Origin: Gari tellinella
Taxonomy: Eukaryota > Mollusca > Bivalvia > Cardiida > Psammobiidae
NCBI GenBank assembly: GCA_922989275.2
Contig: OV277862.1
Span: forward strand, 43,921,786-43,985,785
Reading direction: 5' to 3'
Length of the DNA stretch: 64,000 nt
The position numbers and the translations under genes were made by a program. The first letter of the stretch is position 1. Every line of letters starts with the position of its first letter. Shown piece after piece: positions 1 through 64,000 of the stretch. A model generated the notes under the pieces. It saw nothing but the letters and a program-made list of their open reading frames with translations. It did no database searches and had not been told where the DNA came from.

Positions 1-41
1 GCTACAGGTTTTTGGGAAAGAATAACGTTTTCTTCACCGTA
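1..41 (+). repeat. MITE-A right-end remnant
   Basis: The window opens inside the tail of a MITE-A copy: GGGAAAGAATAACGTTTTCT followed by TCACCGTA, a one-base variant of the usual TCCACTGTA end. The rest of the element lies outside the window. Confidence 0.7.
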
Positions 42-381
42 TACATTGTAATAAAAAACTGATTACATGGTATGATGCATACAATGCATTTGAACGATGA
101 CATACATGTCTTTTCGTTTGGAAACTGAATTAAACCATTCACTTCATCAATTCCAAACAATTATCATCTGCTTTCGTTTTTTAAATTTACATTTTTATGC
201 GTTTTACACTAAAAAACATTGACATGATGGTCAAACAATTTGGATCCTGATCTGTCGCCGCAGTACAATTTTGATTTATTTCCGCACCGAAGTAAATAAT
301 TCTCATTTATACAGTCACAAATATGCTTCATTAGAGGTATGTTTTATACACAGGCTAGAGTCTTCTTTCGTATTTATTTAA

Positions 382-625
382 CCCTTTACCCCATAGAAGC
401 GCCTTTTAGCGAATATGATATATTCCTCCGCTGAAGAAAATAGTTCCAATTTTATCAGTCATGAATATATATTACAGGGAATAGTTTCTATATTCTAGAA
501 CATAATAGCTTAAAGCAGGCTGAAAGTAAAGCAGAATGCGCCTTAGGGCGCATTCTGCTTTACTTTCAACCTGCTTTAAGTAGTCACCTATCTTCAATAT
601 TATAACTAGGCTATCAGGTAAAGGG
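382..625. mobile_element. MITE-C copy with TTAA flanks (reference copy)
   Basis: The element is bounded by TTAA at 378-381 and 626-629. Its ends are inverted, CCCTTTACC on the left and GGTAAAGGG on the right. The centre (about 510-581) is an H2 hairpin: CTTAAAGCAGGCTGAAAGT with a GCGCCTTAGGGCGC tip and the complementary arm. There is no coding capacity. TTAA target use suggests mobilisation by a piggyBac-type transposase, which is an inference from the target site only. A subterminal GCGCCTTTTAGCG motif recurs in other copies. Confidence 0.85.
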
Positions 626-632
626 TTAAAGA

Positions 633-700
633 AAGGCAGAATGCGCCTTGAGGGTGTTTTGCCTTACTTTCGGACTGCTTCAAGCAACCACCATTATTCG
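633..700. repeat. H2 hairpin remnant beside MITE-C
   Basis: Directly after MITE-C the words GGCAGAATGCGCCTTGAGG and CTTACTTTCGGACTGCTTCA repeat a decayed H2 hairpin. This is probably a second, older MITE-C or MITE-E core. Confidence 0.55.
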
Positions 701-850
701 ATGATAACAAACTATGAGAGAAGCAATATTCAATTTATTGTGCTAACTCTTATCATGCTAAACTGTCGTCTGTTTCAAATATATCGTCTTTTAAAATCTA
801 AAAATATGGTTCCATACTTTTGAAACAGAAAAATAACCTGAATACTAGTA

Positions 851-1096
851 CAGTGGAGAATCTGTTATTCTTTCCCGTTTAAACGCAAACGTACGCAAAC
901 GCAAAACACTAAAACGCAGAAAAGTACAACTTTTTGACAATTCTGATAATTCATCTTTATCTTGGTGGCAAACAGTTTGGAGCCTGATCAGACGCCGGGT
1001 TACCCGGCGTCTGATCTGGCTCCAAACTGTTTGCAGTGAAACTAATCGTTTTAGCGTAAACGCGTTTATTGGGAAAGACTAACGTTTTCTCCACTG
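851..1096 (+). mobile_element. MITE-A full copy (reference copy)
   Basis: A 246 bp element between TA dinucleotides (849-850, 1097-1098), with inverted ends CAGTGGAGAA and TTCTCCACTG. The left half carries GTTTAAACGCAAACGTACGC and the right half TTTAGCGTAAACGCGTTTAT. The centre (about 968-1035) is the H1 hairpin: CAAACAGTTTGGAGCC, then GATCAGACGCCGGGT, then the return arm. The arms differ at one site (left CCTGATCAG, right CTGATCTGG). TA targets and CAGT-type ends fit a Tc1/mariner-pogo type MITE (inferred). No transposase is present. I define this orientation as plus for the family. Confidence 0.9.
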
Positions 1097-1844
1097 TAAC
1101 AAACAGTTCTGATCGGGATCAAAACTGTTTGAAACTGTTAGGAAGGTCTAGCATATCATGATAAGGTCTAATGTTCGAACATTACCATTTATATTAAAAG
1201 TGTACTTTTTTCCAGCAATATATAACACTTTTATTTTTCTCACACATGTTTCAGATAAAAGCACATGTTTAATCTTATGTATTGAAAGGTATCAAGCGCT
1301 CTTCGACATTTAGAAAAAGCTTAAATTTAACTCATCTGACAGCTCAGCTCACACAAAGTAAAGACCAACATTAATGTTTTGTTACCTCGAATATGAACTT
1401 TAATCATAAACAATATTGTAAAATACTTATATATTCTATATTTGAAGCACATCCATTACCACAAGGGCCTGAAATGTATTCAGCACGTCCGATGCGACAA
1501 GTTACGTTATCTTTACAAGTATCTCTCCTGGACACAAATATTTAAGAAATCTGGAATCTACTAAAATATAATAAAAAATTGACCTAAATGATAATACACA
1601 TAACTATTATAGTTTGTTCATATGAATGCTTGTTCAAAGTATATTTCTTGTTCCTCATGTATTCATCTAGAGTCGTTAAATGAGCGTTATAAAGAATTTG
1701 TATTGGAATGTTTTGTACTGGAAACAAAATGTGTGAAATTCGATCATATCAAACAATAAAAAGAAATAATACAATGACGTCATTTAATGGCGTCAATTTG
1801 AGATTTATAATTGGATTTGCATTCATGATATGTCATCTATAAGT
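1097..1844. other. no gene seen
   Basis: AT-rich sequence without a convincing open frame. The only structure noticed is a short H1-like inverted repeat at 1098-1128 (AAACAGTTCTGATC and its partner), probably a decayed hairpin core. Confidence 0.6.
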
Positions 1845-1947
1845 ATAGGTTAGACCATGGTTGCAAGCGAATAAACGATATAGTTCGAGGGGGCGTAGCC
1901 CCCTAGAACTATGTCGTTTATTCGCGCGCAAACATGGTCTAACCTAT
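1845..1947. repeat. long inverted repeat with GC-rich tip
   Basis: ATAGGTTAGACCATG at the left pairs with CATGGTCTAACCTAT at the right, giving arms of roughly 45 bp around GGGGGCGTAGCCCCC. The arms have a few mismatches in the middle. It has no terminal signature of families A-E, so it is either a separate foldback MITE or a transcribed hairpin. Confidence 0.8.
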
Positions 1948-2154
1948 TTAGCACTGGCTTGGGCTCGAGGAAAACAAGAAAACCATTCGTTTCTGATTTC
2001 TGTTTTAGACGAAAAAGTCATTTTGTTTGTAATGTTTTACTAAAATTGAAAGGTTATTTCAAATGATAAGTTTGAGACATTAAGCATGCTTTAACACCAA
2101 CATAAATAACGCTTATTGAAGCTCTATATGTAAGCACAATTCATTAGTAATTGT

Positions 2155-2471
2155 CTTTAAAGGGACTCGCAACCGGATGGTGTACTTGTCAAAATAAAAT
2201 AAAATACTCAAATAAAAGCAAATTTGAGTTACACGGATAGTTCCGTGGTCCATTGGTCTAAGCGGTTTCCCCTATTTTGCCTTCTGTCCGCCAATGCCGG
2301 GCCCCGGGTTCGAATCCCACCAGAGACCAATATTTTTTTTTTATTGAAATACATTCTTTTTAAACAGAATTTCTTATCCTGAACTAATTCTTTACCATTT
2401 ATATAAGCGTTTGACACATATTTACAAATTACTATTTTTAATGCACCATCTGGTTGCGAGTCGCTTTAAAG
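2155..2471. mobile_element. MITE with long inverted ends and internal tRNA-like sequence
   Basis: The left end TTTAAAGGGACTCGCAACC and the right end GGTTGCGAGTCGCTTTAAA are inverted repeats of about 27 bp that continue into GGATGGTG and CACCATCT. The interior is AT-rich except for the tRNA-like segment listed separately. The superfamily is not assignable by eye because the palindromic TTTAAA at the ends hides the target duplication. Confidence 0.8.
2252..2340 (+). other. tRNA-like sequence with A-box and B-box, followed by T-run
   Basis: TGGTCTAAGCGG at 2254-2265 resembles a pol III A-box and GGTTCGAATCC at 2307-2317 matches the B-box, about 53 nt apart. A run of ten or more T follows from about 2332, as expected for pol III termination. 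I could not build a clean seven-pair acceptor stem, and the T-stem is only about three pairs. I therefore call it a tRNA-derived (SINE-like) sequence and not a functional tRNA. The reverse-strand frame reading GGIRTRGPALADRRQNR is an artefact of this element. Confidence 0.65.
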
Positions 2472-2784
2472 TCTAGGTCTCACTGTACATAATAAAACGT
2501 CACGAAGCGTGTGCAGTTCACCTCTGACCTCAGCTGTTTTTAGAATTGTGACGTCAAATTGCCTTGAGATGACGGAATCGAGGAATAAGTGAACAGTTTG
2601 TTAGTTATTCCGTGGTTTGTTGAAATAAACGATATATTCACAGGTTTTTAAGGCATCTGATTGGCCGAGAGCTCCAAGCCATGTGCTAACATACTTTATA
2701 GAGTATTGATGCGGCATTGGTGAGTTCTTACTGTGATAAATGGTTGCTGATTGTCTTTCTTATTGATATTATTATTGCATGGTA

Positions 2785-3031
2785 CAGTGGAGAATACGTT
2801 AATCTTTCCCGTTTAAACGCAACAAAACGCAAACGCAAAACACTAAAACGTAGAAAATTGCAATATTTTGACAATTCTGATAAATCATATTTATCTTGGT
2901 GGCACACAGTTTGGAGCTTGATCAGACGCCGGGTTACCCGGCGTCTGATCTGGCTCCAAACTGTTTGTAATAGAAATAATAGTTTTAGCATAAACGCGTT
3001 TATTGGGGAAAGAATAACGTTTTCTCCACTG
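2785..3031 (+). mobile_element. MITE-A full copy
   Basis: It runs from CAGTGGAGAA to TCTCCACTG with TA on both sides. The H1 hairpin is intact, including the left/right arm mismatch. Open frames on both strands here are hairpin translations. Confidence 0.9.
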
Positions 3032-3091
3032 TATGCAATAAAGACACATGGTCGTCACATCATGTTCTAGGACCTTGTACCTGTTCTCTTG

Positions 3092-3243
3092 TAACCCCTT
3101 CACTGCCTTTCCTCAAGTAAAGTGGCAAATTGTCAACTAGTTTGATCCTGATTCTCATTTCAATATTTCCTTAACTCTAGACTTGCTAAATAACAGCAGA
3201 GGACACTCGTTTAAAATTGATGACGTCATGTCAGTGAAGGTGT
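3092..3243. mobile_element. MITE-G, relative of MITE-D
   Basis: The left end is TAACCCCTTCACTGCC. The right end is the complement-like GACGTCATGTCAGTGAAGG. The middle holds a decayed H1 core (GTCAACTAGTTTGATCCTGAT). It abuts a MITE-D copy. Confidence 0.6.
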
Positions 3244-3247
3244 TTAA

Positions 3248-3455
3248 ACCCTTTCGCTCTCAATGACGCTTAAAAGTGCGTATGCAAACAGTTTGGATCC
3301 TAAACAGACGCCGCGTAACGCGGCGTCTGATCAGGATTCAAACTGTTTGACACTCGTTTTAAAATTTCTTAAGAAATGCTGCCTTGATTATTTAACTTTG
3401 AAACGATATTGCAGACAACGAAATTGAAGCAGACGACAATGAAACGGTGAAGGGG
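3248..3455 (+). mobile_element. MITE-D copy (reference copy)
   Basis: Begins TTAA then ACCCTTTCGCTCTCAATGA and ends GAAACGGTGAAGGGGTAA. The H1 hairpin centre is nearly perfect and uses the GACGCCGCGTAACGCGGCGTC tip seen in MITE-B rather than the GGGTTACCC tip of MITE-A. The right part carries GCAGAC and GAAGCAGACGACAAT, a motif shared with MITE-B. About 208 bp, non-coding. Confidence 0.8.
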
Positions 3456-3540
3456 TAAAACTGATCATGATAGGGTTATGAAAATTACATCTGCCGCAGA
3501 GCAATGTACTGTAGTAAGGAGCGTTTTAATGAAGACGATT

Positions 3541-3597
3541 TTGAGGCTGATTAGACGTCGGTGTGGTCGGCGTCTGATCTGGTCACACACTGTTAGT
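3541..3597. repeat. isolated H1 hairpin remnant
   Basis: TTGAGGCTGATTAGACGTC and GGCGTCTGATCTGG form a shortened H1 hairpin. No family-specific ends are visible around it. Confidence 0.55.
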
Positions 3598-3738
3598 TAA
3601 ATTGCAATGAATGTCATTTCATATAGGTGAGTATTGGGAATGATGTATACAAACTAACAATGGTTTGGTAATGAGCCAATATTTAAAAACCCTGAAAAAG
3701 CGGGTACTTAATTCATTCCCTCGCCAATGCGATTACTA

Positions 3739-4332
3739 TAAGAAGATTCACTAATGGTGTAAAATGGATTTTGAGGCTAAAGCGATGACCAAGAAATGCA
3801 TAAACCTACTTTGGGGACATTTTATTGTATTTTTCCAAGCTTTAAATGCTTAAATTCAATTTGTTACATAGTAATCACTTATAACATAGTGTAAAATGCA
3901 ATTTAGATGTAAATCAGGGTTGTTCTGAACTTTAAATACAGTGGAAAATCTGTTATTCTTTCCCGTTTAAACGCAAACGTACGCAAACGCAAAGCACTAA
4001 AACGTAGAAAAGTACAACTTTCGGACAATTCTGATAATTCATGTTTATCTTGGTGGCAAACAGTTTGGACTGCAAATAATAGTTTTAGCGTAAACGCGTT
4101 TATTGGGAAAGAATAACGTTTTCTCCACTGTATAAGAAGATTCACTAATGGTGTAAAATGGATTTTGAGGCTAAAGCGATGACCAAGAAAAGCATAAACC
4201 TACTTTGGGGACATTTTATTTTATTTTTCCAAGCTTTAAATGCTTAAATTCAATTTGTTACATAGTAATCACTTATAACATAGTGTAAAATGCAATTTAG
4301 ATGTAAATCAGGGTTGTTCTGAACTTTAAATA
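3739..4332. repeat. tandem duplication of a spacer plus MITE-A
   Basis: AGAAGATTCACTAATGGTGT and the next 190 or so bases occur at 3739 and again at 4134 with only a few differences. Each copy is followed by a MITE-A (3939-4130 and 4333-4577). The unit is thus about 395 bp, tandemly duplicated. Confidence 0.9.
3939..4130 (+). mobile_element. MITE-A copy lacking most of the H1 hairpin
   Basis: Both ends and both halves are present, but the centre reads CAAACAGTTTGGA joined directly to CTGCAAATAATAG. Roughly 55 bp of hairpin is missing compared with the duplicate partner at 4333-4577. Confidence 0.9.
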
Positions 4333-4577
4333 CAGTGGAGAAAACGTTATTCTTTCCCGTTTAAACGCAAACGTACGCAAACGCAAAACACTAAAACGTA
4401 GAAAAAACAACTTTTGGACAATTCTGATATTTCATGTTTATCTTGGTGGCAAACAGTTTGGAGCCTGATCAGACGCCGGGTTACCCGGCGTCTGATCTGG
4501 CTCCAAACTGTTTGCACTGCAAATAATAGTTTTAGCGTAAACGCGTTTATTGGGAAAGAATAAGGTTTTCTCCACTG
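4333..4577 (+). mobile_element. MITE-A full copy
   Basis: Intact ends, TA flanks and full H1 hairpin. It is the duplicate partner of the hairpin-less copy upstream. Confidence 0.9.
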
Positions 4578-4787
4578 TATAACTTATAAATTCCCACTTC
4601 CTATTGACAGTTGTAAATTATACGGTACGGACAAAATCAATTAAGACAAAGTCAAAGGCTAGTTGTACTGTCTACAATAAAAAGATATGAAAATAAAACC
4701 TGAGTTGATAATTTCGAATTCAAAAGAACATTACCATGTGTAAAGTTATGTCAATATTTGCGACAAAAATACACACTCTTGCCGCTT

Positions 4788-5655
4788 TTATGCGTTGCGC
4801 GTCGTCGCATAGACGAAACTACGGAAGTCCATTGAGGCCGTAGATAGAATTTAAAAGGCATGAAACATTTAAGATCTAAGACCTAAGTTCTAACTTCTAA
4901 CTCCTAAGTTCGAATTGTTACCGGTATTGTTGCCGGAACATCTATGATCTAAGAACTTAGTTATAAGTTCTAACTCCTAAGTTCAAATTGTTGCCGGAAC
5001 ATCTAAGATTTAAAACCATAGTGCAAACTTCTAAGTTCGAATTGTTGCCGGCATTGTTGCCGGAACATCTATGATCTAAGACGTAAGTTCTAAATTCTAA
5101 CTCCTAAGTTCAAATTGTTGCCGGAACATCTAAGTTCTAAAACCATAGTTCTAACTTCTAAGTTCGAATTGTTGCCGGAATTGTTGCCGGGGCATCTATG
5201 ATCTAAGACGTAAGTTCTAAGTTCTAACTCTTAAGTTCGAATTCATGCCGGAATTATTGACGGAAAATCTATGAACTAAGACCTAAGTTCTATGTTCTAA
5301 CTCCTAAATTCGAATTGTAGCCATAACATCCAAGATCTAAGACCTAAGTTCTAAGTTCTAACACCTAAGTTCGAACTGTTTGTAGAGAACTTAGAACTTA
5401 GGTCTTTGATCTTAGATGTTACGGCAACAATTCCGGCAACAATTCGAACATAGGAGTTAGAGCTTAGAACTCAGGTCTTAGATCTTAGATGTTCCGGCAA
5501 CAATTTGAATTTAGGTGTTAGAATTTAAAACTTAAGTTCGAATGAATATCTTCTAACTTCTATCTCAAAACGGCCTCAATGGGCTTCCGTATGAAACAGT
5601 CACCGCATAGAGAGAACCGGTCACGTGTGTGTGGCGACGCGCGTATGCGGCGCCA
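4788..5655. mobile_element. foldback-type element with internal tandem repeats
   Basis: CGGAAGTCCATTGAGGCCGT near 4830 is inverted as ACGGCCTCAATGGGCTTCCG near 5573, and GC-rich motifs flank both. The interior repeats TAAGTTCTAACTCCTAAGTT and TTGTTGCCGGAACATCT. The CGGAACATCT-type word recurs at alternating spacings of about 55-58 and 65-75 nt. At about 5380 the repeat flips to the opposite strand for two more units. This is typical foldback architecture with no open frame. Confidence 0.75.
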
Positions 5656-5814
5656 CACTGTAACTTTTATGTTGAGGAGAAGAAATTGATAAGCTATAGT
5701 TTTCGTCTAAATCCATTAAGAAAATATAATTGTATACATATTATGTGCATATGAAAACTTCTACAACAAGTTCATGTAAGTTTAGACTGAAACGTAATTC
5801 TTTGGAACTAATCA

Positions 5815-6075
5815 CCAGGGCTGCCATAAGTTGACATGAAAAATCCTAAGATTTCCAAATTTACATTTTTCACATGCGATTTTACGAATCGTACCTTTAC
5901 CCCATAGCCTTTTTCTTGTCTTGTTGACATTCGATTACTTAAAGCAGGCTGTAAGTGAAGCAGAATGCGCCTTAGAGAGCATTCTGATTTACTTTCAGCC
6001 TGCTTTAAGCTACCATGTACTGGGGAAAATCCGGAGATTTAGGAAAAATCCGGAGAAATGGCAGCCCTGAATCAC
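5815..6075. mobile_element. MITE-K interrupted by MITE-C
   Basis: Left CAGGGCTGCCATAAG and AAAATCCTAAGATTT are inverted at the right as AAATCCGGAG...ATGGCAGCCCTG. The MITE-C remnant at 5894-6013 lies between the halves. Confidence 0.55.
5894..6013. mobile_element. MITE-C remnant, one half plus H2 hairpin
   Basis: CCTTTACCCCATAGCC followed by the H2 hairpin (CTTAAAGCAGGCTGTAAGT to CAGCCTGCTTTAAG). The second subterminal half is missing. Confidence 0.7.
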
Positions 6076-6540
6076 GATGGCATTTCCGAAACGTACAGTC
6101 AAGTCTGCTGTTGTTCGCAGGTTTGCAAGATGGCCAAATTTTCATCAAATATTTTATATGTAAAAGGGATTTTACAGGTACCCATTTTTGGCGGGATTGG
6201 AAATGCGGTTTATAGATTGGCGAAAGCCGTCCGTCAGTCTGTCCTCACTTTGGTTGACAATTTTGTTAGTGTCAGTTTTAGCCAAAGTTTAAGTCCTACT
6301 GCAACAACATTTAAGATGTCGAGTTGTAGTGAAGTCATCATCACATGCCATGGGTGACTAGCTCACCATGACCTAGATTTCACGGTCCAGTGACTTAAAG
6401 AGTTCTTGGTTTGCATTAGTTTGAGCCAAAGTATAAGTCCGACATCATCCAAACTTGGCATGTGGAGTCGTAGTGAGGTCAGCATTACAAGTACGTCAAT
6501 GATAAACAATAAAGAGCCAGACCAGACACACCAATATGTT
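6076..6540. other. no gene recognised
   Basis: Mixed sequence with two overlapping short frames and no recognisable domain. GAGTTGTAGTGAAGTCA and GAGTCGTAGTGAGGTCAGC repeat about 155 bp apart, next to TTAGCCAAAGTTTAAGTCC and GAGCCAAAGTATAAGTCCGA, so it contains a decayed tandem pair. Confidence 0.5.
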
Positions 6541-6579
6541 TGACGATTTGTTTGTTGTAAATGATTATGTCATATAACA

Positions 6580-6806
6580 GCCTGCTTCTAGTTTTGAAGA
6601 CAGATTACCACTGAAATCAGATTGGAAGTAAAGTATAATGCGCCGTAAGGTACATTCTGGTTTACTTCTGACATGCTTTAAGGTACCACCTGCTAGGATA
6701 TATTATAGCATATATATATATATATAGCATATTTATGACTATATGAATTAACAAAATAGTCTTCAGTGGAGGAATGAATTAAATAAGTCATAAGGTGTAT
6801 CGATGG
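6580..6806. mobile_element. MITE-C remnant
   Basis: Recognisable by GATTGGAAGTAAAG...AATGCGCCGTAAGG...TTTACTTCTGACATGCTTTAAG, a decayed H2 hairpin, and by GAGGAATGAATTAA near the right side. An (AT)n tract lies at about 6713-6726. Ends are eroded. Confidence 0.55.
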
Positions 6807-7044
6807 AGTAAGATGTTATATATATTATATTCTTTATTTTAGTCTCATCATACATGTAGTTACATAATAAAACACATAAACATAACAATATTACTCGAAC
6901 AAACCATGTCATTAAAAATGAATTATATGAGACTATTAAAAGGCTAAATGCCCGGCATCAGCACAACCATATTGAAATACCAGTAGCATAAACTACATGT
7001 ATCAACCAGTTTTAGTATTAGGTCTTAAAAGTTTCTCCCATTAA

Positions 7045-7241
7045 TCTTTTCACTCTCAATGACGCTTAAAAGCGCGTTTGCAAACATTTTGAATCTTGTC
7101 ACGCGGCGTCTGGTCAGGATTCAAACTGTTTGACACTCTTTGTGAAATTTCTTCAGTCATACTGCCTTATTTGAAACGACATTAATAACAGCAACGTTGA
7201 AGCAGACGACATTGAAACGGTGAAGTTTTGGCAGTGAAGGG
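7045..7241 (+). mobile_element. MITE-D copy
   Basis: TTAA at 7041-7044 and 7242-7245. It starts with CTTTTCACTCTCAATGACGC and contains GAAGCAGACGACATT. The left arm of the hairpin is shortened (CATTTTGAATCTTGTCACG), so only part of H1 pairs. Confidence 0.75.
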
Positions 7242-7546
7242 TTAAACAGTTCCAATACACACAAGGAGCCGTTGACAGCGGTGATATATTTTATCATGCA
7301 TTAAGCATTTACGTGTTTTAGAGATCACCGGCGTCTGGCAATGTTTACTGAATGTTTACTGAATTTCTATCCCAGTTTACAACTAGCCACAAAGCTCTAG
7401 AGATTAAATCTACGACGGGAAATAATAAAAGAATGATTATCTTCCAAGCAATTAAACTTTCATCATCTTTTACGATATTAATACAGTGAAAATTTATATT
7501 ACATGTATTATTCACCAAGAAACGTTTTTCTTCTATACTAGTTACA

Positions 7547-7650
7547 GCGGAGAATATTTCTTTCCAGTTAAAAAACGCAAACGAAACGCAGACGCAATGC
7601 ACTAAAATGTAAAACAAATACTGAGCGGGTTCCAAACTGTTTGCAAATGC
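7547..7650 (+). mobile_element. MITE-A fragment
   Basis: CAGCGGAGAATATTTCTTTC, then AAACGCAAACGAAACGC and GTTCCAAACTGTTTGC. The left half and one hairpin arm remain, with no right end. Confidence 0.6.
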
Positions 7651-7916
7651 GCCTTTTGGTGCCATTGCGAATGATCAGTATTTATAAAACCAACAACGTT
7701 TTACAAAGGACATTCAATTACGAGTCTCAAACAGTTTAGATCAGGAGCTGTCATCTTTCAACAAGCTTTCAAAACACCTGCATTGATTAATTCGTTTTCT
7801 ATGAAAAGACAATCTTTGAATAAAAGGGAAATAATGGTAAACGATTACAAGGACTGAAGGCAGTCTAGAACGGTAAATATGCTTTGCACATACATCTTAC
7901 TATTATAGTCAATTCA

Positions 7917-8025
7917 TTAAAGCCGCATTGTGTTTTTGAAAAACCTGCATAAAACGGTTGTTTGGGGTCCCATTTGAACTACGTGGGACGTGATTCTTTC
8001 ACAAAAACCGGCTTTATCTAAGAAA
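7917..8025. repeat. short inverted repeat
   Basis: TTAAAGCCGCATTGTGTTTTTG is roughly inverted as CACAAAAACCGGCTTTAT, with GGGTCCCATTTGAACTACG and GTGGGACGTG pairing inside. Possible small MITE. Confidence 0.45.
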
Positions 8026-8116
8026 TTCGCTTTTTAATTTTTATTTATAATGTTTTTGTTCGGCACAATTTAAAAAGCCTCCCTTGTGAATGCAAACAAG
8101 GACAACTCTGTAAATA

Positions 8117-8308
8117 CAGGGCTCCAGATAACGGAAGTATTTCGAAAACTAAAATCTTTATTTCTGCTTTTAAACCCAATGGTGTCATACTCATTAAAAT
8201 TGTCTCGAAGAGACGGTTTAATCAGTAGAAACACCATAGCATTCGGTGCTGAAATGAGTGAGAATATGTTTGATTAGTTCAGGTTACTCCCGCTTATCTA
8301 GAGCGCTG
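8117..8308. mobile_element. MITE-M copy
   Basis: Inverted ends CAGGGCTCCAGATAACGG and CGCTTATCTAGAGCGCTG. The centre has an inner hairpin around GTCTCGAAGAGAC flanked by GGTGT and ACACC. A second copy lies at 25461-25651. Confidence 0.7.
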
Positions 8309-8324
8309 AAAATGAAGCGGTTAA

Positions 8325-8528
8325 CCCTTATTCTGCTGCACTGACGTCTGCTTTGACATTGTCGTCTGCAAAATTTGTTCAGCTTAGATGTATGCATTGT
8401 TTTAATTAAACAAACCTTAAGACGAGTGTCAAACAGTTTGGATCCAGATGAGACGCCGCGTTACACGGCGTCTTTCTAGATTCAAACAGTTTGTAAACTC
8501 CGTAAAGTTACGACCAGTAGGCACAGGG
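8325..8528 (-). mobile_element. MITE-D copy with clean TTAA flanks
   Basis: TTAA at 8321-8324 and 8529-8532. TCTGC and GTCGTCTGC motifs come first, so the copy is reversed relative to the reference. The H1 hairpin (AAACAGTTTGGATCCAGATG onward) is partly decayed on its right arm. Confidence 0.8.
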
Positions 8529-8574
8529 TTAAACTATGATATCCAGTCACAACGTGTAAATAATATTCACGGTG

Positions 8575-8920
8575 GGTGAGTATGTACAAGAAATTACGGA
8601 GAATCTATACCAAGCTTGCTGAAAATGGCTGTGTCAGCCTTGTCCGCTCTCTAACTCAAACACTTCATTTTGGATATTCACCAAACTTGCTACAAATGTT
8701 TATTAGTATAGAATCTAGGTCAGGTTCAATAACTAGCAAAATAGCATCAGGCATGTCTGAGTTAATGCCCTTGAATAATTAAAAAATGACTGTTTCAGCA
8801 TTTTCTGCTCTCTAGCACAAACACTTTTTATTGGATCTTCACCAAACTTGCTGACAATGTGTATTGGTATTAAATCTAGGTCAAGAAAAAATCGAATACA
8901 GTTGAATGAAAATCCTTTAA
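8575..8920 (-). repeat. satellite monomers in reverse orientation
   Basis: CACCAAACTTGCTACAAATG and CACCAAACTTGCTGACAATG occur about 164 bp apart, with CTCTCTAACTCAAACACTT and CTCTCTAGCACAAACACTT. They are the reverse complement of the monomer in the array that follows. Confidence 0.8.
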
Positions 8921-8979
8921 GAGGTAAAGGAGAAATGGAGTGGTCATATATTACTTAACTTATTACCAACACGGCTAAG

Positions 8980-10850
8980 ATGAAGCACATGCAACCATTG
9001 ACCAAATATTTGGCTAAAATAGAATCAAAACTGGTCCTTTTACAGAGTGGACAGGGCAAAAATAAGGATAAAATAGCAAAATTTTTAAAATTGAAGAACC
9101 ATAACTCCAACATGCCTTCGGCGATTTGGGTATTTATAGAACTGGACCAAGATTTTATACAAATATTATTTTCAGCAAATTTGGTGAAGATCCAATTAAA
9201 ACTGTGTGAGTCAGAAGGCTGACAAGCCTGAAGTAGTCAATTGTTAGTCATTCAAGGGCAAAAACTCCAACATGCCTTGTGCGATTTTGGTAGTTAAGAT
9301 GATTGACCTAGATTTTATATTAATAAACATTTTCAACAAGTTTGGTGAATATTTGATAAAAATTGTATGTGTTAGAAAGCAAACAATGCTGAAACATTCA
9401 TTTTTAATACTTAAAGAGCAAAAACTCAGACATGCCTTTTGCGATTTTAGTAGTAATGATACCAAACCTTGATTTTATATAAATAAAAGTTTTCAGCAAG
9501 TTTGGTGAAAATCAATAAAAAAAAGTATTTGTGTTAGAGAGCAAAAAATGGTGAAAGAGTCCTTTTTAATACTTAAAGGGCAATAACTTAGATAAACCTT
9601 ATGGGATTTTAGTAATAATCACACTAGACCTAGGCTTTATATAAATACAGAATATCAGCAAGTTTGGTGAAGATCCGATGAAAAGTCTTTGTGGTAGAGA
9701 GCAAAAAAGGCTGAAACAGCCATTTTTTAATTATTAAAGGGCTATTACTCCGACATGCCTTATGCGATTTTAGTAGGGTTCAAACTTAACCTTGATTATA
9801 TATTAATGAAAACTTTCAGCAAGTTTGGTGAAGATTAAAAAAAAAGTATTTGTGTTAGAGAGCAAAACTTGCTGAAAACAGTCATTTTTAATACATAAAG
9901 GGCAAAAACTCAGATATGCCATATGCGATTTTTGTAATAATCCAACTAGACCTAAATTTTATATAATTAATTATTTTCAGCAAGTTTAGTGAATATCCGA
10001 TAAAAACTTTATGTGTTAGAGTGCAAAAATGACTGAAACAGTAATTTTTTATTAATAAACAGGCAATAACTCAGATATAAAAAGTATGCGATTTTAGTAG
10101 TAATCAAACTAAACCTTGATTTTATATCAATAAACATTTCAGCAAGTTTGGTGAAGATCCAATAAAACGAATTTGTGTTAGAGAGCAAAACTTGCTGAAA
10201 ACAGTCATTTTTTAATACATAAAGGGCAAAAACTCAGATATGCCACATGCGATTTTTGTAATAATCAAACTAGACCTAAATTTTATATAATTAATTATTT
10301 TCAGCAAGTTTAGTGAATATCCAATAAAAACTGTATGTGTTAGAGTGCAACAATGACTGAAACAGTAATTGTTTATTAATAAACAGGCAATAACTCAGAT
10401 ATACCTAATGCGATTTTAGTAGTAATCAAACTAAACCTTGATTTTTATATCAATAAACATTTTCAGCAAGTTTGGTGAAGATCCAATAAAACGAATTTGT
10501 GTTAGAGAGTAAAACTTGCTGAAAACAGTCATTTTTTAATACATAAAGGGCAAAAACTCAGATATGCCACATGTATTTTAGTAATAATCAAACTAGACCT
10601 AAATTTTATATCAATAAATATTTTCGGTATGTTTGGTGAATATCCGATAAAAACTGTTTGTTTTAGAGTGCAAAAATGACTGAAACAGTCATTTTTTATT
10701 AATTAACAGGCAATAACTCAAACATACTTTATGCGATTTTAATAGTAATCAAACTAAACCTTGATTTTATATCAATGAACAATTTCAGCAAGTTTGTTGA
10801 AGATCGGATAAAAATATTCGCGTTAGAGAGCGGACAAAAACGCGTGATAG
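8980..10850 (+). repeat. tandem satellite array, about 162 bp period, about 11 monomers
   Basis: The word CAGCAAGTTTGGTGAA and its variants recur near 9340, 9493, 9655, 9817, 9977, 10140, 10304, 10466, 10626 and 10787, mostly 160-164 bp apart. Each monomer also has TTAGAGAGCAAAA, AAAGGGCAAAAACTCAGA and GCGATTTTAGTAATAATC. Period and mollusc context suggest a BIV160-like satellite, possibly the core of a larger mobile element. I cannot confirm the family without alignment. It ends in GGATGGACGGGCGGAGG. Confidence 0.85.
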
Positions 10851-11099
10851 TCTAACTGACTGATGGATGGACGGGCGGAGGTAGATACGGTTGCACAGTG
10901 TGAAGTTGATTCCGGCTGTATCACGTGATACTAAGCCGTGTGGTAATGTTTATGTCAGACGTTCTATTTTCGGTTTGTTATGATTTTAAATCGCCCTTTT
11001 TGGTGATTTAGGTCCGTCTTCATCATTTCATAGATCAGTTTGGTCCATAAGAATGTTCAGACATTATTATTAACCGTTATTGTATTTCAGACATTATAA

Positions 11100-11770
11100 G
11101 AAAAGGTCTGAAAACACAATGGGACTTTAACCCGTAGTGACGCGTATACTTTACAGACAAACAGTATATTTGTAAATGTTACACTTGTGGTTTACAAACC
11201 TTGTAGACCCAGATCAAAGAGATCCAAAAAAGAGCCCTCTCATCAGGGTCTGTCCTGTTTGTGATTGTTTGCAAATTTCCCAATACATTTTAAAACACCA
11301 ACCTTAATAGTCAAATATGGACAATACTTTATCAGTTCACCCCTGAAATGATTAATGGATAATTCCAATTTCAAAATCCTTCTAGTCCATTTTTGACTAT
11401 TTAGGGTTGATTTTAACAATTATTACAAAATGACAATCAATGAAGACTCTGATAAGAGGGCTCCTAAAGGAGCCCCCTCATCAGAATCTACATTGTTTGC
11501 ATGGGACAGGTGTAATCCTCACAGAAACACTGTTATGAAATTACGAGTGTACTCGTTTCTAGTGTTGAATGATTTAACCATTTCTATCTCGTGTGGGTAT
11601 TTATAATTCTTTTGGATCCTTCTAGTACAGGCATTTTGAACCAGTCTACTTTTGTATTTCTGGTAGAAAAAAAACACAAAAAAACAATAAAAACATCAAA
11701 CAGTGCAGACCCTGATTAGAGGGCTCCTAAAGTAGCCCTCTTATCAGGGTCTTCAATGTTTGCATATCTA
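11100..11770. repeat. three successive H3 hairpins in related flanks
   Basis: Hairpins at about 11206-11265, 11444-11490 and 11701-11760. The second and third share AGGGCTCCTAAAGGAGCCC-type tips, and all are followed by TGTTTGCA or a close variant. Spacing is about 240-260 bp. The middle and last units are clear; the first is decayed. This looks like a short tandem array of a hairpin MITE. Confidence 0.65.
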
Positions 11771-11909
11771 ATCAGTAATCTCTACAGAGGATGTAGGGTT
11801 GAAAGATTTAAAGAGTCATTTCAATCCCTATTTCTTTTACGCACAGCTAAATTCCGAGTCTATTCAGCGGGAATTATCACGTGTCAGCCAATACGTGCAT
11901 GACTAGCTA

Positions 11910-12165
11910 CAGTGGAGAAAACGTAATTCTTTCCCAATAAACGCGTTTACGCTAAAACTATTATTTTTACTGCAAACAGTTTGGAGCCAGATCAGACGCC
12001 GAGTAACCCTGCGTCTGATCAGGCTCCAAACTGTTTACCACCAAGATAAAGATGAATTATCAGAATTGTCAAAAAGTTGTACTTTTCTACGTTTTAGTGT
12101 TTTGCGTTTGCGTGCGTTTGCGTACGTTTGCGTTTAAACGGGAAAGAATAACAGATTCTCCACTG
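11910..12165 (-). mobile_element. MITE-A full copy
   Basis: TA-flanked, with the AATAAACGCG half first. The H1 hairpin is near perfect (GCCGAGTAACCCTGC tip). The GCGTTTGCGTGCGTTTGCG stretch has an extra repeat unit compared with other copies. Confidence 0.9.
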
Positions 12166-12775
12166 TACCTACACGCCAACGTGTTTTATTTGTCCATCTT
12201 GTTATCATTCACGTTCCAAATATATGCAGTCACGCAATTCAGAACTAATTTCACGTGTAGAACACGTCGACTCTGTCTCTTGTGTAACGAGATTTTGGAC
12301 AAAAATCACAACGAACTCCATAAGGTGCGTATTATTATCCTAAATAGTCTGCGTGCTATAGAATGTTTGAAACAGTTGTTCTTTGACAACCCGAACTTAC
12401 GTCAATCGAACTTAGCCCTGTTTCAGGGTAGACATGGCTTAGCTACATGTACTGGACAATCCGGATGACATCCAATTAAATCGAAGAGAATTGTTTTCCT
12501 AGAGTTTAGATATCGAATAAGTTCGACTTAAACGAGCTCGAGTTTTGGTTGACAATTTTTCTTTAACTACCATAATACAACACGCTGTTTGTTTGAGCTT
12601 TTTGCGAATGATGAATTTGGAACGCAGTACTAAATTCGGTAAGTCCATTTCAGAAAAGTTCGTCACCGTGCTTCCCACTTATTTAGTTAGAAACTGTTTG
12701 AAAAAATATTACAAATCCACCCATTGAATGTTTTTTATCCGGTCACAGCCTTACGCCGAGTACAGTGAGCATTTG
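12166..12775. other. no gene recognised
   Basis: A plus-strand frame continues out of MITE-A to 12468 and reads CRTRRLCLLCNEILDKN. I see no known domain and its start lies inside the MITE, so it is not called. The remainder is AT-rich with GATATCGAATAAGTTCGAC, a MITE-F-like word, near 12510. Confidence 0.5.
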
Positions 12776-13137
12776 CAGCGCTCCCCTATACAGCCACACC
12801 CAATGGACGGCACATATATGTGCGTTGTTCGGAGGGTGTCTTTTTAGGGAGGGCAATCGACTAACATATTATGCAAAAAGCTTGAATCCAGATCAGACGG
12901 TGCGTAACGCGGCTTCTGATCTGGATTCAAGCTGTTTGCCACTCGTCATTATCGTTTTTCTGTCAAAATGTCCATTATGTAAATTTGAAAAAACACACCA
13001 GCAGACGACAATTTTAAGCAGACAAAATTGCAGCAGTTAAAGCATTAGACATAACTGTCCTGTTTAGGGAACTGCGACAAGGGTAGTTGCAATGAGGGGA
13101 TCGTTGTTGGGAGGGCCGTTGTAGAGAGGGAGCATTG
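12776..13137 (+). mobile_element. MITE-B copy
   Basis: Ends CAGCGCTCCC and GAGGGAGCATTG. Family hallmarks are TTGTTCGGAGGG, an H1 hairpin with AGCTTGAATCCAGATCAGACG and its return arm, CTGTCAAAATGTCCATTATG, GCAGACGACAATTTTAAGCAG, and a final GGGAGGGCCGTTGTAGAG. The ends and TA flanks are pogo-like (inferred). About 360 bp and non-coding. Confidence 0.85.
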
Positions 13138-13345
13138 TATGACGGAAAGATGGATGTATTGGATGGGTCTAGGGCATTACGATACACAACAGGTCTGATA
13201 GCGTCGATGAATGACGAGGAATGAGTAGGTAAGATGATGATGATTTCAGGAAGATGATTTTTGTTAACCTCATTGGTCAATTGCGAAGCAGCGCATGGGA
13301 TCAAATCCACCGACCCGACTTCCTTTTATTTCTTGGCAGAGGGGA
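13138..13345 (-). repeat. SINE-like or other interspersed repeat
   Basis: On the minus strand it reads GAGATTATCCCCTCTGCCAA, then GGTGGATTTGATCCC, then strings of CATCATCATC. The first word also occurs on the plus strand at about 61512, showing an interspersed family. GATTTGATCCC is only a weak B-box match, so SINE status is tentative. Confidence 0.5.
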
Positions 13346-13678
13346 TAATCTCGGTCTAATAAACAGAAACAATTCCCTGTGACAATTAACACAAAAACCC
13401 ACGAAAATAAGTGTTAAAAGATTAAGTTTCCAGAAAATCTCGATCTACCAACAAAAATGAAGTAATAAAATAATTTCGGTTCTATTTTGAAATAGACCGT
13501 TCCCGAAGCTTGACAAAAATAGTTTTCTGTGTCAAAATGACGCATCTTGTTTATCAGATTGTCAGTAAAGTTTTCTGTTTGTGACTAAAACATAATGTGA
13601 ATTCCTTATTCTATCTTTTTCTGTTTTGTATTTCTAATACCAAACGTGAGTAATCACACGCATGATATCAAACAAAAT
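13346..13678. other. no gene seen
   Basis: AT-rich with no recognisable repeat or frame. Confidence 0.5.
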
Positions 13679-13827
13679 ACATGTCGAACTTCGATATCTC
13701 GAACTCGATTACTTCGAACTATCCGATATTTCAATACATGAACTCTCGGTTAAGTCGAACATACCCGTGTTTCAAAGTTAAAACGTGGTTTAGCCACCGA
13801 GTTCGAGATATCGAAGTTCGATATGTA
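13679..13827. mobile_element. MITE-F copy
   Basis: GTCGAACTTCGATATCTCG at the left is inverted as CGAGATATCGAAGTTCGAT at the right, with arms of about 29 bp. The interior has ATTTCGAAC-like words and TTTCAAAGTTAAAACGTGG. A second copy interrupts a MITE-A at 17426-17602. Confidence 0.75.
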
Positions 13828-13939
13828 TGGACAAATGTGTTTTACTCTTTTACCGCCGGAGTCGCATAAAGTTGACTTTGCAAACAGTTTGGATCCAGAT
13901 TAAATGCGGCATAACGCTGTATCTGGTGTTGATGTAATT

Positions 13940-14123
13940 AACAGACGAAACGCAAACGCATTGTAATAAAATGAAGAAAATGACAATTTTTCGACAATTC
14001 TGAATGTTTATATTAACCTTATCGGCAAACAGTTTGGAGCCTGATCAGACGCCGGGTTTGCAATGGAAATTATAGTTTCAGCGTAAACGCGTTTATTGTG
14101 AAAGAATAACGTTTTCTCCACTG
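13940..14123 (+). mobile_element. MITE-A copy, diverged, one hairpin arm lost
   Basis: ACGAAACGCAAACGCATTG, then AAACAGTTTGGAGCCTGATC running into GGGTTTGCAATGG, so the return arm of H1 is gone. It ends AACGTTTTCTCCACTG with TA after it. Confidence 0.75.
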
Positions 14124-14319
14124 TAATAGAGAAACAGTTTTGAACAATCTATCTTAAAATAACACCATTATTTAATAAACGTTTCGCTCAACCTTCCCTT
14201 GCCCCAAAAATTCAATTATACCTAAAATATATTTTCTATTGGTAAAAGAAATATTTAAACATTTTGAAATAGAAAATTAAATGCAGATTAAATTAAAAGG
14301 AAAACTAGATTAGCAAATT

Positions 14320-14495
14320 CAGTAAAAACCCTCTATTTCGACCCAAAACAAGAACGCTAATTGACTGCATAAAAGACAGGTGACAGCTTAAGGCAAGGAT
14401 AGCGTAAAACAGAAAGCTCCTGCTTTAAACAGTTACCTGTCTTATAAACCCGATAATTAACACAATTAAGTGGTCGTTATAGAGGGGTTTTACTG
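14320..14495. mobile_element. MITE-E copy lacking one H2 arm
   Basis: Left CAGTAAAAACCCTCTATTTC, right GGTCGTTATAGAGGGGTTTT and ACTG. The centre reads CAGAAAGCTCCTG joined to CTTTAAACAGTTACC, so most of the return arm is deleted. Confidence 0.7.
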
Positions 14496-14559
14496 TACTG
14501 AAATATACATGAATATAATATTGTCAGGGTTCTTGAGATACCGAGTTGAATGTACAATG

Positions 14560-14660
14560 GATTCTGGAGAAGATGTTATTCTTTCCCGTTACACGGAAAT
14601 GAAATGAAATTCAAACGCACTATTATTATCATTATTATTATTATACAAGATTTATATAGC
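14560..14660. repeat. MITE-A fragment followed by an ATT microsatellite
   Basis: TGGAGAAGATGTTATTCTTT and AAATTCAAACGCA are a MITE-A left end. From about 14622 it is interrupted by an (ATT)n-type tract and then TTTATATAGCGCTCTTTTCA, which looks like another interspersed repeat. Confidence 0.5.
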
Positions 14661-15032
14661 GCTCTTTTCACACAGGGGTTGTGCGTTCAAAAGCGAAATC
14701 ATATAAGTGTACTTACAAAGTAAGAAAAGACATATAACTACATTTAGAATATAGTAAAGACCCCCTACTTGTAACTTCTTACAATATAATTACTAAGATT
14801 AAAAATGTTTTTATAATTAGTTTATAACATCAATTTTGAAATGATTCAAACATTTAAAAGATTAATGGCATTATTAAAAATCAGTAATTTAAAAGTCGTT
14901 CTTGTTCCAAACACTTACACCCTACTATCTCGCACATCCGACATCTGGCATACAGAACCATGTCGATGCTTGCGCATGACGTAATCAATGTCGGTGGTAC
15001 TAGAGGACTTATTTAGTTTACTGCTTGTGTTT
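14661..15032. other. no gene seen
   Basis: AT-rich, no frame or structure noticed. Confidence 0.5.
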
Positions 15033-16676
15033 TTAGCTCACCTGGCACAAAGTGCCAAGGTGAGCTATTTTGATCGTGTTGTGTCCGCCGTCCGTCGTCG
15101 TCCGTCCGTTCGTTCGTTCGTCCGTCGTCAACAATTTCCTTAAACGACATCTCCTCCTAAACTACTGTAAGGATTTTCACCAAACTTGGCAGGAATGGTC
15201 CTTATATGGTCCTCTTTGAAATTTGTTAAAAAAGTTTCGATCCGTTGCATATCTAGGTCACATGAGCTAAAAATTGATCGTTTCAATAAAACTTAAAAAA
15301 TCTTCTTGTCTGAAACCACAGTACCCTGAGCTTAGATATTTGGCACAAAGAATCATCTACAAGTCCTCTATCAAACTTGTTCAAATTATTTCCCTGGGGT
15401 AAAAAAAAATGACCCCGCCCCAGGGGTCACACATTTACATAGAGTTATATAGTAAAATCGTCAAACATCTTCTTTTCTGAAACTAATATGGCCAGAGCTT
15501 TGATATTTGGTGTGGAGACACTTCTTGAGGACCAATATTGTTCAAACTGTTCTGGTCCGTTGCATATCTAGGTCACAAGAGCTAAAATATTTTTTTTTCA
15601 ATAAAAAGTTAAACCATAGTACCCTGAGCTTAGATATTTGGCACAAAGCATCATCTACAGGCCCTCTATCAAATTTGTTCAAATTATGTCCCTGGGGTAA
15701 AAAATGACCTCGCCCAAGGGGTCACACATTTACAAAGAGTTATATAGTGAAATCTTCAAACATCTTCTCTGAAACTATTTTTTTTCAGGCCTTGTCAATG
15801 AAGGACCTCGTTTATTTTCCCCGTCATAGGTGTGTAGGGGTCGAGGAACCATCCTCCTACACACCTTACACAATTATGAATTGCACAGCTGTATACATAT
15901 ATTTACAGGTATTAAATCTTCTTAGATTGACAAAGGTCTGAACACTGTTAATTTTCTTATAAAAATAATAAGAAAAAAACAGGAAAACAAAAATAAACCG
16001 AAGAAAAAAAGTACTTGTAGCCAGGCATGTGTAAGTTTCTTAACAGAAAAAAGTAGTTCTGCATGTGTATGCATATTCTCTGAAACTAATATGGCCAGAG
16101 CTTTGATATTTGGCATGATGACACTTCTAGAGGCTCTTTACCAATATTGTTCAATCTGTCCCGGTCCATTGCATATCTAGGTCACAGGAGCTAAAAATAG
16201 ATTTTTTTTAAAAATTAAAACTAAAATCTTCTTGTCTACATCATAATGAAACCACAGTACCCTGAGATTAGCTATTTGACACAAACCATCAGGTCCTCTA
16301 GCAAGTTTGTTCAAATTATGTCCCTGGGTAAAAAATGACACTGCCCCGGGGGTCACAAATTTACTAATAGAGTTATACAGTGAAATGTTCAAACAGCTTC
16401 TTCTCTGAAACTAATATGGCAAGAGCTTTAATATTTGGCATGGTGTCACTTTTAGAGAACCTTTACCAATATTGTTCAAATTGTTCCGGTCCGTTGCATA
16501 TCTAAGTCACAGGAGCTAAAATAGATTCTTTCAATGAATCCTTCGAAAAATATTCTAGTCATACCATGAGCTTAAAATTTTGGCACACAGCATCATCTGC
16601 TCAGCTTTCCAAAATATTTTACATTTACACCAACTGTTCCAGGTGAGCGATTTAGGGCCGTATACGGCTCTTGTCT
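15033..16676 (+). mobile_element. mollusc-type interspersed repeat with internal degenerate units
   Basis: It starts AGCTCACCTGGCACAAAGTG with its inverted partner CCAAGGTGAGCT, followed by repeated CGTCC and CGTTCG words. It ends with CAGGTGAGCGATTTAGGGCC and GTATACGGCTCTTGT, a small terminal hairpin. Inside, the blocks TTGCATATCTAGGTCAC (near 15246, 15562, 16172, 16495) and ACCCTGAGCTTAGATATTTG (near 15323, 15619, with a variant near 16258) give degenerate units of roughly 300 bp. A related start and end are common in mollusc genomes from my recollection. No coding capacity seen. Confidence 0.75.
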
Positions 16677-16939
16677 TATTTTTCTATAAAGTTATCGGTG
16701 GTTCAGTATGAGTTACTAGTTATCTGATAAATAAGCTGTCCAAAAAATATACCACATATCCCAGCCAACCAGTTTCAAATATATCAGGGGCAATCCCTAC
16801 CACCAAGATCCACCAGACAGGCACCGGGTCAACGGTACAACTCCTGAACTCCCATTCAGACCCACAGCATCTTCAGCAAGAACACACTGTCTAGAGGTAG
16901 AAGTCATTTATATCCTACTTTGTTCTAATAACAAATGTT

Positions 16940-17140
16940 AAAGAAGTGTGTTTTCAGACGTTTTTGAAGGCTGCAACTGAGCTCGCATCTCTGATGTCTA
17001 CCGGTAGAGTATTCCATGGTGTTGGGGCTGCATGCATGAAACTTCTACTCCACCAAACGGCTTCTCGGTACAACCAGCGATACATGTACTGACTTACTCG
17101 GACGACAACAACAACAACAACAACAGTGTTTATTTCATGA
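16940..17140 (-). pseudogene. C-terminal fragment of a non-LTR reverse transcriptase protein
   Basis: Read from about 17140 down to 16954 on the minus strand, the frame contains SFMHAAPTPWNTLPVDIR and then SSVAAFKNV and a stop. The PWNTLP..IR....AFK pattern is the familiar tail of many jockey/CR1-like RT proteins, where it precedes a conserved LKTHLF-like end. Only about 50 residues survive and no catalytic motif is present. The orphan 3' end and the neighbouring ACA tract suggest a dead fragment. Family assignment below the non-LTR level is not possible. Confidence 0.5.
17103..17124. repeat. (ACA)n microsatellite
   Basis: About seven ACA triplets. It accounts for the poly-valine run in the minus-strand frame and may mark the 3' tail of a retroelement on the minus strand. 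Confidence 0.85.
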
Positions 17141-17339
17141 TGTAGGCCACCGGCCCTTGACATATGACATATTCAATATACAAATGGTACACATCAAGCA
17201 ACTTGACAATATAACTTGAAGAATCGTTGTATGTAATTGTCAAATCTGTGTTGAACTGGAAGCCAGTAAAGCTCCTTCAAGACTGGTGTGATGTCGACGA
17301 CCTTTTCATTGAAAAGGAAGACAACTCGTTGATTCTGAC

Positions 17340-17657
17340 TATTCATTTAAATCTGAGTAGCAAACAGTTTGGAGCCTGATCAGACGCCGGGTTAATCGGC
17401 GTCTGGCTTCAAACTGTTTGCAATTGTCGAAACTCGATACTTCGAACTCTCTTAAATCATCGATCATACTTATATATCATGGGTTGAATTCGATCGCGCT
17501 TAAGTCGACATAACCGTAATTCAAAGTTAAAACGTCGCTAAGCCACGTTTTAACTTTGAAATATAGGTTTATCCGAGTTCAAAGTATCGAGTTTGGACTG
17601 TAATGGTTTTAGCGTAAACACGTTTATTAGGAAATGATAACGTCTTCTTCACTGTTC
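17340..17657 (+). mobile_element. MITE-A copy interrupted by MITE-F
   Basis: AAACAGTTTGGAGCCTGATC and most of H1 lie at 17362-17421. The right half (TTTAGCGTAAACACG to CTTCTTCACTG) resumes at about 17605 after the MITE-F insert. Confidence 0.7.
17426..17602. mobile_element. MITE-F copy nested in MITE-A
   Basis: TGTCGAAACTCGATACTTCG is inverted as AAAGTATCGAGTTTGGAC. It shares TTCAAAGTTAAAACGT with the 13679-13827 copy. Confidence 0.65.
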
Positions 17658-17715
17658 TTTTTCATGCTTATACAACACTGGGATGATAACACTGTCTTCA
17701 TAGTGTGTTTTATAC

Positions 17716-17957
17716 ACCCTTTACCCATAGCCTGTTTCTAGTTTTTAAGCCAGGTGAGCACTTAAAACAGGTTAAAAGTAAAATAGAATGCGCAAAACGC
17801 ACATTCTGCTTTACGTTCAAAATGTCATAACCTACCATCTGCTACGATATAGAACATAGCTATTTTGATACATTTTATGACTGTATAAATAGGAATTATG
17901 TTCTTGATTGGAGGAATAAATTATATGCGCTAAAAGGTGCCTCTATGAGGCAATAGG
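17716..17957. mobile_element. MITE-C copy
   Basis: CCCTTTACCCATAGCC at left, AGGCAATAGGTTAA at right (TTAA 17958-17961). H2 hairpin reads CTTAAAACAGGTTAAAAGT to its partner. GCGCTAAAAGGTGCC marks the right subterminal part. Confidence 0.7.
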
Positions 17958-18171
17958 TTAAACGGGAACTTAATTCAAACGAAAAGTTAATTTTGCTGAA
18001 ATGCCAAATATCCTATGTTTCGAAAAATCAACAATGTACTTGTATATGAGTTGCAACAGTTTGGAGCCTGATGATACGCCGAAAAACTCAATGCCTGATC
18101 TGAATCCAAACTGGCATCCTCTTTAGCATACAAGCTCTGCTCGACTGTAGTATTATATATAGCTAAGCTTT

Positions 18172-18385
18172 AGGGGAGAAGACTTTATTCTTTCCCAATA
18201 AACGCGTTTATGCTAAATCTATTACTTTCATTGTACAAACAGTTTTGAGCCAGACCAGGCGTCTGATTATACTAGAAAATGTCACTCAGATTAAAATGAA
18301 CATTCAGAATTGTCTAAAAGCTGTCATTTTCTACATTTTAGGGCCATGCGTTTTAAAAGTTTCGTTTGCGTGTATATGTAAAATC
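18172..18385 (-). mobile_element. MITE-A copy, decayed
   Basis: GGGAGAAGACTTTATTCTTT, AATAAACGCGTTTATGC and CAAACAGTTTTGAGCCAGAC are recognisable. The return hairpin arm and right end are eroded. Confidence 0.6.
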
Positions 18386-18579
18386 ACCGTGACTGAAAAT
18401 GAATTTTGCCGAGACCAGCAGGACATGGATGTTTGGAGAATAATTATGATTGCTACTGTTGATGTGTTTTGTATTTGGAAACAGTGTTTGTATTCTAAAG
18501 ACGTCTATTATTCTGTCTGAAATATTATACTGTCACATAGTCTATGGATGTCTGCTCGATGTGTCTGTTCGACGATGAT

Positions 18580-18700
18580 CATTCCCGTTTTAACGCAAAC
18601 GAAGCGCAAACGCATTGTATTTAAATCTTGAAAATGACATTTTGTAAAATTTTAATATTCACTTTAATACGAATATTAAACAATTTTGATCCTGAATAAA
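18580..18700 (+). mobile_element. MITE-A fragment
   Basis: CATTCCCGTTTTAACGCAAAC to AAACAATTTTGATCCTGAA. It is cut off where a MITE-B begins. Confidence 0.5.
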
Positions 18701-18706
18701 GATATA

Positions 18707-19075
18707 CAGTGCTCCCTCTCTACAACGACATCCAATGGGAGACACAGATTGTGTGTGTTGTTCGGATGGAGTCGTTATAGAAAGGGACAATTAAGAATTG
18801 GCTTACATTTGCAAACAGCTTGAATCCAGATCAGACGCCGCGTAACGCGGCGTCTGATCAGGATTCAAGCTGTTTGTTACTGGTAAATATATGTATTCTA
18901 TCAAAATATTCACTTATATGTTACTGTGAGAGAAAACAGCAGACGACATTATTAAGCAGACGATATTGCAGCAGTAAAATAGTTAGGCTTAATTATCCCG
19001 TTAAGGGAATTACGGCGAGTGTCGTTGTAAGGAGGGAGTCGTTGTTGGGAGGGCCGTTGTAGAGAGGGAGCGCTG
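18707..19075 (+). mobile_element. MITE-B full copy, first of three
   Basis: CAGTGCTCCCTCTCTACAAC to GGAGCGCTG, TA-flanked. The H1 hairpin with the GCGTAACGC tip is intact apart from one arm difference (CCAGATCAG against CTGATCAGG). Confidence 0.9.
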
Positions 19076-19085
19076 TACGTATATA

Positions 19086-19373
19086 CAGTACTCCCTCATT
19101 ACGACAACACACGATTGGAGACAAAGAATGTGTGTGTTGTTCGAATGGAGTTGTTATATGGAGGGGCAATTAATACATTTAAAGTAAGGTACATGACTAG
19201 GCTTGCACTTGCAAACAGCTTGGATCCAGACCAGACACCGCAGCACTCGTCATTCCTGTCTAAATGTCCATAATGTAACTTTGAGGAAACATCGTGAAAG
19301 GGTTAGATATTATTGTCTTGTCTGTGGAACAAGGGGCTCGTTGCTCGGATGGACGGGGAGGGAAGGAGCACTG
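19086..19373 (+). mobile_element. MITE-B copy lacking the hairpin return arm, second of three
   Basis: CAGTACTCCCTCATTACGAC to AAGGAGCACTG. The centre reads GCTTGGATCCAGACCAGACACCG then directly CAGCACTCGTCATT, so the return arm is missing. Confidence 0.85.
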
Positions 19374-19399
19374 TAATTATGCTGTCTATGACAGTAATA

Positions 19400-19757
19400 C
19401 AGCGTTCCCTCCCTACAATGACACCTAATGGGAGACAAAAAGTGTGTGCGTTGTTCGGAGGGAGCCGTTATAGGGAGGTATATTGGCTTACATTTGCAAA
19501 CAGCTTGTATCCAGATCAGACGCCGCGTAACGCGGCGTCTGATCTGGATGCAAGCTGTTTGTCACTCGTCATTATATTTTTCTGTCAAAATGTTCACTTA
19601 TATGTTACTATGAGAAAAACAGCAGACGACAAATCTTAGCAGACGGTTTTGCAGCCATGAAAAGAATGGACATAAATGTCTTGTTTGGGGAACAGCAGCA
19701 AGGTCGTTGTAAGGAGGGAATCGTTGTTGGGAGGGCCGTTGTAGGGATGGAGCGCTG
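19400..19757 (+). mobile_element. MITE-B full copy, third of three
   Basis: CAGCGTTCCCTCCCTACAAT to GATGGAGCGCTG with TA flanks. The hairpin is intact. One inner base pair differs from other copies (TGTATCCAG with CTGGATGCA). Confidence 0.9.
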
Positions 19758-19844
19758 TATGTGACAACTGTAGCGTGTTCAGTTACCACTGTTTGCTGTT
19801 TAGGTTAGCAGAATGTGCCCCGTGTGCAGCGTGCAGAGTGCAGT

Positions 19845-20055
19845 AGAGAAAACGTAGTTTATCCCAATACACGCGTTTACGCTTAAACTATTATTTCATT
19901 CAAAAAGTTTGATGCCTGATCAGACACCGAGTGATCAGGCTCCAAACTGTTTGCCACTCAGATAAAAACTGGTAGTCAGAATGGTAAAAAATGTGTCATT
20001 TTCTATATTTCATTGCAGTAAGTTTGCGTTTAAAATGAAGAATAACGTTTTTTTT
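19845..20055 (-). mobile_element. MITE-A copy, diverged, hairpin shortened
   Basis: CAGTAGAGAAAACGTAG, then CACGCGTTTACGC and TGATGCCTGATCAGACACCG meeting GTGATCAGGCTCCAAACTG. The hairpin tip is deleted. The right end is eroded. Confidence 0.7.
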
Positions 20056-20294
20056 AACTATTTGTCAGACCAGTAGCCAACGTACAACCGATGACCATCG
20101 ATTTATTTACTGAACACGCTACTGGTCAATCCTATACAGGCATTGATATAATTAGTGAGCGAACATGATCCGTGCGCCTGACGCTGCAAGGAAAACTATT
20201 ATTGTCGTCGTAGCAACCTGTCAACGGAAATTACTTTTTCATGATTATATTGTAAACGCATCATCACCAGTTTTGTGAATGAATGTTGCTGGAG

Positions 20295-20475
20295 CGTCAT
20301 TCACTTTCCCTGTCAGGATCTCGTCTGCGGACAATATTGTCGTCTGCTTTTGTTTGTCAAATTTGGGTTTAAGGCAATTTTTTTAAAGAACTCGTCGATA
20401 CCAGTGTCAAACAATTTGGATCCCTATCCGAGGCAGTGGACACTCGGCGTCTGATCTTGCTTCACATTACAATAT
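20295..20475 (-). mobile_element. MITE-D fragment
   Basis: CTCGTCTGCGGACAATATTGTCGTCTGC followed by GTGTCAAACAATTTGGATCC and CGGCGTCTGATC. The terminal TTAACCC is not visible. Confidence 0.5.
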
Positions 20476-20786
20476 GTCGGTAGATTCAGCGTTAAGCAGT
20501 ATTAGAGTTGATGTGAGAATATGACAGAATATGGTGATTACTTGCACTCAAAACATTACGAGTGTATGAAACATTGACAAAGAAACACCAAAACGGTCCA
20601 TTAACATGTATGCTTAATATAGAAACAATTATATATATTGTAAGTATATAGGTGTCAGTCCTTTCAATGCAAATATGACGTCATAACCTGTCGAAAACAT
20701 TCACTGCCATAACAACGCTTTGCTTGTAAACATATAGTCTGTTAGAGTTTTTGACAAGTTGACTTAATTGCCTTTGTATGAGTTTT

Positions 20787-20905
20787 TAAAAAGTTTAGAT
20801 CAAGAGACGCTATGTTACGTGGCGTCTGATTAGGATACAAGCTGTAAACAAATGTATCCTAAGACGCTGTGTAACGCGGTGTCTGATTAGGATGCAAACT
20901 GGTAA
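20787..20905. repeat. two adjacent H1-type cores
   Basis: AAGAGACGCTATGTTACGTGG and then AAGACGCTGTGTAACGCGG, each followed by TCTGATTAGGAT. They are two short H1 hairpins in direct tandem without family ends. Confidence 0.6.
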
Positions 20906-21304
20906 CAAACGTAAGTGGTATCGGGCACTGCATTAAGTGGGTAAATGTAGACATTGTGTACGTATAGGTGTTAAATGACAGTATACATTCCCAACGAAAC
21001 GCCACAAAACTGAACTATTTCTGAACAGCTATACAATTCAGTTTGTAGTGGTTTTCGGATAACGTAGTTTTTGCAGTCATATTAAACGAGTTGAAGATGT
21101 AGGAATTTAAACAGATGCCTGGTTAATGCAGGGCAATAGTCACACAAAATGCTCCTTTAGCATCTTTCTGCATGTAGCAGTCACCAATCTTATTAGCTAT
21201 GCATATCCCTTGTTGAAGTATTGGTATATAGATAGTAGAAGGAATGTTTGTGACTAAAACATTATATTTTAAGGATTTCAGTCAACGGTGAACATTGGAA
21301 ATCA
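20906..21304. other. no gene seen
   Basis: AT-rich, no recognisable frame or repeat. Confidence 0.5.
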
Positions 21305-22020
21305 AGTTTTCCTTCCCAAACATTAGAGGATATTGTATGAGTGTGTTTTCAGTATTGAATGTATTAAACGAGTTGGAGAAAATATATGTTGCGAGCCTTG
21401 GCAAGCAGCATAATTATCGTTTCATCCAACGAGTTCAATAAATTAAATACTTTAAACACAGTTAATACACGAATTTAATATTATATTTATCACATAAACA
21501 ACAATTGACACAACGTTCCGAACGTTCTTGCTTTCACATTTTCCTCAGCTGTTCCAGTGGAGAAAACGTTATTCTTTCCCAATAAACGCGTTTACGCTAA
21601 AACTATTATTTTCACTGCAAACAGTTTGGAGCCAGATCAGACGCCGGGTAACCAGGCGTCTGATCAGGCTCCAAACTGTTTGCCACCAAGATAAAGATGA
21701 ATTATCAGAATTGTCCAAAAGTTGTATTTTTTTACGTTTTAGTGTTTTGCGTTTGCGTACGTTTGCGTTTAAACGGGAAAGAATAACAGATTCCCCACTG
21801 TAACATGTAAAAACTTCTATTCATCCATATATAAAAACAAAATCAAGTGAAAATAAAGATGAACAACATCAATGAGTTTTGAAAAGACTTCTCCGATTAC
21901 ATAGTTAACTTCAGAAATCAATATTTAAATCTAGAAAATTTCTTAATGACTAAAATGATCGTTTTCGGAAAAACGTCATTATTGTTCCATGACGGCCTTA
22001 TGATGTAACGTCAGACATAA
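21305..22020 (-). mobile_element. MITE-J copy interrupted by MITE-A
   Basis: AGAGGATATTGTATGAGTGT, a hairpin with GCGAGCCTTGGCAAGC, and then after the MITE-A insert TTCATCCATATATAAAAACA to GATGTAACGTCA. Together these match, in reverse, the copy at 47200-47672. Without the insert the element is about 470 bp. Confidence 0.65.
21555..21800 (-). mobile_element. MITE-A full copy nested in MITE-J
   Basis: CAGTGGAGAAAACGTTATTC to TCCCCACTG. A TA follows it, but TC precedes it in place of TA. The hairpin is complete, with one tip change (GGTAACCAGG). Confidence 0.9.
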
Positions 22021-22074
22021 AAAAAACCAAAACTCTTGTTCTGAGTCACTGCTAATACTATATTAACACTCCAC

Positions 22075-22535
22075 TTTGACAAGATGAAACTGCTTTGTAA
22101 CATAATGACATAGGTATTGAACATGATAAGACATAGTTTGAACAAAGACGTTTTTGAACAGGACGTTTTTTGTCAACATTGCATATTGACATAACAGCAC
22201 GTTCATTGAACATGATAACATACCGTATAGACAAGTTAACACTTCATTTTGACAAGATGAGACTTCTTTGTAACATAATGGCATAGATGTTGAACATGAT
22301 AAGACACATTTTGGACAAGTCAACACTGTATATTGACATAACAACACGCGTATTTGACTTGATAATATATTATACAGACAAGTTCACACTGCTCTTTAAC
22401 AAGATGACACTACTTTTTAGCATAATAACATAGCTGTTTAACATGATAAAGCATGTTGTAGACAAGATCACATAGCTTTTCGACATAATGGCATGGTCTT
22501 TTGAGATGACAAGTCTCTATTTGAACAAAAAAAGA
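22075..22535. repeat. minisatellite with about 21 bp period
   Basis: Units such as GAACATGATAAGACATAGT, TAACATAATGACATAGGTA and GACAAGATGAAACTGCTTT follow each other in phase. The minus-strand translation shows a seven-residue period with L-x-C at fixed positions (for example VLTCLYG, MLSCSMN, VLLCQYA). Such frames are a by-product of a 21 bp period, and I do not call a gene. Confidence 0.7.
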
Positions 22536-22711
22536 AGAAATGTGACAATAGGAGACAGCTACGGCGTTCCATAGATATCTATAGGCGACAACAACGTTCT
22601 GTCACCAAGTACATAAAACAGGGAAGGCATTTTGTTTTCCCATTTTCCCAATGAATGTGTCTGTGCGAGAAAACAATATGCTCACTGAAACTAGTTACCA
22701 TACAAATTGTA

Positions 22712-23049
22712 CAGTACCCCCTCTCTACAACAGCTCTCAATGGGAGACAAAGATTGCGTGTGTTGTTCGGTGGGAGTTGTTATAGGGAATGTTAATTAAG
22801 ACTTGGCTTACATTTGCAAACAACTTGAATCCAGATTAGACACCGCGTCACCTGATCTGGATTCAAGCTTTTTATCACTTGTCATTATTTTTCTGATGTC
22901 AAAATGTCCACCTTTAATATGTAACTTTGAGAAAAACAGCAGATGACTATTTTAAGCAGTCGATATTACAGCCACGAAAGCGTTAGACATCATAACTTTG
23001 TTTGGAGAACATCGTTTTCAGAGGGCCGTTGAAAGGGGGATGGGGCTGT
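22712..23049 (+). mobile_element. MITE-B copy, hairpin tip deleted
   Basis: CAGTACCCCCTCTCTACAAC at left, GGGGGATGGGGCTG at right. The centre reads CAGATTAGACACCGCGTCA then CCTGATCTGGATTCAAGC, so the return GCGGCGT is missing. Confidence 0.75.
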
Positions 23050-23387
23050 TAAATTCGCATATTATATTCTCAAGAAGCTGTCATTTCCTTTCTTGTATTT
23101 TTCTGAGGTTGCCTTTGCCAGGCGTTTCGTATATTACCATTTTGTATAACGCGGTGCCGTAAAACCGAACTCAATCAATCTGATAGATAGATTTATAGAT
23201 AGATTTATTTCAACATAAAATGTACAATAACATGGCAATCTGTTATTAAAAACATACACAGTAAACATTAAGCAACAATATGTATGATTTAATACAGCCA
23301 TGTCACTCAACACTATATGCCAAGGATAACACAAAAAAAGAGTGGGAATTACTCTTATTTCCATTGTGGTCTTTTAAATTGAAATGA
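23050..23387. other. no gene; possible retroelement tail
   Basis: Contains ATAGATAGATTTATAGATAG followed by ATTTATTTCAACATAAAATG, which resembles the reverse complement of a microsatellite-ended LINE tail. No coding motif found. Confidence 0.4.
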
Positions 23388-23575
23388 CTAAAGAAGAGAA
23401 ACCGTTATTATTTCCCGTTTGGACTATTATTTTAATGTGAGAATCAGACGGTTCGGGGCCTGATCAGACGCCGGGATACTCTGCGTCGGATATATCTCCT
23501 AGCGGTTTTGCATGGGAAATAATACTTTTAGCGTTAACGCATTTATCGGGAAAGAATAACGTATAACGTATTCCT
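23388..23575 (+). mobile_element. MITE-A copy, decayed
   Basis: AGAAACCGTTATTATTTCCC, GGGGCCTGATCAGACGCCGG and AATAATACTTTTAGCGTTAA are recognisable. The left half is shortened. Confidence 0.6.
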
Positions 23576-23729
23576 TAAGGTACATACTTGTTATTAACTA
23601 TTTTTTGCCAATAAAAACACTTAATTTTCGATTACACGCATGATACAACTCTTTGACTCTCTTTATCAATGTTGCCTAAAGTCTGAAATTTACTTAAACT
23701 GTCTATGGCAGTTTGAAACAAAACCAAAT

Positions 23730-23835
23730 TATCGAGGTAGAAGAGTTATTACCGCTTACGCTTAAACTATTAATTACATTGAAAACAGTTTGTCTTCAGA
23801 TCAGGCTACACTCTGTTTGATACTGATATTGCATC
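23730..23835 (-). mobile_element. MITE-A fragment
   Basis: GCTTACGCTTAAACTATTAA, GAAAACAGTTTGTCTTCAGATC and CTCTGTTTGATACTGAT. Small, degenerate. Confidence 0.45.
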
Positions 23836-23960
23836 TAAATTTGATATTTCAAATACAGGTGGCATTCTTTAGCTGCTAAAAGTGAATAAGGTGTGTGTAG
23901 CTTTGTATACATGTATATTTCATTATGATGTTCTATGGGAGAAAAAGAACATGTTAGCTA

Positions 23961-24200
23961 CAGTGGAGAAAACGTTATTCTTTCCCAATAAACGCGTTTA
24001 CGCTAAAACTATTATTTTCACTGCAAACAGTTTGGAGCCAGATCAGACACCGGGTAACCCGGCGTCTGATCAGGCTCCAAACTGTTTGCCACCAAGATAA
24101 AGATGAATTATCAGAATTGTCCAAAAGTTGTACTTTTCTACGTTTTAGTGTTTTGCGTACGTTTGCGTTTAAACGGGAAAGAATAACAGATTCTCCACTG
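23961..24200 (-). mobile_element. MITE-A full copy
   Basis: TA-flanked, intact ends. The hairpin has one inner change (GACACCGGGTAACCCGGCGTC). Confidence 0.9.
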
Positions 24201-24475
24201 TACGTCATGAGAAAACCTGCTTTGTTGCAGTGCAAACATTGTAAACCATGGCCTTGGTCTACATTGTTTGGCAAACACAGATGCAGAGCTTGGGATGGCA
24301 ACGGTGCTTAATCTGTATAATGTTACAATGTTGCAATGCACGATGGCTGTCATGGCATGGCTCATATCAAAAGCATTTATAACCAGTAACTCGTTCTTTT
24401 AATGACTTAATTCATTTAAGCAAACAGTGTAGCATTACGCTGCACATCATCAGGGTCTACACTGTTTGCTATATC
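24201..24475. repeat. MITE-I-like region with ACAGTGTAG-type hairpins
   Basis: GTCATGAGAAAACC near 24206 and CATGGCATGGCTCATATC near 24350 recur as a related pair at 51195-51440. Two loose hairpins are present: GCAAACATTGTAAACC with GGTCTACATTGTTTGG, and at 24418-24472 CAAACAGTGTAG with CTACACTGTTTG. Confidence 0.5.
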
Positions 24476-24599
24476 ATAGTTATGACATATTTTTCTGTAT
24501 GGACAAACACTGCAGTGTCTTTAGATCACCCTTGTATATCTACAAAGAAATCCTCCAGGAAGTATACGGGGAAATTTATTGCAATATCTAGACAATATC

Positions 24600-24803
24600 T
24601 GGTTTCAAGCTGTTTGCAAATGTATGTCAACTCTTAATAGTCCCTCCCTTTAACCACTCGATCCGAACAACACACACACACTGTGTCTTGGAGAGGACTC
24701 ACAAAGGCTTTGTCTGTTGTTCAATCCTTTTCTTCTGAATAAAATATTGTTTTAACTAAACTATGTGTCTCCCACTGGGTGTAGTTGTAGGGAGGGAGCA
24801 CTG
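24600..24803 (-). mobile_element. MITE-B truncated copy
   Basis: Begins inside the hairpin (GGTTTCAAGCTGTTTGCAA) and ends CTCCCACTGGGTGTAGTTGT, then GGGAGGGAGCACTG. A foreign segment (about 24711-24765) splits GTGTCTTGGAGAG from the end. Confidence 0.65.
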
Positions 24804-24933
24804 TCTATTCTGTAGATAGAACACATACAATTTCAAAAGGTTACAACGTACCAAATGGCCTGAAGGGCTTTCGTAGTCCAGAAAGGAAAAACATCCCTCA
24901 AGAAATAGTGCATTGCCTCAAAACAGTATATAT

Positions 24934-25351
24934 TGGTCGTATTCGAATCCTCGAGTTTGTTGACAACGAAAAGTGGGTGGAGCAAATGCGCGAAGATTTA
25001 CTGATGACAACGATTTTGGCCCGACTCGAATAGAAATTGTGGTCAACGAAACCTTTGTACTTCCGGACGAATGGAAATGAATAAAACACCCGTTAAAAAC
25101 AGTCGTAATGCCCCTCAATTTTTATATACGCATATAATGCCATGTGATCTGGATCCATTCGATTAATTGAGAGGGTCGTCATATTTGTTTTATCTAGTGA
25201 CACAAATCACGTGGTCACGTGACTAAATCAACGCTCGATTTCAGGGTTTGACAACATTTTGTCAACGGAAAACATCAAGTGGTGATTCAAATAGAACTTG
25301 TTGTCAACTATTCCAACTAACGCGATAGTTGTCCTGATTCGAATACGACCA
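24934..25351. mobile_element. MITE-L full copy
   Basis: Inverted ends TGGTCGTATTCGAATC and GATTCGAATACGACCA. Subterminal words are GAGTTTGTTGACAACGAAAA and its partner AGAACTTGTTGTCAACTATT. About 418 bp with no coding capacity. This copy shows the uninterrupted structure of the element that hosts the LINE. Confidence 0.85.
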
Positions 25352-25460
25352 TTCTGTCATAGGACATTCACTGTCTTGTGCTTTTAATGTAGTACATTAG
25401 TTACAGAGAATAGGTATAGAGTAAAGCTGTTATCCTAGAAATGATTTATGGAGAAATCAC

Positions 25461-25651
25461 CAGGGCTCTAGATAAGAGGGAGTAAAGTGAACAAATCCAA
25501 TAATTCCTCACTTATTATAACACCAAATACTATGGTGTAACTGTTCGTTAGAATCGTCTCTTTGAGACGATCCTAATGAGTAGTTACACCAAAGGATTTA
25601 ATGAATAAATTAAGATTAAAATTATTGAAATACTCTCTTTATCTGGAGCTG
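25461..25651. mobile_element. MITE-M copy
   Basis: CAGGGCTCTAGATAAGAGGG is inverted as ACTCTCTTTATCTGGAGCTG. The inner hairpin ATGGTGTAACTGTTCGTTAG pairs through CGTCTCTTTGAGACG to GTAGTTACACC. Confidence 0.75.
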
Positions 25652-25727
25652 AGAATCCTGTGAAAAGACATATTCCTGCTTTAGCCAGTCCCTTTGTCAA
25701 AAGGTAGCAATACACCGGTCCTGTCAT

Positions 25728-25892
25728 TGGTTGTATTCGAGTCATCGAGTTTGTTGACAACGAAAAGTGGGCGGAGCAAATGCGCGAAGATTTACTGATG
25801 ACAACGATTTTGGCACGTCTCGAATAGAAATTGTGGTCAACGAAAACTTTCTACTTCCGGAAGAATGGAAATGAATAAATTACCCGTAAAAC
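25728..25892. mobile_element. MITE-L, left half of interrupted copy
   Basis: TGGTTGTATTCGAGTC and GAGTTTGTTGACAACGAAAA align to the first 150 or so bases of the full copy at 24934. The match ends at TACCCGTAAAAC (25881-25892), where the LINE begins. The rest resumes at 31361. Confidence 0.85.
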
Positions 25893-26681
25893 AACAACAA
25901 ATTCTTGGTATATGTCCTTTCGATCTAAACATTATAGTGGTGAAATTGCCTAACATTGGGAAGATAAGGGTTAACAAATTATACTCCAAATAGACTTTCC
26001 ACTTTTTGTGGAAAGTAAGTTAACTAACGAGATACGTGAGGTCCACACACTTTTTTTTTTGGTATGTGTCATCTGCTGTGGGCGGAGTTAGACGTCATTT
26101 TCCATAATCTGTCTGCCGTCTGTCCTGACGTACCTCTGTCTGTCAAACGTTACTTTCGACTATAACTCAGGTTCTATAGAAGCTTTTAAGATGAAAACTC
26201 ATTTAAAGAAAGGTCCTGACAAAGTAAAAGCGTCTAGCACAAGACCCATAACTCGTGCATGAAAGATGCCGGATTTATTCCCCTTTTCCTCTTTGTCCTT
26301 TTTTAAAGTTATCCCCCGCTCCTATATACATGTATTTGTTTTTGTGATTTTTTTCCTTTTCTATGGGTCGGGTTTCTACTGATGCCTTATAGATCAAACT
26401 TCAGTGATGAGAAGAGTTTGATGAACGGAAATGGTTCTGATACTGCCCATAACTCTTGCATAAATACCATGAGCGTTACTCCCTTTCTCTATATGCTAAA
26501 TTCGGGCAGGTAAAGTCATAGGTAACCTCGGTTATACCGAGAGCTTGCTATATTTTCTATTTTTGACTGATGGTTATCGGGAATAGACACTGGCGTTCCG
26601 AAAGCACCCTCCAGATCTTTCTCTCTATAGATGATATTTATAGATAGTTTTATATATATATATATAACGTATTTCAGTATA

Positions 26682-26754
26682 CAGTGCAGACTCCGATCGA
26701 GGGACTCCTATGGGAGTCCACCGACCGAGGTGTACACTGTTTTCAAAGATCGTG
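26682..26754. repeat. H3-like hairpin in the LINE leader
   Basis: CAGTGCAGACTCCGATCGAG and GGGACTCCTATGGGAGTCC with the return GACCGAGGTGTACACTG. It resembles the hairpins at 11.2-11.8 kb, so it may be a MITE core inserted into the LINE leader. Confidence 0.55.
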
Positions 26755-27334
26755 CGCTTGCATTTTATCCCATAAACTGTGGCTTTTTTTTTTTTTTTTT
26801 TTTTTAAAAAGACAATACATGTATAGAACAAAACAAAACACAGCTCTAGCTGGGACGTTTGATAAAATGATGTCCTACAAGACATTCCATATTGTACATA
26901 TTCAGGTATTATGGCTGTATATAATGTAGGAACCCGTGTCGCAATGGGCAAGCCATCTTCACCCTCGAAACTATACTATATATAGTATACAACAAAATTA
27001 TGAATTTATTCCGGCCTAAGTTTCCAATGTTTGCGGGTGGGGTTGGCGGGCCTGCTGAGACAAAGGTTTTTCTTTTGTTTCTTTTACTTGTTTGGTTTGT
27101 TGTATATCCGTTTGTAAAAACCGGGTATTATCGATAGAATTTTTTTCGAAAAGGCGCTTGCCTTTATATATGCATTTAGAAACAGACAATGTATTCAATT
27201 GGACTGTACGATACATCCTTTTCAGTATTGTACTGCTATATACTATCCACCTTTCCTTCCAACTTTAAACATACAAACGCACTACAAAAACCAGCAATAA
27301 AGCAATCAACTTACCTTAAACCACCATAATCACA

Positions 27335-30130
27335 ATGACAACACATATACATATAAGCTCTCTAAATGTTCGCGGATTGGCTAACAAGGAAAAACGTGAA
27401 AAAATATTTACATGGATCAAAGATCAAGCAATATCAATTATTTTCTTACAAGAAACACATAGTTCAACAGAAACTAAAGACATTTGGGAAAAGCAGTGGG
27501 GATCAAAAGCATATTTTAGTGGAATTAGCACCCAAAGTAAAGGCGTAGCTATACTAATAAACAATAACCTGAATTATAACATTATAAATTACCAAGAGTT
27601 GATACCAGGTAGGGTACAATCTTTAGAAATAGAAATTAACGACAAAATAATTACACTCATAAATATCTATGGACCAAACTCAGACGACACTTTAATTTTT
27701 GAAAATCTTGAAAACTATATGAACAACAATAATGAAAAAACTTTTATAATAGGAGGAGACTTCAATACGGTCATAAATGAAAGCATAGATAAGAAATATT
27801 GTAACAAAAACACGCACCCAAAAATACGTCAAAAAATAAATACACTCACTCAAACAAATTCTCTCATAGATATATGGCGCCAAATGCATCCAAATAAAAA
27901 ACAATATACATGGCATTCCAACAACAGACCAACCATCTTTTGTCGTTTAGACTATTTTGTAATATCAGACACTTTCTTAAACTGCGTTAAAAAAGCAGAA
28001 ATAAAGCATGGCTACAACACTGACCATTCACTTATAAATATATCGATAGATCTGACAAAAGTCGATAGAGGACCGGGAATCTTTAAACTAAATAATAGCA
28101 TTCTATTAGAAACAGATTACCAAAACCAGATAAAAAAAAGCATAGATGATATAGCAAACATAAATAAAGAAGCGAATCCTAACACCCTATGGGAACTTAT
28201 CAAAGGGACAATCAGAAACGAAACTATAAAATATACAAGTGCAAAAAAGAAAAAAGAAACAGAACAAGAAAACAAACTAAAAAATGAAATATCAAATGCT
28301 GAAAATGTAATTGCGAATACAAGGAACAACATAGAGCTAGAAATACAAAAGCTTAGATTAAAACAATTAAAATTAGAATTAGATAAGATAATAGAAAATA
28401 AACTAAAAGGAATTATAATTCGAGCAAAAGTCACCGAGATAGAATTTAATGAAAAAAACTCAAAATACTTTGCTAGTTTAGAGAAAAAAAGAGCTGAATC
28501 TAAAATTATAACACACCTAACAGTAAATGTAAATTCAATCACAAGCCAACCAGAAATAAGAGCGGCACAAACAAAATTTTACTCTACTCTCTACAAACAA
28601 AAAGAAACAGACACATCATCGATAGACTTTTTCAAAGAAGACATGAAAAAGCTGAGCGAAAACGACAAAAACATATGTGAAGGACTTTTAACCGAATACG
28701 AATGCGCAAATGCTCTTAAACAAATGAAAAACTCAAAAAGCCCAGGATCAGACGGTATACCTGCAGAATTTTACAAAATATTTTGGAGAGACATAAAATC
28801 ATACTACGTAAAGTCAATTAATTACTCCTTTAAAAATAAGAATTTAACAGATCTCCAAAAACAAGGTCTTATAACACTCCTCCCCAAACCCGATAAAGAT
28901 TTGTCTCATTTGGCAAACTGGCGACCCATCTGTCTATTAAACATAGACTATAAAATAGCAACAAAATCCAATGCTAACAGAATAAAGAAAATCTTGGAAA
29001 ATTTAATTGACAATTCTCAAACAGGTTTTATAAAAGGAAGATATATAGGTGAAAATATAAGAATAATAAGCGATATCTTAGATAACACAGATGATCTTGA
29101 CTTACCTGGAATAATGTTTTTTGCAGATTTTGAGAAAGCATTCGATAGCCTAGACCATAAATTTATGATGAAATGCCTAAGGCATTTTAATTTTGGAAAT
29201 GAACTCATCAGATGGATTGAGACATTCTATACGGATTCAAAGAATGCAATTCTAAATAATGGACACATCACAGAGTTTTTCATAGTAGAACGAGGTGTAA
29301 GACAAGGGTTTCCTCTATCCCCGTATCTATTTATTATATGCATTGAACTTCTATCGAACGAAATAGAAAGCAACAAAAACATTAAAGGTCAAGTAATAGC
29401 AGGTGACGAATTAAAAAGAACCATGTTTGCGGACGATGCAACTTTTATAACTGATGGTTCCAAAAAGTCTTTTGAAAACATTATACACACGCTGGACAAT
29501 TTTAGCTATATCTCTGGTCTACGATTGAATCCTACTAAATGCTACTCGTTACGAATAGGCTCTACAAGACGCACAAACACAGAATACTTTCAAAACAGAA
29601 AATTTACTTGGACATCGGAAAAGACAAAAGCACTTGGCATAATTTTTCACACAGATAAATCAAAGATGATAACAGAAAATTTTGCAAAGAAAATTCAAGA
29701 ATTTGATTTAACATTAAACCGTTGGAAACATAGAAAATTAACACTCTTTGGAAAAATCACAGTCATAAAAACGTTTGCACTCCCAAAACTCATATACCTC
29801 CTTAGTACTCTTCAAAACCCCGCAGCAGAAACATTAAAAAAACTAACGAAAACAATGTATGATTTTCTTTGGGACTCGAGACCCGACAAAATAAGCCGGC
29901 AAACCATCAGACAAAATCCTTTGATGGGAGGTTTGAAAATGATAGATCTAAACCTTTTCACCAACGCACTAAAATGTAGTTGGGTAAAAAGAATTATAGA
30001 AGAAAAAAACAATGGACGTTGGAAACAGAAATATGTAAAATGTTTAAACAAATATGGCGGAAAACTTATTTTCGAAGGTGAACTAAATAAAACTATCATT
30101 TCAGAAATGTTCAAACAAAATACTTTCTGA
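27335..30130 (+). CDS. LINE ORF2 protein, N-terminal part: AP endonuclease plus reverse transcriptase
   Basis: This 931-residue frame carries an apurinic-like endonuclease and a reverse transcriptase. Endonuclease motifs: SLNVRG near residue 9, FLQETH near 37-42, GGDFN near 140-144, RLDYF near 203-207 and TDHSL near 229-233. A lysine- and glutamate-rich linker covers about 300-380. RT motifs: KSPGSDGIPAEF near 468, WRPICLLNIDYK near 527, MFFADFEKAFDSLDH near 594 (first catalytic Asp), RQGFPLSPYLF near 655 and FADD near 698-701 (catalytic pair), then TKALGIIF near 768. In known relatives the endonuclease nicks the target and the RT copies the element RNA at the nick. The ATG chosen lies just ahead of the first endonuclease strand, so the domain is complete. 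The frame ends at TGA 30128-30130, and the same frame continues as the next entry, so this is one gene with a nonsense change. It may be dead or readthrough-dependent. Confidence 0.9.
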   Translation: MTTHIHISSLNVRGLANKEKREKIFTWIKDQAISIIFLQETHSSTETKDIWEKQWGSKAYFSGISTQSKGVAILINNNLNYNIINYQELIPGRVQSLEIEINDKIITLINIYGPNSDDTLIFENLENYMNNNNEKTFIIGGDFNTVINESIDKKYCNKNTHPKIRQKINTLTQTNSLIDIWRQMHPNKKQYTWHSNNRPTIFCRLDYFVISDTFLNCVKKAEIKHGYNTDHSLINISIDLTKVDRGPGIFKLNNSILLETDYQNQIKKSIDDIANINKEANPNTLWELIKGTIRNETIKYTSAKKKKETEQENKLKNEISNAENVIANTRNNIELEIQKLRLKQLKLELDKIIENKLKGIIIRAKVTEIEFNEKNSKYFASLEKKRAESKIITHLTVNVNSITSQPEIRAAQTKFYSTLYKQKETDTSSIDFFKEDMKKLSENDKNICEGLLTEYECANALKQMKNSKSPGSDGIPAEFYKIFWRDIKSYYVKSINYSFKNKNLTDLQKQGLITLLPKPDKDLSHLANWRPICLLNIDYKIATKSNANRIKKILENLIDNSQTGFIKGRYIGENIRIISDILDNTDDLDLPGIMFFADFEKAFDSLDHKFMMKCLRHFNFGNELIRWIETFYTDSKNAILNNGHITEFFIVERGVRQGFPLSPYLFIICIELLSNEIESNKNIKGQVIAGDELKRTMFADDATFITDGSKKSFENIIHTLDNFSYISGLRLNPTKCYSLRIGSTRRTNTEYFQNRKFTWTSEKTKALGIIFHTDKSKMITENFAKKIQEFDLTLNRWKHRKLTLFGKITVIKTFALPKLIYLLSTLQNPAAETLKKLTKTMYDFLWDSRPDKISRQTIRQNPLMGGLKMIDLNLFTNALKCSWVKRIIEEKNNGRWKQKYVKCLNKYGGKLIFEGELNKTIISEMFKQNTF

Positions 30131-30139
30131 AAAGAGATC

Positions 30140-31099
30140 ATGATTGCATGGACACAAATAAATGATTACACAAACAGTACAAAAATAAGCAATAGAATTT
30201 TATGGAACAACAAAAACATATTAATTCAAAACAAAACTATATTTAGAAAGCATTGGTTCGAAAAAGGAATTAAACACATTAGTGACATATACGACTACAG
30301 AACAAATGAATTTTATAAGTTTGAAACCCTAAAGGACCTATACAATCTAGCTGAAAATGAGATTTTCTTTTATAACCAACTTAAGTCCTGTATACCAAAA
30401 CAATGGAGAGATAAATTAAAACTAGAAAATATAAATGATGCAATACAACCAAATGAAACCTTACTGCAAAAGCTGCAAAAAGCTAAACAAACAAATAAAT
30501 TCTTATACAATATTCAGTTAAGAAAGCTGAAATTTGAGAAGCCAAAGCCACAAGAAAAGTGGGAACAGGACTTAGACAATACAGAAATAAATTGGATAAA
30601 TACCTACAAAAACATATATGCCGCTACAATTGACACTTCTCTCAGAAGCTTCCAGTACACATTTATAAATAGAATTATTCCAACAAACACATCACTGATG
30701 AAATATAATATCAAACAAAGCAATATATATGATCTATGTAATATGCAGGTAGAAACAATAAAACACCTATTCTGGGAGTGCAATCATGTACAACACTTTT
30801 GGAATAACTTATCTAATTGGTTAGAAAATATGGTCATGAGCATAAATATAAATTACCAAACAATAACATTAGGAATAATAAGCAACAGAAACAATATGAC
30901 TGACCATGCAAAGAATTATATACTTATAGCAGCAAAAAAATACATATTCCAAACAAAAAACAATAAAGAAATACCGACTTTCAAATATTTCAAAAATACC
31001 CTAACACGAAAAATAAATATTGAAAAACAAATAGCACAAAACAGAGATAAACTAGAAATACACAATTTAAAATGGAGACCATTCCTAGAACAGACATAA
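30140..31099 (+). pseudogene. LINE ORF2 protein, C-terminal part after in-frame TGA
   Basis: This frame is in phase with the preceding entry (three codons lie between the TGA and its first ATG), so it is the rest of the same protein, about 1,254 codons in all. The joint reads T-F-stop-K-E-I-M-I-A-W. Relatives usually have a Phe-Trp pair here, so the stop is best explained as TGG to TGA, which is an inference from family knowledge. Near residues 200-224 of this part, CNMQVETIKHLFWECNHVQHFW shortened to its key residues gives C-x8-H-x4-C-x4-H, the zinc-knuckle pattern at the end of L1/Tx1-type proteins. An independent start at this ATG is unlikely. The end (WRPFLEQT then TAA) is followed by a normal A-rich 3' untranslated region. 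Confidence 0.85.
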
Positions 31100-31360
31100 A
31101 AACCTTTATACATGTATATATATTTTTTTTTTCCTTAGAAAATATTATATTAAAAAGATTTAGACTGGTACTGTAGTCCAAAATTAGAGTCAAATTTCAA
31201 CTCCTTCGCAAACAAATTTCCTTACTCCTCTCACTATCCCTCTTTTCTCTCTCTCTCTCTCAAAACAAATTGAAATTTTCATCTCATGTGTATAAATGTA
31301 TGTTATGTTATATGAAATTGTAGCATGAAAAATGATGAAATAAAATTAATTACAAAAAAA

Positions 31361-31632
31361 TACCCGTTAAAACAGTCGTAACGCCCCCAATTTGATATAC
31401 GCATATAGTGCTATGCGATCTGGATCCATTCGATTAATTGAGAGGGTATTCATGTTTGTTTATCTAGTGACACAAATCACGTGGTATAAACGTGGTCACG
31501 TGACTAAATCAACGCTCGATTTTAGGGTTTGACAAGATTTTGTCAGCGGAAAACATCAAGTGGTGATTCGAATAGAACTTGTTGACAACTATTCCAACTA
31601 ACGCGATAGTTGTCCTGATTCGAATACGACCA
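31361..31632. mobile_element. MITE-L, right half of interrupted copy
   Basis: Begins at the second copy of the target duplication and continues CAGTCGTAACGCCCC through GATTCGAATACGACCA. It aligns with the second half of the copy at 24934-25351. A short extra TATAAACGTGGTCACG occurs near 31485. Confidence 0.85.
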
Positions 31633-31996
31633 ATGACACTATAGTTTTCTTACATAGCACATTACCTCCGTGTTTTTACCCTCTTTCAATTGTGCATAAA
31701 TTTGTCTGCGGGGGACATATAGCACCTGTGTATGGAATGAAATGTGACTATTGTTTTAAAAAGATGATACAATTTATATAAATAATATAGGAGAGTTTCT
31801 TCGGTGTACCGTGCCTAAGATGCCGAAACTTAGGCTTGCCTCTCAATTTGCTAATGGATTTTTATTTCGGGCGTTTATGGCAACATTTTATCTGATCTTA
31901 TCTATCAGTTTCAAATGTGTTAGACTTTATCTATCAAATCACGATACTGGTGGCTGAGATAAAATCGACATTGATTTTAGGGAGGTATATAATTTT
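31633..31996. other. no gene seen
   Basis: AT-rich. No recognisable motif. Confidence 0.5.
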
Positions 31997-32280
31997 AAAA
32001 CCCTTTCACCATCGAGTTACAGTGGAGAATACGTTATCATTGTCTGTTTAAGCGTAAACGCATCACATTAAAAGGTAGAAACTGACAATTGCTCGACAAT
32101 TCTGACTATTCTTGTTGTCTGATCTGGCTTCAAACTGTTTGCATTGGAAATAACAGTTTTACCGTAAACGCGTTTATTGGAAAGGAATACCGTATTTTCC
32201 ACTGTAGCACTCGACTTGGCAAACAATTTGGATCCCAAGAAGACGCAGCGCATCTATACAGTTATGACGTCGCGCAATAT
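31997..32280. mobile_element. probable MITE-D remnant split by MITE-A
   Basis: AAACCCTTTCACCATCGAG lies before the MITE-A, and CACTCGACTTGGCAAACAATTTGGATCC follows it. The two pieces look like a decayed MITE-D opened by the insertion. Confidence 0.45.
32020..32204 (+). mobile_element. MITE-A copy lacking one hairpin arm
   Basis: CAGTGGAGAATACGTTATCA to TATTTTCCACTG with TA flanks. The left hairpin arm is missing: TTGTTGTCTGATCTGGCTTC follows TCTGACTATTC directly. Confidence 0.8.
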
Positions 32281-32422
32281 CAAAAATAAAATGAATACAT
32301 GTACTGGCTTGCCTGAAGCGTTCTAACAGTTTTAACAATTTTGAAAACCGCTAAATTAATTGAGAGGTTTCCCCCTGTCTCCGCTGTAGTATCGTCTCTT
32401 TAAGGCAGTATACATGTCTTAA

Positions 32423-32679
32423 CCCTTTACCTGATAGCCTATTTCTAATAGTGAAGATAGATGACTACTTAAAGTAGGTTGAAAGTAAAGCAGAATGCGC
32501 CTAAAGGCGCATTTTGCTTTACTTCCAGCCTGCTTTAAGCTATCCAGCGCTAGAATATAGAAAATATTCCATATAATATTTATTTATGACTGTTTAGTTG
32601 GAACTATATTTAGTCTAATTCTTCAGCGGAGGAATAAATCATATTCGCTAAAAGGCGCTTAGAACTATGGGGGAATGGG
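32423..32679. mobile_element. MITE-C copy with TTAA flanks
   Basis: TTAA at 32419-32422 and 32680-32683. H2 hairpin intact, with the arm mismatch in reversed orientation (GTAGGTTGAAAG against CAGCCTGCTTTAAG). GCTAAAAGGCGC lies in the right part. Confidence 0.85.
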
Positions 32680-32689
32680 TTAAGAAATA

Positions 32690-32800
32690 TATACATTAGT
32701 GTGAAGTTTTTTGGACCCGGATCAGACATCGCGTCGTCTGATCAGGATCCGAAATATTTGCAAAGTCGACTTTTGGCGACTTCGGTGGTGTAAGGGTATA
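32690..32800. mobile_element. MITE-D fragment
   Basis: TTTTGGACCCGGATCAGACATCGCG with its return arm CGTCTGATCAGGATCCG, then GCAAAGTCGACTTTTGGCGAC. Only the hairpin and one side remain. Confidence 0.55.
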
Positions 32801-33198
32801 ACCTACTTTAACGTTGTAAGCTTTTCGCTGACATTGCCTTAGGAGCTAATGTCCTGAAAATTAAGGTATCAATTTCTGTGCACGAAATTACCTTTTAAAC
32901 TAGTTTAAACGCTATTTTGGAACTTTCAGGACGAGAATAAGCTCTTACCTGAATTAGTTACATCACTCTTGTATTATGCAACCGCTTACTAGTATTAAAT
33001 ACAAATGTTTAGTACTTGATACATGTCAATTAGGTTGCTTTAGGCAGGAGACAATTTTTCGGGAATCTCCCATATGAACTCTCTGCATTGATACATATCT
33101 TGCATTAAGCAGTCACTTGTATTATGAAGTATCAACGTTACTTTGATGATTGGTCGCTTAATACGTGATTCACTGTTTTGGCCCAAATTTCATTAGTG
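32801..33198. other. no gene seen
   Basis: AT-rich. No recognisable motif. Confidence 0.5.
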
Positions 33199-33405
33199 TC
33201 TTCACTGCCTTTACTAGTATTATTGTTATTTTCAAATAATTTGGACCTTGATCAGACGCCGCGAAACGCGGCGTCTGATCAGGATCCAAATCCTTTGATA
33301 CTCAATTATATAAATATTAAGTCAACATCTCTTAAATTAAATTTGAATTTGAGAAATAAAAACAGACACTAATTGTTCAAAATTGATGATTTCATGGCAA
33401 CGAAA
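33199..33405 (+). mobile_element. MITE-G/D variant
   Basis: TCTTCACTGCC at left. The H1 hairpin TTTGGACCTTGATCAGACGCCGCG and its return arm are nearly perfect. TTCAAAATTGATGATTTCAT at the right parallels the G-type end. Confidence 0.65.
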
Positions 33406-33504
33406 ATGTTACATGTAGAAAAGTAAACGAAGGAAAGAAAAGCATTGCAGCGGAATCAATTCAAAGTATATTGGATATAAACCTTTAATATGTCGCCTGT
33501 CGAT

Positions 33505-33620
33505 CGTTCATTGACGGATATTTGCAAACAGTTTTCATCTAGACCAGACTGTTAACGTTACGGGACGACACTGTTTGCGAAGACAACTTTAGTCGCCTAT
33601 TTAGATGAAAGGGTTGAAAA
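33505..33620. repeat. decayed H1 core
   Basis: TTTGCAAACAGTTTTCATCT to GACACTGTTTGCGAAGACAAC, then GTCGCC and GAAAGGGTTGAA at the right. Probably a MITE-D remnant. Confidence 0.45.
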
Positions 33621-33854
33621 ACAGTGAAGAGTTGTCATCGTAGTAAAACGGAATATATATACATTATTCTTTTCTTTGAAGCATTCTTTATTAACTCTTT
33701 CCATATTGTCTGCTTTTTCTGAACTGTCCGAGTTATTTTTAGAACAGAAAAGTTAATAATGGTAAATAGGTAAGCAAGGTCACATCGAATATGTAATCGT
33801 ACACTTTCCTACTTGAGATAAGTATGATCCCCGTGCAGCACGATACTTTACTGA

Positions 33855-34049
33855 TATTTTATTCTTTCCCAATAAACGCATTTATAAACTAAAACTTTTA
33901 TTTCCATTGCAAACAGGTTGGAGTCTGATCAGGCTACAAGATTTTGCTACCCAGATTAAAAATATAGTTAACATTTCTAAATGTAAATTCCCTCAGTTTA
34001 GTGAATTGCGTTTGCGTTTAAACTGGAAAGAATAATGTATCCTCTACTG
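33855..34049 (-). mobile_element. MITE-A copy, decayed, hairpin collapsed
   Basis: ATTCTTTCCCAATAAACGC, TGCAAACAGGTTGGAGTCTGATC joined to AGGCTACAAG, then GCGTTTGCGTTTAAACTGG and TCCTCTACTG with TA. Confidence 0.7.
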
Positions 34050-34206
34050 TACATTACGCACCAAAAATACAGCTATCCGTATCTCTAACTGGGTGTAGAG
34101 AAAACACACCCCTTTTAAAATATAAGAATGTTCCAATCTAAAATCTAAAAATAACTTGGACAGGTCAGAAGAAAACACTTATACCAAGTTTTATCGTCTG
34201 CTTTAA

Positions 34207-34396
34207 CCCTCTTATCACCAATCACCAAAATTATCGTCTGCTTTGGTAGTGTGTCGTCTGCAATATTTTTAAAGTCAGATAAAAGGGATATTTTGACTGA
34301 AAAATTGTCGATACGAGTGTCAAACAGTTTGGACCCTGATCAGGATCATAAATGTATGCGAAGTCGCCTTTTGGCGCCGTTGGTAGTGAAAGGGTC
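34207..34396 (-). mobile_element. MITE-D copy, hairpin collapsed
   Basis: TTAA at 34203-34206, AAAGGGTCAAG at right. ATCGTCTGC and GTCGTCTGC come first, and GTTTGGACCCTGATCAGGATC shows the core reduced to its outer arms. Confidence 0.7.
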
Positions 34397-34424
34397 AAGC
34401 ATTCAAGGACAGAAGATAATAGTA

Positions 34425-34670
34425 CAGTGGAGAATCTGTTATTCTTTCCCGTTTAAACGCAAACGTACGCAAACGCAAAGCACTAAAACGTAGAAAAGTA
34501 CAACTTGCGGACACTTCTGATAATTCATGTTTATCTTGGTGGCAAACAGTTTGGAGCCAGATCAGCCGCCGGGTTACCCGGCGTCTGATCTGGCTCCAAA
34601 CTGTTTGCACTGCAAATAATAGTTTTAGCGTAAACGCGTATATTGGGAAAGAATAACAGATTCTCCACTG
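34425..34670 (+). mobile_element. MITE-A full copy
   Basis: TA-flanked, intact. The left arm reads GCCAGATCAGCCGCC, so the usual arm mismatch is absent here and a different one (AGCC against AGACG) is present. Confidence 0.9.
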
Positions 34671-34855
34671 TACTCTATAAAGGTATAAGTCGATTCAGTA
34701 CCGTACGTTAGAAAACGATTATTCTATGAGGATTCTACATGGACCACGCAATTGTTATATCAGCATGCAAATATTTTAAATCACTGAGAAAAGACACATA
34801 TATAGCAAGGTTTATAGTGTGTTTCAATCCTGTTCTCTATTTACATGTATGTATC

Positions 34856-35043
34856 AACCCCATCACTGACTTACCCCGAGTAAAATACTTATTTGCAAAC
34901 AGTTTACGCGACGTTTGATCAGGTTTCAAACTGTTTGACACTTATAGTAGTATAAATTTAGTCAAATTACCTGAAATTAAATTTGAGAGATGAAAACAAA
35001 CGGCAATCATTAATCAAACAGATTGCGTCATGGCAGTGAAGGG
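34856..35043. mobile_element. MITE-G copy
   Basis: AACCCCATCACTGAC at left and GCGTCATGGCAGTGAAGGG at right. The H1 core is shortened (CAAACAGTTTACGCGACG, then TTGATCAGGTTTCAAACTG). Confidence 0.6.
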
Positions 35044-35060
35044 AATAGTATTGATAAATA

Positions 35061-35263
35061 CAGTAGAACCTCTCTATAACGACCACTAAAAGAAGGCTTT
35101 TTGTCTGTTTAAAAGACAGGTGACAGCTTAAAGCAATGTGAAAGTGAAACAGAAAGCTCCTGTAGGAGCTTTCTGTTTCACTTTCACCTTGCTTTAAGCA
35201 GTCACCTGTCCTAAACGACTCATATTTGACCGATTTAGTGGTCGTAATAGAGAGGTTCTACTG
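35061..35263. mobile_element. MITE-E full copy (reference copy)
   Basis: CAGTAGAACCTCTCTATAAC at left is inverted as AATAGAGAGGTTCTACTG, with TA flanks. GACCACTAAA and TTTAGTGGTC extend the ends to about 28 bp. The centre is an H2-type hairpin, GCTTAAAGCAATGTGAAAGT with a GCTCCTGTAGGAGC tip. Ends of this sort are seen on pogo/Tigger-like elements (family knowledge). Confidence 0.9.
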
Positions 35264-35523
35264 TAATGTACTTTGTACACCAATTTCCGGAAATAGATAT
35301 CTTAAGATTGAAAGTTAATGTACATTTATTGTAAATTTATTCGCTTTAGTGGCGATAAAAGCCGGTGAGCATTTTCATTTTATTACTGCAATATTCTGAA
35401 ATTCGTTTTATGGTGCAAATCACATTTATATGTCGAACAAATATGGCAAGTATATTGCTTAAAAGTAACAATTTTCAATTTCACTAAAACATGTACTAAA
35501 AAACACGTCATTCTCTGAAGATA
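35264..35523. other. no gene seen
   Basis: AT-rich, no motif. Confidence 0.5.
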
Positions 35524-35769
35524 CAGTGGGTAATCTGTTATTCTTTCCCGTTTAAACGCAAACGTATGCAAACACAAAACACTAAAACGTAGAAAAGTAC
35601 ACCTTTTTGACAATTCTGATAATTCATCTCTATCTTGGTGGCAAACAATTTGGAGCCTGATCAGACGCCGGGTTACCCGGCGTCTGATCTGGCTCAAAAC
35701 TGTTTGCAGTGAAAATAATAGTTTTAGCGTAAACGCGTTTATTGGGAAAGAATAACGTTTTCTCCACTG
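35524..35769 (+). mobile_element. MITE-A full copy
   Basis: CAGTGGGTAATCTGTTATTC to TTTCTCCACTG with TA flanks. Hairpin complete with small changes (AAACAATTTGG, GGCTCAAAACTG). Confidence 0.9.
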
Positions 35770-35823
35770 TACACGCGTGCTCTTTAAATAAAAGACATAA
35801 ATCTACAGTCTGTCCCATGTAAA

Positions 35824-35930
35824 CGAAACAAAACGAAATGAAAAATTGAGTTATCTAAATCTCAGTGACAAACAATTTTTAGCCTGATCAGACGCCAAGT
35901 TTCCAGGCGTCAAACCGTTCGCGAGAGAAA
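35824..35930 (+). mobile_element. MITE-A fragment
   Basis: AAACGAAACAAAACGAAATG, then CAAACAATTTTTAGCCTGATC and CCAGGCGTCAAACCG. No ends. Confidence 0.5.
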
Positions 35931-36239
35931 TAAGTGTCTATATCAAAAACATGTTTTATGATAATCACAAAATAGCCAGTAGGTTACAAGATTAAATCGA
36001 GATCATCTACTCTTTTGAAATGCCGTACTTTCCCCAGATTTATACGCAGATACCCCCCCGCAGAGCTATTCAAAAAGTGTCCTCTTACGTCTGATACCGG
36101 ACACTTTTTTCTGTTACCGGACTGTTTTAGTTTCTGTTATTGTATACTTTTTACGGGCGTGATGCACGTGGTGAGCATGCTGTCACAGGTTTAACTATTG
36201 CACTGCCCGGGAATTGACGAGGTAACCCTTGCAATGCTA
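35931..36239. other. no gene; small stem
   Basis: Mixed sequence with AAAAAGTGTCCTCTTACG...CGGACACTTTTT, a stem of about 12 bp near 36068-36110. No frame. Confidence 0.45.
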
Positions 36240-36492
36240 CAGTGGAGAAAACGTAATTCTTTCCCGTTTAAACGCAAACAAAACGTAAACGCAAACACAA
36301 AATAAAAGAAATAGAAAACAATAACTTTTTTTTTATTTTTTATCATCTATTTTCATCTGAGTGGCAAACAGTTTGGATCCTGATCAGACACCGGGTTACC
36401 CGGCGTCAGATCTGGCTCGAAAATGTTTGCAAAGGAAAATAAAGTTTAAGCGTCAACGCGTTTATTGGGAAAGAATAACGTTTTTTCCACTG
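36240..36492 (+). mobile_element. MITE-A full copy
   Basis: CAGTGGAGAAAACGTAATTC to TTTTTTCCACTG. The preceding TA is present; TG follows the right end. It carries a T-rich expansion near 36325 in the left half. Confidence 0.85.
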
Positions 36493-36499
36493 TGAGTAC

Positions 36500-36873
36500 C
36501 GCTTGGCTTACATTTGCAAACAGTTTTGATCCATAGAAGACGACGTGTAACGCGGCATGTGATCTGGATCCAAATGGTTTGGCACTGATTTTCATTTTTA
36601 AATTCAATTTATTTGAAAAGCATAAAAAAGATTTTGAGATTTTCCGCAGACGATACTTTTAAGTTTGAAGCAGAGGGCAATTCAGCACGATAAGGGATAA
36701 CGAACTTTTGCAAATAGTTTGGATCAATATTAAACACACAGTAACTCAGCGTTTGAACAGGATCCAAACTGATAGACACTTGATACGTGCAATCAAATCT
36801 CGAAACTTTTCGTTGAAACATAAGTGCAGACAGCAATTTCAAAGCAGACGACAATATGGCAGTGTAAGAGTAA
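36500..36873. repeat. two decayed B/D-type cores in tandem
   Basis: First: CTTGGCTTACATTTGCAAACAG (a MITE-B word) with an H1 hairpin, then CGCAGACGATACTTTTAAG. Second: GCAAATAGTTTGGATCAAT with GAACAGGATCCAAACTG, then AAAGCAGACGACAATATGGC. True ends are lost. Confidence 0.5.
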
Positions 36874-37304
36874 AACAACGCTATTTAATAGTGTGCCTTT
36901 TCAGGAGAAAACTATCTGGTCCTTGTTTTGATTATGAAGGAACGGAAAAGGAAATATATCGGGTTAAAATGATAAAATTTATTGACCTTAAAGCTAAATG
37001 CCTAAAATAAGATGTCACCTAAATTGATAAATACAGCGCTTACCTTACTAGCTGAATACTTATTCTGAGCGCAATCAAACAAATGCGTAGTTATTTTACG
37101 GCATGACCCAGCACACAGGCTGCACGGAATGCTCATGCAAGTTATAAAAAGGACCAATGAAAATAATAGTTAGTTGGTTTACGTTAATTTCAATATTTTA
37201 GAAATGGATATATTAATTTGCTATATTACATTGACCACAATCGTTATTGACTCGATGTAAGGTATTTATTAAAATCTACGTATAAGTCAGATACAGCGAC
37301 TCGT
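36874..37304. other. no gene seen
   Basis: AT-rich, no motif. Confidence 0.5.
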
Positions 37305-37450
37305 TCGCCTTAAAAGTGTAGGGTATGAATCGTAATAAGACTGTTTCGCTCGGACGAACAACAAATATGTCCTCGGCTTCGCCTCGGACAATTTGTTGTC
37401 GTCCTTGCAAACAGTCTTATTACGATTCATACCCTACACTTTTAAGGCGA
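37305..37450. repeat. near-perfect long inverted repeat
   Basis: TCGCCTTAAAAGTGTAGGGT at left is inverted as ACCCTACACTTTTAAGGCGA. The arms continue through GAATCGTAATAAGACTGTTT and the GTCCTCGG...CCTCGGAC stem around CTTCG, giving about 68 bp arms. It is distinct from families A-N in this window. Confidence 0.9.
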
Positions 37451-37550
37451 AACCCGTCGTGTATATATTACTTAATTGAATTGCATATGCGTTTTGTTTC
37501 TTTTACTCAGGAGGGAATGGTGACATTTCATCTGTACTGTGTACAATGTA

Positions 37551-37898
37551 CAGCGCTCCCTCCCTTCAACGGCCCTCCCAACAACGACTCCCTCCTTACA
37601 ACGACACCTGTCGTAGTTCCCTAAGCAGGACACTTATGGCCAACCTATTAACGGTTGCAATGTCGTCTGCTTAAAATTTTCGTCTGCTGTTTTTCCCAAA
37701 GTTACATAACGGACATTTTGACAGAAAATAACTTATTGACGAGTGACAAACAGCTTGAATCCAGATCAGACGCCGCGTAACGCGGCGTCAGATCTGGATT
37801 CAAGTTGTTTGCAAATTTCCCTCTCTTTAACGACTCCCTCCGAACAACGAACACAATTGTTGTCTCCCGTTGGGTGCCGTTGTAGAGAGGGAACGCTA
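37551..37898 (-). mobile_element. MITE-B full copy
   Basis: CAGCGCTCCCTCCCTTCAAC to TAGAGAGGGAACGCT. Hairpin intact except one inner base (GCGTCAGATC). Confidence 0.9.
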
Positions 37899-37935
37899 TA
37901 TATATCTAATGATATATTTCAAAGATACATTTTAA

Positions 37936-38163
37936 ACCATTGCCCCATAAGTACGCCTTTTTACGCCTCTATATGTTTTCATTCTGAAGAAAATAACTTC
38001 CAATATACATGTATATGAACAATAAAATATGTTCTATATCCAAGTAGATGGTAGCTTAAAGCAGGCTTAAAGTAAAGCAAAATGCGTCTTAATGATTTAC
38101 TTTCAACCTGCTCTCAGTTGTTACCTTATATCCAATACTAGAAAAAGGCTATGGAGTAAAATG
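37936..38163. mobile_element. MITE-C copy, TTAA flanks
   Basis: TTAA at 37932-37935 and 38164-38167. H2 arm GCTTAAAGCAGGCTTAAAGT pairs with ATTTACTTTCAACCTGC. The tip is damaged (GCGTCTTAATG). Confidence 0.7.
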
Positions 38164-38406
38164 TTAATACATCACACATAGTGACGCGTAAACGCCAGAT
38201 CAGAGTTATATTTTGCAATATATTATAGAAAACAACCTAAATGATTCATAAGTATATTTGGCTTAACTGGAAACTGGAGTTGCCCATTTGAAATCTCAGG
38301 GGATGATGAGTTAATACGTAATGTTTCTTTTTTGTTTGAATCATACATCAGTACCGTATTTACCCGAAGGAGATTATTTAATTTCATGGTAGGGTAAACA
38401 ACGGTA

Positions 38407-38802
38407 CAGCACTCCCGCTTTGTAACAACATCCAATGGGGGTCAAATATTGTGTTTATGTTGTTCGGAGAGAGTTGTTATAGGGAGGGAAAACACCTTTA
38501 TAGTGCTGAACATGACGTGGCTGACCTATGCATATATTTTGAAACCAGATCAGACGCCGCCATACGCGGCGTCTGCTTTGGATTCAAACTGTGTGTCACT
38601 TGTCATCATATTTCTTATGCAATTATTTACAATAGATAACTTTTAGAAAAAAACCAATAAACGACAGTTTTAAGCAGACGACATTGTAGCAGACTTGAAG
38701 ACGCATTAGATATAAATATCTTGTGGCCATTGGAAACATCAGCCAGAATTGTTGTAAAGAGGGAGTCGTTGTGAGCAAGGCCAGTGTAAGAACAGAGTAC
38801 TG
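38407..38802 (+). mobile_element. MITE-B copy
   Basis: CAGCACTCCCGCTTTGTAAC to CAGAGTACTG. Hairpin GAAACCAGATCAGACGCCGCC with its return arm. A segment with no counterpart in other copies (CACCTTTATAGTGCTGAACA) lies near 38491. Confidence 0.85.
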
Positions 38803-38804
38803 TA

Positions 38805-39019
38805 CAGTGGAGAATCTGTTATTCTTTCCCGTTTAAACGTAGAAAAGTACAACTTTTTGACAATTCTGATAATTCATCTTTATCTTGGTGGCAAACAGTT
38901 TGGAGCCTGATCAGACGCCGGGTTACCCGGCGTCTGATTTGGCTCCAAACTGTTTGCAGTGAAAATAATAGTTTTAGCGTAAACGCGTTTATTGGGAAAG
39001 AATAACGTTTTCTCCACTG
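38805..39019 (+). mobile_element. MITE-A copy placed exactly at the terminal TA of MITE-B
   Basis: The MITE-B end ACTG, one TA and the MITE-A start CAGTGG are contiguous. The left half is shortened (GTTTAAACG joined to TAGAAAAGTACAAC). The H1 hairpin is intact. Confidence 0.9.
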
Positions 39020-39492
39020 TACTACACTTACGTCATGTATGTGCAACACTTCAAGCGTCAATACAGTAAACACTCTGAAAATCAAATCCTTTTGACCTGA
39101 ATACAAACTTAGAGGCGTCTCGAGGGTAGAAGAAAAGGTTTGAAGCCATTTAAAGAGACTGAAACCCGAATAGTGTATTTTCAACAACAACATCATAAAT
39201 ACTCAAATGTAACCAAAATTTAATGTGTATTGCAAAAGTCACAGAAACTTAGAAACTTAAAATCTAAAACAATTTATCATTCTTTACTGTACATGAGCAT
39301 AAAAACAATGCGTAGGTCACAAATTATAACATCATTAAATAATACATTCCATAGAAAAGGCAACCTTCGTATGATAGATGGTTGTAGACTGTTAAATTTT
39401 GGTATTTGTAAGATATGGAAACAGATTAGAAAGTAAACAGCAGATAAGTATGACATTTATATTGAACCCATTTAGGAATAAGCTTGTGACCT
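39020..39492. other. no gene seen
   Basis: AT-rich with two unremarkable short frames. Confidence 0.5.
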
Positions 39493-39735
39493 GGGGCCCG
39501 TTTCATAAAACTTCTTACGACAAATGTTGCCGTAAGTCAGATTATAAAAGTCACAATTATTATTTATTTCTCCATCTAATCCTGTCTTGTGGCATCTTTT
39601 TGGAATCGTCTTGAAAAGACGATTCCAAAAAGATGTCACAAGACAGGATTAGATAGAGAAATCAGAGATTAAATGTATTTTAAAGTTTTGACTTACGACA
39701 ACATTTGTCGTAAGAAGTTTTATGAAACGGGCCCC
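39493..39735. mobile_element. MITE-N, long inverted repeat with GGGGCCCGTTTCATAAAAC ends
   Basis: The ends extend to about 45 bp through CTTACGACAAATGTTG and its inverse. Inside, a second stem of nearly 50 bp (CTAATCCTGTCTTGTGGCAT, GGAATCGTCTTGAAAAGACG and return) makes the element one long foldback. The GGGCCCGTTTCATAAA word occurs widely in animal DNA transposons from memory. Confidence 0.85.
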
Positions 39736-40057
39736 TGGTTCTTTTGAAAGTGTCTTAGCATCTCACCTTGATCCAAGTAATATGACAATCAGATAATCTT
39801 GAATGAGATCAGCTACAGACGATTAAATGTACAAATGGAAAACCGTTTTGATGTTCTAAAATAAATACCTAATCAGCTGAGATTGTTCTTTTGACCGGAA
39901 GTGAACGACATTAATTTACTATCTGGAAATCTGCGGCACCTATGACGTTATCGATGTGGCTAAGGTACTGCTCTACCATATTGGTATAAAAGTTTAAATA
40001 GGATACACAGGGGTAGAGGTCATATAGTGTTCAAGGAAAATGAACAAATGTAACAAA
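39736..40057. other. no gene seen
   Basis: No recognisable motif. Confidence 0.45.
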
Positions 40058-40408
40058 CAGTGCTCCCTCTTTTCAACAACATCTAATGAGAGAAACATAT
40101 TGTCTGTCTTGTTTTGAGGGTTAGTTACATGTATAGGAAGGGCAAAATAAGACTTGGAGTTCATTTGCAAACAGCTTGTATCCAGATCAGACGCCGCGCA
40201 ACGCGGCGTCTGATCAGAATTCAAGCTGTTTGTCCCTTTTCATTATATTTCTTCTGTCAAAATGTCTACTGATAAGTAACTATATAACAGCAGACGACAA
40301 TTTTAAGCAGACGATATTGCAACAGTGTAAGTGTTAGATATAATTGTTATGATTGGAGAACAGCGGAAATGTTGTTGGGATGACTGTTGTAGGGAGGGAG
40401 GGAAACTG
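40058..40408 (+). mobile_element. MITE-B copy
   Basis: CAGTGCTCCCTCTTTTCAAC to GGGAGGGAAACTG. Hairpin nearly perfect (GCGCAACGCGGCG tip). The left flank is AA and not TA. Confidence 0.85.
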
Positions 40409-40719
40409 TAATCAATATCGGTCAGTATCGGTACTCTATTTATGACATCTGATCAATAACAACAAAAATGATAAATACATTTCAGCTTTTGGTCACATTT
40501 TTCATTCAGATAAACATGAATGACATCTACGTCATGTCTGTTTTGGGAACATGAATACTCGCTTTACAATGATGGTGTGAGAATAACTACAATATTGTGT
40601 GATTTTTTCTGAAAAGTCGTGATCATATTCTGACAGAAAGTATCACAGTATCTAATTGTGACCTTGTATTTTCCTTCCCTTTATACAGATTTTTTTTCAA
40701 TACTCGAGAAATTTATTCT
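40409..40719. other. no gene seen
   Basis: AT-rich. No motif. Confidence 0.45.
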
Positions 40720-40945
40720 CTTCGACAGTTTTGACAACCACTGATGTCTTTTTCAAGAATCGCACTATACGACGATCGACTACCTTCAGCCTTGACCGTC
40801 AGTTTACGGTTTTGTTGAAACGACGAACACTGGGTCGTAGATTCGGGATAGTCTGAGGACCCCTCATCCCTGTTCATGGCCGAGTTCTTTCTCCGTATGT
40901 GAATGGCCTCTTTGATCTGTCGTACACGTTAGTTTGCCTCCTTTT
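40720..40945 (-). pseudogene. GIY-YIG-type C-terminal fragment, probably Penelope-like element
   Basis: On the minus strand the frame reads RQIKEAIHIRRK then NSAMNRDEG. After a one-base frameshift it continues LRLSRIYDPVF and a stop. The pattern I-K-E-A-I-x-I-R ... N-R-D-E-G ... I-Y-D is what I recall at the end of GIY-YIG endonuclease domains in Penelope-like retroelement proteins. Only about 60 residues remain, without RT motifs, so the family is tentative. It abuts MITE-E on its upstream side. Confidence 0.55.
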
Positions 40946-40951
40946 CCATTA

Positions 40952-41156
40952 CAGTAAAACCTCTCTATTACGACCACTGAATTGTGTTAATTATTAGGCG
41001 TTAAGAACAGATGACTGCTTGAAGCAAGGTGACAGTAAAACAGAAAGCTCCTGTAGGAGCTTCCTGTTTTACTGTCACCTTGCTTTAAGATGTCACCTGT
41101 ATTTTATTCAAATAATAAGCCTTATTTTTAGTGTCCGTAATAGAGGGGTTTAACTG
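40952..41156. mobile_element. MITE-E full copy
   Basis: CAGTAAAACCTCTCTATTAC to ATAGAGGGGTTTAACTG with TA flanks. H2 hairpin GAAGCAAGGTGACAGTAAAA with GCTCCTGTAGGAGC tip intact. Confidence 0.9.
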
Positions 41157-41443
41157 TATTTTAAAATCTGGACCGTGTCTTAATTTCCATTTTTTGCAAT
41201 TTTACCGATAAAAATGTCGGTAAAAGACAGACATCTCCCCTTATTCAGATTTATATAATTCACAACAGCGGATGTTAAGTGCTTGTGTGGCGGCTGTAAA
41301 AAGTCGCCCCGTACTTCATTCTCAGTATTGTTATACTTTCTGGTCCTTTGGAATCATTGATTTCAGTGCATTTACACTTGAGAGTTGAATTCCGCTTAAG
41401 CCGGTGCTAGGGGGCGTGAGCACTGTTGCATATTTCAGTATTG
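41157..41443. other. no gene seen
   Basis: Short stem ATTTTTACCG/CGGTAAA and nothing else noticed. Confidence 0.45.
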
Positions 41444-41514
41444 CTCATGAACAGACTCAATTAAACCGAGTCTGCTATTTTCAGTATTTGCTTAGTTTTC
41501 TGTGCTTTCAAAGG
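41444..41514. repeat. 72 bp repeat shared in reverse with 46680-46750
   Basis: CTCATGAACAGACTCAATTA then CCGAGTCTGC, and CAGTATTTGCTTAGTTTTCT to CTTTCAAAGG. It is almost identical in inverse orientation within the RT remnant at 46.7 kb. Inner stem GACTCAATTAAACCGAGTC. Confidence 0.8.
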
Positions 41515-41600
41515 ACCTTATTCAGATTTATACAGACATACTTCTTTATTTACTGTAAACTTTACAGTTTCGTGTCATTCCACAAGCAATAAACAACATA

Positions 41601-41957
41601 CAGCGCTCCCTCTCTATAACGGCCCTCCCAACAACGACTCCCTCTATACAACGACCCTTGTCGCAGTTCCCTAAAATTGACATTATCTCCAACCTATTCA
41701 CAGTTGCAATGTCGTATGTTTAAAAATCGTCGTCTGTTTTTCTTCTCAAAGTAACATAATTAACATTTTGACAGATTTCATTTAATAGTGAGTGACAAAA
41801 AGCTTGAATCCAGATCAGACGCCGCGTCACGCGGCGTCTGATCTGGATTTAAGGTGTTTGCAAATGTAAGCAAATGTCCTTCTCTATAACGACTCCCTCC
41901 GAACAACGCACACAATATGTGTCTCCCGTTGGGTATCGTTGTAGAGAGGGAGTGCTG
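41601..41957 (-). mobile_element. MITE-B full copy
   Basis: CAGCGCTCCCTCTCTATAAC to AGAGGGAGTGCTG with TA flanks. H1 hairpin intact with GCGTCACGC tip. Confidence 0.9.
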
Positions 41958-42149
41958 TATGACAGTACATATCATATGATCATCATAATTCGGATTTTTT
42001 TGCATTTCGTAACCATGGAATTAACAAATGGAACCGATCATGTATTTGTTTCTTAATTTCTTAATTTTATCCGAATAGAGTGTGAAATGCAGAAAATGCA
42101 CGCATGATCTTTTTGTATTTTGATTGAGGAGTATATAATATGTTACCTA

Positions 42150-42690
42150 GTTACGTAAATGACATTTTCCCGCATTCTGTTGGTTCAACAGCCAAGTATA
42201 GACTAAGAAACTCAAATGATTTAACAACTTTACCTAGAAGAACAAAAATACTCTGCACCGCAACAGTTCCTTCGTCAATAGACTTTTTAAATAGAATCCC
42301 GTTTTAACATACGAAAATCCGTATCTTTATCAATTTTCAAGTCGCGACTTAAAGAACTTTATAGAGAGTGACATACGTTTCTCAGTATAACACTGTAGCT
42401 GTAGCTGTAGTTATCGTAATTTCGATCTATACAATAAACATTTACGTGAAAGTTCTTCTTGTAAATGCACCTCTGATATAGAATATTCTGAACATTTACT
42501 TAATGTCAAATGTACGCCAACGAACGTCTGCTCTTTCTACAAAAACACAACTCCTCCGTACACTAAATACTAATGCTGTACTATTTGGCAACACTGACTT
42601 AACACACGAAGATATTTCGCTGTTGGTTTTGAATATTACACATTTCCTTTTTCCTATATCCTTAAATGATGTAGATAACAATTAGATGGA
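42150..42690 (+). pseudogene. C-terminal remnant of a non-LTR reverse transcriptase
   Basis: Pieces in changing frames read LPRRTKILCTATVPSSIDF then LNRIPF and a stop near 42200-42306, and LFGNTDLTHEDISLLVL near 42582-42636 with HFLFPISLNDVD at the end. The order 'R-T ... P-S-S-I-x-F-x-N' then 'L-L-F-G-N-x-x-L ... I ... F-I' is the tail of CR1/jockey-like RT proteins found in many invertebrates. Stops between the pieces show decay. No endonuclease or RT core is nearby on the plus strand, so the copy is 5' truncated. Confidence 0.6.
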
Positions 42691-43015
42691 TCTGGGCGGG
42701 TGATCTCATGTGAGGAAGGACATATGGATTTTCTTGTTTTTTCCTTATACTTGAATTAAGTTTATTTTTTGTAAGTTAAGATAGAATTGTTTTTATTGTA
42801 GCATAACGTTTATGCCTGTACTTACGTATGACGTCAATGGGAGAGTATTCTCTTATCTTGATATAACTTATGGTCCAACCCTTTTGCCGTATATTTTAAT
42901 TTATTAATAATGTTACACATATCTGCTCTAGAAACTGTGTAATGTATGTCGATAAATGTATATAATATCTGATATTTGCAAGAGAATATGATTAAATCAT
43001 TAAAATCGTGAAATG
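42691..43015. other. no gene; probable 3' tail of the preceding LINE remnant
   Basis: AT-rich sequence following the last RT codons. No poly-A or microsatellite end located. Confidence 0.35.
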
Positions 43016-43204
43016 TTTTACCCCTTGACGGGTTTTCCCGTCTGTTTTATTATTTTTGTCTGCAATATTGTTTCAACTTTATTTTTAAAGCAGTATAACT
43101 GACGATATTTCAAAACAAGTGACAAACAGTTTTGATCCTGATCAGACGCCGCGTCAAAAGTGTTTGCAAATGCGCTTTATGACATCAGTGATAGCGAAAG
43201 GGTT
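43016..43204 (-). mobile_element. MITE-D copy, return arm shortened
   Basis: TTTACCCCTTGACGGG at left, GATAGCGAAAGGGTTAA at right. Hairpin left arm GTTTTGATCCTGATCAGACGCC present, right arm reduced to AAAAGTGTTTGC. Confidence 0.65.
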
Positions 43205-43564
43205 AATGCGGTTCATCTTACATTTGGAACAGAATAACGTCTTCTCCATTATAGATGGTCGTATCACACGTGTTTAAAAAACATACGGTAAACGTGAGGA
43301 AAAATAATGAGATAAGGTTTTATTATACTTATCCAACCAAAGTTATTAATGTCTACAATTCTAGTAGTATAATTTCCCAACCGCGTGTCTTATCAAGTAA
43401 ATGATACCGGTATATAAGAAAAACCTCTTCATTATGACAACTGAAAAAGAAGATTAATCGCTTATATAAAATACAGTTGACAACTGCTTCAATATTTATA
43501 CTGTCTGAAATTCTTTCAAAGTTAGGTACATGTATTAGGTTGTATGATTTAAGAAATATCGGAT
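43205..43564. other. no gene; short MITE-A tail near 43220
   Basis: GAACAGAATAACGTCTTCTCC at 43225 or so is a MITE-A right end. The rest is AT-rich. Confidence 0.4.
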
Positions 43565-43674
43565 TGAGTAACAGACAGTTTGGATCCTGATCAGACGCCG
43601 CGTCACGCAGCGTCTGATCTGGATCCAAACATTTGCAAAGTCGACTGTATGCGACTTCGGCGCCACAAGGGTTA
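43565..43674 (-). mobile_element. MITE-D fragment with intact hairpin
   Basis: CAGACAGTTTGGATCCTGATC, GACGCCGCGTCACGCAGCGTC and return arm, then GCAAAGTCGACTGTATGCGAC and AAGGGTTAA. The other half is absent. Confidence 0.65.
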
Positions 43675-44559
43675 AACAGAAAAAAAAGTTTCTCCTGACA
43701 AATATATTGTTTTTCAGACTTGAACGTCACCTGTAGGTTGAACATCAAGGAAACAAGAAATGAACGTTTTTGAAATACTCGGAAATTCCTTAACCGCAAT
43801 CAATTGAAAATTTGATATCTCTAAGCCGGTTAAGTTGAAATAATTCGCATAACTTCTTATACGTTTAAGTCAAGCATACTTATTATACTTCAAAGTAAAT
43901 TCCTTACAGCTGATTGCCTTCCGAGCCGTAGACGTGAATCAATGTACCCTGTGAGTTGAAAAGGTACAGTGAAATACAGCTATTTCACTGGCTAACAGGT
44001 CCCTCAGTCTTGCTTTGCAGAAAAGAGATGGCCGACTTCTCGACATGATTGTACGCCTTCAATCGTGCAACCTCCATTAATAAGTCCATCTCTGCTAAAA
44101 CCCCAATCGGGTTTGTATCTTTGAACAACCGTCTTTTATTCCGTTCTGGAAAAGTCGACGCCGACGTCTTCGAGCGTGCCTATGTTGTTTTGAATAACAA
44201 CCGTCATTAGCATGACGCCATTTACGCATGCCATTTTTTACGTGATTTTGATACTGTTGTTGTTGTTACCAATTATTTCCAACCATTTCAGCATTTGTCG
44301 TGTAAAGCGCTCAGCTAAACACGTCAAATACCGAAGTGATTGGAAATAATTCGCTTAAACAGTGAACACTTCGCAGTATAAAAGATTCGTTAAACAGTTT
44401 ATTCCCAGGCTACGCGAGGATTTAACGGCTCGGGCAACTTGATCTTTCTGACGGCTCGGGAATACATCCTCACGTACCCATGGGAAGAGCCTGTATAACT
44501 AATACTGAACTTCAAAACTACAATGTACATATCTATGTCACTTTTAACGTTTCACAAAA
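43675..44559. other. no recognised gene; one stop-to-stop frame of about 65 codons on the minus strand
   Basis: Between about 44210 and 43990 on the minus strand, a frame without stops reads KRRLFKDTNPIGVLAEMDL then LMEVARLKAYNHVEKSA. It has ordinary protein-like composition and higher GC than its surroundings, but the only methionines come late and I recognise no family. It could be an exon, a transposon fragment or chance. A small direct repeat CGGCTCGGG occurs near 44428 and 44453. Confidence 0.3.
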
Positions 44560-44702
44560 CAAAAAAGAGACATTATTCTTACACATTTAAATGCAAGCGA
44601 AATGCAAACGCAAACGTAGTATAACATATTTAGAAAAAATTCAAGGATTTTGAATTTCTAACTATTAATATGAGTGGCAAACGGTTTGGAGCAACCAACC
44701 CG
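44560..44702 (+). mobile_element. MITE-A fragment
   Basis: ATTATTCTTACACATTTAAA, GCAAACGCAAACGTAG and GGCAAACGGTTTGGAGC joined to AACCAACCCGTTTGC. Hairpin collapsed. Confidence 0.55.
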
Positions 44703-44715
44703 TTTGCAATCGGTA

Positions 44716-45210
44716 CAGTGGGGGAAACGCTATTTTCCCCGTTTAACCCTTTCCCTCATAGAAGCGCCTTTTAGCGCATTTGATTTATTCCTCCACGAAA
44801 GAAAATAGTTCCAATTTATATAATCATAAACATATTCCAGCATAAATATTTTCCTTATCCTGAGAGATGGTAGCTTAAAACAGGCTGAAAGTAAAGCAGA
44901 ATGCGCCCTCGGGCGCATTCTGCTTTACTTTCAACCTGCTTTAAGTAGTCACCTATTTTCAAAATTAAAAAACAGGTTATGGGGTAAAGGGTTAAATGCA
45001 AACCAAACGCACACGCACTGCATAAAATGAAGAATATTGTAACTTATAGACAATTTTGAATGTTGATTTAAACCTGGCCACAAACAGTTTCGAGCCTGAT
45101 CAGACGCCGGGTTACCCGGCGTATGATCTTGGGGTCCAAACTGTTTGCATGGGAAATAATACATTTAGCGTAAACGGGTTTATTAGAAAAGAATTACGGT
45201 TTCTCCACTG
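44716..45210 (+). mobile_element. MITE-A copy interrupted by MITE-C
   Basis: CAGTGGGGGAAACGC and CCCGT before the insert; ATGCAAACCAAACGCACACG, the H1 hairpin and GGTTTCTCCACTG after it. Outer TA flanks are present. A repeated end-like word (TTATTGGGAAAGAATAACG) follows at 45235. Confidence 0.9.
44747..44991. mobile_element. MITE-C full copy inserted at TTAA inside MITE-A
   Basis: TTAA at 44743-44746 and 44992-44995 exactly bracket CCCTTTCCCTCATAGAAGCG and GGTTATGGGGTAAAGGG. H2 hairpin intact, GCGCCCTCGGGCGC tip. Confidence 0.95.
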
Positions 45211-45279
45211 TATAAAATTTTCGCAAGGACATGTTTATTGGGAAAGAATAACGTTTACATGTACATCACCACTGTACAT

Positions 45280-46394
45280 GTAGAGTACATTTTTGTTCAC
45301 AAAATGTTTGTACGGAATTAATAATATGAGTGTGATTAATTTGAAACCCACGTGTGTTTAGTGTATTACCTTTATTGATCAATATACAATGATATTGACC
45401 TTGCGAGTTTATGTTTGAACACGAAGCACATTGTAAATGTGGAAGATGTGAAAAGGACAGTTTCTGGAAATAATGTGTTATTTCGCACATATTTTCATCC
45501 ATTTGTACTTATATTGCGAAATGATTCGAGGTGTGGCATTTTGTCACCCACAAGGTGGTGATTTGGATAGCATAGATTGAATAGGTCATTGTTGCTATTC
45601 ATAATAATGTCTTTTGCACACTTATTTTTCACCAATCGAACCTTCTGTTACACGATGTTATTTCTCTCATTAAGGTTCATGTAAAGTCCCTGTATGAAAT
45701 CAAATACTGAAATTGAAAAGCTTGCAATACTCACTAAATATACCACATTGGCTAAAGTATTTTGTCATATAATTAATGATCACTCAATTAAAAAGAAAGC
45801 ATGCATAAAATATCAAATTACTAAATGACACGTATTTGCCGAAAATTAGTAGAATAAATACAAAGAGTATCTGAGCAGAGAGGGAAACAAGTTGTAGTTG
45901 TCTTTCAAAATATCCAAACTTTGACACGAGAGCATTTTCAAAGTTTTGTCTACATCAAAAGAAAATCCAACAAATACCACGATTCTTCAGTGGATTATTT
46001 ACGCATTTTCTAGGCCATGTACTGCTGGCATGTGTTCCAGAGCTGGATCATATGCAATGAAAAGTTTTGCCATTAAATCGTAGTTTTTTTTTACCGTTTT
46101 AAGTATTCCACACATCTTTCCGATTATTGTAATTTTGACCAATGTTTCATTTTGCTTTGCGATCTTTATTGTAAACGCTTAGATCGATGTCGAATTACTT
46201 AAGGTCCTGTTAGGTTTACTATTGCTCAGACACTTTTCCTAATTTGACATTCGTAATCCTAGTAGAGACAGTAGCAGGTGACAATGGCGTTGGGCAGAGA
46301 CATATATCATTTTTAGTTTATGAGTTCTTACTATTCTTTCACGTATATATCCGCATCTGCATTTCACACACACTAAAGCATTATGTATGCAACT
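45280..46394. other. no gene seen
   Basis: About 1.1 kb of AT-rich DNA. A short stem TCACCCACAAGGTGGTGA lies near 45543. No frame or repeat family recognised. Confidence 0.5.
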
Positions 46395-46895
46395 ATCAAT
46401 TAGATAAAGTCAACCCAGTCCTGCTAGTACAGTTCTTCAAGATTCGCGGACCCTTGCTTTTCATATTGTGTGTAAATGAGATTCCAGAAATAGTGAGTTC
46501 TAAAATGTTCATGTATGCAGATGATGGTAAGCGTCTAAATGAGAGTAACAGTTACAAGATAATTCAATCTGATTTGATATTTTCAGTCAATGGTTAAAAA
46601 CTTGGTTGCTGAAATTCAATGAACTGAGGGATAAGACTGGTTATTGTGGTCATTCATGTAAATCTGAATAAGAGGAGATCCTTTGAAAGCACAGAAAACA
46701 AAGCAAATACTGAAAATTGCAGACTCGGTTTAATTGAGTCTGTTCATGAGCAGAAAAATCATGAGTACTTTTTAAATGGAATACATGTTAAAAAGTCTTA
46801 AGCTGATATTCACCTAGGAGTGACAATTACCAAAGACTTTGAGTACAGTGTGGATATGCTGCTTGAATGGCATTCGTTCGACTTGGAATGCTTAG
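46395..46895 (+). pseudogene. RT palm-domain fragment of a non-LTR retrotransposon
   Basis: RGPLLFILCVNEIPE, then SSKMFMYADDGK, then after a frameshift WLKTWLLKFN. This is the block 'G-P-L-L-F-I-L-x-V-N-D-I-P ... F-x-Y-A-D-D ... W-x-x-x-W-L-L-x-F-N' typical of CR1/jockey-like RTs, with the YADD catalytic motif at 46513-46524. Further on, LGVTITKDFEYSV (about 46815-46855) is the usual 'L-G-V-x-x-x-x-D' continuation. A 72 bp repeat (46680-46750) interrupts it. The fragment is frameshifted and lacks its N-terminal part. Confidence 0.7.
46680..46750. repeat. inverse copy of the 41444-41514 repeat, inside RT remnant
   Basis: CCTTTGAAAGCACAGAAAAC to GAGTCTGTTCATGAG. It splits the RT fragment, so it arrived after the LINE or the two share a mobile source. 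Confidence 0.75.
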
Positions 46896-47199
46896 AATTT
46901 TAAACATATTTATCACATAAACGTGCAAAATATAGAGGGCCGTAAAAATGGTATGGCCCACTGGGCATATATTTTATACTAATTTTCGAATCACCACAAT
47001 AATGTACTACTACGCCGACTGTAAAACGGTTAAGAGAATCTAGACAAACATAGATCACCACTAGGTATTGAAACATTTCGAAGTGTCCTAGAAACATTAT
47101 CCCTAGCAGTCTCGCAAACTCAGCCTGCAAATCAGGCTAAACTTAATACTACGTAGACTTTAGTATTAACAGTGACTCAGACTGTTTTTCAAATTTAGA
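46896..47199. other. no gene seen
   Basis: No recognisable coding continuation of the RT fragment and no repeat noticed. Confidence 0.4.
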
Positions 47200-47672
47200 C
47201 GTTACAATAATAATGACGTCATGTTACGTCTTGACGTTATTTTGAAAACGAAACTAGATTCTTTATGTCAAATGATCATTTTTAGTCAATTAGAACAACT
47301 TTAATTTAAATATTAATTTAAAATTTGAATATGGTATCAGAGAAGTCTTTTCAAAACGTAATGGTGTTGATTTTCTTTACGTTAATATGATTGGTGTTTT
47401 TATCTACGGATGAATAAAACCGAATAACACCTATGACAAATCGTTTACCTAAGAGCCGAGGGCAAAATTGAAAGTAAGACCGTTCGGATTTTGGTGTCAT
47501 TTGGTGTTTATGTGATAAATAGGATATTAAATTCGTGTTTTTTCAGTAATCAATTTATTGAACTCGTTGGATAAAAATGATATGTTGCTCGCCAAGGCTC
47601 GCAAAATATCATTTTTATCCAACTCGTTCAATAAATTCATTACTGAAAAAACACTCATTCAATATCCTCTAT
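47200..47672 (+). mobile_element. MITE-J copy with long hairpin
   Basis: CAGTAATCAATTTATTGAAC to its inverse GTTCAATAAATTCATTACTG spans 47545-47646, with GCTCGCCAAGGCTCGC at the tip. The left part (GACGTCATGTTACGTC through GTATCAGAGAAGTC) matches the reverse of 21820-22020, defining an element of about 470 bp. Confidence 0.7.
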
Positions 47673-47699
47673 ATATAACATAGATATGAACAGTTTCAA

Positions 47700-47935
47700 A
47701 ATCATTTTGCTACCTATGTGCGACCTAAGTCCAAGCATTGAATCCTTTTTGTGAAAATGTACTTGAGAGAGTTCAAAAGTATGCTACTACTTTAGTGCTA
47801 GAGCTGAGTAATATGAATTATCTGCAACGTTTGGACAAAATATTTATTGATAATGTATTCCATGGAAGACCGAATATTAAGAGGAGATTAAAATTCACAC
47901 ATACAAGGGTTTTCAAGGTAGTTCAGATGTGAAAC
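47700..47935 (+). pseudogene. non-LTR RT C-terminal fragment
   Basis: The frame NPFCENVLERVQKYATTLV then LELSNMNYLQRL matches the segment 'x-P-x-x-x-x-V-x-x-L-E-x-V-Q-R-x-A-T-K-L-V-x-x-L-x-x-L-x-Y-x-x-R-L' that follows the RT core in CR1/RTE-like proteins. It likely continues the 46395-46895 remnant, displaced by MITE-J. Confidence 0.65.
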
Positions 47936-48759
47936 CGGACAAATATTCCAAAGAGCCAACACTCGTATACACGTAGACACCCTGAGAGAGTTTAGTTGGC
48001 ATACTTGGGTAAATTATAGTAACCAGAGTTGCAAATAAACTTGCGGAGTGTCTACCCTTGCGACTCTTCACCACTATTCCTGTTCAACCAAGCCGGGCAT
48101 GAGGGTTGCACAAGATTGCGGAAAAAACAAATTGGTAGACAAGCGTGACAGCTTGTACCATTCTGATAGATTGATCTATCATTTAGAAATATATGTTGTC
48201 TAAACTTAATAAATATATAAAATCAAAGCAGTATTATTCAGTATCGGCACATTGGACATTCAATTATTTTTATTGGTTAATAATTGTCGTCAACGCATAT
48301 TAACACACATAAACACCACCGTATTGTTTACACGAGAGTGCACTCCGTGCGTTTTGTGTATTGCTAAATACAGTAGATATATAACGTCATACAAGCTACT
48401 CCAGTTCAAGCCTAGGACCGGCTACTGAACTCGCTCTCTGACACTTTACAAATCTACTCTCCAGAGGAATCTTTACCCAGAAAGAATTTTTACTCTATCC
48501 GAGTGATATATAAGTTAAATGAACTCCCTCAAACTGTTGTAACTGCAGGATTCATTGACATCTTTAAATCCGGATTAGATTACCACCGGAAAAATGCCTT
48601 TCCAATATATGGGACACAAGAGGTTTTGACTAAAACTTAAACTCCCATACAACAGTTAATGTAAGTCGTCCTTATTGTTGCTTATTTCAGTAGTTGTAAG
48701 TATTTAGAATCAACTATTGGGACACATAACTTGAACATTTAGTCAGAAACAATCATAGA
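47936..48759. other. no gene recognised
   Basis: Mixed sequence of about 0.8 kb. No convincing domain in any frame. It may include decayed tail of the preceding LINE. Confidence 0.4.
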
Positions 48760-50225
48760 TCAGTATATCTGATGCTCAATTTGGTTTAGTTCTGGGAGAT
48801 CCTGCGTTTTACAATTGATGGTGGATTAGTCACAGTACATTGAAGATGATGAAAATTGGGACACTATATTTTAAGATTTATCCAAAGCTTTTGACAGCGT
48901 TACACATGAACGATTACTTTGCAAAGTAATAGCATTGCGTATCATGGTATCGTCAGGGACGTTACCAATTTGTGTACGCACCATCACTAGGGGTCCTAGG
49001 GCATGCTCATCCGGGAATTTTCTATTTTTATATGATCTCTGGTGCGTGCGGAGGGCATTTCGTCCATCCAAAACAGGTAAGTTACTAACATAAACCTATC
49101 TAAAAAATCGACTCCCAATTACCATAAATTGTGTAATGTGAAATTATATTGTTGACATATTATTTCCCGGCCATCAATCTCTAAACCCTACCCAAAATGA
49201 TAAGGAGAGGGGCTTGGTAAGTGAAGAGAGAGTTATCTCCATGGAAATATGTTTTAAGTAGGGTACCTCATGCCATTCCTGGGACCCATATTATGTATTT
49301 GGTATATACATGACCTCCCTGAAGTTACCAGTAGTATCGATGCAAAAATATACAACAAAGACAGTAACGTCGATTTGATCCAACAAGACTTACCGGTAGA
49401 TGATTATAAAAAAATAAATCTTAGTTTTAAACAAAACACTTGTTAGGCCACATTTTGAATATGGAAACAATATTATGGTATCCATTCTTAAGGAAAGACG
49501 CTGAAAGTCCTGAAAAAAATACAGAAGCGTGCCACTAAGCGTATTACCAGAATTGTCAGACCTTAACTATGCCGAAAGATTGCTTTTCCCCCTAAATTTA
49601 CCTTGACTGGCTCATCGACGAAGGCGTGGTGACATTATTCAGTGTTTGAAAAGTATTAAAGGGGTGTATGATATACCTACAGAGAGAGAGAGAGAGTATT
49701 TCTTCTAAAGTTCTTCTTCAACTCATGGTCATAATTTAACACTGGAAAAACCTCGATGCAGAACATCAATGAGATTAACCCTTTCACTCTCAATGACGCC
49801 TTAAAGCGCGTTTGTCAACAGTTTGAGTCCTGATCAGACGCCGCGTAACGCGGCGTCTGATCAGGACCCAAATTGTTTGCCACTCTTATCAATATATATT
49901 AAGTCAGACAACCTTAAATCTTACTTTGAAACGTGTCTTACAGACAACAAAACTGAAGCAGACGACACTTAAGCAGTGAATGGGTAACACTCACCCGAAT
50001 CATTTGATCATGAAAAGGTTAAAATATTTTCACAGAGAATTGTTAACAAATGTAACTCACTACCTGAGCGAGTAGTAATGGAAATGGATAAGCATTACTT
50101 TAAATCTGAACTGGATCAACAGTGGAACCAAGAAGCTGTATACACTACTAATTAGTGAAGTAATTTTGAATGTTAATCCAAACTCAACCAAAGCTGGAAC
50201 AAAGAAGCCATATATTATTATTCAT
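48760..50225 (+). pseudogene. degenerate non-LTR retrotransposon, RT core to C-terminus
   Basis: Fragments occur in the expected protein order across shifting frames. ISDAQFGLVLGD is near 48769. DLSKAFDSVTHERLL (catalytic Asp block) is near 48878-48922. YLVYIHDLPEVTSSIDAKIY is near 49300-49352. FEYGNNIM and KIQKRATKRI are near 49455-49550. FSQRIVNKCNSLPERVV is near 50030-50080, followed by YFKSELDQQWNQE. About 300 bp between the second and third blocks is unrelated or too decayed. A MITE-D interrupts the tail. The last codons are echoed at 50190-50225 (GCTGGAACAAAGAAGCCAT). Many stops, clearly dead. Confidence 0.75.
49779..49985 (+). mobile_element. MITE-D full copy inside LINE remnant
   Basis: TTAA at 49775-49778, CCCTTTCACTCTCAATGACG at left. 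H1 hairpin perfect at the tip (GACGCCGCGTAACGC). GAAGCAGACGACACTT near the right. The right flank reads GGGTAA and not a full TTAA. Confidence 0.85.
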
Positions 50226-50941
50226 CTGTTATATGTCAGCTAGACATACAATGCCTTTTTTTTTTTTTACATTTTATGACAAACTTGTAATTAAGACGAT
50301 TAGCAAATCAGTTAAGAAAAAGTATTAAAACACAGTTATAGAAGAACTCTAAGACCAGGGTGGGCTTATAAAGAAGCAACGCCTTACTTCTGAGCCCCAA
50401 AATGATTCTCAAGGTTTAATGCAGTTAATCAAATTGATTACAAGATTAAAAAACTATACAGTCTACAGATCTATATAATGTTTGGCAGAGGCTCATATTG
50501 CTGACCATACTTTTGAAAAAATTAAGTAGTCCACTATGGCATAAAATTGTTGTCCTTGAAAATTGTCAAGTATATTCAATGACTGCTTCTGTTGTTATTT
50601 GAGTGGATACGGTTAGAGTTTCTTCCCGCTACCTCTTGTAAGCATATTCTTTAATATAGAAGTAGAATTTGTTGAATTTCAATATGGAAACTTTTTTCTA
50701 AATTTTGACATGAATGTAAATTTTTACTCAAAATAAAAAAGCTCAGTTCTCTTATTAAATTGTAAACTGTTTCATAGGTTTATTCATTTTAAAAAACGAA
50801 TATTTTGATATGAAGTTATGCAACATTGCTCTATAAATGACCAAAATATCACATTTCATTGTGTATTAAATGTATGTGCATTATAATTGTAAAAAATCTG
50901 TGAACTAAACATGTTGAAACTAACTTAAGACTAAACACTTA
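50226..50941. other. no gene; probable LINE 3' region then AT-rich DNA
   Basis: A T-run at 50259-50271 and AT-rich sequence. No frame recognised. Confidence 0.4.
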
Positions 50942-51187
50942 CAATGGAGAATCTGTTATTCTTTCCCGTTTAAACGCAAACGTACGCAAACGCAAAGCAC
51001 TAAAACGTAGAAAAGAACAACTTTTGGACAATTCTGATAATTCTTGTTTATCTTGGTGGCAAACAGTTTGGAGCCTGATCAGACGCCGGGTTACCCGGCG
51101 TCTGATCTGGCTCCAAACTGTTTGTACTGCAAATAATGGTTTTAGCGTAAACGCGTTCATTGGGAAAGAATAACAGATTCTCCACTG
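50942..51187 (+). mobile_element. MITE-A full copy
   Basis: CAATGGAGAATCTGTTATTC (one change in the first bases) to GATTCTCCACTG with TA flanks. Hairpin complete with the standard arm mismatch. Confidence 0.9.
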
Positions 51188-51194
51188 TATGTTG

Positions 51195-51440
51195 AACCAT
51201 GACAAAACCAGCATTACTTCAATGCAACATTGTACAGAACAAGCACCGTTGTCATCATAGGCTCTGTAGCTGAATTTGGTCTACACTGCCAAATGCCGTA
51301 TTTGATACAGCAACATAAAATTATTTGGATGCATATGTGTGTCAAACAGTGTAGACCAAGAACAGCCACCGCGCTGCTGGCCTTACTCTACACTGTGTCC
51401 AACAACAAACGTCAGGGTTTCTCATGGCACGGCTCATATG
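51195..51440. repeat. MITE-I-like element
   Basis: ACCATGACAAAACCAGC at left and GGTTTCTCATGGCACGG at right are roughly inverted. Core GTCAAACAGTGTAGACC with CTCTACACTGTGTCC around GCCACCGCGCTGC. Related to 24201-24475. Confidence 0.55.
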
Positions 51441-51608
51441 TATGTTGATCGAGTGGCAATTTGTTTAGGTTCGCGAAATCTTCGACTTTGTCCCCTGGGA
51501 CGTTATATCCTCTTACGTCGGACACTTGTCTTAATACTTTGCCTTCTCTTAGGTATTAAGCAAAGGACAATGGATTGTTTTCAGAGCAATACCAATGGTT
51601 TACCAAGC

Positions 51609-51830
51609 TTAACCCCTTCATTGCCATGGAAAATTACACTAACATTTGCAAAAATTTACAAACTCTTTGAATCAAGATCAAATACCGATTAACTCAGCGT
51701 CTGATCTGAATCCAAATTTTTTGGCAACATTTTCATTAGCTCTTTTGGTAAGATGCCTTTAATTATAATGAGTGAAAACAAATCAATTAACAATGTTTAA
51801 GCTGGCAGTTTTATGACGAAAACGGATAAA
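51609..51830. mobile_element. MITE-G/D copy, decayed
   Basis: TTAACCCCTTCATTGCC at left, TACAAACTCTTTGAATCAAG with CGTCTGATCTGAATCC as the core, and GGCAGTTTTATGACG at right. Confidence 0.5.
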
Positions 51831-51994
51831 CGGAAATATTGTGAGAGGTCAATGAAACTCCTGGGAACGCCTGTAGTTAATCCTTACAACATTTTATGAG
51901 TCACGTAATGAAAGAATGAATATCGGTCATTGCAACAGAGGGCGACACAGGCCAGTAGTATCGCCAAACTCAAGCTGTGGCCAAAACTCTACTA

Positions 51995-52353
51995 CAGTAC
52001 TCCCTCTCTACAACGACACCCAATGGGAGGCACAGATTGTGTACGTTGTTCGGAGGAAGTCGCTATAGAGAGGAAAATTTGCTTACATTTGCAAACAGCT
52101 TAAATCCAGATCAGACACCACGTAACGCGGCGTCTGATCTGGATTCAAGCTGTTTGTCACTCGTCATAATGTTTACTTGCTGTTAAAATGTCCATTGTGC
52201 GACTTTGAGTAAAATAGCGGACGACAATTTTAAGCAGACGATATTGCAGTTATAAGAGCGTTAGACATAATTTGTCCCGTTTAGAGAACTGCGACAAGGG
52301 CCGTTGTAAGGAGGGAGTCGGTGTTGAGAGGGTCTTGTAGGGAGGGAATGCTG
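51995..52353 (+). mobile_element. MITE-B full copy
   Basis: CAGTACTCCCTCTCTACAAC to GGGAGGGAATGCTG. Hairpin has one tip change (GACACCACGTAACGCGGCGTC). Confidence 0.9.
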
Positions 52354-52756
52354 AATTTCAGTATAACGAAACCAAATGCAAGCACAAAGCAGTTAAGAGT
52401 ATATAAAACCCTGAAGCGATTTTTTCGAATGATCTTAATCTTGTTCTGTCATGTAGGTTTTGTGTAGCTGTTTATGATAAACGAAAACAAAGTCCAAAAC
52501 AGAATCATAATGTTGATTTACACTTTTTTGCATTACGATTTGTTTTCAAATTGTGTCCCATTCAAAGAATATGTACAATCTTAATTACAATCTACATGAT
52601 TTCAAATGTAAAGAAATATGGTGATTTTGTGTTTCTACTACTTATTTCATGTCTATGGAAGTACTTACATATAAATACACTAAATTGAGAGAGACAAAAA
52701 CAGTACATAGTATTCTATTATCAAACCATTTCTTTAACAATTATTTCCATTTTAAA
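52354..52756. other. no gene seen
   Basis: AT-rich, no motif. Confidence 0.5.
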
Positions 52757-52953
52757 AAAAGAAACAGTTTGGAGCCTGCTCAGATGCCGGAAAACCTAAC
52801 GTCTGATCTAGTCCCATACTGTTGTCACTCAGATTAAACTAAATAATTAGAATTTTAACAAAAATGTAAATAACATTATGTCTACATATTTTTGCAATGC
52901 CTTTCCTTTTTGATTGTGTTTAAACAGGGAAGAATAACGCCTTCTCTATTGTA
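52757..52953 (-). mobile_element. MITE-A fragment, hairpin side to right end
   Basis: GAAACAGTTTGGAGCCTGCTC to GTCCCATACTGTTGTCACTC, then GTGTTTAAACAGGGAAGAAT and CTTCTCTATTG with TA. Confidence 0.65.
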
Positions 52954-53458
52954 ATACAGACCGATCCTTATCAAGTTGATAAATCACGGTCTTACCCAAG
53001 GCCAAACCTGAGGCTCCTGAAAATTACAAGGGAAGATTCGCTATCGACTGTTATTTGTGAAATAAATCAACCAATAATTAACTGTTATTGCTGCTCTAGT
53101 ACTGTCTATATATAGACGCCAACCGCAAATAATAAACAGAATTCGATATTTTGATCATCGAAGCAAAATATCTGTAAGTCACCTTGGAAACAAGGAGAGC
53201 GAGGTCGTGGAAAATGGGAAATTTGGTATACCGTGGGGGCAATCTTTCTCACGGAGAGTATTTGTTCCTCAACATACATCTCTATTACAGACCACAGCTC
53301 CAAATGTCAGGATTATTGGCATAATATTTCAAGTACAACCCTTTGTCAATTTGTAAGCAGTACAACTTTAACACACACATTAAAAAATCAAAGTAATTTT
53401 GTGTGTAAAAGATGCCAACTTTTATTGAACAATATTGAAGCAGTCGAGAAAATAACGG
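52954..53458. other. no gene seen
   Basis: No recognisable domain in the short frames here. Confidence 0.45.
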
Positions 53459-53778
53459 TGTAGGGGTAAGAAACTTCACGAATAAGGGTTACAGTGGAGA
53501 AAACGTTATTATTTCCCAATAAACGCGTTTACCCTAAAACTATTATTTTCCCTGCAAACAGTTTGGAGCCAGATCAGACGCCGGGTAACCCGTCGTCTGA
53601 TCAGGCTCCAAACTGTTTGCCACAAAGATAAAGATGAATTATCAGAATTGTCAAAAAGTTGTACTTTTCTACGTTTTAGTGTTTTGCGTTTGCGTACGCT
53701 TGCGTTTAAACGGGAAAGAATAACAGATTCTCCACTGTAACTGTGTAGGGGGGTAAGAAACCTCACGAATAAGGGTTA
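53459..53778. repeat. direct flanking duplication around a MITE-A
   Basis: GTAAGAAACTTCACGAATAA at 53459-53491 recurs at 53744-53778 with one substitution and two extra G. The MITE-A at 53492-53737 lies between the copies. Confidence 0.85.
53492..53737 (-). mobile_element. MITE-A full copy
   Basis: TA-flanked. Hairpin tip carries GGGTAACCCGTCGTC, one change on the return side. Confidence 0.9.
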
Positions 53779-53865
53779 ACAGTTTTATAAATTCCATACA
53801 TGTATCGTAAGTAAACAAGGAACACACTATCCCCAATCACTGTAGCCTATTAGATTTGCTTTTTA

Positions 53866-54170
53866 ACCCTGTCGGCGCCAAATAAATCGTAATGTTACCC
53901 CATTCATCGCTTTATTGTCGTTTGCTGCAATATTATATTTATTGCAAGATCGTTTCAAAGTTAGAGTCAATGTATTAACAATAACTTAAGGAATATTGAT
54001 ATCAGTGTCAAACATTTTGGATCCTGATTAGACGCCGCGTTAAAACTCTCCCGGATAATTTGATCATCAAAGGGTGAAGTAAATACACAAACTTTAAATT
54101 TGAGAAATACGAGTAAAAGCAGCCGATAATTATTTAAAACTGATGACGTCATAGCAGTGAAGTGTTAAAA
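53866..54170 (-). mobile_element. MITE-D/G remnants
   Basis: TTAACCCTGTCGGCGCC near 53864, a second ACCCCATTCATCGC near 53896, then GTCAAACATTTTGGATCCTG, then GATGACGTCATAGCAGTGAA and GTTAA. Probably a G-type element with an eroded H1 return arm. Confidence 0.5.
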
Positions 54171-54221
54171 ATACTACACAGTAGTGTCAGTATCAGTAGT
54201 GTCAGAATGTGAGAGTTAGTA

Positions 54222-54600
54222 TAGTGCTCCCTCTCTACAAGGGCGCTCCCAGCAACGACTCCCTCCATTCAACGACACTTGCAGTCGTACACTAAATAAG
54301 ACATTAATGTCCAACCTTTTCATGGCTGCAATACCATCTGCTTAAATATGTCGTCTGCTGTTTGTCTCAAAGTTACATATACGTGGACATTTTGATAGAA
54401 TAAATGTAATGACGAGTGACAGACAGCTTGAATCAAGGTCAGACGCCGCGTAACGCGGCGTCTGATCTGGATTCAAGCTGTTGCAAATTTAAAACCAAAT
54501 CTTAATGTTTCCCTCCCTTTAACGTCTCACACCGAATAACACACACAATCGTTGTCTCCCATTGGATGTAGTCTAATGTCGTTGTAGAGAGGGAGCACTG
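54222..54600 (-). mobile_element. MITE-B full copy
   Basis: TAGTGCTCCCTCTCTACAAG to GAGAGGGAGCACTG. Hairpin intact. First base of the left end mutated. Confidence 0.9.
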
Positions 54601-54629
54601 TATATTGAAAGACTGAGTTGCGACGACGT

Positions 54630-54745
54630 TTAAATTTCCACTAAACGCGTTTGTGCTTATACAAAAATGCTGTCAATTGAAAAAAGTTTGTATATGAGAA
54701 ACTCGGCGTCGGATAAGGCTCTTAACAGTTTCCCGACTTTAATAA
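54630..54745 (-). mobile_element. MITE-A fragment, very decayed
   Basis: CCACTAAACGCGTTTGTGC and CTCGGCGTCGGATAAGGCTC remain. Confidence 0.4.
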
Positions 54746-54807
54746 AAATAAACTGCCTACACGTTTAAGAAATAGGGGAAAATATTAGGGGAAATCAATT
54801 GTGGTAA

Positions 54808-54965
54808 AAAGAATCTCACATTCATGGTCATTATTTATCAGTTTTAATAAAACGAGTTGACTGAAAATAATATGATGCTAGCCTTGGCGAGCGTCGTATT
54901 AATTTTGGTCAAAGGGTGTATTAAAACTGATACATGTAAGTAATGAGCACGAATGTGAGATTCTA
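54808..54965. repeat. long inverted repeat, MITE-J-like core
   Basis: GAATCTCACATTC is inverted as GAATGTGAGATTC, with ATCAGTTTTAATAAA and TTTAAAACTGAT-like arms inside. GCTAGCCTTGGCGAGCG at the tip resembles the MITE-J tips. Confidence 0.65.
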
Positions 54966-55351
54966 TTCTTTACGTTTGATTTCCCGCTACATGCAGCGCT
55001 TGTAGACGAACAGATTGGTTCGGAGCCCAGAAAACGATATTTCACTTTAAAACATGACGTCATTCTATTGTCCTCGCAGTACTGTCGTTTTCAATACTGG
55101 ACGGGTATCAATAGTGTATTCCCGCTCACCAGTTCAGTTCACATTTATTGGCAAATCGGCACATTATGCCTTTGGCCATTTACAAAGATACATGGGTATG
55201 GCTTAGGCAAGACAATACAATTCAATCAAATAATACAACATATTCTCTACATATATAATAAGTATAATCAGTAGACTATACTGTTTTACATTACATATAA
55301 GTTAGTAGAAACAATTTACAGTTCAAGGGCATTCTGTCTAATGTTAAAGTA
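54966..55351. other. no gene seen
   Basis: No recognisable motif in the short frames. Confidence 0.45.
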
Positions 55352-55432
55352 CCATACCGTACCGTATTTGTGCACGAGCAGTCCAATATTACTAATATTG
55401 GACTGCACGTGCATAAATACGGTACGGTAAGC
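55352..55432. repeat. inverted repeat, about 35 bp arms
   Basis: TACCGTACCGTATTTGTGCA and GCAGTCCAATATTA are mirrored as TAATATTGGACTGC and TGCATAAATACGGTACGGTA. The arms are almost perfect. Confidence 0.85.
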
Positions 55433-55534
55433 AAGCTGATATTGTACTACACACTAATATTGTATTGGCTTGTGAGACACACAAAAAATAAAGTAAAACC
55501 TCTCTATTTCGACCAATAAATTGTGTGTGAACTA

Positions 55535-55799
55535 CAGTGGATATTTTTTAACGTTACTCTTTGCCAATAAACGCGTTTACGCTAAAACTATTATTTCCTT
55601 GCAAACAGTTTGAAGCCTGATCAGACGCCGGGTAACCCGGCGTCTGATCAGGCTATAAACTGTTTGCCACTCAGATTAAAAAACAATAATTAAAAATGTC
55701 AGAAAATGGTATTTTCCTACATTTGAGCGATTTCTGTTTGCGTTTCGTTTGCATTAAACGGGAAAGATTAACGTTTTCTGAGAAAACTGTTCTCCACTG
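55535..55799 (-). mobile_element. MITE-A copy nested in MITE-E
   Basis: TA then CAGTGGATATTTTTTAACG to GTTCTCCACTG. H1 hairpin intact except GGCTATAAACTG. The right end carries an extra TTTTCTGAGAAAACTG. Confidence 0.85.
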
Positions 55800-55803
55800 T
55801 TTA

Positions 55804-56024
55804 TTGGAGAAGATCTTATTCTTTTCCGTTTAAACGTAAATGAAACGCCAACGCATTGCGTTAAAATGGAGAAAATGACAGCTTGTTGACAATTCTGACT
55901 ACTTATTTAAATCTGAGCCAAGTCAGACGCCGGAAAACCCGGAATCTGGCCTGGTTCTGGAATTGGAAATAATAGTTTCAGCGTAAACGCGTGTATTTAA
56001 AAAAGAATAACGTATTCTCCACTG
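55804..56024 (+). mobile_element. second MITE-A copy nested in MITE-E, hairpin reduced
   Basis: TTGGAGAAGATCTTATTC to GTATTCTCCACTG with TA. Core reduced to CAAGTCAGACGCCGGAAAACC. Confidence 0.8.
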
Positions 56025-56204
56025 TACGTTTTAAGTATAAGACAGGTGACTGCTTAAAGTAAAGTAACATTAAAACTAAAAGCTCCTATAGGAGCTTTCT
56101 ATTTTACTCTCATCTTGCTTTAAGCTGTCAACTGACTGTTATACAATCAGTTAGTCCTATTTATTTTAGTGGTCGTAATAGAGAGGGTTTACTGTATTTT
56201 AGCA

Positions 56205-57270
56205 GTGTCATGACAGAACCAGACTTACATGTATTGCGTTGCAAACAGAGTAAATCAAGACCAAATACCGCTTCAAAGACACGATGACTGTTCAAGACAC
56301 TTACAAGCATCTTCAACATTTTTAAGCAGTATTATATTATACAATATGTGGCAGTGTGTACCAAACTCAATTTCAGAGCCTAAGACGACAACGTTTTTCT
56401 AGAAAGACCCCGGAACGTTATCCTTTCACGTTCGTCATAGTGTGTTTTTTTTTAACATTTTACATTTTTAGCGAAACCAGGGTTTATCGTTTTTACATCA
56501 TTTTTCAGTAGCAAGTTTCGCAAGTTTTGACTGTTTTGCATTTACTATGGGATTTTAGCAAGTGAATTTGGACGATAGATTTATCACGTATCCTAATTAT
56601 TTGGACTAGAGACGATAAAGTATTCGAATTGCTCGACACTGTTAACCTACATTGCGAATAGGAGCAAACTACATTATATTTTGTACTTGTCATTCAACAG
56701 AAAAACAAACGTTCAACATTGCAAATCTTTGTCCCGGCTAACGTGGATATTCATATGAACAACATTTGCTGATCACATTGCCAACAGTGCAGACCAAGAA
56801 TAGAACAAGCACTTAAACTTTCCCGAGCGGCATTTAAGCATGATCTACACTATTATCAAATTGGACATTTGTCCCACGTGTGACCCTGACAACGGTCGAA
56901 ACCCTTATTCTACTAGAATCGACTACTACATTTGACAAGAACATGCTGTTCAACATTTTTCTGCTGTTTCTTTAAAACAAATTAAATAGGGCGTATAATT
57001 GCGTGAATGTTTATCATTTGTTATTTCGAATGGCCAACCAAGGTTGCTTTCACCACTAACAAAAAAACCAAAAATCAAAGTTATGAACGTGAAATGGTAC
57101 AAATTGCAAAATAAAGGGTCTGTCTAGAAGGACCTCTGTTTCTTTTGTTTAAGAACTTATCAAAAGGTGAATATCTAAGCAGATGCCATTTTTTAAAGTA
57201 GACGGTATTTGAGCCTGAAAAGGGTTACGATTCTGACAAACCGTGCGACTGTGTAGGGTCTACACAGTTT
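56205..57270. repeat. MITE-I-type remnants with weak hairpins; no gene
   Basis: GTCATGACAGAACC near 56207, CCAACAGTGCAGACCAAGAA with ATGATCTACACTATT near 56780-56860, and GACTGTGTAGGGTCTACACAG near 57248 recall the 24.2 and 51.2 kb elements. The rest is AT-rich without frames. Confidence 0.4.
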
Positions 57271-57655
57271 GAGAAGCATAAATTGGGGTTCCCTATGTGG
57301 ATATGCTTATTTCCGATTCAATAATATCCAATTCACTGTAAACTTGTCCACTATGTTAATATCCAGAAAATGTGAATACCTCGTCTACACGTTCCGACAT
57401 TTTTATTGGTAATGAGTGCACAACACGCGGCAATACAATATTACCGAGGCGAAAGGCACGTGCAAATCAAGGTCCTCGTACACCACAGGGCTGATCACCC
57501 GTGTAAAGGATAAGGGGCCAATAGGCTTATATTTTAAACTTATGAATTTGATTTTATTTTAAGAAGAAAATATTAAACTATCACATATAGGTTTGAATAT
57601 ATAAACGTATGGCTTTCATTGAAATATTTGATGTTTTCAGAAACGTGTTTTAAGT
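57271..57655. other. no gene seen
   Basis: No motif noticed. Confidence 0.45.
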
Positions 57656-57766
57656 AAGATATAAGCCTCAAACGATCCAGTATGTAAAATATTGTACAGT
57701 GTTCGGCGCTACGCGCCTCACACAGTACAATATTTTACATACTGGATCGTTATCGTCTTATATCCT
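57656..57766. repeat. long inverted repeat
   Basis: CGATCCAGTATGTAAAATAT at left is inverted as ATATTTTACATACTGGATCG, extended outward by AAGATATAAG and CTTATATC. Tip CGGCGCTACGCGCC. Confidence 0.9.
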
Positions 57767-57980
57767 ATACATAGTAGAATACGATATTTATATATCGTCG
57801 GGCTTTATGCCACTCAATGGCCGCAAATTATGTGATAAACTGTTATATACATGGTATTGCGTTGCGTTTGCATTTAAAGTCGTTTGAACGAGTACAGAAT
57901 TACATTGAAATGCACTTTGTTGTCTTGTAAAGACCTGTACGTGTACCCATGCATATGTCAGTGAGTAAAGCAGACAGCTA

Positions 57981-58385
57981 CAGTCGAGAATCGTTATTCT
58001 TTTTCGTTTAAACGCAAACACAACGAAAACACAATTCAATAAAATGAAGGAGAATGACATCATTTTGACAATTAAATTTAATGAATATTCACTTTAATAT
58101 GATTTGAAAACAGTTTAGAACCTGATCAGACGCCCGGTTACCCGGCGTCTGATCAGGCTCCAAACTGTTTGCAATGGAATAATAGTTTTAGTGTAAACGA
58201 AAACGAAACGCAAACGCATTGTAATAACATGTAGAAGATTGACAACATTATGACAATGAATATTCACTTTAATAGGAATAGCAATCAGTTACTCTGCGTC
58301 TGATCAGGCTCAAATCTGTTTGCAGTGGGGATAGTAGTTTTAGCGTAAATGCATTTATTGGGAAAGAATAACGTCTTCTGTACTG
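57981..58385 (+). mobile_element. chimeric double MITE-A
   Basis: One left end (CAGTCGAGAATCGTTATTC), a full H1 hairpin near 58111-58170, then instead of the right end a second AAACGAAACGCAAACGCATTG block, a second partial H1 (CTCTGCGTCTGATCAGGCTC) and one right end (CTTCTGTACTG). Confidence 0.8.
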
Positions 58386-58480
58386 TACTTAGCGCGAACT
58401 CTAGCATTTGCGTGCTCATATAATACCAGTGGTATATTACGAATGTCTCGAATGTAATATGAATTTGCCTCGTATATATA

Positions 58481-58727
58481 CAGTGGAGAAGAGGTTACTC
58501 TTTCGCATGTAAACGCAGACAAAATGCAAACGCAATGCATTAAAATGTATAAAATACATTTTTATGTTTTAAACTTCTATTTATTTGTATATGAGTGGCA
58601 AGCAGTTTGGAGTCTGATCAAACATCCGGGTTACCCGACGTCTAATTTGGCTTCAAACAGTTTGCAATAGAAATAATTGTTTTAGCGTAAACGCGTATAA
58701 TGAGAAAGAATAGCGTTTTGTCCATTG
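58481..58727 (+). mobile_element. MITE-A copy
   Basis: CAGTGGAGAAGAGGTTACTC to GTTTTGTCCATTG. Hairpin complete but diverged (AACATCCGGGTTACCCGACG). Confidence 0.85.
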
Positions 58728-58839
58728 AAAATTGAATAGTGAGACAAGACACATCTTAATAAAGATGTGTTATTATTTGTAATCTAAGATGGGATATACG
58801 AATTCTCGAGATATTAGAAGTGATAGGTTGTATATTATA

Positions 58840-59116
58840 CAGTGGAAAAGTTTATCCTTTACCAATTACCTTTTTGCTGTTCATTCCTCATTTCACATAT
58901 GTATGTGCTGAGAATATTGAATAAACTGTAAACAGCTAAAACTCTTGCAAAACATTTGGAGCCAGATCAAAGGCCGGGTAACCCGGCCACGATATGGCTT
59001 CAAAATATGTTTGACACTCAGATTTAAATAGAAAGTTATTGTAATTTCTACACTTTATTGCAATGCGTTTGCGTTTCGTACGCGTTTAAACGAAAAAGAA
59101 AAATGTCTTCTCCACG
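58840..59116 (-). mobile_element. MITE-A copy, diverged
   Basis: CAGTGGAAAAGTTTATCC at left, GTTTAAACGAAAAAGAAAAA and TCTTCTCCACG at right. Core AAAGGCCGGGTAACCCGGCC keeps the tip, with changed flanks. Confidence 0.75.
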
Positions 59117-59276
59117 ACAGTGACTCTTCTATTTTCTAACTATATTGAACATTTTACGTTGGCGCTGGAGGACTTTTTCCAAAATCAATTAAAATGATGT
59201 TAAATAGTGCGGACACTGATCCGAGGACTTCTTCACGAGTCTTCTGGTATTGTTTTACCCTGTTTGCATGTAATGT

Positions 59277-59510
59277 TTGACCCTTTCTGTTGTCAATAAC
59301 GCCAAAGTGCGCATTGACAAACCCTTTGGATCCTGGTCAGACGCTGCGGTGCACGGAGCTTGATCAGGATCTAATCTGTTTGACACTCGTTTGGAAGTCA
59401 CCTATTTGCCCATTGCTTCGACAATTCTTCAGGCGAAATGCATGTGATATAAAAACATAAATACTGACAACAAGTAACAATATTTAAGCAGTCGAAAGCC
59501 TACCAGTGAC
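59277..59510. mobile_element. MITE-D copy, decayed
   Basis: GACCCTTTCTGTTGTCAATA, CAAACCCTTTGGATCCTGGTC with CTTGATCAGGATCTAATCTG, then GACACTCGTTTGGAAG. Confidence 0.55.
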
Positions 59511-59519
59511 TTATTTAAA

Positions 59520-60010
59520 TGAGCTAACTAACAAACACGAGCAGCAAGATATAGCTAGTATCCAGAGGCCCTATGGGGTGCACGGTCGAACAGGCGATGG
59601 TCTGAATACCACCTCATGGTCGGTCGGGCGCTCTGGGGCTGATGGTAACGGGTCGAGCACTGCACAGGCCATCAAAATCTAGAACCATGGTACGCACAAG
59701 GTAAAATGGGGATTGCATCTGGACGCCTGGATAGTCGAATCTGAGCAAGGCTTGGGAATACCCTGACAGATTTTTGAGTGGGATAAGATGCATCATGGAT
59801 CTGTTAACAGCCAACCACTGGGAACCAGAAACAACAACACCTCCAGGACAAGACAGCATTTCCACCTTCCCGACGACCAGCGGAAACAAACGGCCCTTTT
59901 TCAGGCCCACCACAGCAACTATCAAACAACAATAGGCATGATGCTGACCATTGTCCCAATACTGAGACAATGGGATGACGCACCTGAAAAAGCTTATGCG
60001 GCACTATAAA
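59520..60010. other. GC-richer unique block, no gene recognised
   Basis: About 490 bp that is visibly richer in G and C than its neighbours and free of the MITE signatures. Open frames exist on both strands (for example minus 59614-59970, 118 residues), but no domain is recognised and no start is well supported. CCATTGTCCCAATACTGAGACAATGG forms a small stem near 59948. Confidence 0.45.
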
Positions 60011-60191
60011 TCTTAGCAGCACAGTGACTTATTTGGTAATACATTGAGCATAGTTCATTGCGTTCATTTATTGTGGCAATTAGCATATTAGTTAGGTTGT
60101 CCTTCCATTGTTAAGATTCGTCTGCTTAACATTTCCGTATGTTTTTATCATTCAAGTTTAGAACAAAGGAAAAAAACAGTGATAAGAGTGG

Positions 60192-61157
60192 CAAACAGCA
60201 GCCGTCGAGATACTCGGATTTATCCGAGTATCTCGACGGCTGATCGGGACCGAAACTGCCTGATGGCAATCAAAAGTGTTTTAGCACATGTCAGTGCACT
60301 AAGGTGAGGGCCATGAAAAGGCTCAACTCCGAATTTAGGCTACTATCACTCATCCTGTTGTGATATCGTCTGCTTTGAAAGTGTCGTCTGCAAAGTTGGT
60401 ATACTTAGTTTTAAATATTGTTCAGCTAAAGAATCCTAAACAGTTTTGGTCCCAATCAGTCGCAGAGATACTCGGATTCGGCGTCTGATGGCAATCTAAA
60501 GAGTTTTAGCAAAAGCCAGTGCTCTAAGGTGAAGGCCAGAAAGGCTCAACTCCGAATTTAGGCTATTAACAGTAATCATGTTGTAATACAATTATCGTCT
60601 GCTTTGAAAATGTCGTCTGCAAAATGTGTTATATTTAGTTTTAAATATTGTTCAACCAAAGAAAGCTAAAGACGAGTGTCAAACAGTTTTGGTCCCGATC
60701 AGCCACCGAGATACTCGGATTCGGCGTCTGATGGCAATAAAAAGAGTTTTAGCAAAAGCCAGTGCTCTAAGGTGAAGGCCAGAAAGGCTCAACTCCGAAT
60801 TTAGGCTATTAACACTAATCCTGTTGTAATACAATTGTCGTCTGCTTTGAAATTGTCGTCTGCAAAATGTGTTATATTTAGTTTTAAATATTGTTCAACC
60901 AAAGAAAGCTAAAGACGAGGGTCAAACAGTTTTAGTCCCGATCAGCCGCCGAGATACTCGGATTGGATACTGCTGGCAATCAAAAGTGCTTGGCACATGC
61001 ATGTGCACTCCGGTGATGGCCAGAAAGGCCCAACTTCGAATTAAGGCTATTAACAATAATCCTGTCGTGTTATTGTCTGGTTAGAAATTGTCATTTGCAA
61101 ATATGGTTATATTTAGTTTTAAATATTGTTTAGCTTAATAAACATAAAGACGAGTGT
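60192..61157. repeat. tandem array of about 245 bp units derived from a MITE-D-like element
   Basis: CAAACAG-type unit starts lie at about 60192, 60437, 60680, 60923 and 61158 (steps of about 245, 243, 243 and 235). Each unit has TTTGGTCCCGATCAGCC, GAGATACTCGGATT, GAAGGCCAGAAAGGCTCAAC, TTGTCGTCTGCTTTGAAA and GTTTTAAATATTGTTCA. The first unit keeps a perfect hairpin (CAGCCGTCGAGATACTCGGA and return). In later units the return arm is shortened. Confidence 0.85.
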
Positions 61158-61159
61158 CA

Positions 61160-61255
61160 AACAGTTTTGATTTTTGCAAACAGTTTAAATCCAGATCAGA
61201 TGCCGCATCACGCGGCGTCTGTTCTTGATCCAAACTGTTTGCAAAATTCAGTAAA
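61160..61255. repeat. H1 hairpin at the end of the array
   Basis: TTTGCAAACAGTTTAAATCC, AGATGCCGCATCACGCGGCG and TTGATCCAAACTGTTTGC. A different H1 tip from the array units, so a separate insertion or the array's parent core. Confidence 0.65.
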
Positions 61256-61309
61256 CTCGCGATCAGCAAGAACTGGGTTAACGGTAATCCCGTCTGACTT
61301 AGAACTACT

Positions 61310-61452
61310 TGGGGAATATTTCGAGGTTATAGTTTCATGTGTCATATCGCACGTGCCAACTGGGTGTACTATTCCATGTTGTTTGTACATCTAGGAAGCA
61401 CGTGCTGCATCACACGCACATTGCACAGTACCATGCCACTATAACCTCGAAC
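61310..61452. repeat. inverted repeat of about 19 bp ends
   Basis: AATATTTCGAGGTTATAGT is inverted as ACTATAACCTCGAACTATT. Interior CACGTGCC and GCACGTGC words. Possible small MITE. Confidence 0.6.
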
Positions 61453-61495
61453 TATTCATCCCAGCTAGATGATTCACTGTTGCTTGTCCTAGAAA

Positions 61496-61690
61496 CCGTC
61501 CTACATTGCTGAGATTATCCCCTCTGCCAAGAACTAAAAAGAAGACAGGTCAGTTTTGGTTCCATGATATTAGCGAGAATTATCTTCTTGAAATCATCTC
61601 ATCTAATCATCATCTCCTATCATCATTCATCGGCAGTTTATGACATATTTTGTGTCGCAGTGACGTTAAACCAAACTTACTCACCCATAT
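61496..61690 (+). repeat. interspersed repeat related to 13138-13345
   Basis: GAGATTATCCCCTCTGCCAA, then CATCATCTCCTATCATCATT, ending TGTCGCAGTGACGTTAAACC. The last word is a common molluscan repeat end from memory. Confidence 0.5.
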
Positions 61691-61993
61691 CTGCTTTTTC
61701 ATATTTCTGGATTGTGTATTAAACAAACGAATGATAAAGAAAACCCACCGACCACGAATGAAACACAAATGAGAGCTGAACTTTTAAAATATTCTTTTTT
61801 CTTCTACGAATTGAATTTTTCATTCTGTTGCAGATTTAAAGTTTTTTGATCAACGTCATGTTTCAATCTTTCTAGGTCTAGATACTAATTCTCTTGATTC
61901 TCGTATAAAACTTTGCGTCGAAAAGAATTAGATACCCATCACGGCACTACCAAACAATACAATGATCTGTGATGTCACCATCGAAAAGTGCTA

Positions 61994-62229
61994 CAGTGGA
62001 GAAAACGTTATTCTTTCCAAATAAACACGTTTACGCCACAACTGTTATTTATCATGCAAACAGTTTGGAGCCAGATCAGACACAGGGTGTCTGATCAGGC
62101 TCCAAACTGTTTGCCGTCAAGGTTAAAATCAACAATCAGAATTGTCAAGAACTTGTATTTTACTTCATTTTATTGCAATGCGTTTGCGTGTCGTTTTCGT
62201 TTAAACGCGAAAGAACGTTTTCTCCACTG
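61994..62229 (-). mobile_element. MITE-A copy, hairpin tip reduced
   Basis: CAGTGGAGAAAACGTTATTC to GTTTTCTCCACTG. Tip reads CAGATCAGACACAGGGTGTCTGATC, so the GCCGGGTTACCCGGC section is lost while the stem is kept. Confidence 0.85.
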
Positions 62230-62613
62230 GTAATAAGAGAAGTAAAGCAGGGTATATAACACACAGAGAACGCATACGTATTAACCAATCATTTGACATT
62301 GACCAATTTACACAACACGAGACATGAAATGGCGGCTTTTTGGTTGGTTGTAAAAGTATATATGTTAGAAATATAGATTAAAGTCAGAGATTGGTAAAAC
62401 ATTAGTGTATACTGGACGCAATTTTGAATAGCAACAAGGCTAGTTCATGCAATTTATGCCAACCAATCAGTCTGAATTCTTACGTCGTTGATAAACTTTT
62501 CCTGGGGCAACAGATGGAAAAAAATGTATGAATAACACCATTTTATTCTTTGAAATCGCCCATTTCCCATCAATGGTTCCGATGTTCCCCCGTGTAGATA
62601 CAGTGATAGTATA
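62230..62613. other. no gene seen
   Basis: No motif recognised. Confidence 0.45.
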
Positions 62614-62958
62614 CAGTATTCCCTCTCTACAACGGCACCAAATGGGAGACAACGATTGTGTGCGTTTATGGAAGGGAGTTAGTATAGGGAGAAAAATTGG
62701 CTTACAGCTGCACACAGCTTGAATCCAGATCAGACGCCGCCTAGAGCGGCGTTTGATCTGGATTCAAGCTGTTTGCCACTCTTCATTATGTATCTTCTGT
62801 CAAAATGTCTAATATGTAACTTTTAGAAAAACACTTTTAAGCAGACGATATAACATCAGTGAAAGATTGGACATAATGGTATTGTTTTGGAACAGCGGCA
62901 AGATTTGTTGTTAGGAGGGATTCGTTGTTCGGTGGGCCGTTGTAAGGATGGAGCACTG
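62614..62958 (+). mobile_element. MITE-B full copy
   Basis: CAGTATTCCCTCTCTACAAC to GGATGGAGCACTG with TA flanks. Hairpin tip GCCGCCTAGAGCGGCG, a variant that still pairs. Confidence 0.9.
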
Positions 62959-62999
62959 TAACTTTCTGCATTGCCTGTGTCCCATATTGCAATTTGATA

Positions 63000-63245
63000 C
63001 AGTGGAGAATCTGTTATTCTTTCCCGTTTAAACGCAAACGTACGCAAACGCAAAACACTAAAACGTAGAAAAGAACAACTTTTGGACAATTCTGATAATT
63101 CTTGTTTATCTTGGTGGCAAACAGTTTGGAGCCTGATCAGACGCCGGGTTACCCGGCGTCTGATCTGGCTCCAAACTGTTTGCACTGCAAATAATAGTTT
63201 TAGCGTAAACGCGTTTATTGGGAAAGAATAGCAGATTCTCCACTG
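63000..63245 (+). mobile_element. MITE-A full copy
   Basis: TA-flanked, intact, standard arm mismatch. Lies 41 bp after MITE-B. Confidence 0.9.
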
Positions 63246-63568
63246 TACGCCACACATTTACATAATGTTTTGAGTGACGCTGAAACAGGTTTTGCTTTAC
63301 CCAAACCCTTATTTCTCATTGTTCGCACACTGAATTTCATCATTCTTTCATTGCCAAGACGTCAAATTATTTAAACAATACCATCTGCTTTTATTTCTCA
63401 GAATTGTTTAGGTATTTTGACTTCAGAAATTTGAAATGTAATGTCAAACTAGTTGCAAATAACCACTGTACTCGGGGTACGGAGTTTGGGGTTAAGCCTA
63501 TCATAAATTGTACTCTACAATGTTGATATTAAGGCCATCTGAATAAATTATTCTTCTTTGTTCAGTTA
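63246..63568. other. no gene; weak MITE-D/G words
   Basis: AAACCCTTATTTC, CCATCTGCTTTT and GTCAAACTAGTTGC hint at a decayed D-type element but ends and hairpin cannot be fixed. Confidence 0.35.
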
Positions 63569-63814
63569 CAGTGTAGAATCTCTTATTCTTTCCCGTTTAA
63601 ACGCAAACGTACGCAAACGCAAAACACTAAAACGTAGAAAAGTACAACTTTTTGACAATTCTGATAATTCATCTTTATCTTTGTGGCAAACAGTTTGGAG
63701 CCTGATCAGATGCCGGGTTACCCGGCGTCTGATCTGGCTCCAAACTGTTTGCAGTGAAAATAATAGTTTTAGCGTAAACGCGTTTATTGGGAAAGAATAA
63801 CGTTTTCTCCACTG
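63569..63814 (+). mobile_element. MITE-A full copy
   Basis: CAGTGTAGAATCTCTTATTC to GTTTTCTCCACTG with TA flanks. Hairpin intact (GATGCCGGGTTACCCGGCGTC, one change). Confidence 0.9.
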
Positions 63815-64000
63815 TATGTAAGCGTGCGCAAGCTCAATTTATTCTTTAGAATTGCAACGAACACACCTAAAGGCATGTCGTAGACAAAGTTTTTCACGTT
63901 GTTTAGCAACTTGAGATATATCAAAGTGTTCCTGGTCTCTGGAATATTAATATTGGTTTCATTAGACGGCGAGAATATACGAAAACGATCGTTTCTATTG

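Follow-up and report, generated by a model that had tools for sequence, protein, structure and literature searches.

MITEs with hairpins similar to those analysed here occur in bivalves. In the clam Lucina pectinata, a MITE-like consensus (consensus 1) is 210 bp long; its terminal inverted repeats measure 30 bp and the palindrome at its centre 77 bp, and a second palindrome-bearing repeat has a short segment in common with it (PMC4732748). The present elements, compared with consensus 1 by description only, are like it in being clam MITE-like sequences with an internal palindrome; hairpin sharing across end classes and target duplications are not described for it (PMC4732748). Bivalve pearl-family MITEs such as DTC84 and CvA are described as modular, with interiors in common with satellite repeats; in DTC84 a palindrome close to the junction of the repeats is conserved. 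The module shared there is a tandem satellite-like repeat, while here it is a long hairpin (PMC5139131). In MER6, a MITE of mariner type, the interior derives from a V-SINE and spread along with the MITE; it is like the elements here in having an interior from another repeat, and unlike them in its single donor (a SINE), its single host family and its interior, which is not a palindrome (PMC6887750). The Anopheles P-MITEs and AgaP2-P12MITE are chimeric, with two kinds of ends in one MITE, and for the interiors ectopic gap repair has been proposed and stable secondary structure suggested as an advantage; their internal regions are described as having no significant identity among families, whereas here the hairpin is common to families (PMC1562414). 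Composite MITEs are already known, then, and what we report is that two long hairpins recur in end types spanning TA, TTAA and 6-bp duplication classes. A full-text literature search with short sequence words returned 18 papers, none with a title on shared MITE hairpins.

Element families and hairpins in the window

The analysis starts from the window, that is, the whole stretch of 64 kb, in which the following elements are recognised.

378 to 629, forward strand: MITE-C, with TTAA-CCCTTT ends and TTAA on both sides; hairpin H2 at 506-589.
849 to 1098, reverse strand: MITE-A copy, with TA-CAGTGGAGAA ends and hairpin H1 at 969-1033; 1 of 27 aligned A copies.
5816 to 6069, forward strand: MITE-F, with CAGGGCTGCCA ends and the 6-bp duplication AATCAC; inside are H2 and the C right terminus, the rest of the C left arm being missing.
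18705 to 19077, forward strand: MITE-B, with TA-CAGTGCTCCCTCTCTA ends; D-type inner segment at about 18791-18985, H1 at 18812-18876.
35059 to 35265, forward strand: MITE-E, with TA-CAGTAGAACCTCTCTAT ends; hairpin H2 inside 35115-35210.
36503 to 36699, forward strand: B inner unit without B ends, D-type, with the short arm and tail of B; it adjoins an A copy.
44714 to 45212, reverse strand: MITE-A copy split by a MITE-C (44743-44995) at a TTAA of the A arm, with TTAA on both sides.
49775 to about 49985, forward strand: MITE-D, with TTAACCCTTTCACT as left end and H1 at 49815-49879; the right end is degenerate, GGGTAA.
55489 to 56196, forward strand: MITE-E copy split by two A-type elements (about 55532-56026).

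The original prediction paired two end types with two hairpin cores in all four combinations (B, C, D and E), and all four are indeed present, with coordinates right within about 5 bp. A ends with H1 form a further set, as was also proposed, the A ends being unrelated to those of B, D and E (similarity not above chance in a shuffle test), and H2 inside CAGGGCTGCCA ends (MITE-F) is an additional combination. Overall, the window contains 38 hairpins (stem of at least 20, at most 2 mismatches), of which none arises in any of the 20 sequences simulated with a first-order model, and five cores have single-strand DNA folding energies of -31 to -44.7 kcal/mol, with z of -12.4 to -14.8. Nothing reached the gathering score in an Rfam scan of the window, and a tRNA scan gave none. 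The window also encodes a LINE protein, the relatives of which include proteins labelled Candidatus Thiodiazotropha endolucinida and Sedimenticola MAGs; both are clam symbionts. These relatives and the similar hairpin MITEs of bivalves would fit a bivalve host.

In the 1.6-Gb genome, the apex palindrome of H1 has 161,136 exact occurrences and its reversed control 0. TTAACCCTTT, from the TTAA donors, is found 155,989 + 156,022 times genome-wide versus 6,469 + 6,381 for the reversed sequence, and the MITE-F pattern has 9,561 matches with 0 for its control. Viral contigs gave 0 matches to the H1 and H2 patterns, and a separate collection of genome contigs 0 to the H1 patterns. MITE interiors often fold, which would favour separate origins of hairpins that are alike by chance or low complexity; however, an alignment of the cores with 8 flanking bases gives a mean identity of about 75% between families, and together with the apex count against its control this leaves such an origin a negligible chance.

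End classes and the extent of sharing

The left ends of D and C are alike (score 43 against a null maximum of 28, 0/1000 shuffles), a second D copy scoring 27 against the C left end with 2/1000 shuffles as high. The same is seen for the ends of E and B (score 31, null maximum 29, 0/1000 shuffles), for which a second E copy scores 30, with 1/1000 shuffles as high; the arms of C and E are not similar above chance in the shuffle test. Target duplications were scored in the window and a further 240 kb. TA is duplicated in 35/37 copies of A, 5/5 of B and 5/6 of E, and with their CAGT ends these three presumably belong to the Tc1/mariner/pogo superfamily. The TTAA duplication and CCC ends of C and D, which we take to mark piggyBac-type MITEs, come with TTAA duplicated in 13/16 copies of C and only 1/5 D-type copies. 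For F, a 6-bp duplication is present in 6/7 copies with the 12-base end motif and 7/8 with the 11-base end motif. Different target sites for the end types, TA (A, B, E) versus TTAA (C and, more weakly, D), are borne out, F adding a 6-bp class. Judged by length (200-380 bp), terminal inverted repeats, TA, TTAA or 6-bp duplications and many copies, A, B, C, E and F are MITEs, and D is one more weakly, given its 1/5.

What is shared hardly exceeds the palindrome in A (H1), where it stops 2 bp to the left and 4 bp to the right, and in C and E (H2), where the common sequence goes no further than about 10 bp beyond the palindrome on each side. The match of the B interior to the D tail reaches the D terminus (score 88, null maximum 52, 500 shuffles), while the A tail has a weak likeness to D (8/500; 57/500 without CACTC) and none to B (229/500). 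The core was expected to be the most alike part of these elements, which is right for A versus B and D and wrong for B versus D, alike over a tail of about 110 bp too. The end-to-end relatedness that would make A to E drifted versions of one element is absent, and the same hairpins are carried by unrelated end classes, as anticipated. The ends common to D and C, and to B and E, would suit one ancestral MITE that drifted outside a conserved hairpin, but between A, B/E, C/D and F the ends show no relationship or the duplications differ (TA, TTAA, 6 bp), and the D terminus is internal to B, so that this origin is very improbable.

Pairing of hairpin type and end type

Repeated exchange of cores, as originally predicted, is not what the sample of cores shows: hairpin type goes with end type. 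The H1 sample holds 112 ungapped cores, 92 labelled and 20 without a recognised end motif, and the two types agree in 92/92 of those labelled; the H1 tree needs 2 changes, which is the minimum, and the H1 distribution can be explained by a single founding event for each end type. In the H2 sample of 80 cores, 15 of them without recognised ends, hairpin type follows end type in 42/42 for C and 8/8 for F (both C-type) and in 13/15 for E. One exception in E is a complete C adjoining an E end; the other is a decayed locus (L032:8125-8195), with an E-like left half and a C-like right half, as if a switch from E to C had taken place inside the hairpin.

D as a clade is not rejected (p-AU 0.42) and the support of the B clade is weak (81/62 in one tree, 32 in another), so the tree does not give a direction from D to A. 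The 80-row H2 tree is poorly resolved (6 changes, 3 of them in E alone) and was therefore left out for direction, while a 12-row H2 tree of the window sets E apart from C (100/100). In a first cross-table that required end motifs, 51/185 cores had none; since its null gives both-end matches at T 34, A 21, E 4, F 4 and B 1 per 1000 random positions, single T or A labels in it are soft.

Nested composites and the probable origin of the chimeras

B and F are nested composites that were amplified as units, each a multicopy unit with an inner terminus inside foreign ends. The consensus of 11 B copies contains inverted TAACCCTTTCACT, and B retains the D tail and terminus; this inner terminus is clear in the consensus and worn in individual copies. 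The unit without B ends at 36503-36699 matches B in the short arm (0/1000 shuffles) and the tail (2/1000). The 8 copies of F, 253-258 bp long, all enclose the C terminus, and 7/8 have identical 6-bp flanks. A donor TTAA terminus is thus retained in 2/4 foreign-end families, that of D in B and that of C in F, and therefore the hairpin arrived there with a nested element. Present-day insertions are also seen, C in A (with TTAA duplicated) and A in E, and in both the rejoined flanks align to the host element. These inner termini give no support to the idea of an independently moving core, nor was a free core with its own duplication recognised among the cores examined, of which 20/112 for H1 and 15/80 for H2 have no recognised ends.

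No inner-element terminus was recognised inside the foreign ends of A and E. The D tail motif stands beside only 1/55 A-type hairpins, and the analysis turned up no empty host element for any of the four families B, F, A and E. A D terminus kept in the short arm of A was considered and dropped, older A copies having TTATTTCCATTGCAAACAG or similar there, and so was H2 as a TTAA-flanked mini-element with CTTAAAGC at its base, given that C and E share bases beyond that TTAA. Apex deletions in 8/27 A copies suggest that the hairpins form; the deletions cluster at a GCGTTTGCGT stretch too, and therefore the hairpin is not the sole soft spot.

Taken together, the chimeric MITEs probably stem from a few historic events, namely nested insertion of TTAA MITEs with later amplification of the composites. 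The end classes, the duplications, the inner termini of B (in the consensus) and F, the nesting, the hairpin-end pairing in the sample and the copy counts are the observed support. Very abundant TTAA MITEs (C with H2, D with H1) would jump into MITEs of other end classes; the composites would lose part of the inner element and keep the hairpin, sometimes with one inner terminus (B, F); and the outer ends would mobilise the composite to thousands of copies, hairpin included. The route to A and E we infer, as well as the donor of E and any hairpin benefit: the same process may have removed both inner arms to near the palindrome edge, or the hairpin may have been copied in gap repair.

A hairpin transferred as a module without a nested intermediate would account for A and E directly; it could be copied through template switching, breaks directed by cruciforms, or gap repair that starts on an ectopic template and aborts. 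The block edges 2 bp and 4 bp from the palindrome in A, the unrelated arms of C and E, the junction within the hairpin of the decayed E/C locus and the apex deletions (8/27 A copies) are consistent with it, and ectopic gap repair has been proposed for MITE interiors (PMC1562414). Nevertheless, B and F do not need this process, the 92 labelled H1 cores reveal no reshuffling and no free core was recognised among those examined (20/112 H1 without an end motif), and we regard it as rather unlikely. It is similarly doubtful that the hairpin acts as a transferable module for amplification. In that reading, MITEs in three duplication classes would have reached high abundance once they acquired a hairpin, and the pairing of its arms would have been kept because a hairpin that is extruded or transcribed raises copying or evades silencing.

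With nested insertion and amplification as the preferred origin, B and F are an intermediate stage, the inner terminus still there, by which the interior of a MITE acquires new ends, and the hairpin-bearing families amount to a natural experiment on a possible role of internal secondary structure in the multiplication of MITEs.

Hairpin-cored element families in the window

The window holds 64,000 bases with a GC content of 36%, lies at C7:43921786-43985785 of a eukaryotic genome of 1.598 Gb in 80 contigs, and is covered to 42% by repeats detected inside the window itself. Copies of five families of MITEs with hairpin cores of two types, H1 and H2, were read in it.

MITE families with their ends, approximate lengths and hairpin cores
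A: TA-CAGTGGAGAA ends; about 250 bp; H1
B: TA-CAGTGCTCCCTCTCTA ends; about 370 bp; H1
C: TTAA-CCCTTTACCCCATAG ends; about 252 bp; H2
D: TTAA-CCCTTTCACT ends; about 210 bp; H1
E: TA-CAGTARAACCTCTCTAT ends; about 207 bp; H2

H1 consists of 31 pairs flanking TAA and H2 of about 34 pairs. The five cores tested fold far better than shuffles, and 38 long hairpins are observed versus none in 20 simulations. Genome-wide, TTAACCCTTT is counted 155,989 + 156,022 times (reversed-pattern control 6,469 + 6,381), the H1 apex 161,136 times, the A arm with H1 104,962 times, and the E arm with H2 15,882 times, where one element may count from both arms; the control is 0 for each of the last three. In 20 stretches of 10 kb, with positions chosen in advance, there are 106 H1 matches and 79 H2 matches, the latter figure being inflated by a tandem array in one stretch, L022. 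Within this stretch (C7:25000001-25010000), the array repeats every 1,277 bp; each unit matches H2 twice, which yields 16 matches over the 10 kb.

On the whole, hairpin-cored elements look common in the window. Other long hairpins (1867-1925, 39566-39662, 17517-17563 and 55355-55429) are enclosed by short inverted-repeat elements whose ends are of further types, such as GGGCCCGTTTCATAAAACTTCTTACGAC in the element at 39489-39739. A tandem repeat at 60260-61281, with units of about 240 bp made of a D-type tail and a hairpin whose apex is longer and different (GAGATACTCGG), is a MITE part that has become a small array. In addition, a LINE-like ORF pair with reverse transcriptase and endonuclease domains is located at 27335-31099; its best database relative is 62% identical, and its relatives include proteins labelled as coming from MAGs of clam symbionts, labels which probably reflect host contamination.

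End classes and the hairpins they carry

The original prediction held that end types and cores combine two by two, and this pattern is real, because it is borne out by the end alignments and by the target-duplication counts. The left ends of D and C align over 40 bp with a score of 43 (maximum 28 in 1000 shuffles), and a second D copy scores 27 (2/1000 shuffles); E ends align to B ends with a score of 31 (null maximum 29), and a second E copy with 30 (1/1000). The A ends do not match those of B, D or E (shuffles do equally well in 341 to 767 of 1000 cases), and five comparisons of C with E arms give no match either (229 to 996 of 1000). In the window plus 240 kb of fetched genome, the TA duplication is present in 35 of 37 A, 5 of 5 B and 5 of 6 E copies, and the TTAA duplication in 13 of 16 C and 1 of 5 D-type copies, D being the class with the poorest preservation.

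It was further proposed that cores are exchanged between end types. Such free reshuffling is not seen, one candidate case apart, among 92 labelled H1 and 65 labelled H2 cores, because the hairpin type tracks the end type. In the tree of 32 ungapped H1 cores from the window, A forms a clade (95/93), B forms another (81/62) and D is the remainder; two label changes are enough, and D as a single clade is not rejected (p-AU 0.42). When 24 fetched 10-kb stretches were added, 92 of 112 ungapped cores could be labelled by their flanks, leaving 20 unlabelled, and the nearest hairpin type agrees with the label for all 47 A, 14 B and 31 D cores, with two label changes versus a shuffled mean of 34; the A and B branches have support of 90 and 32. 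For H2, once 24 short matches and the 16 from L022 are set aside, labels could be given to 65 of 80 cores and not to the other 15: all 42 C and 8 F cores are C-type, and 13 of 15 E cores are E-type. One of the two E exceptions is a complete C adjoining an E end. The other, at 8125-8195 of a further fetched stretch (L032), is a decayed element whose left arm and hairpin base are E-like and whose right half is C-like. It may represent a switch inside the H2 hairpin and is the candidate exception to the absence of reshuffling.

Composites with an inner donor terminus

5816-6069: F copy, CAGGGCTGCCA ends, AATCAC at either flank, H2 and C right terminus (CCTTTACCCCATAGCC) inside

In this copy of a sixth family, F, the C left arm switches to a foreign arm about ten bases beyond the palindrome. 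Eight F elements of 253-258 bp are found in the window and fetched stretches, with 6-bp flanks identical in seven and equal at five of six bases in the remaining one, and arm and hairpin together are matched 9,561 times genome-wide (control 0). F has thus multiplied as a composite that encloses the donor terminus.

B is likewise nested. Past the hairpin, its interior matches the D tail up to the terminus with a score of 88 (maximum 52 in 500 shuffles), or 78 versus 44 when the first six bases are dropped. At the inner terminus, 11 B copies give the majority consensus GCAGTGAAAGGGTTA, namely TAACCCTTTCACT inverted, like the D end; the terminus is worn in single copies. A B-type inner unit without B ends, at 36503-36699, has the short arm TTGGCTTACATTTG (0/1000), its tail matching B at 2/1000 when compared with the first 130 bases and at 0/1000 when the full arm is used.

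The shared block in A extends past the palindrome by 2 bp on its left side and by 4 bp (CAC) on its right. The tail of A has only weak similarity to that of D (8/500; 57/500 once CACTC is left out) and none to that of B (229/500), and the D tail motif is nearby in 1 of 55 A-type hairpins. Between C and E, similarity is confined to the palindrome with about 10 bp on either side. F shows that the inner arm can be lost up to near the palindrome edge, and A and E may have arisen through such loss at both edges. Of the four families with foreign ends (A, B, E and F), B and F are the two in which a nested-composite origin is shown.

Nesting is also seen in progress. MITE-C at 44743-44995 is inserted in an A copy at a TTAA of the A arm, and its joined flanks align end to end to A with a single TTAA. 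One E copy hosts two A-type copies, its joined flanks aligning to another E, and by eye an element at about 17426-17605 splits an A copy.

Hairpin maintenance and chimeric MITEs

Between family consensuses, changed pairs are altered on both sides in 4 of 5 cases for A-B, 3 of 4 for B-D, 2 of 4 for A-D and 5 of 7 for C-E. Across 29 distinct H1 rows, 90.7% of cells are paired and 50 cells carry two-sided changes, where shuffles give 22.6 and none of 500 reaches as many; counted by pair, such changes affect 8 versus 6.5, which is unremarkable (77/500). The two-sided changes are a few events passed down to many copies, and either selection on founders or arm-to-arm correction would suffice to maintain pairing. 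Hairpin deletions of at least 5 nt occur in 8 of 27 A copies. A copies with hairpin deletions include the following, several of them deleted at the apex.

18166-18360: A copy with hairpin deletion
32018-32206: A copy with hairpin deletion
33858-34053: A copy with hairpin deletion
61992-62229: A copy with hairpin deletion

A clam MITE with a palindrome core (PMC4732748) and a composite MITE (PMC6887750) have been described, and ectopic gap repair has been put forward as the origin of MITE interiors, with secondary structure suggested to be beneficial (PMC1562414). Among the matches listed in the open-access literature, we found no report of a single hairpin common to several end classes. The chimeric MITEs are a real case and a very abundant one.
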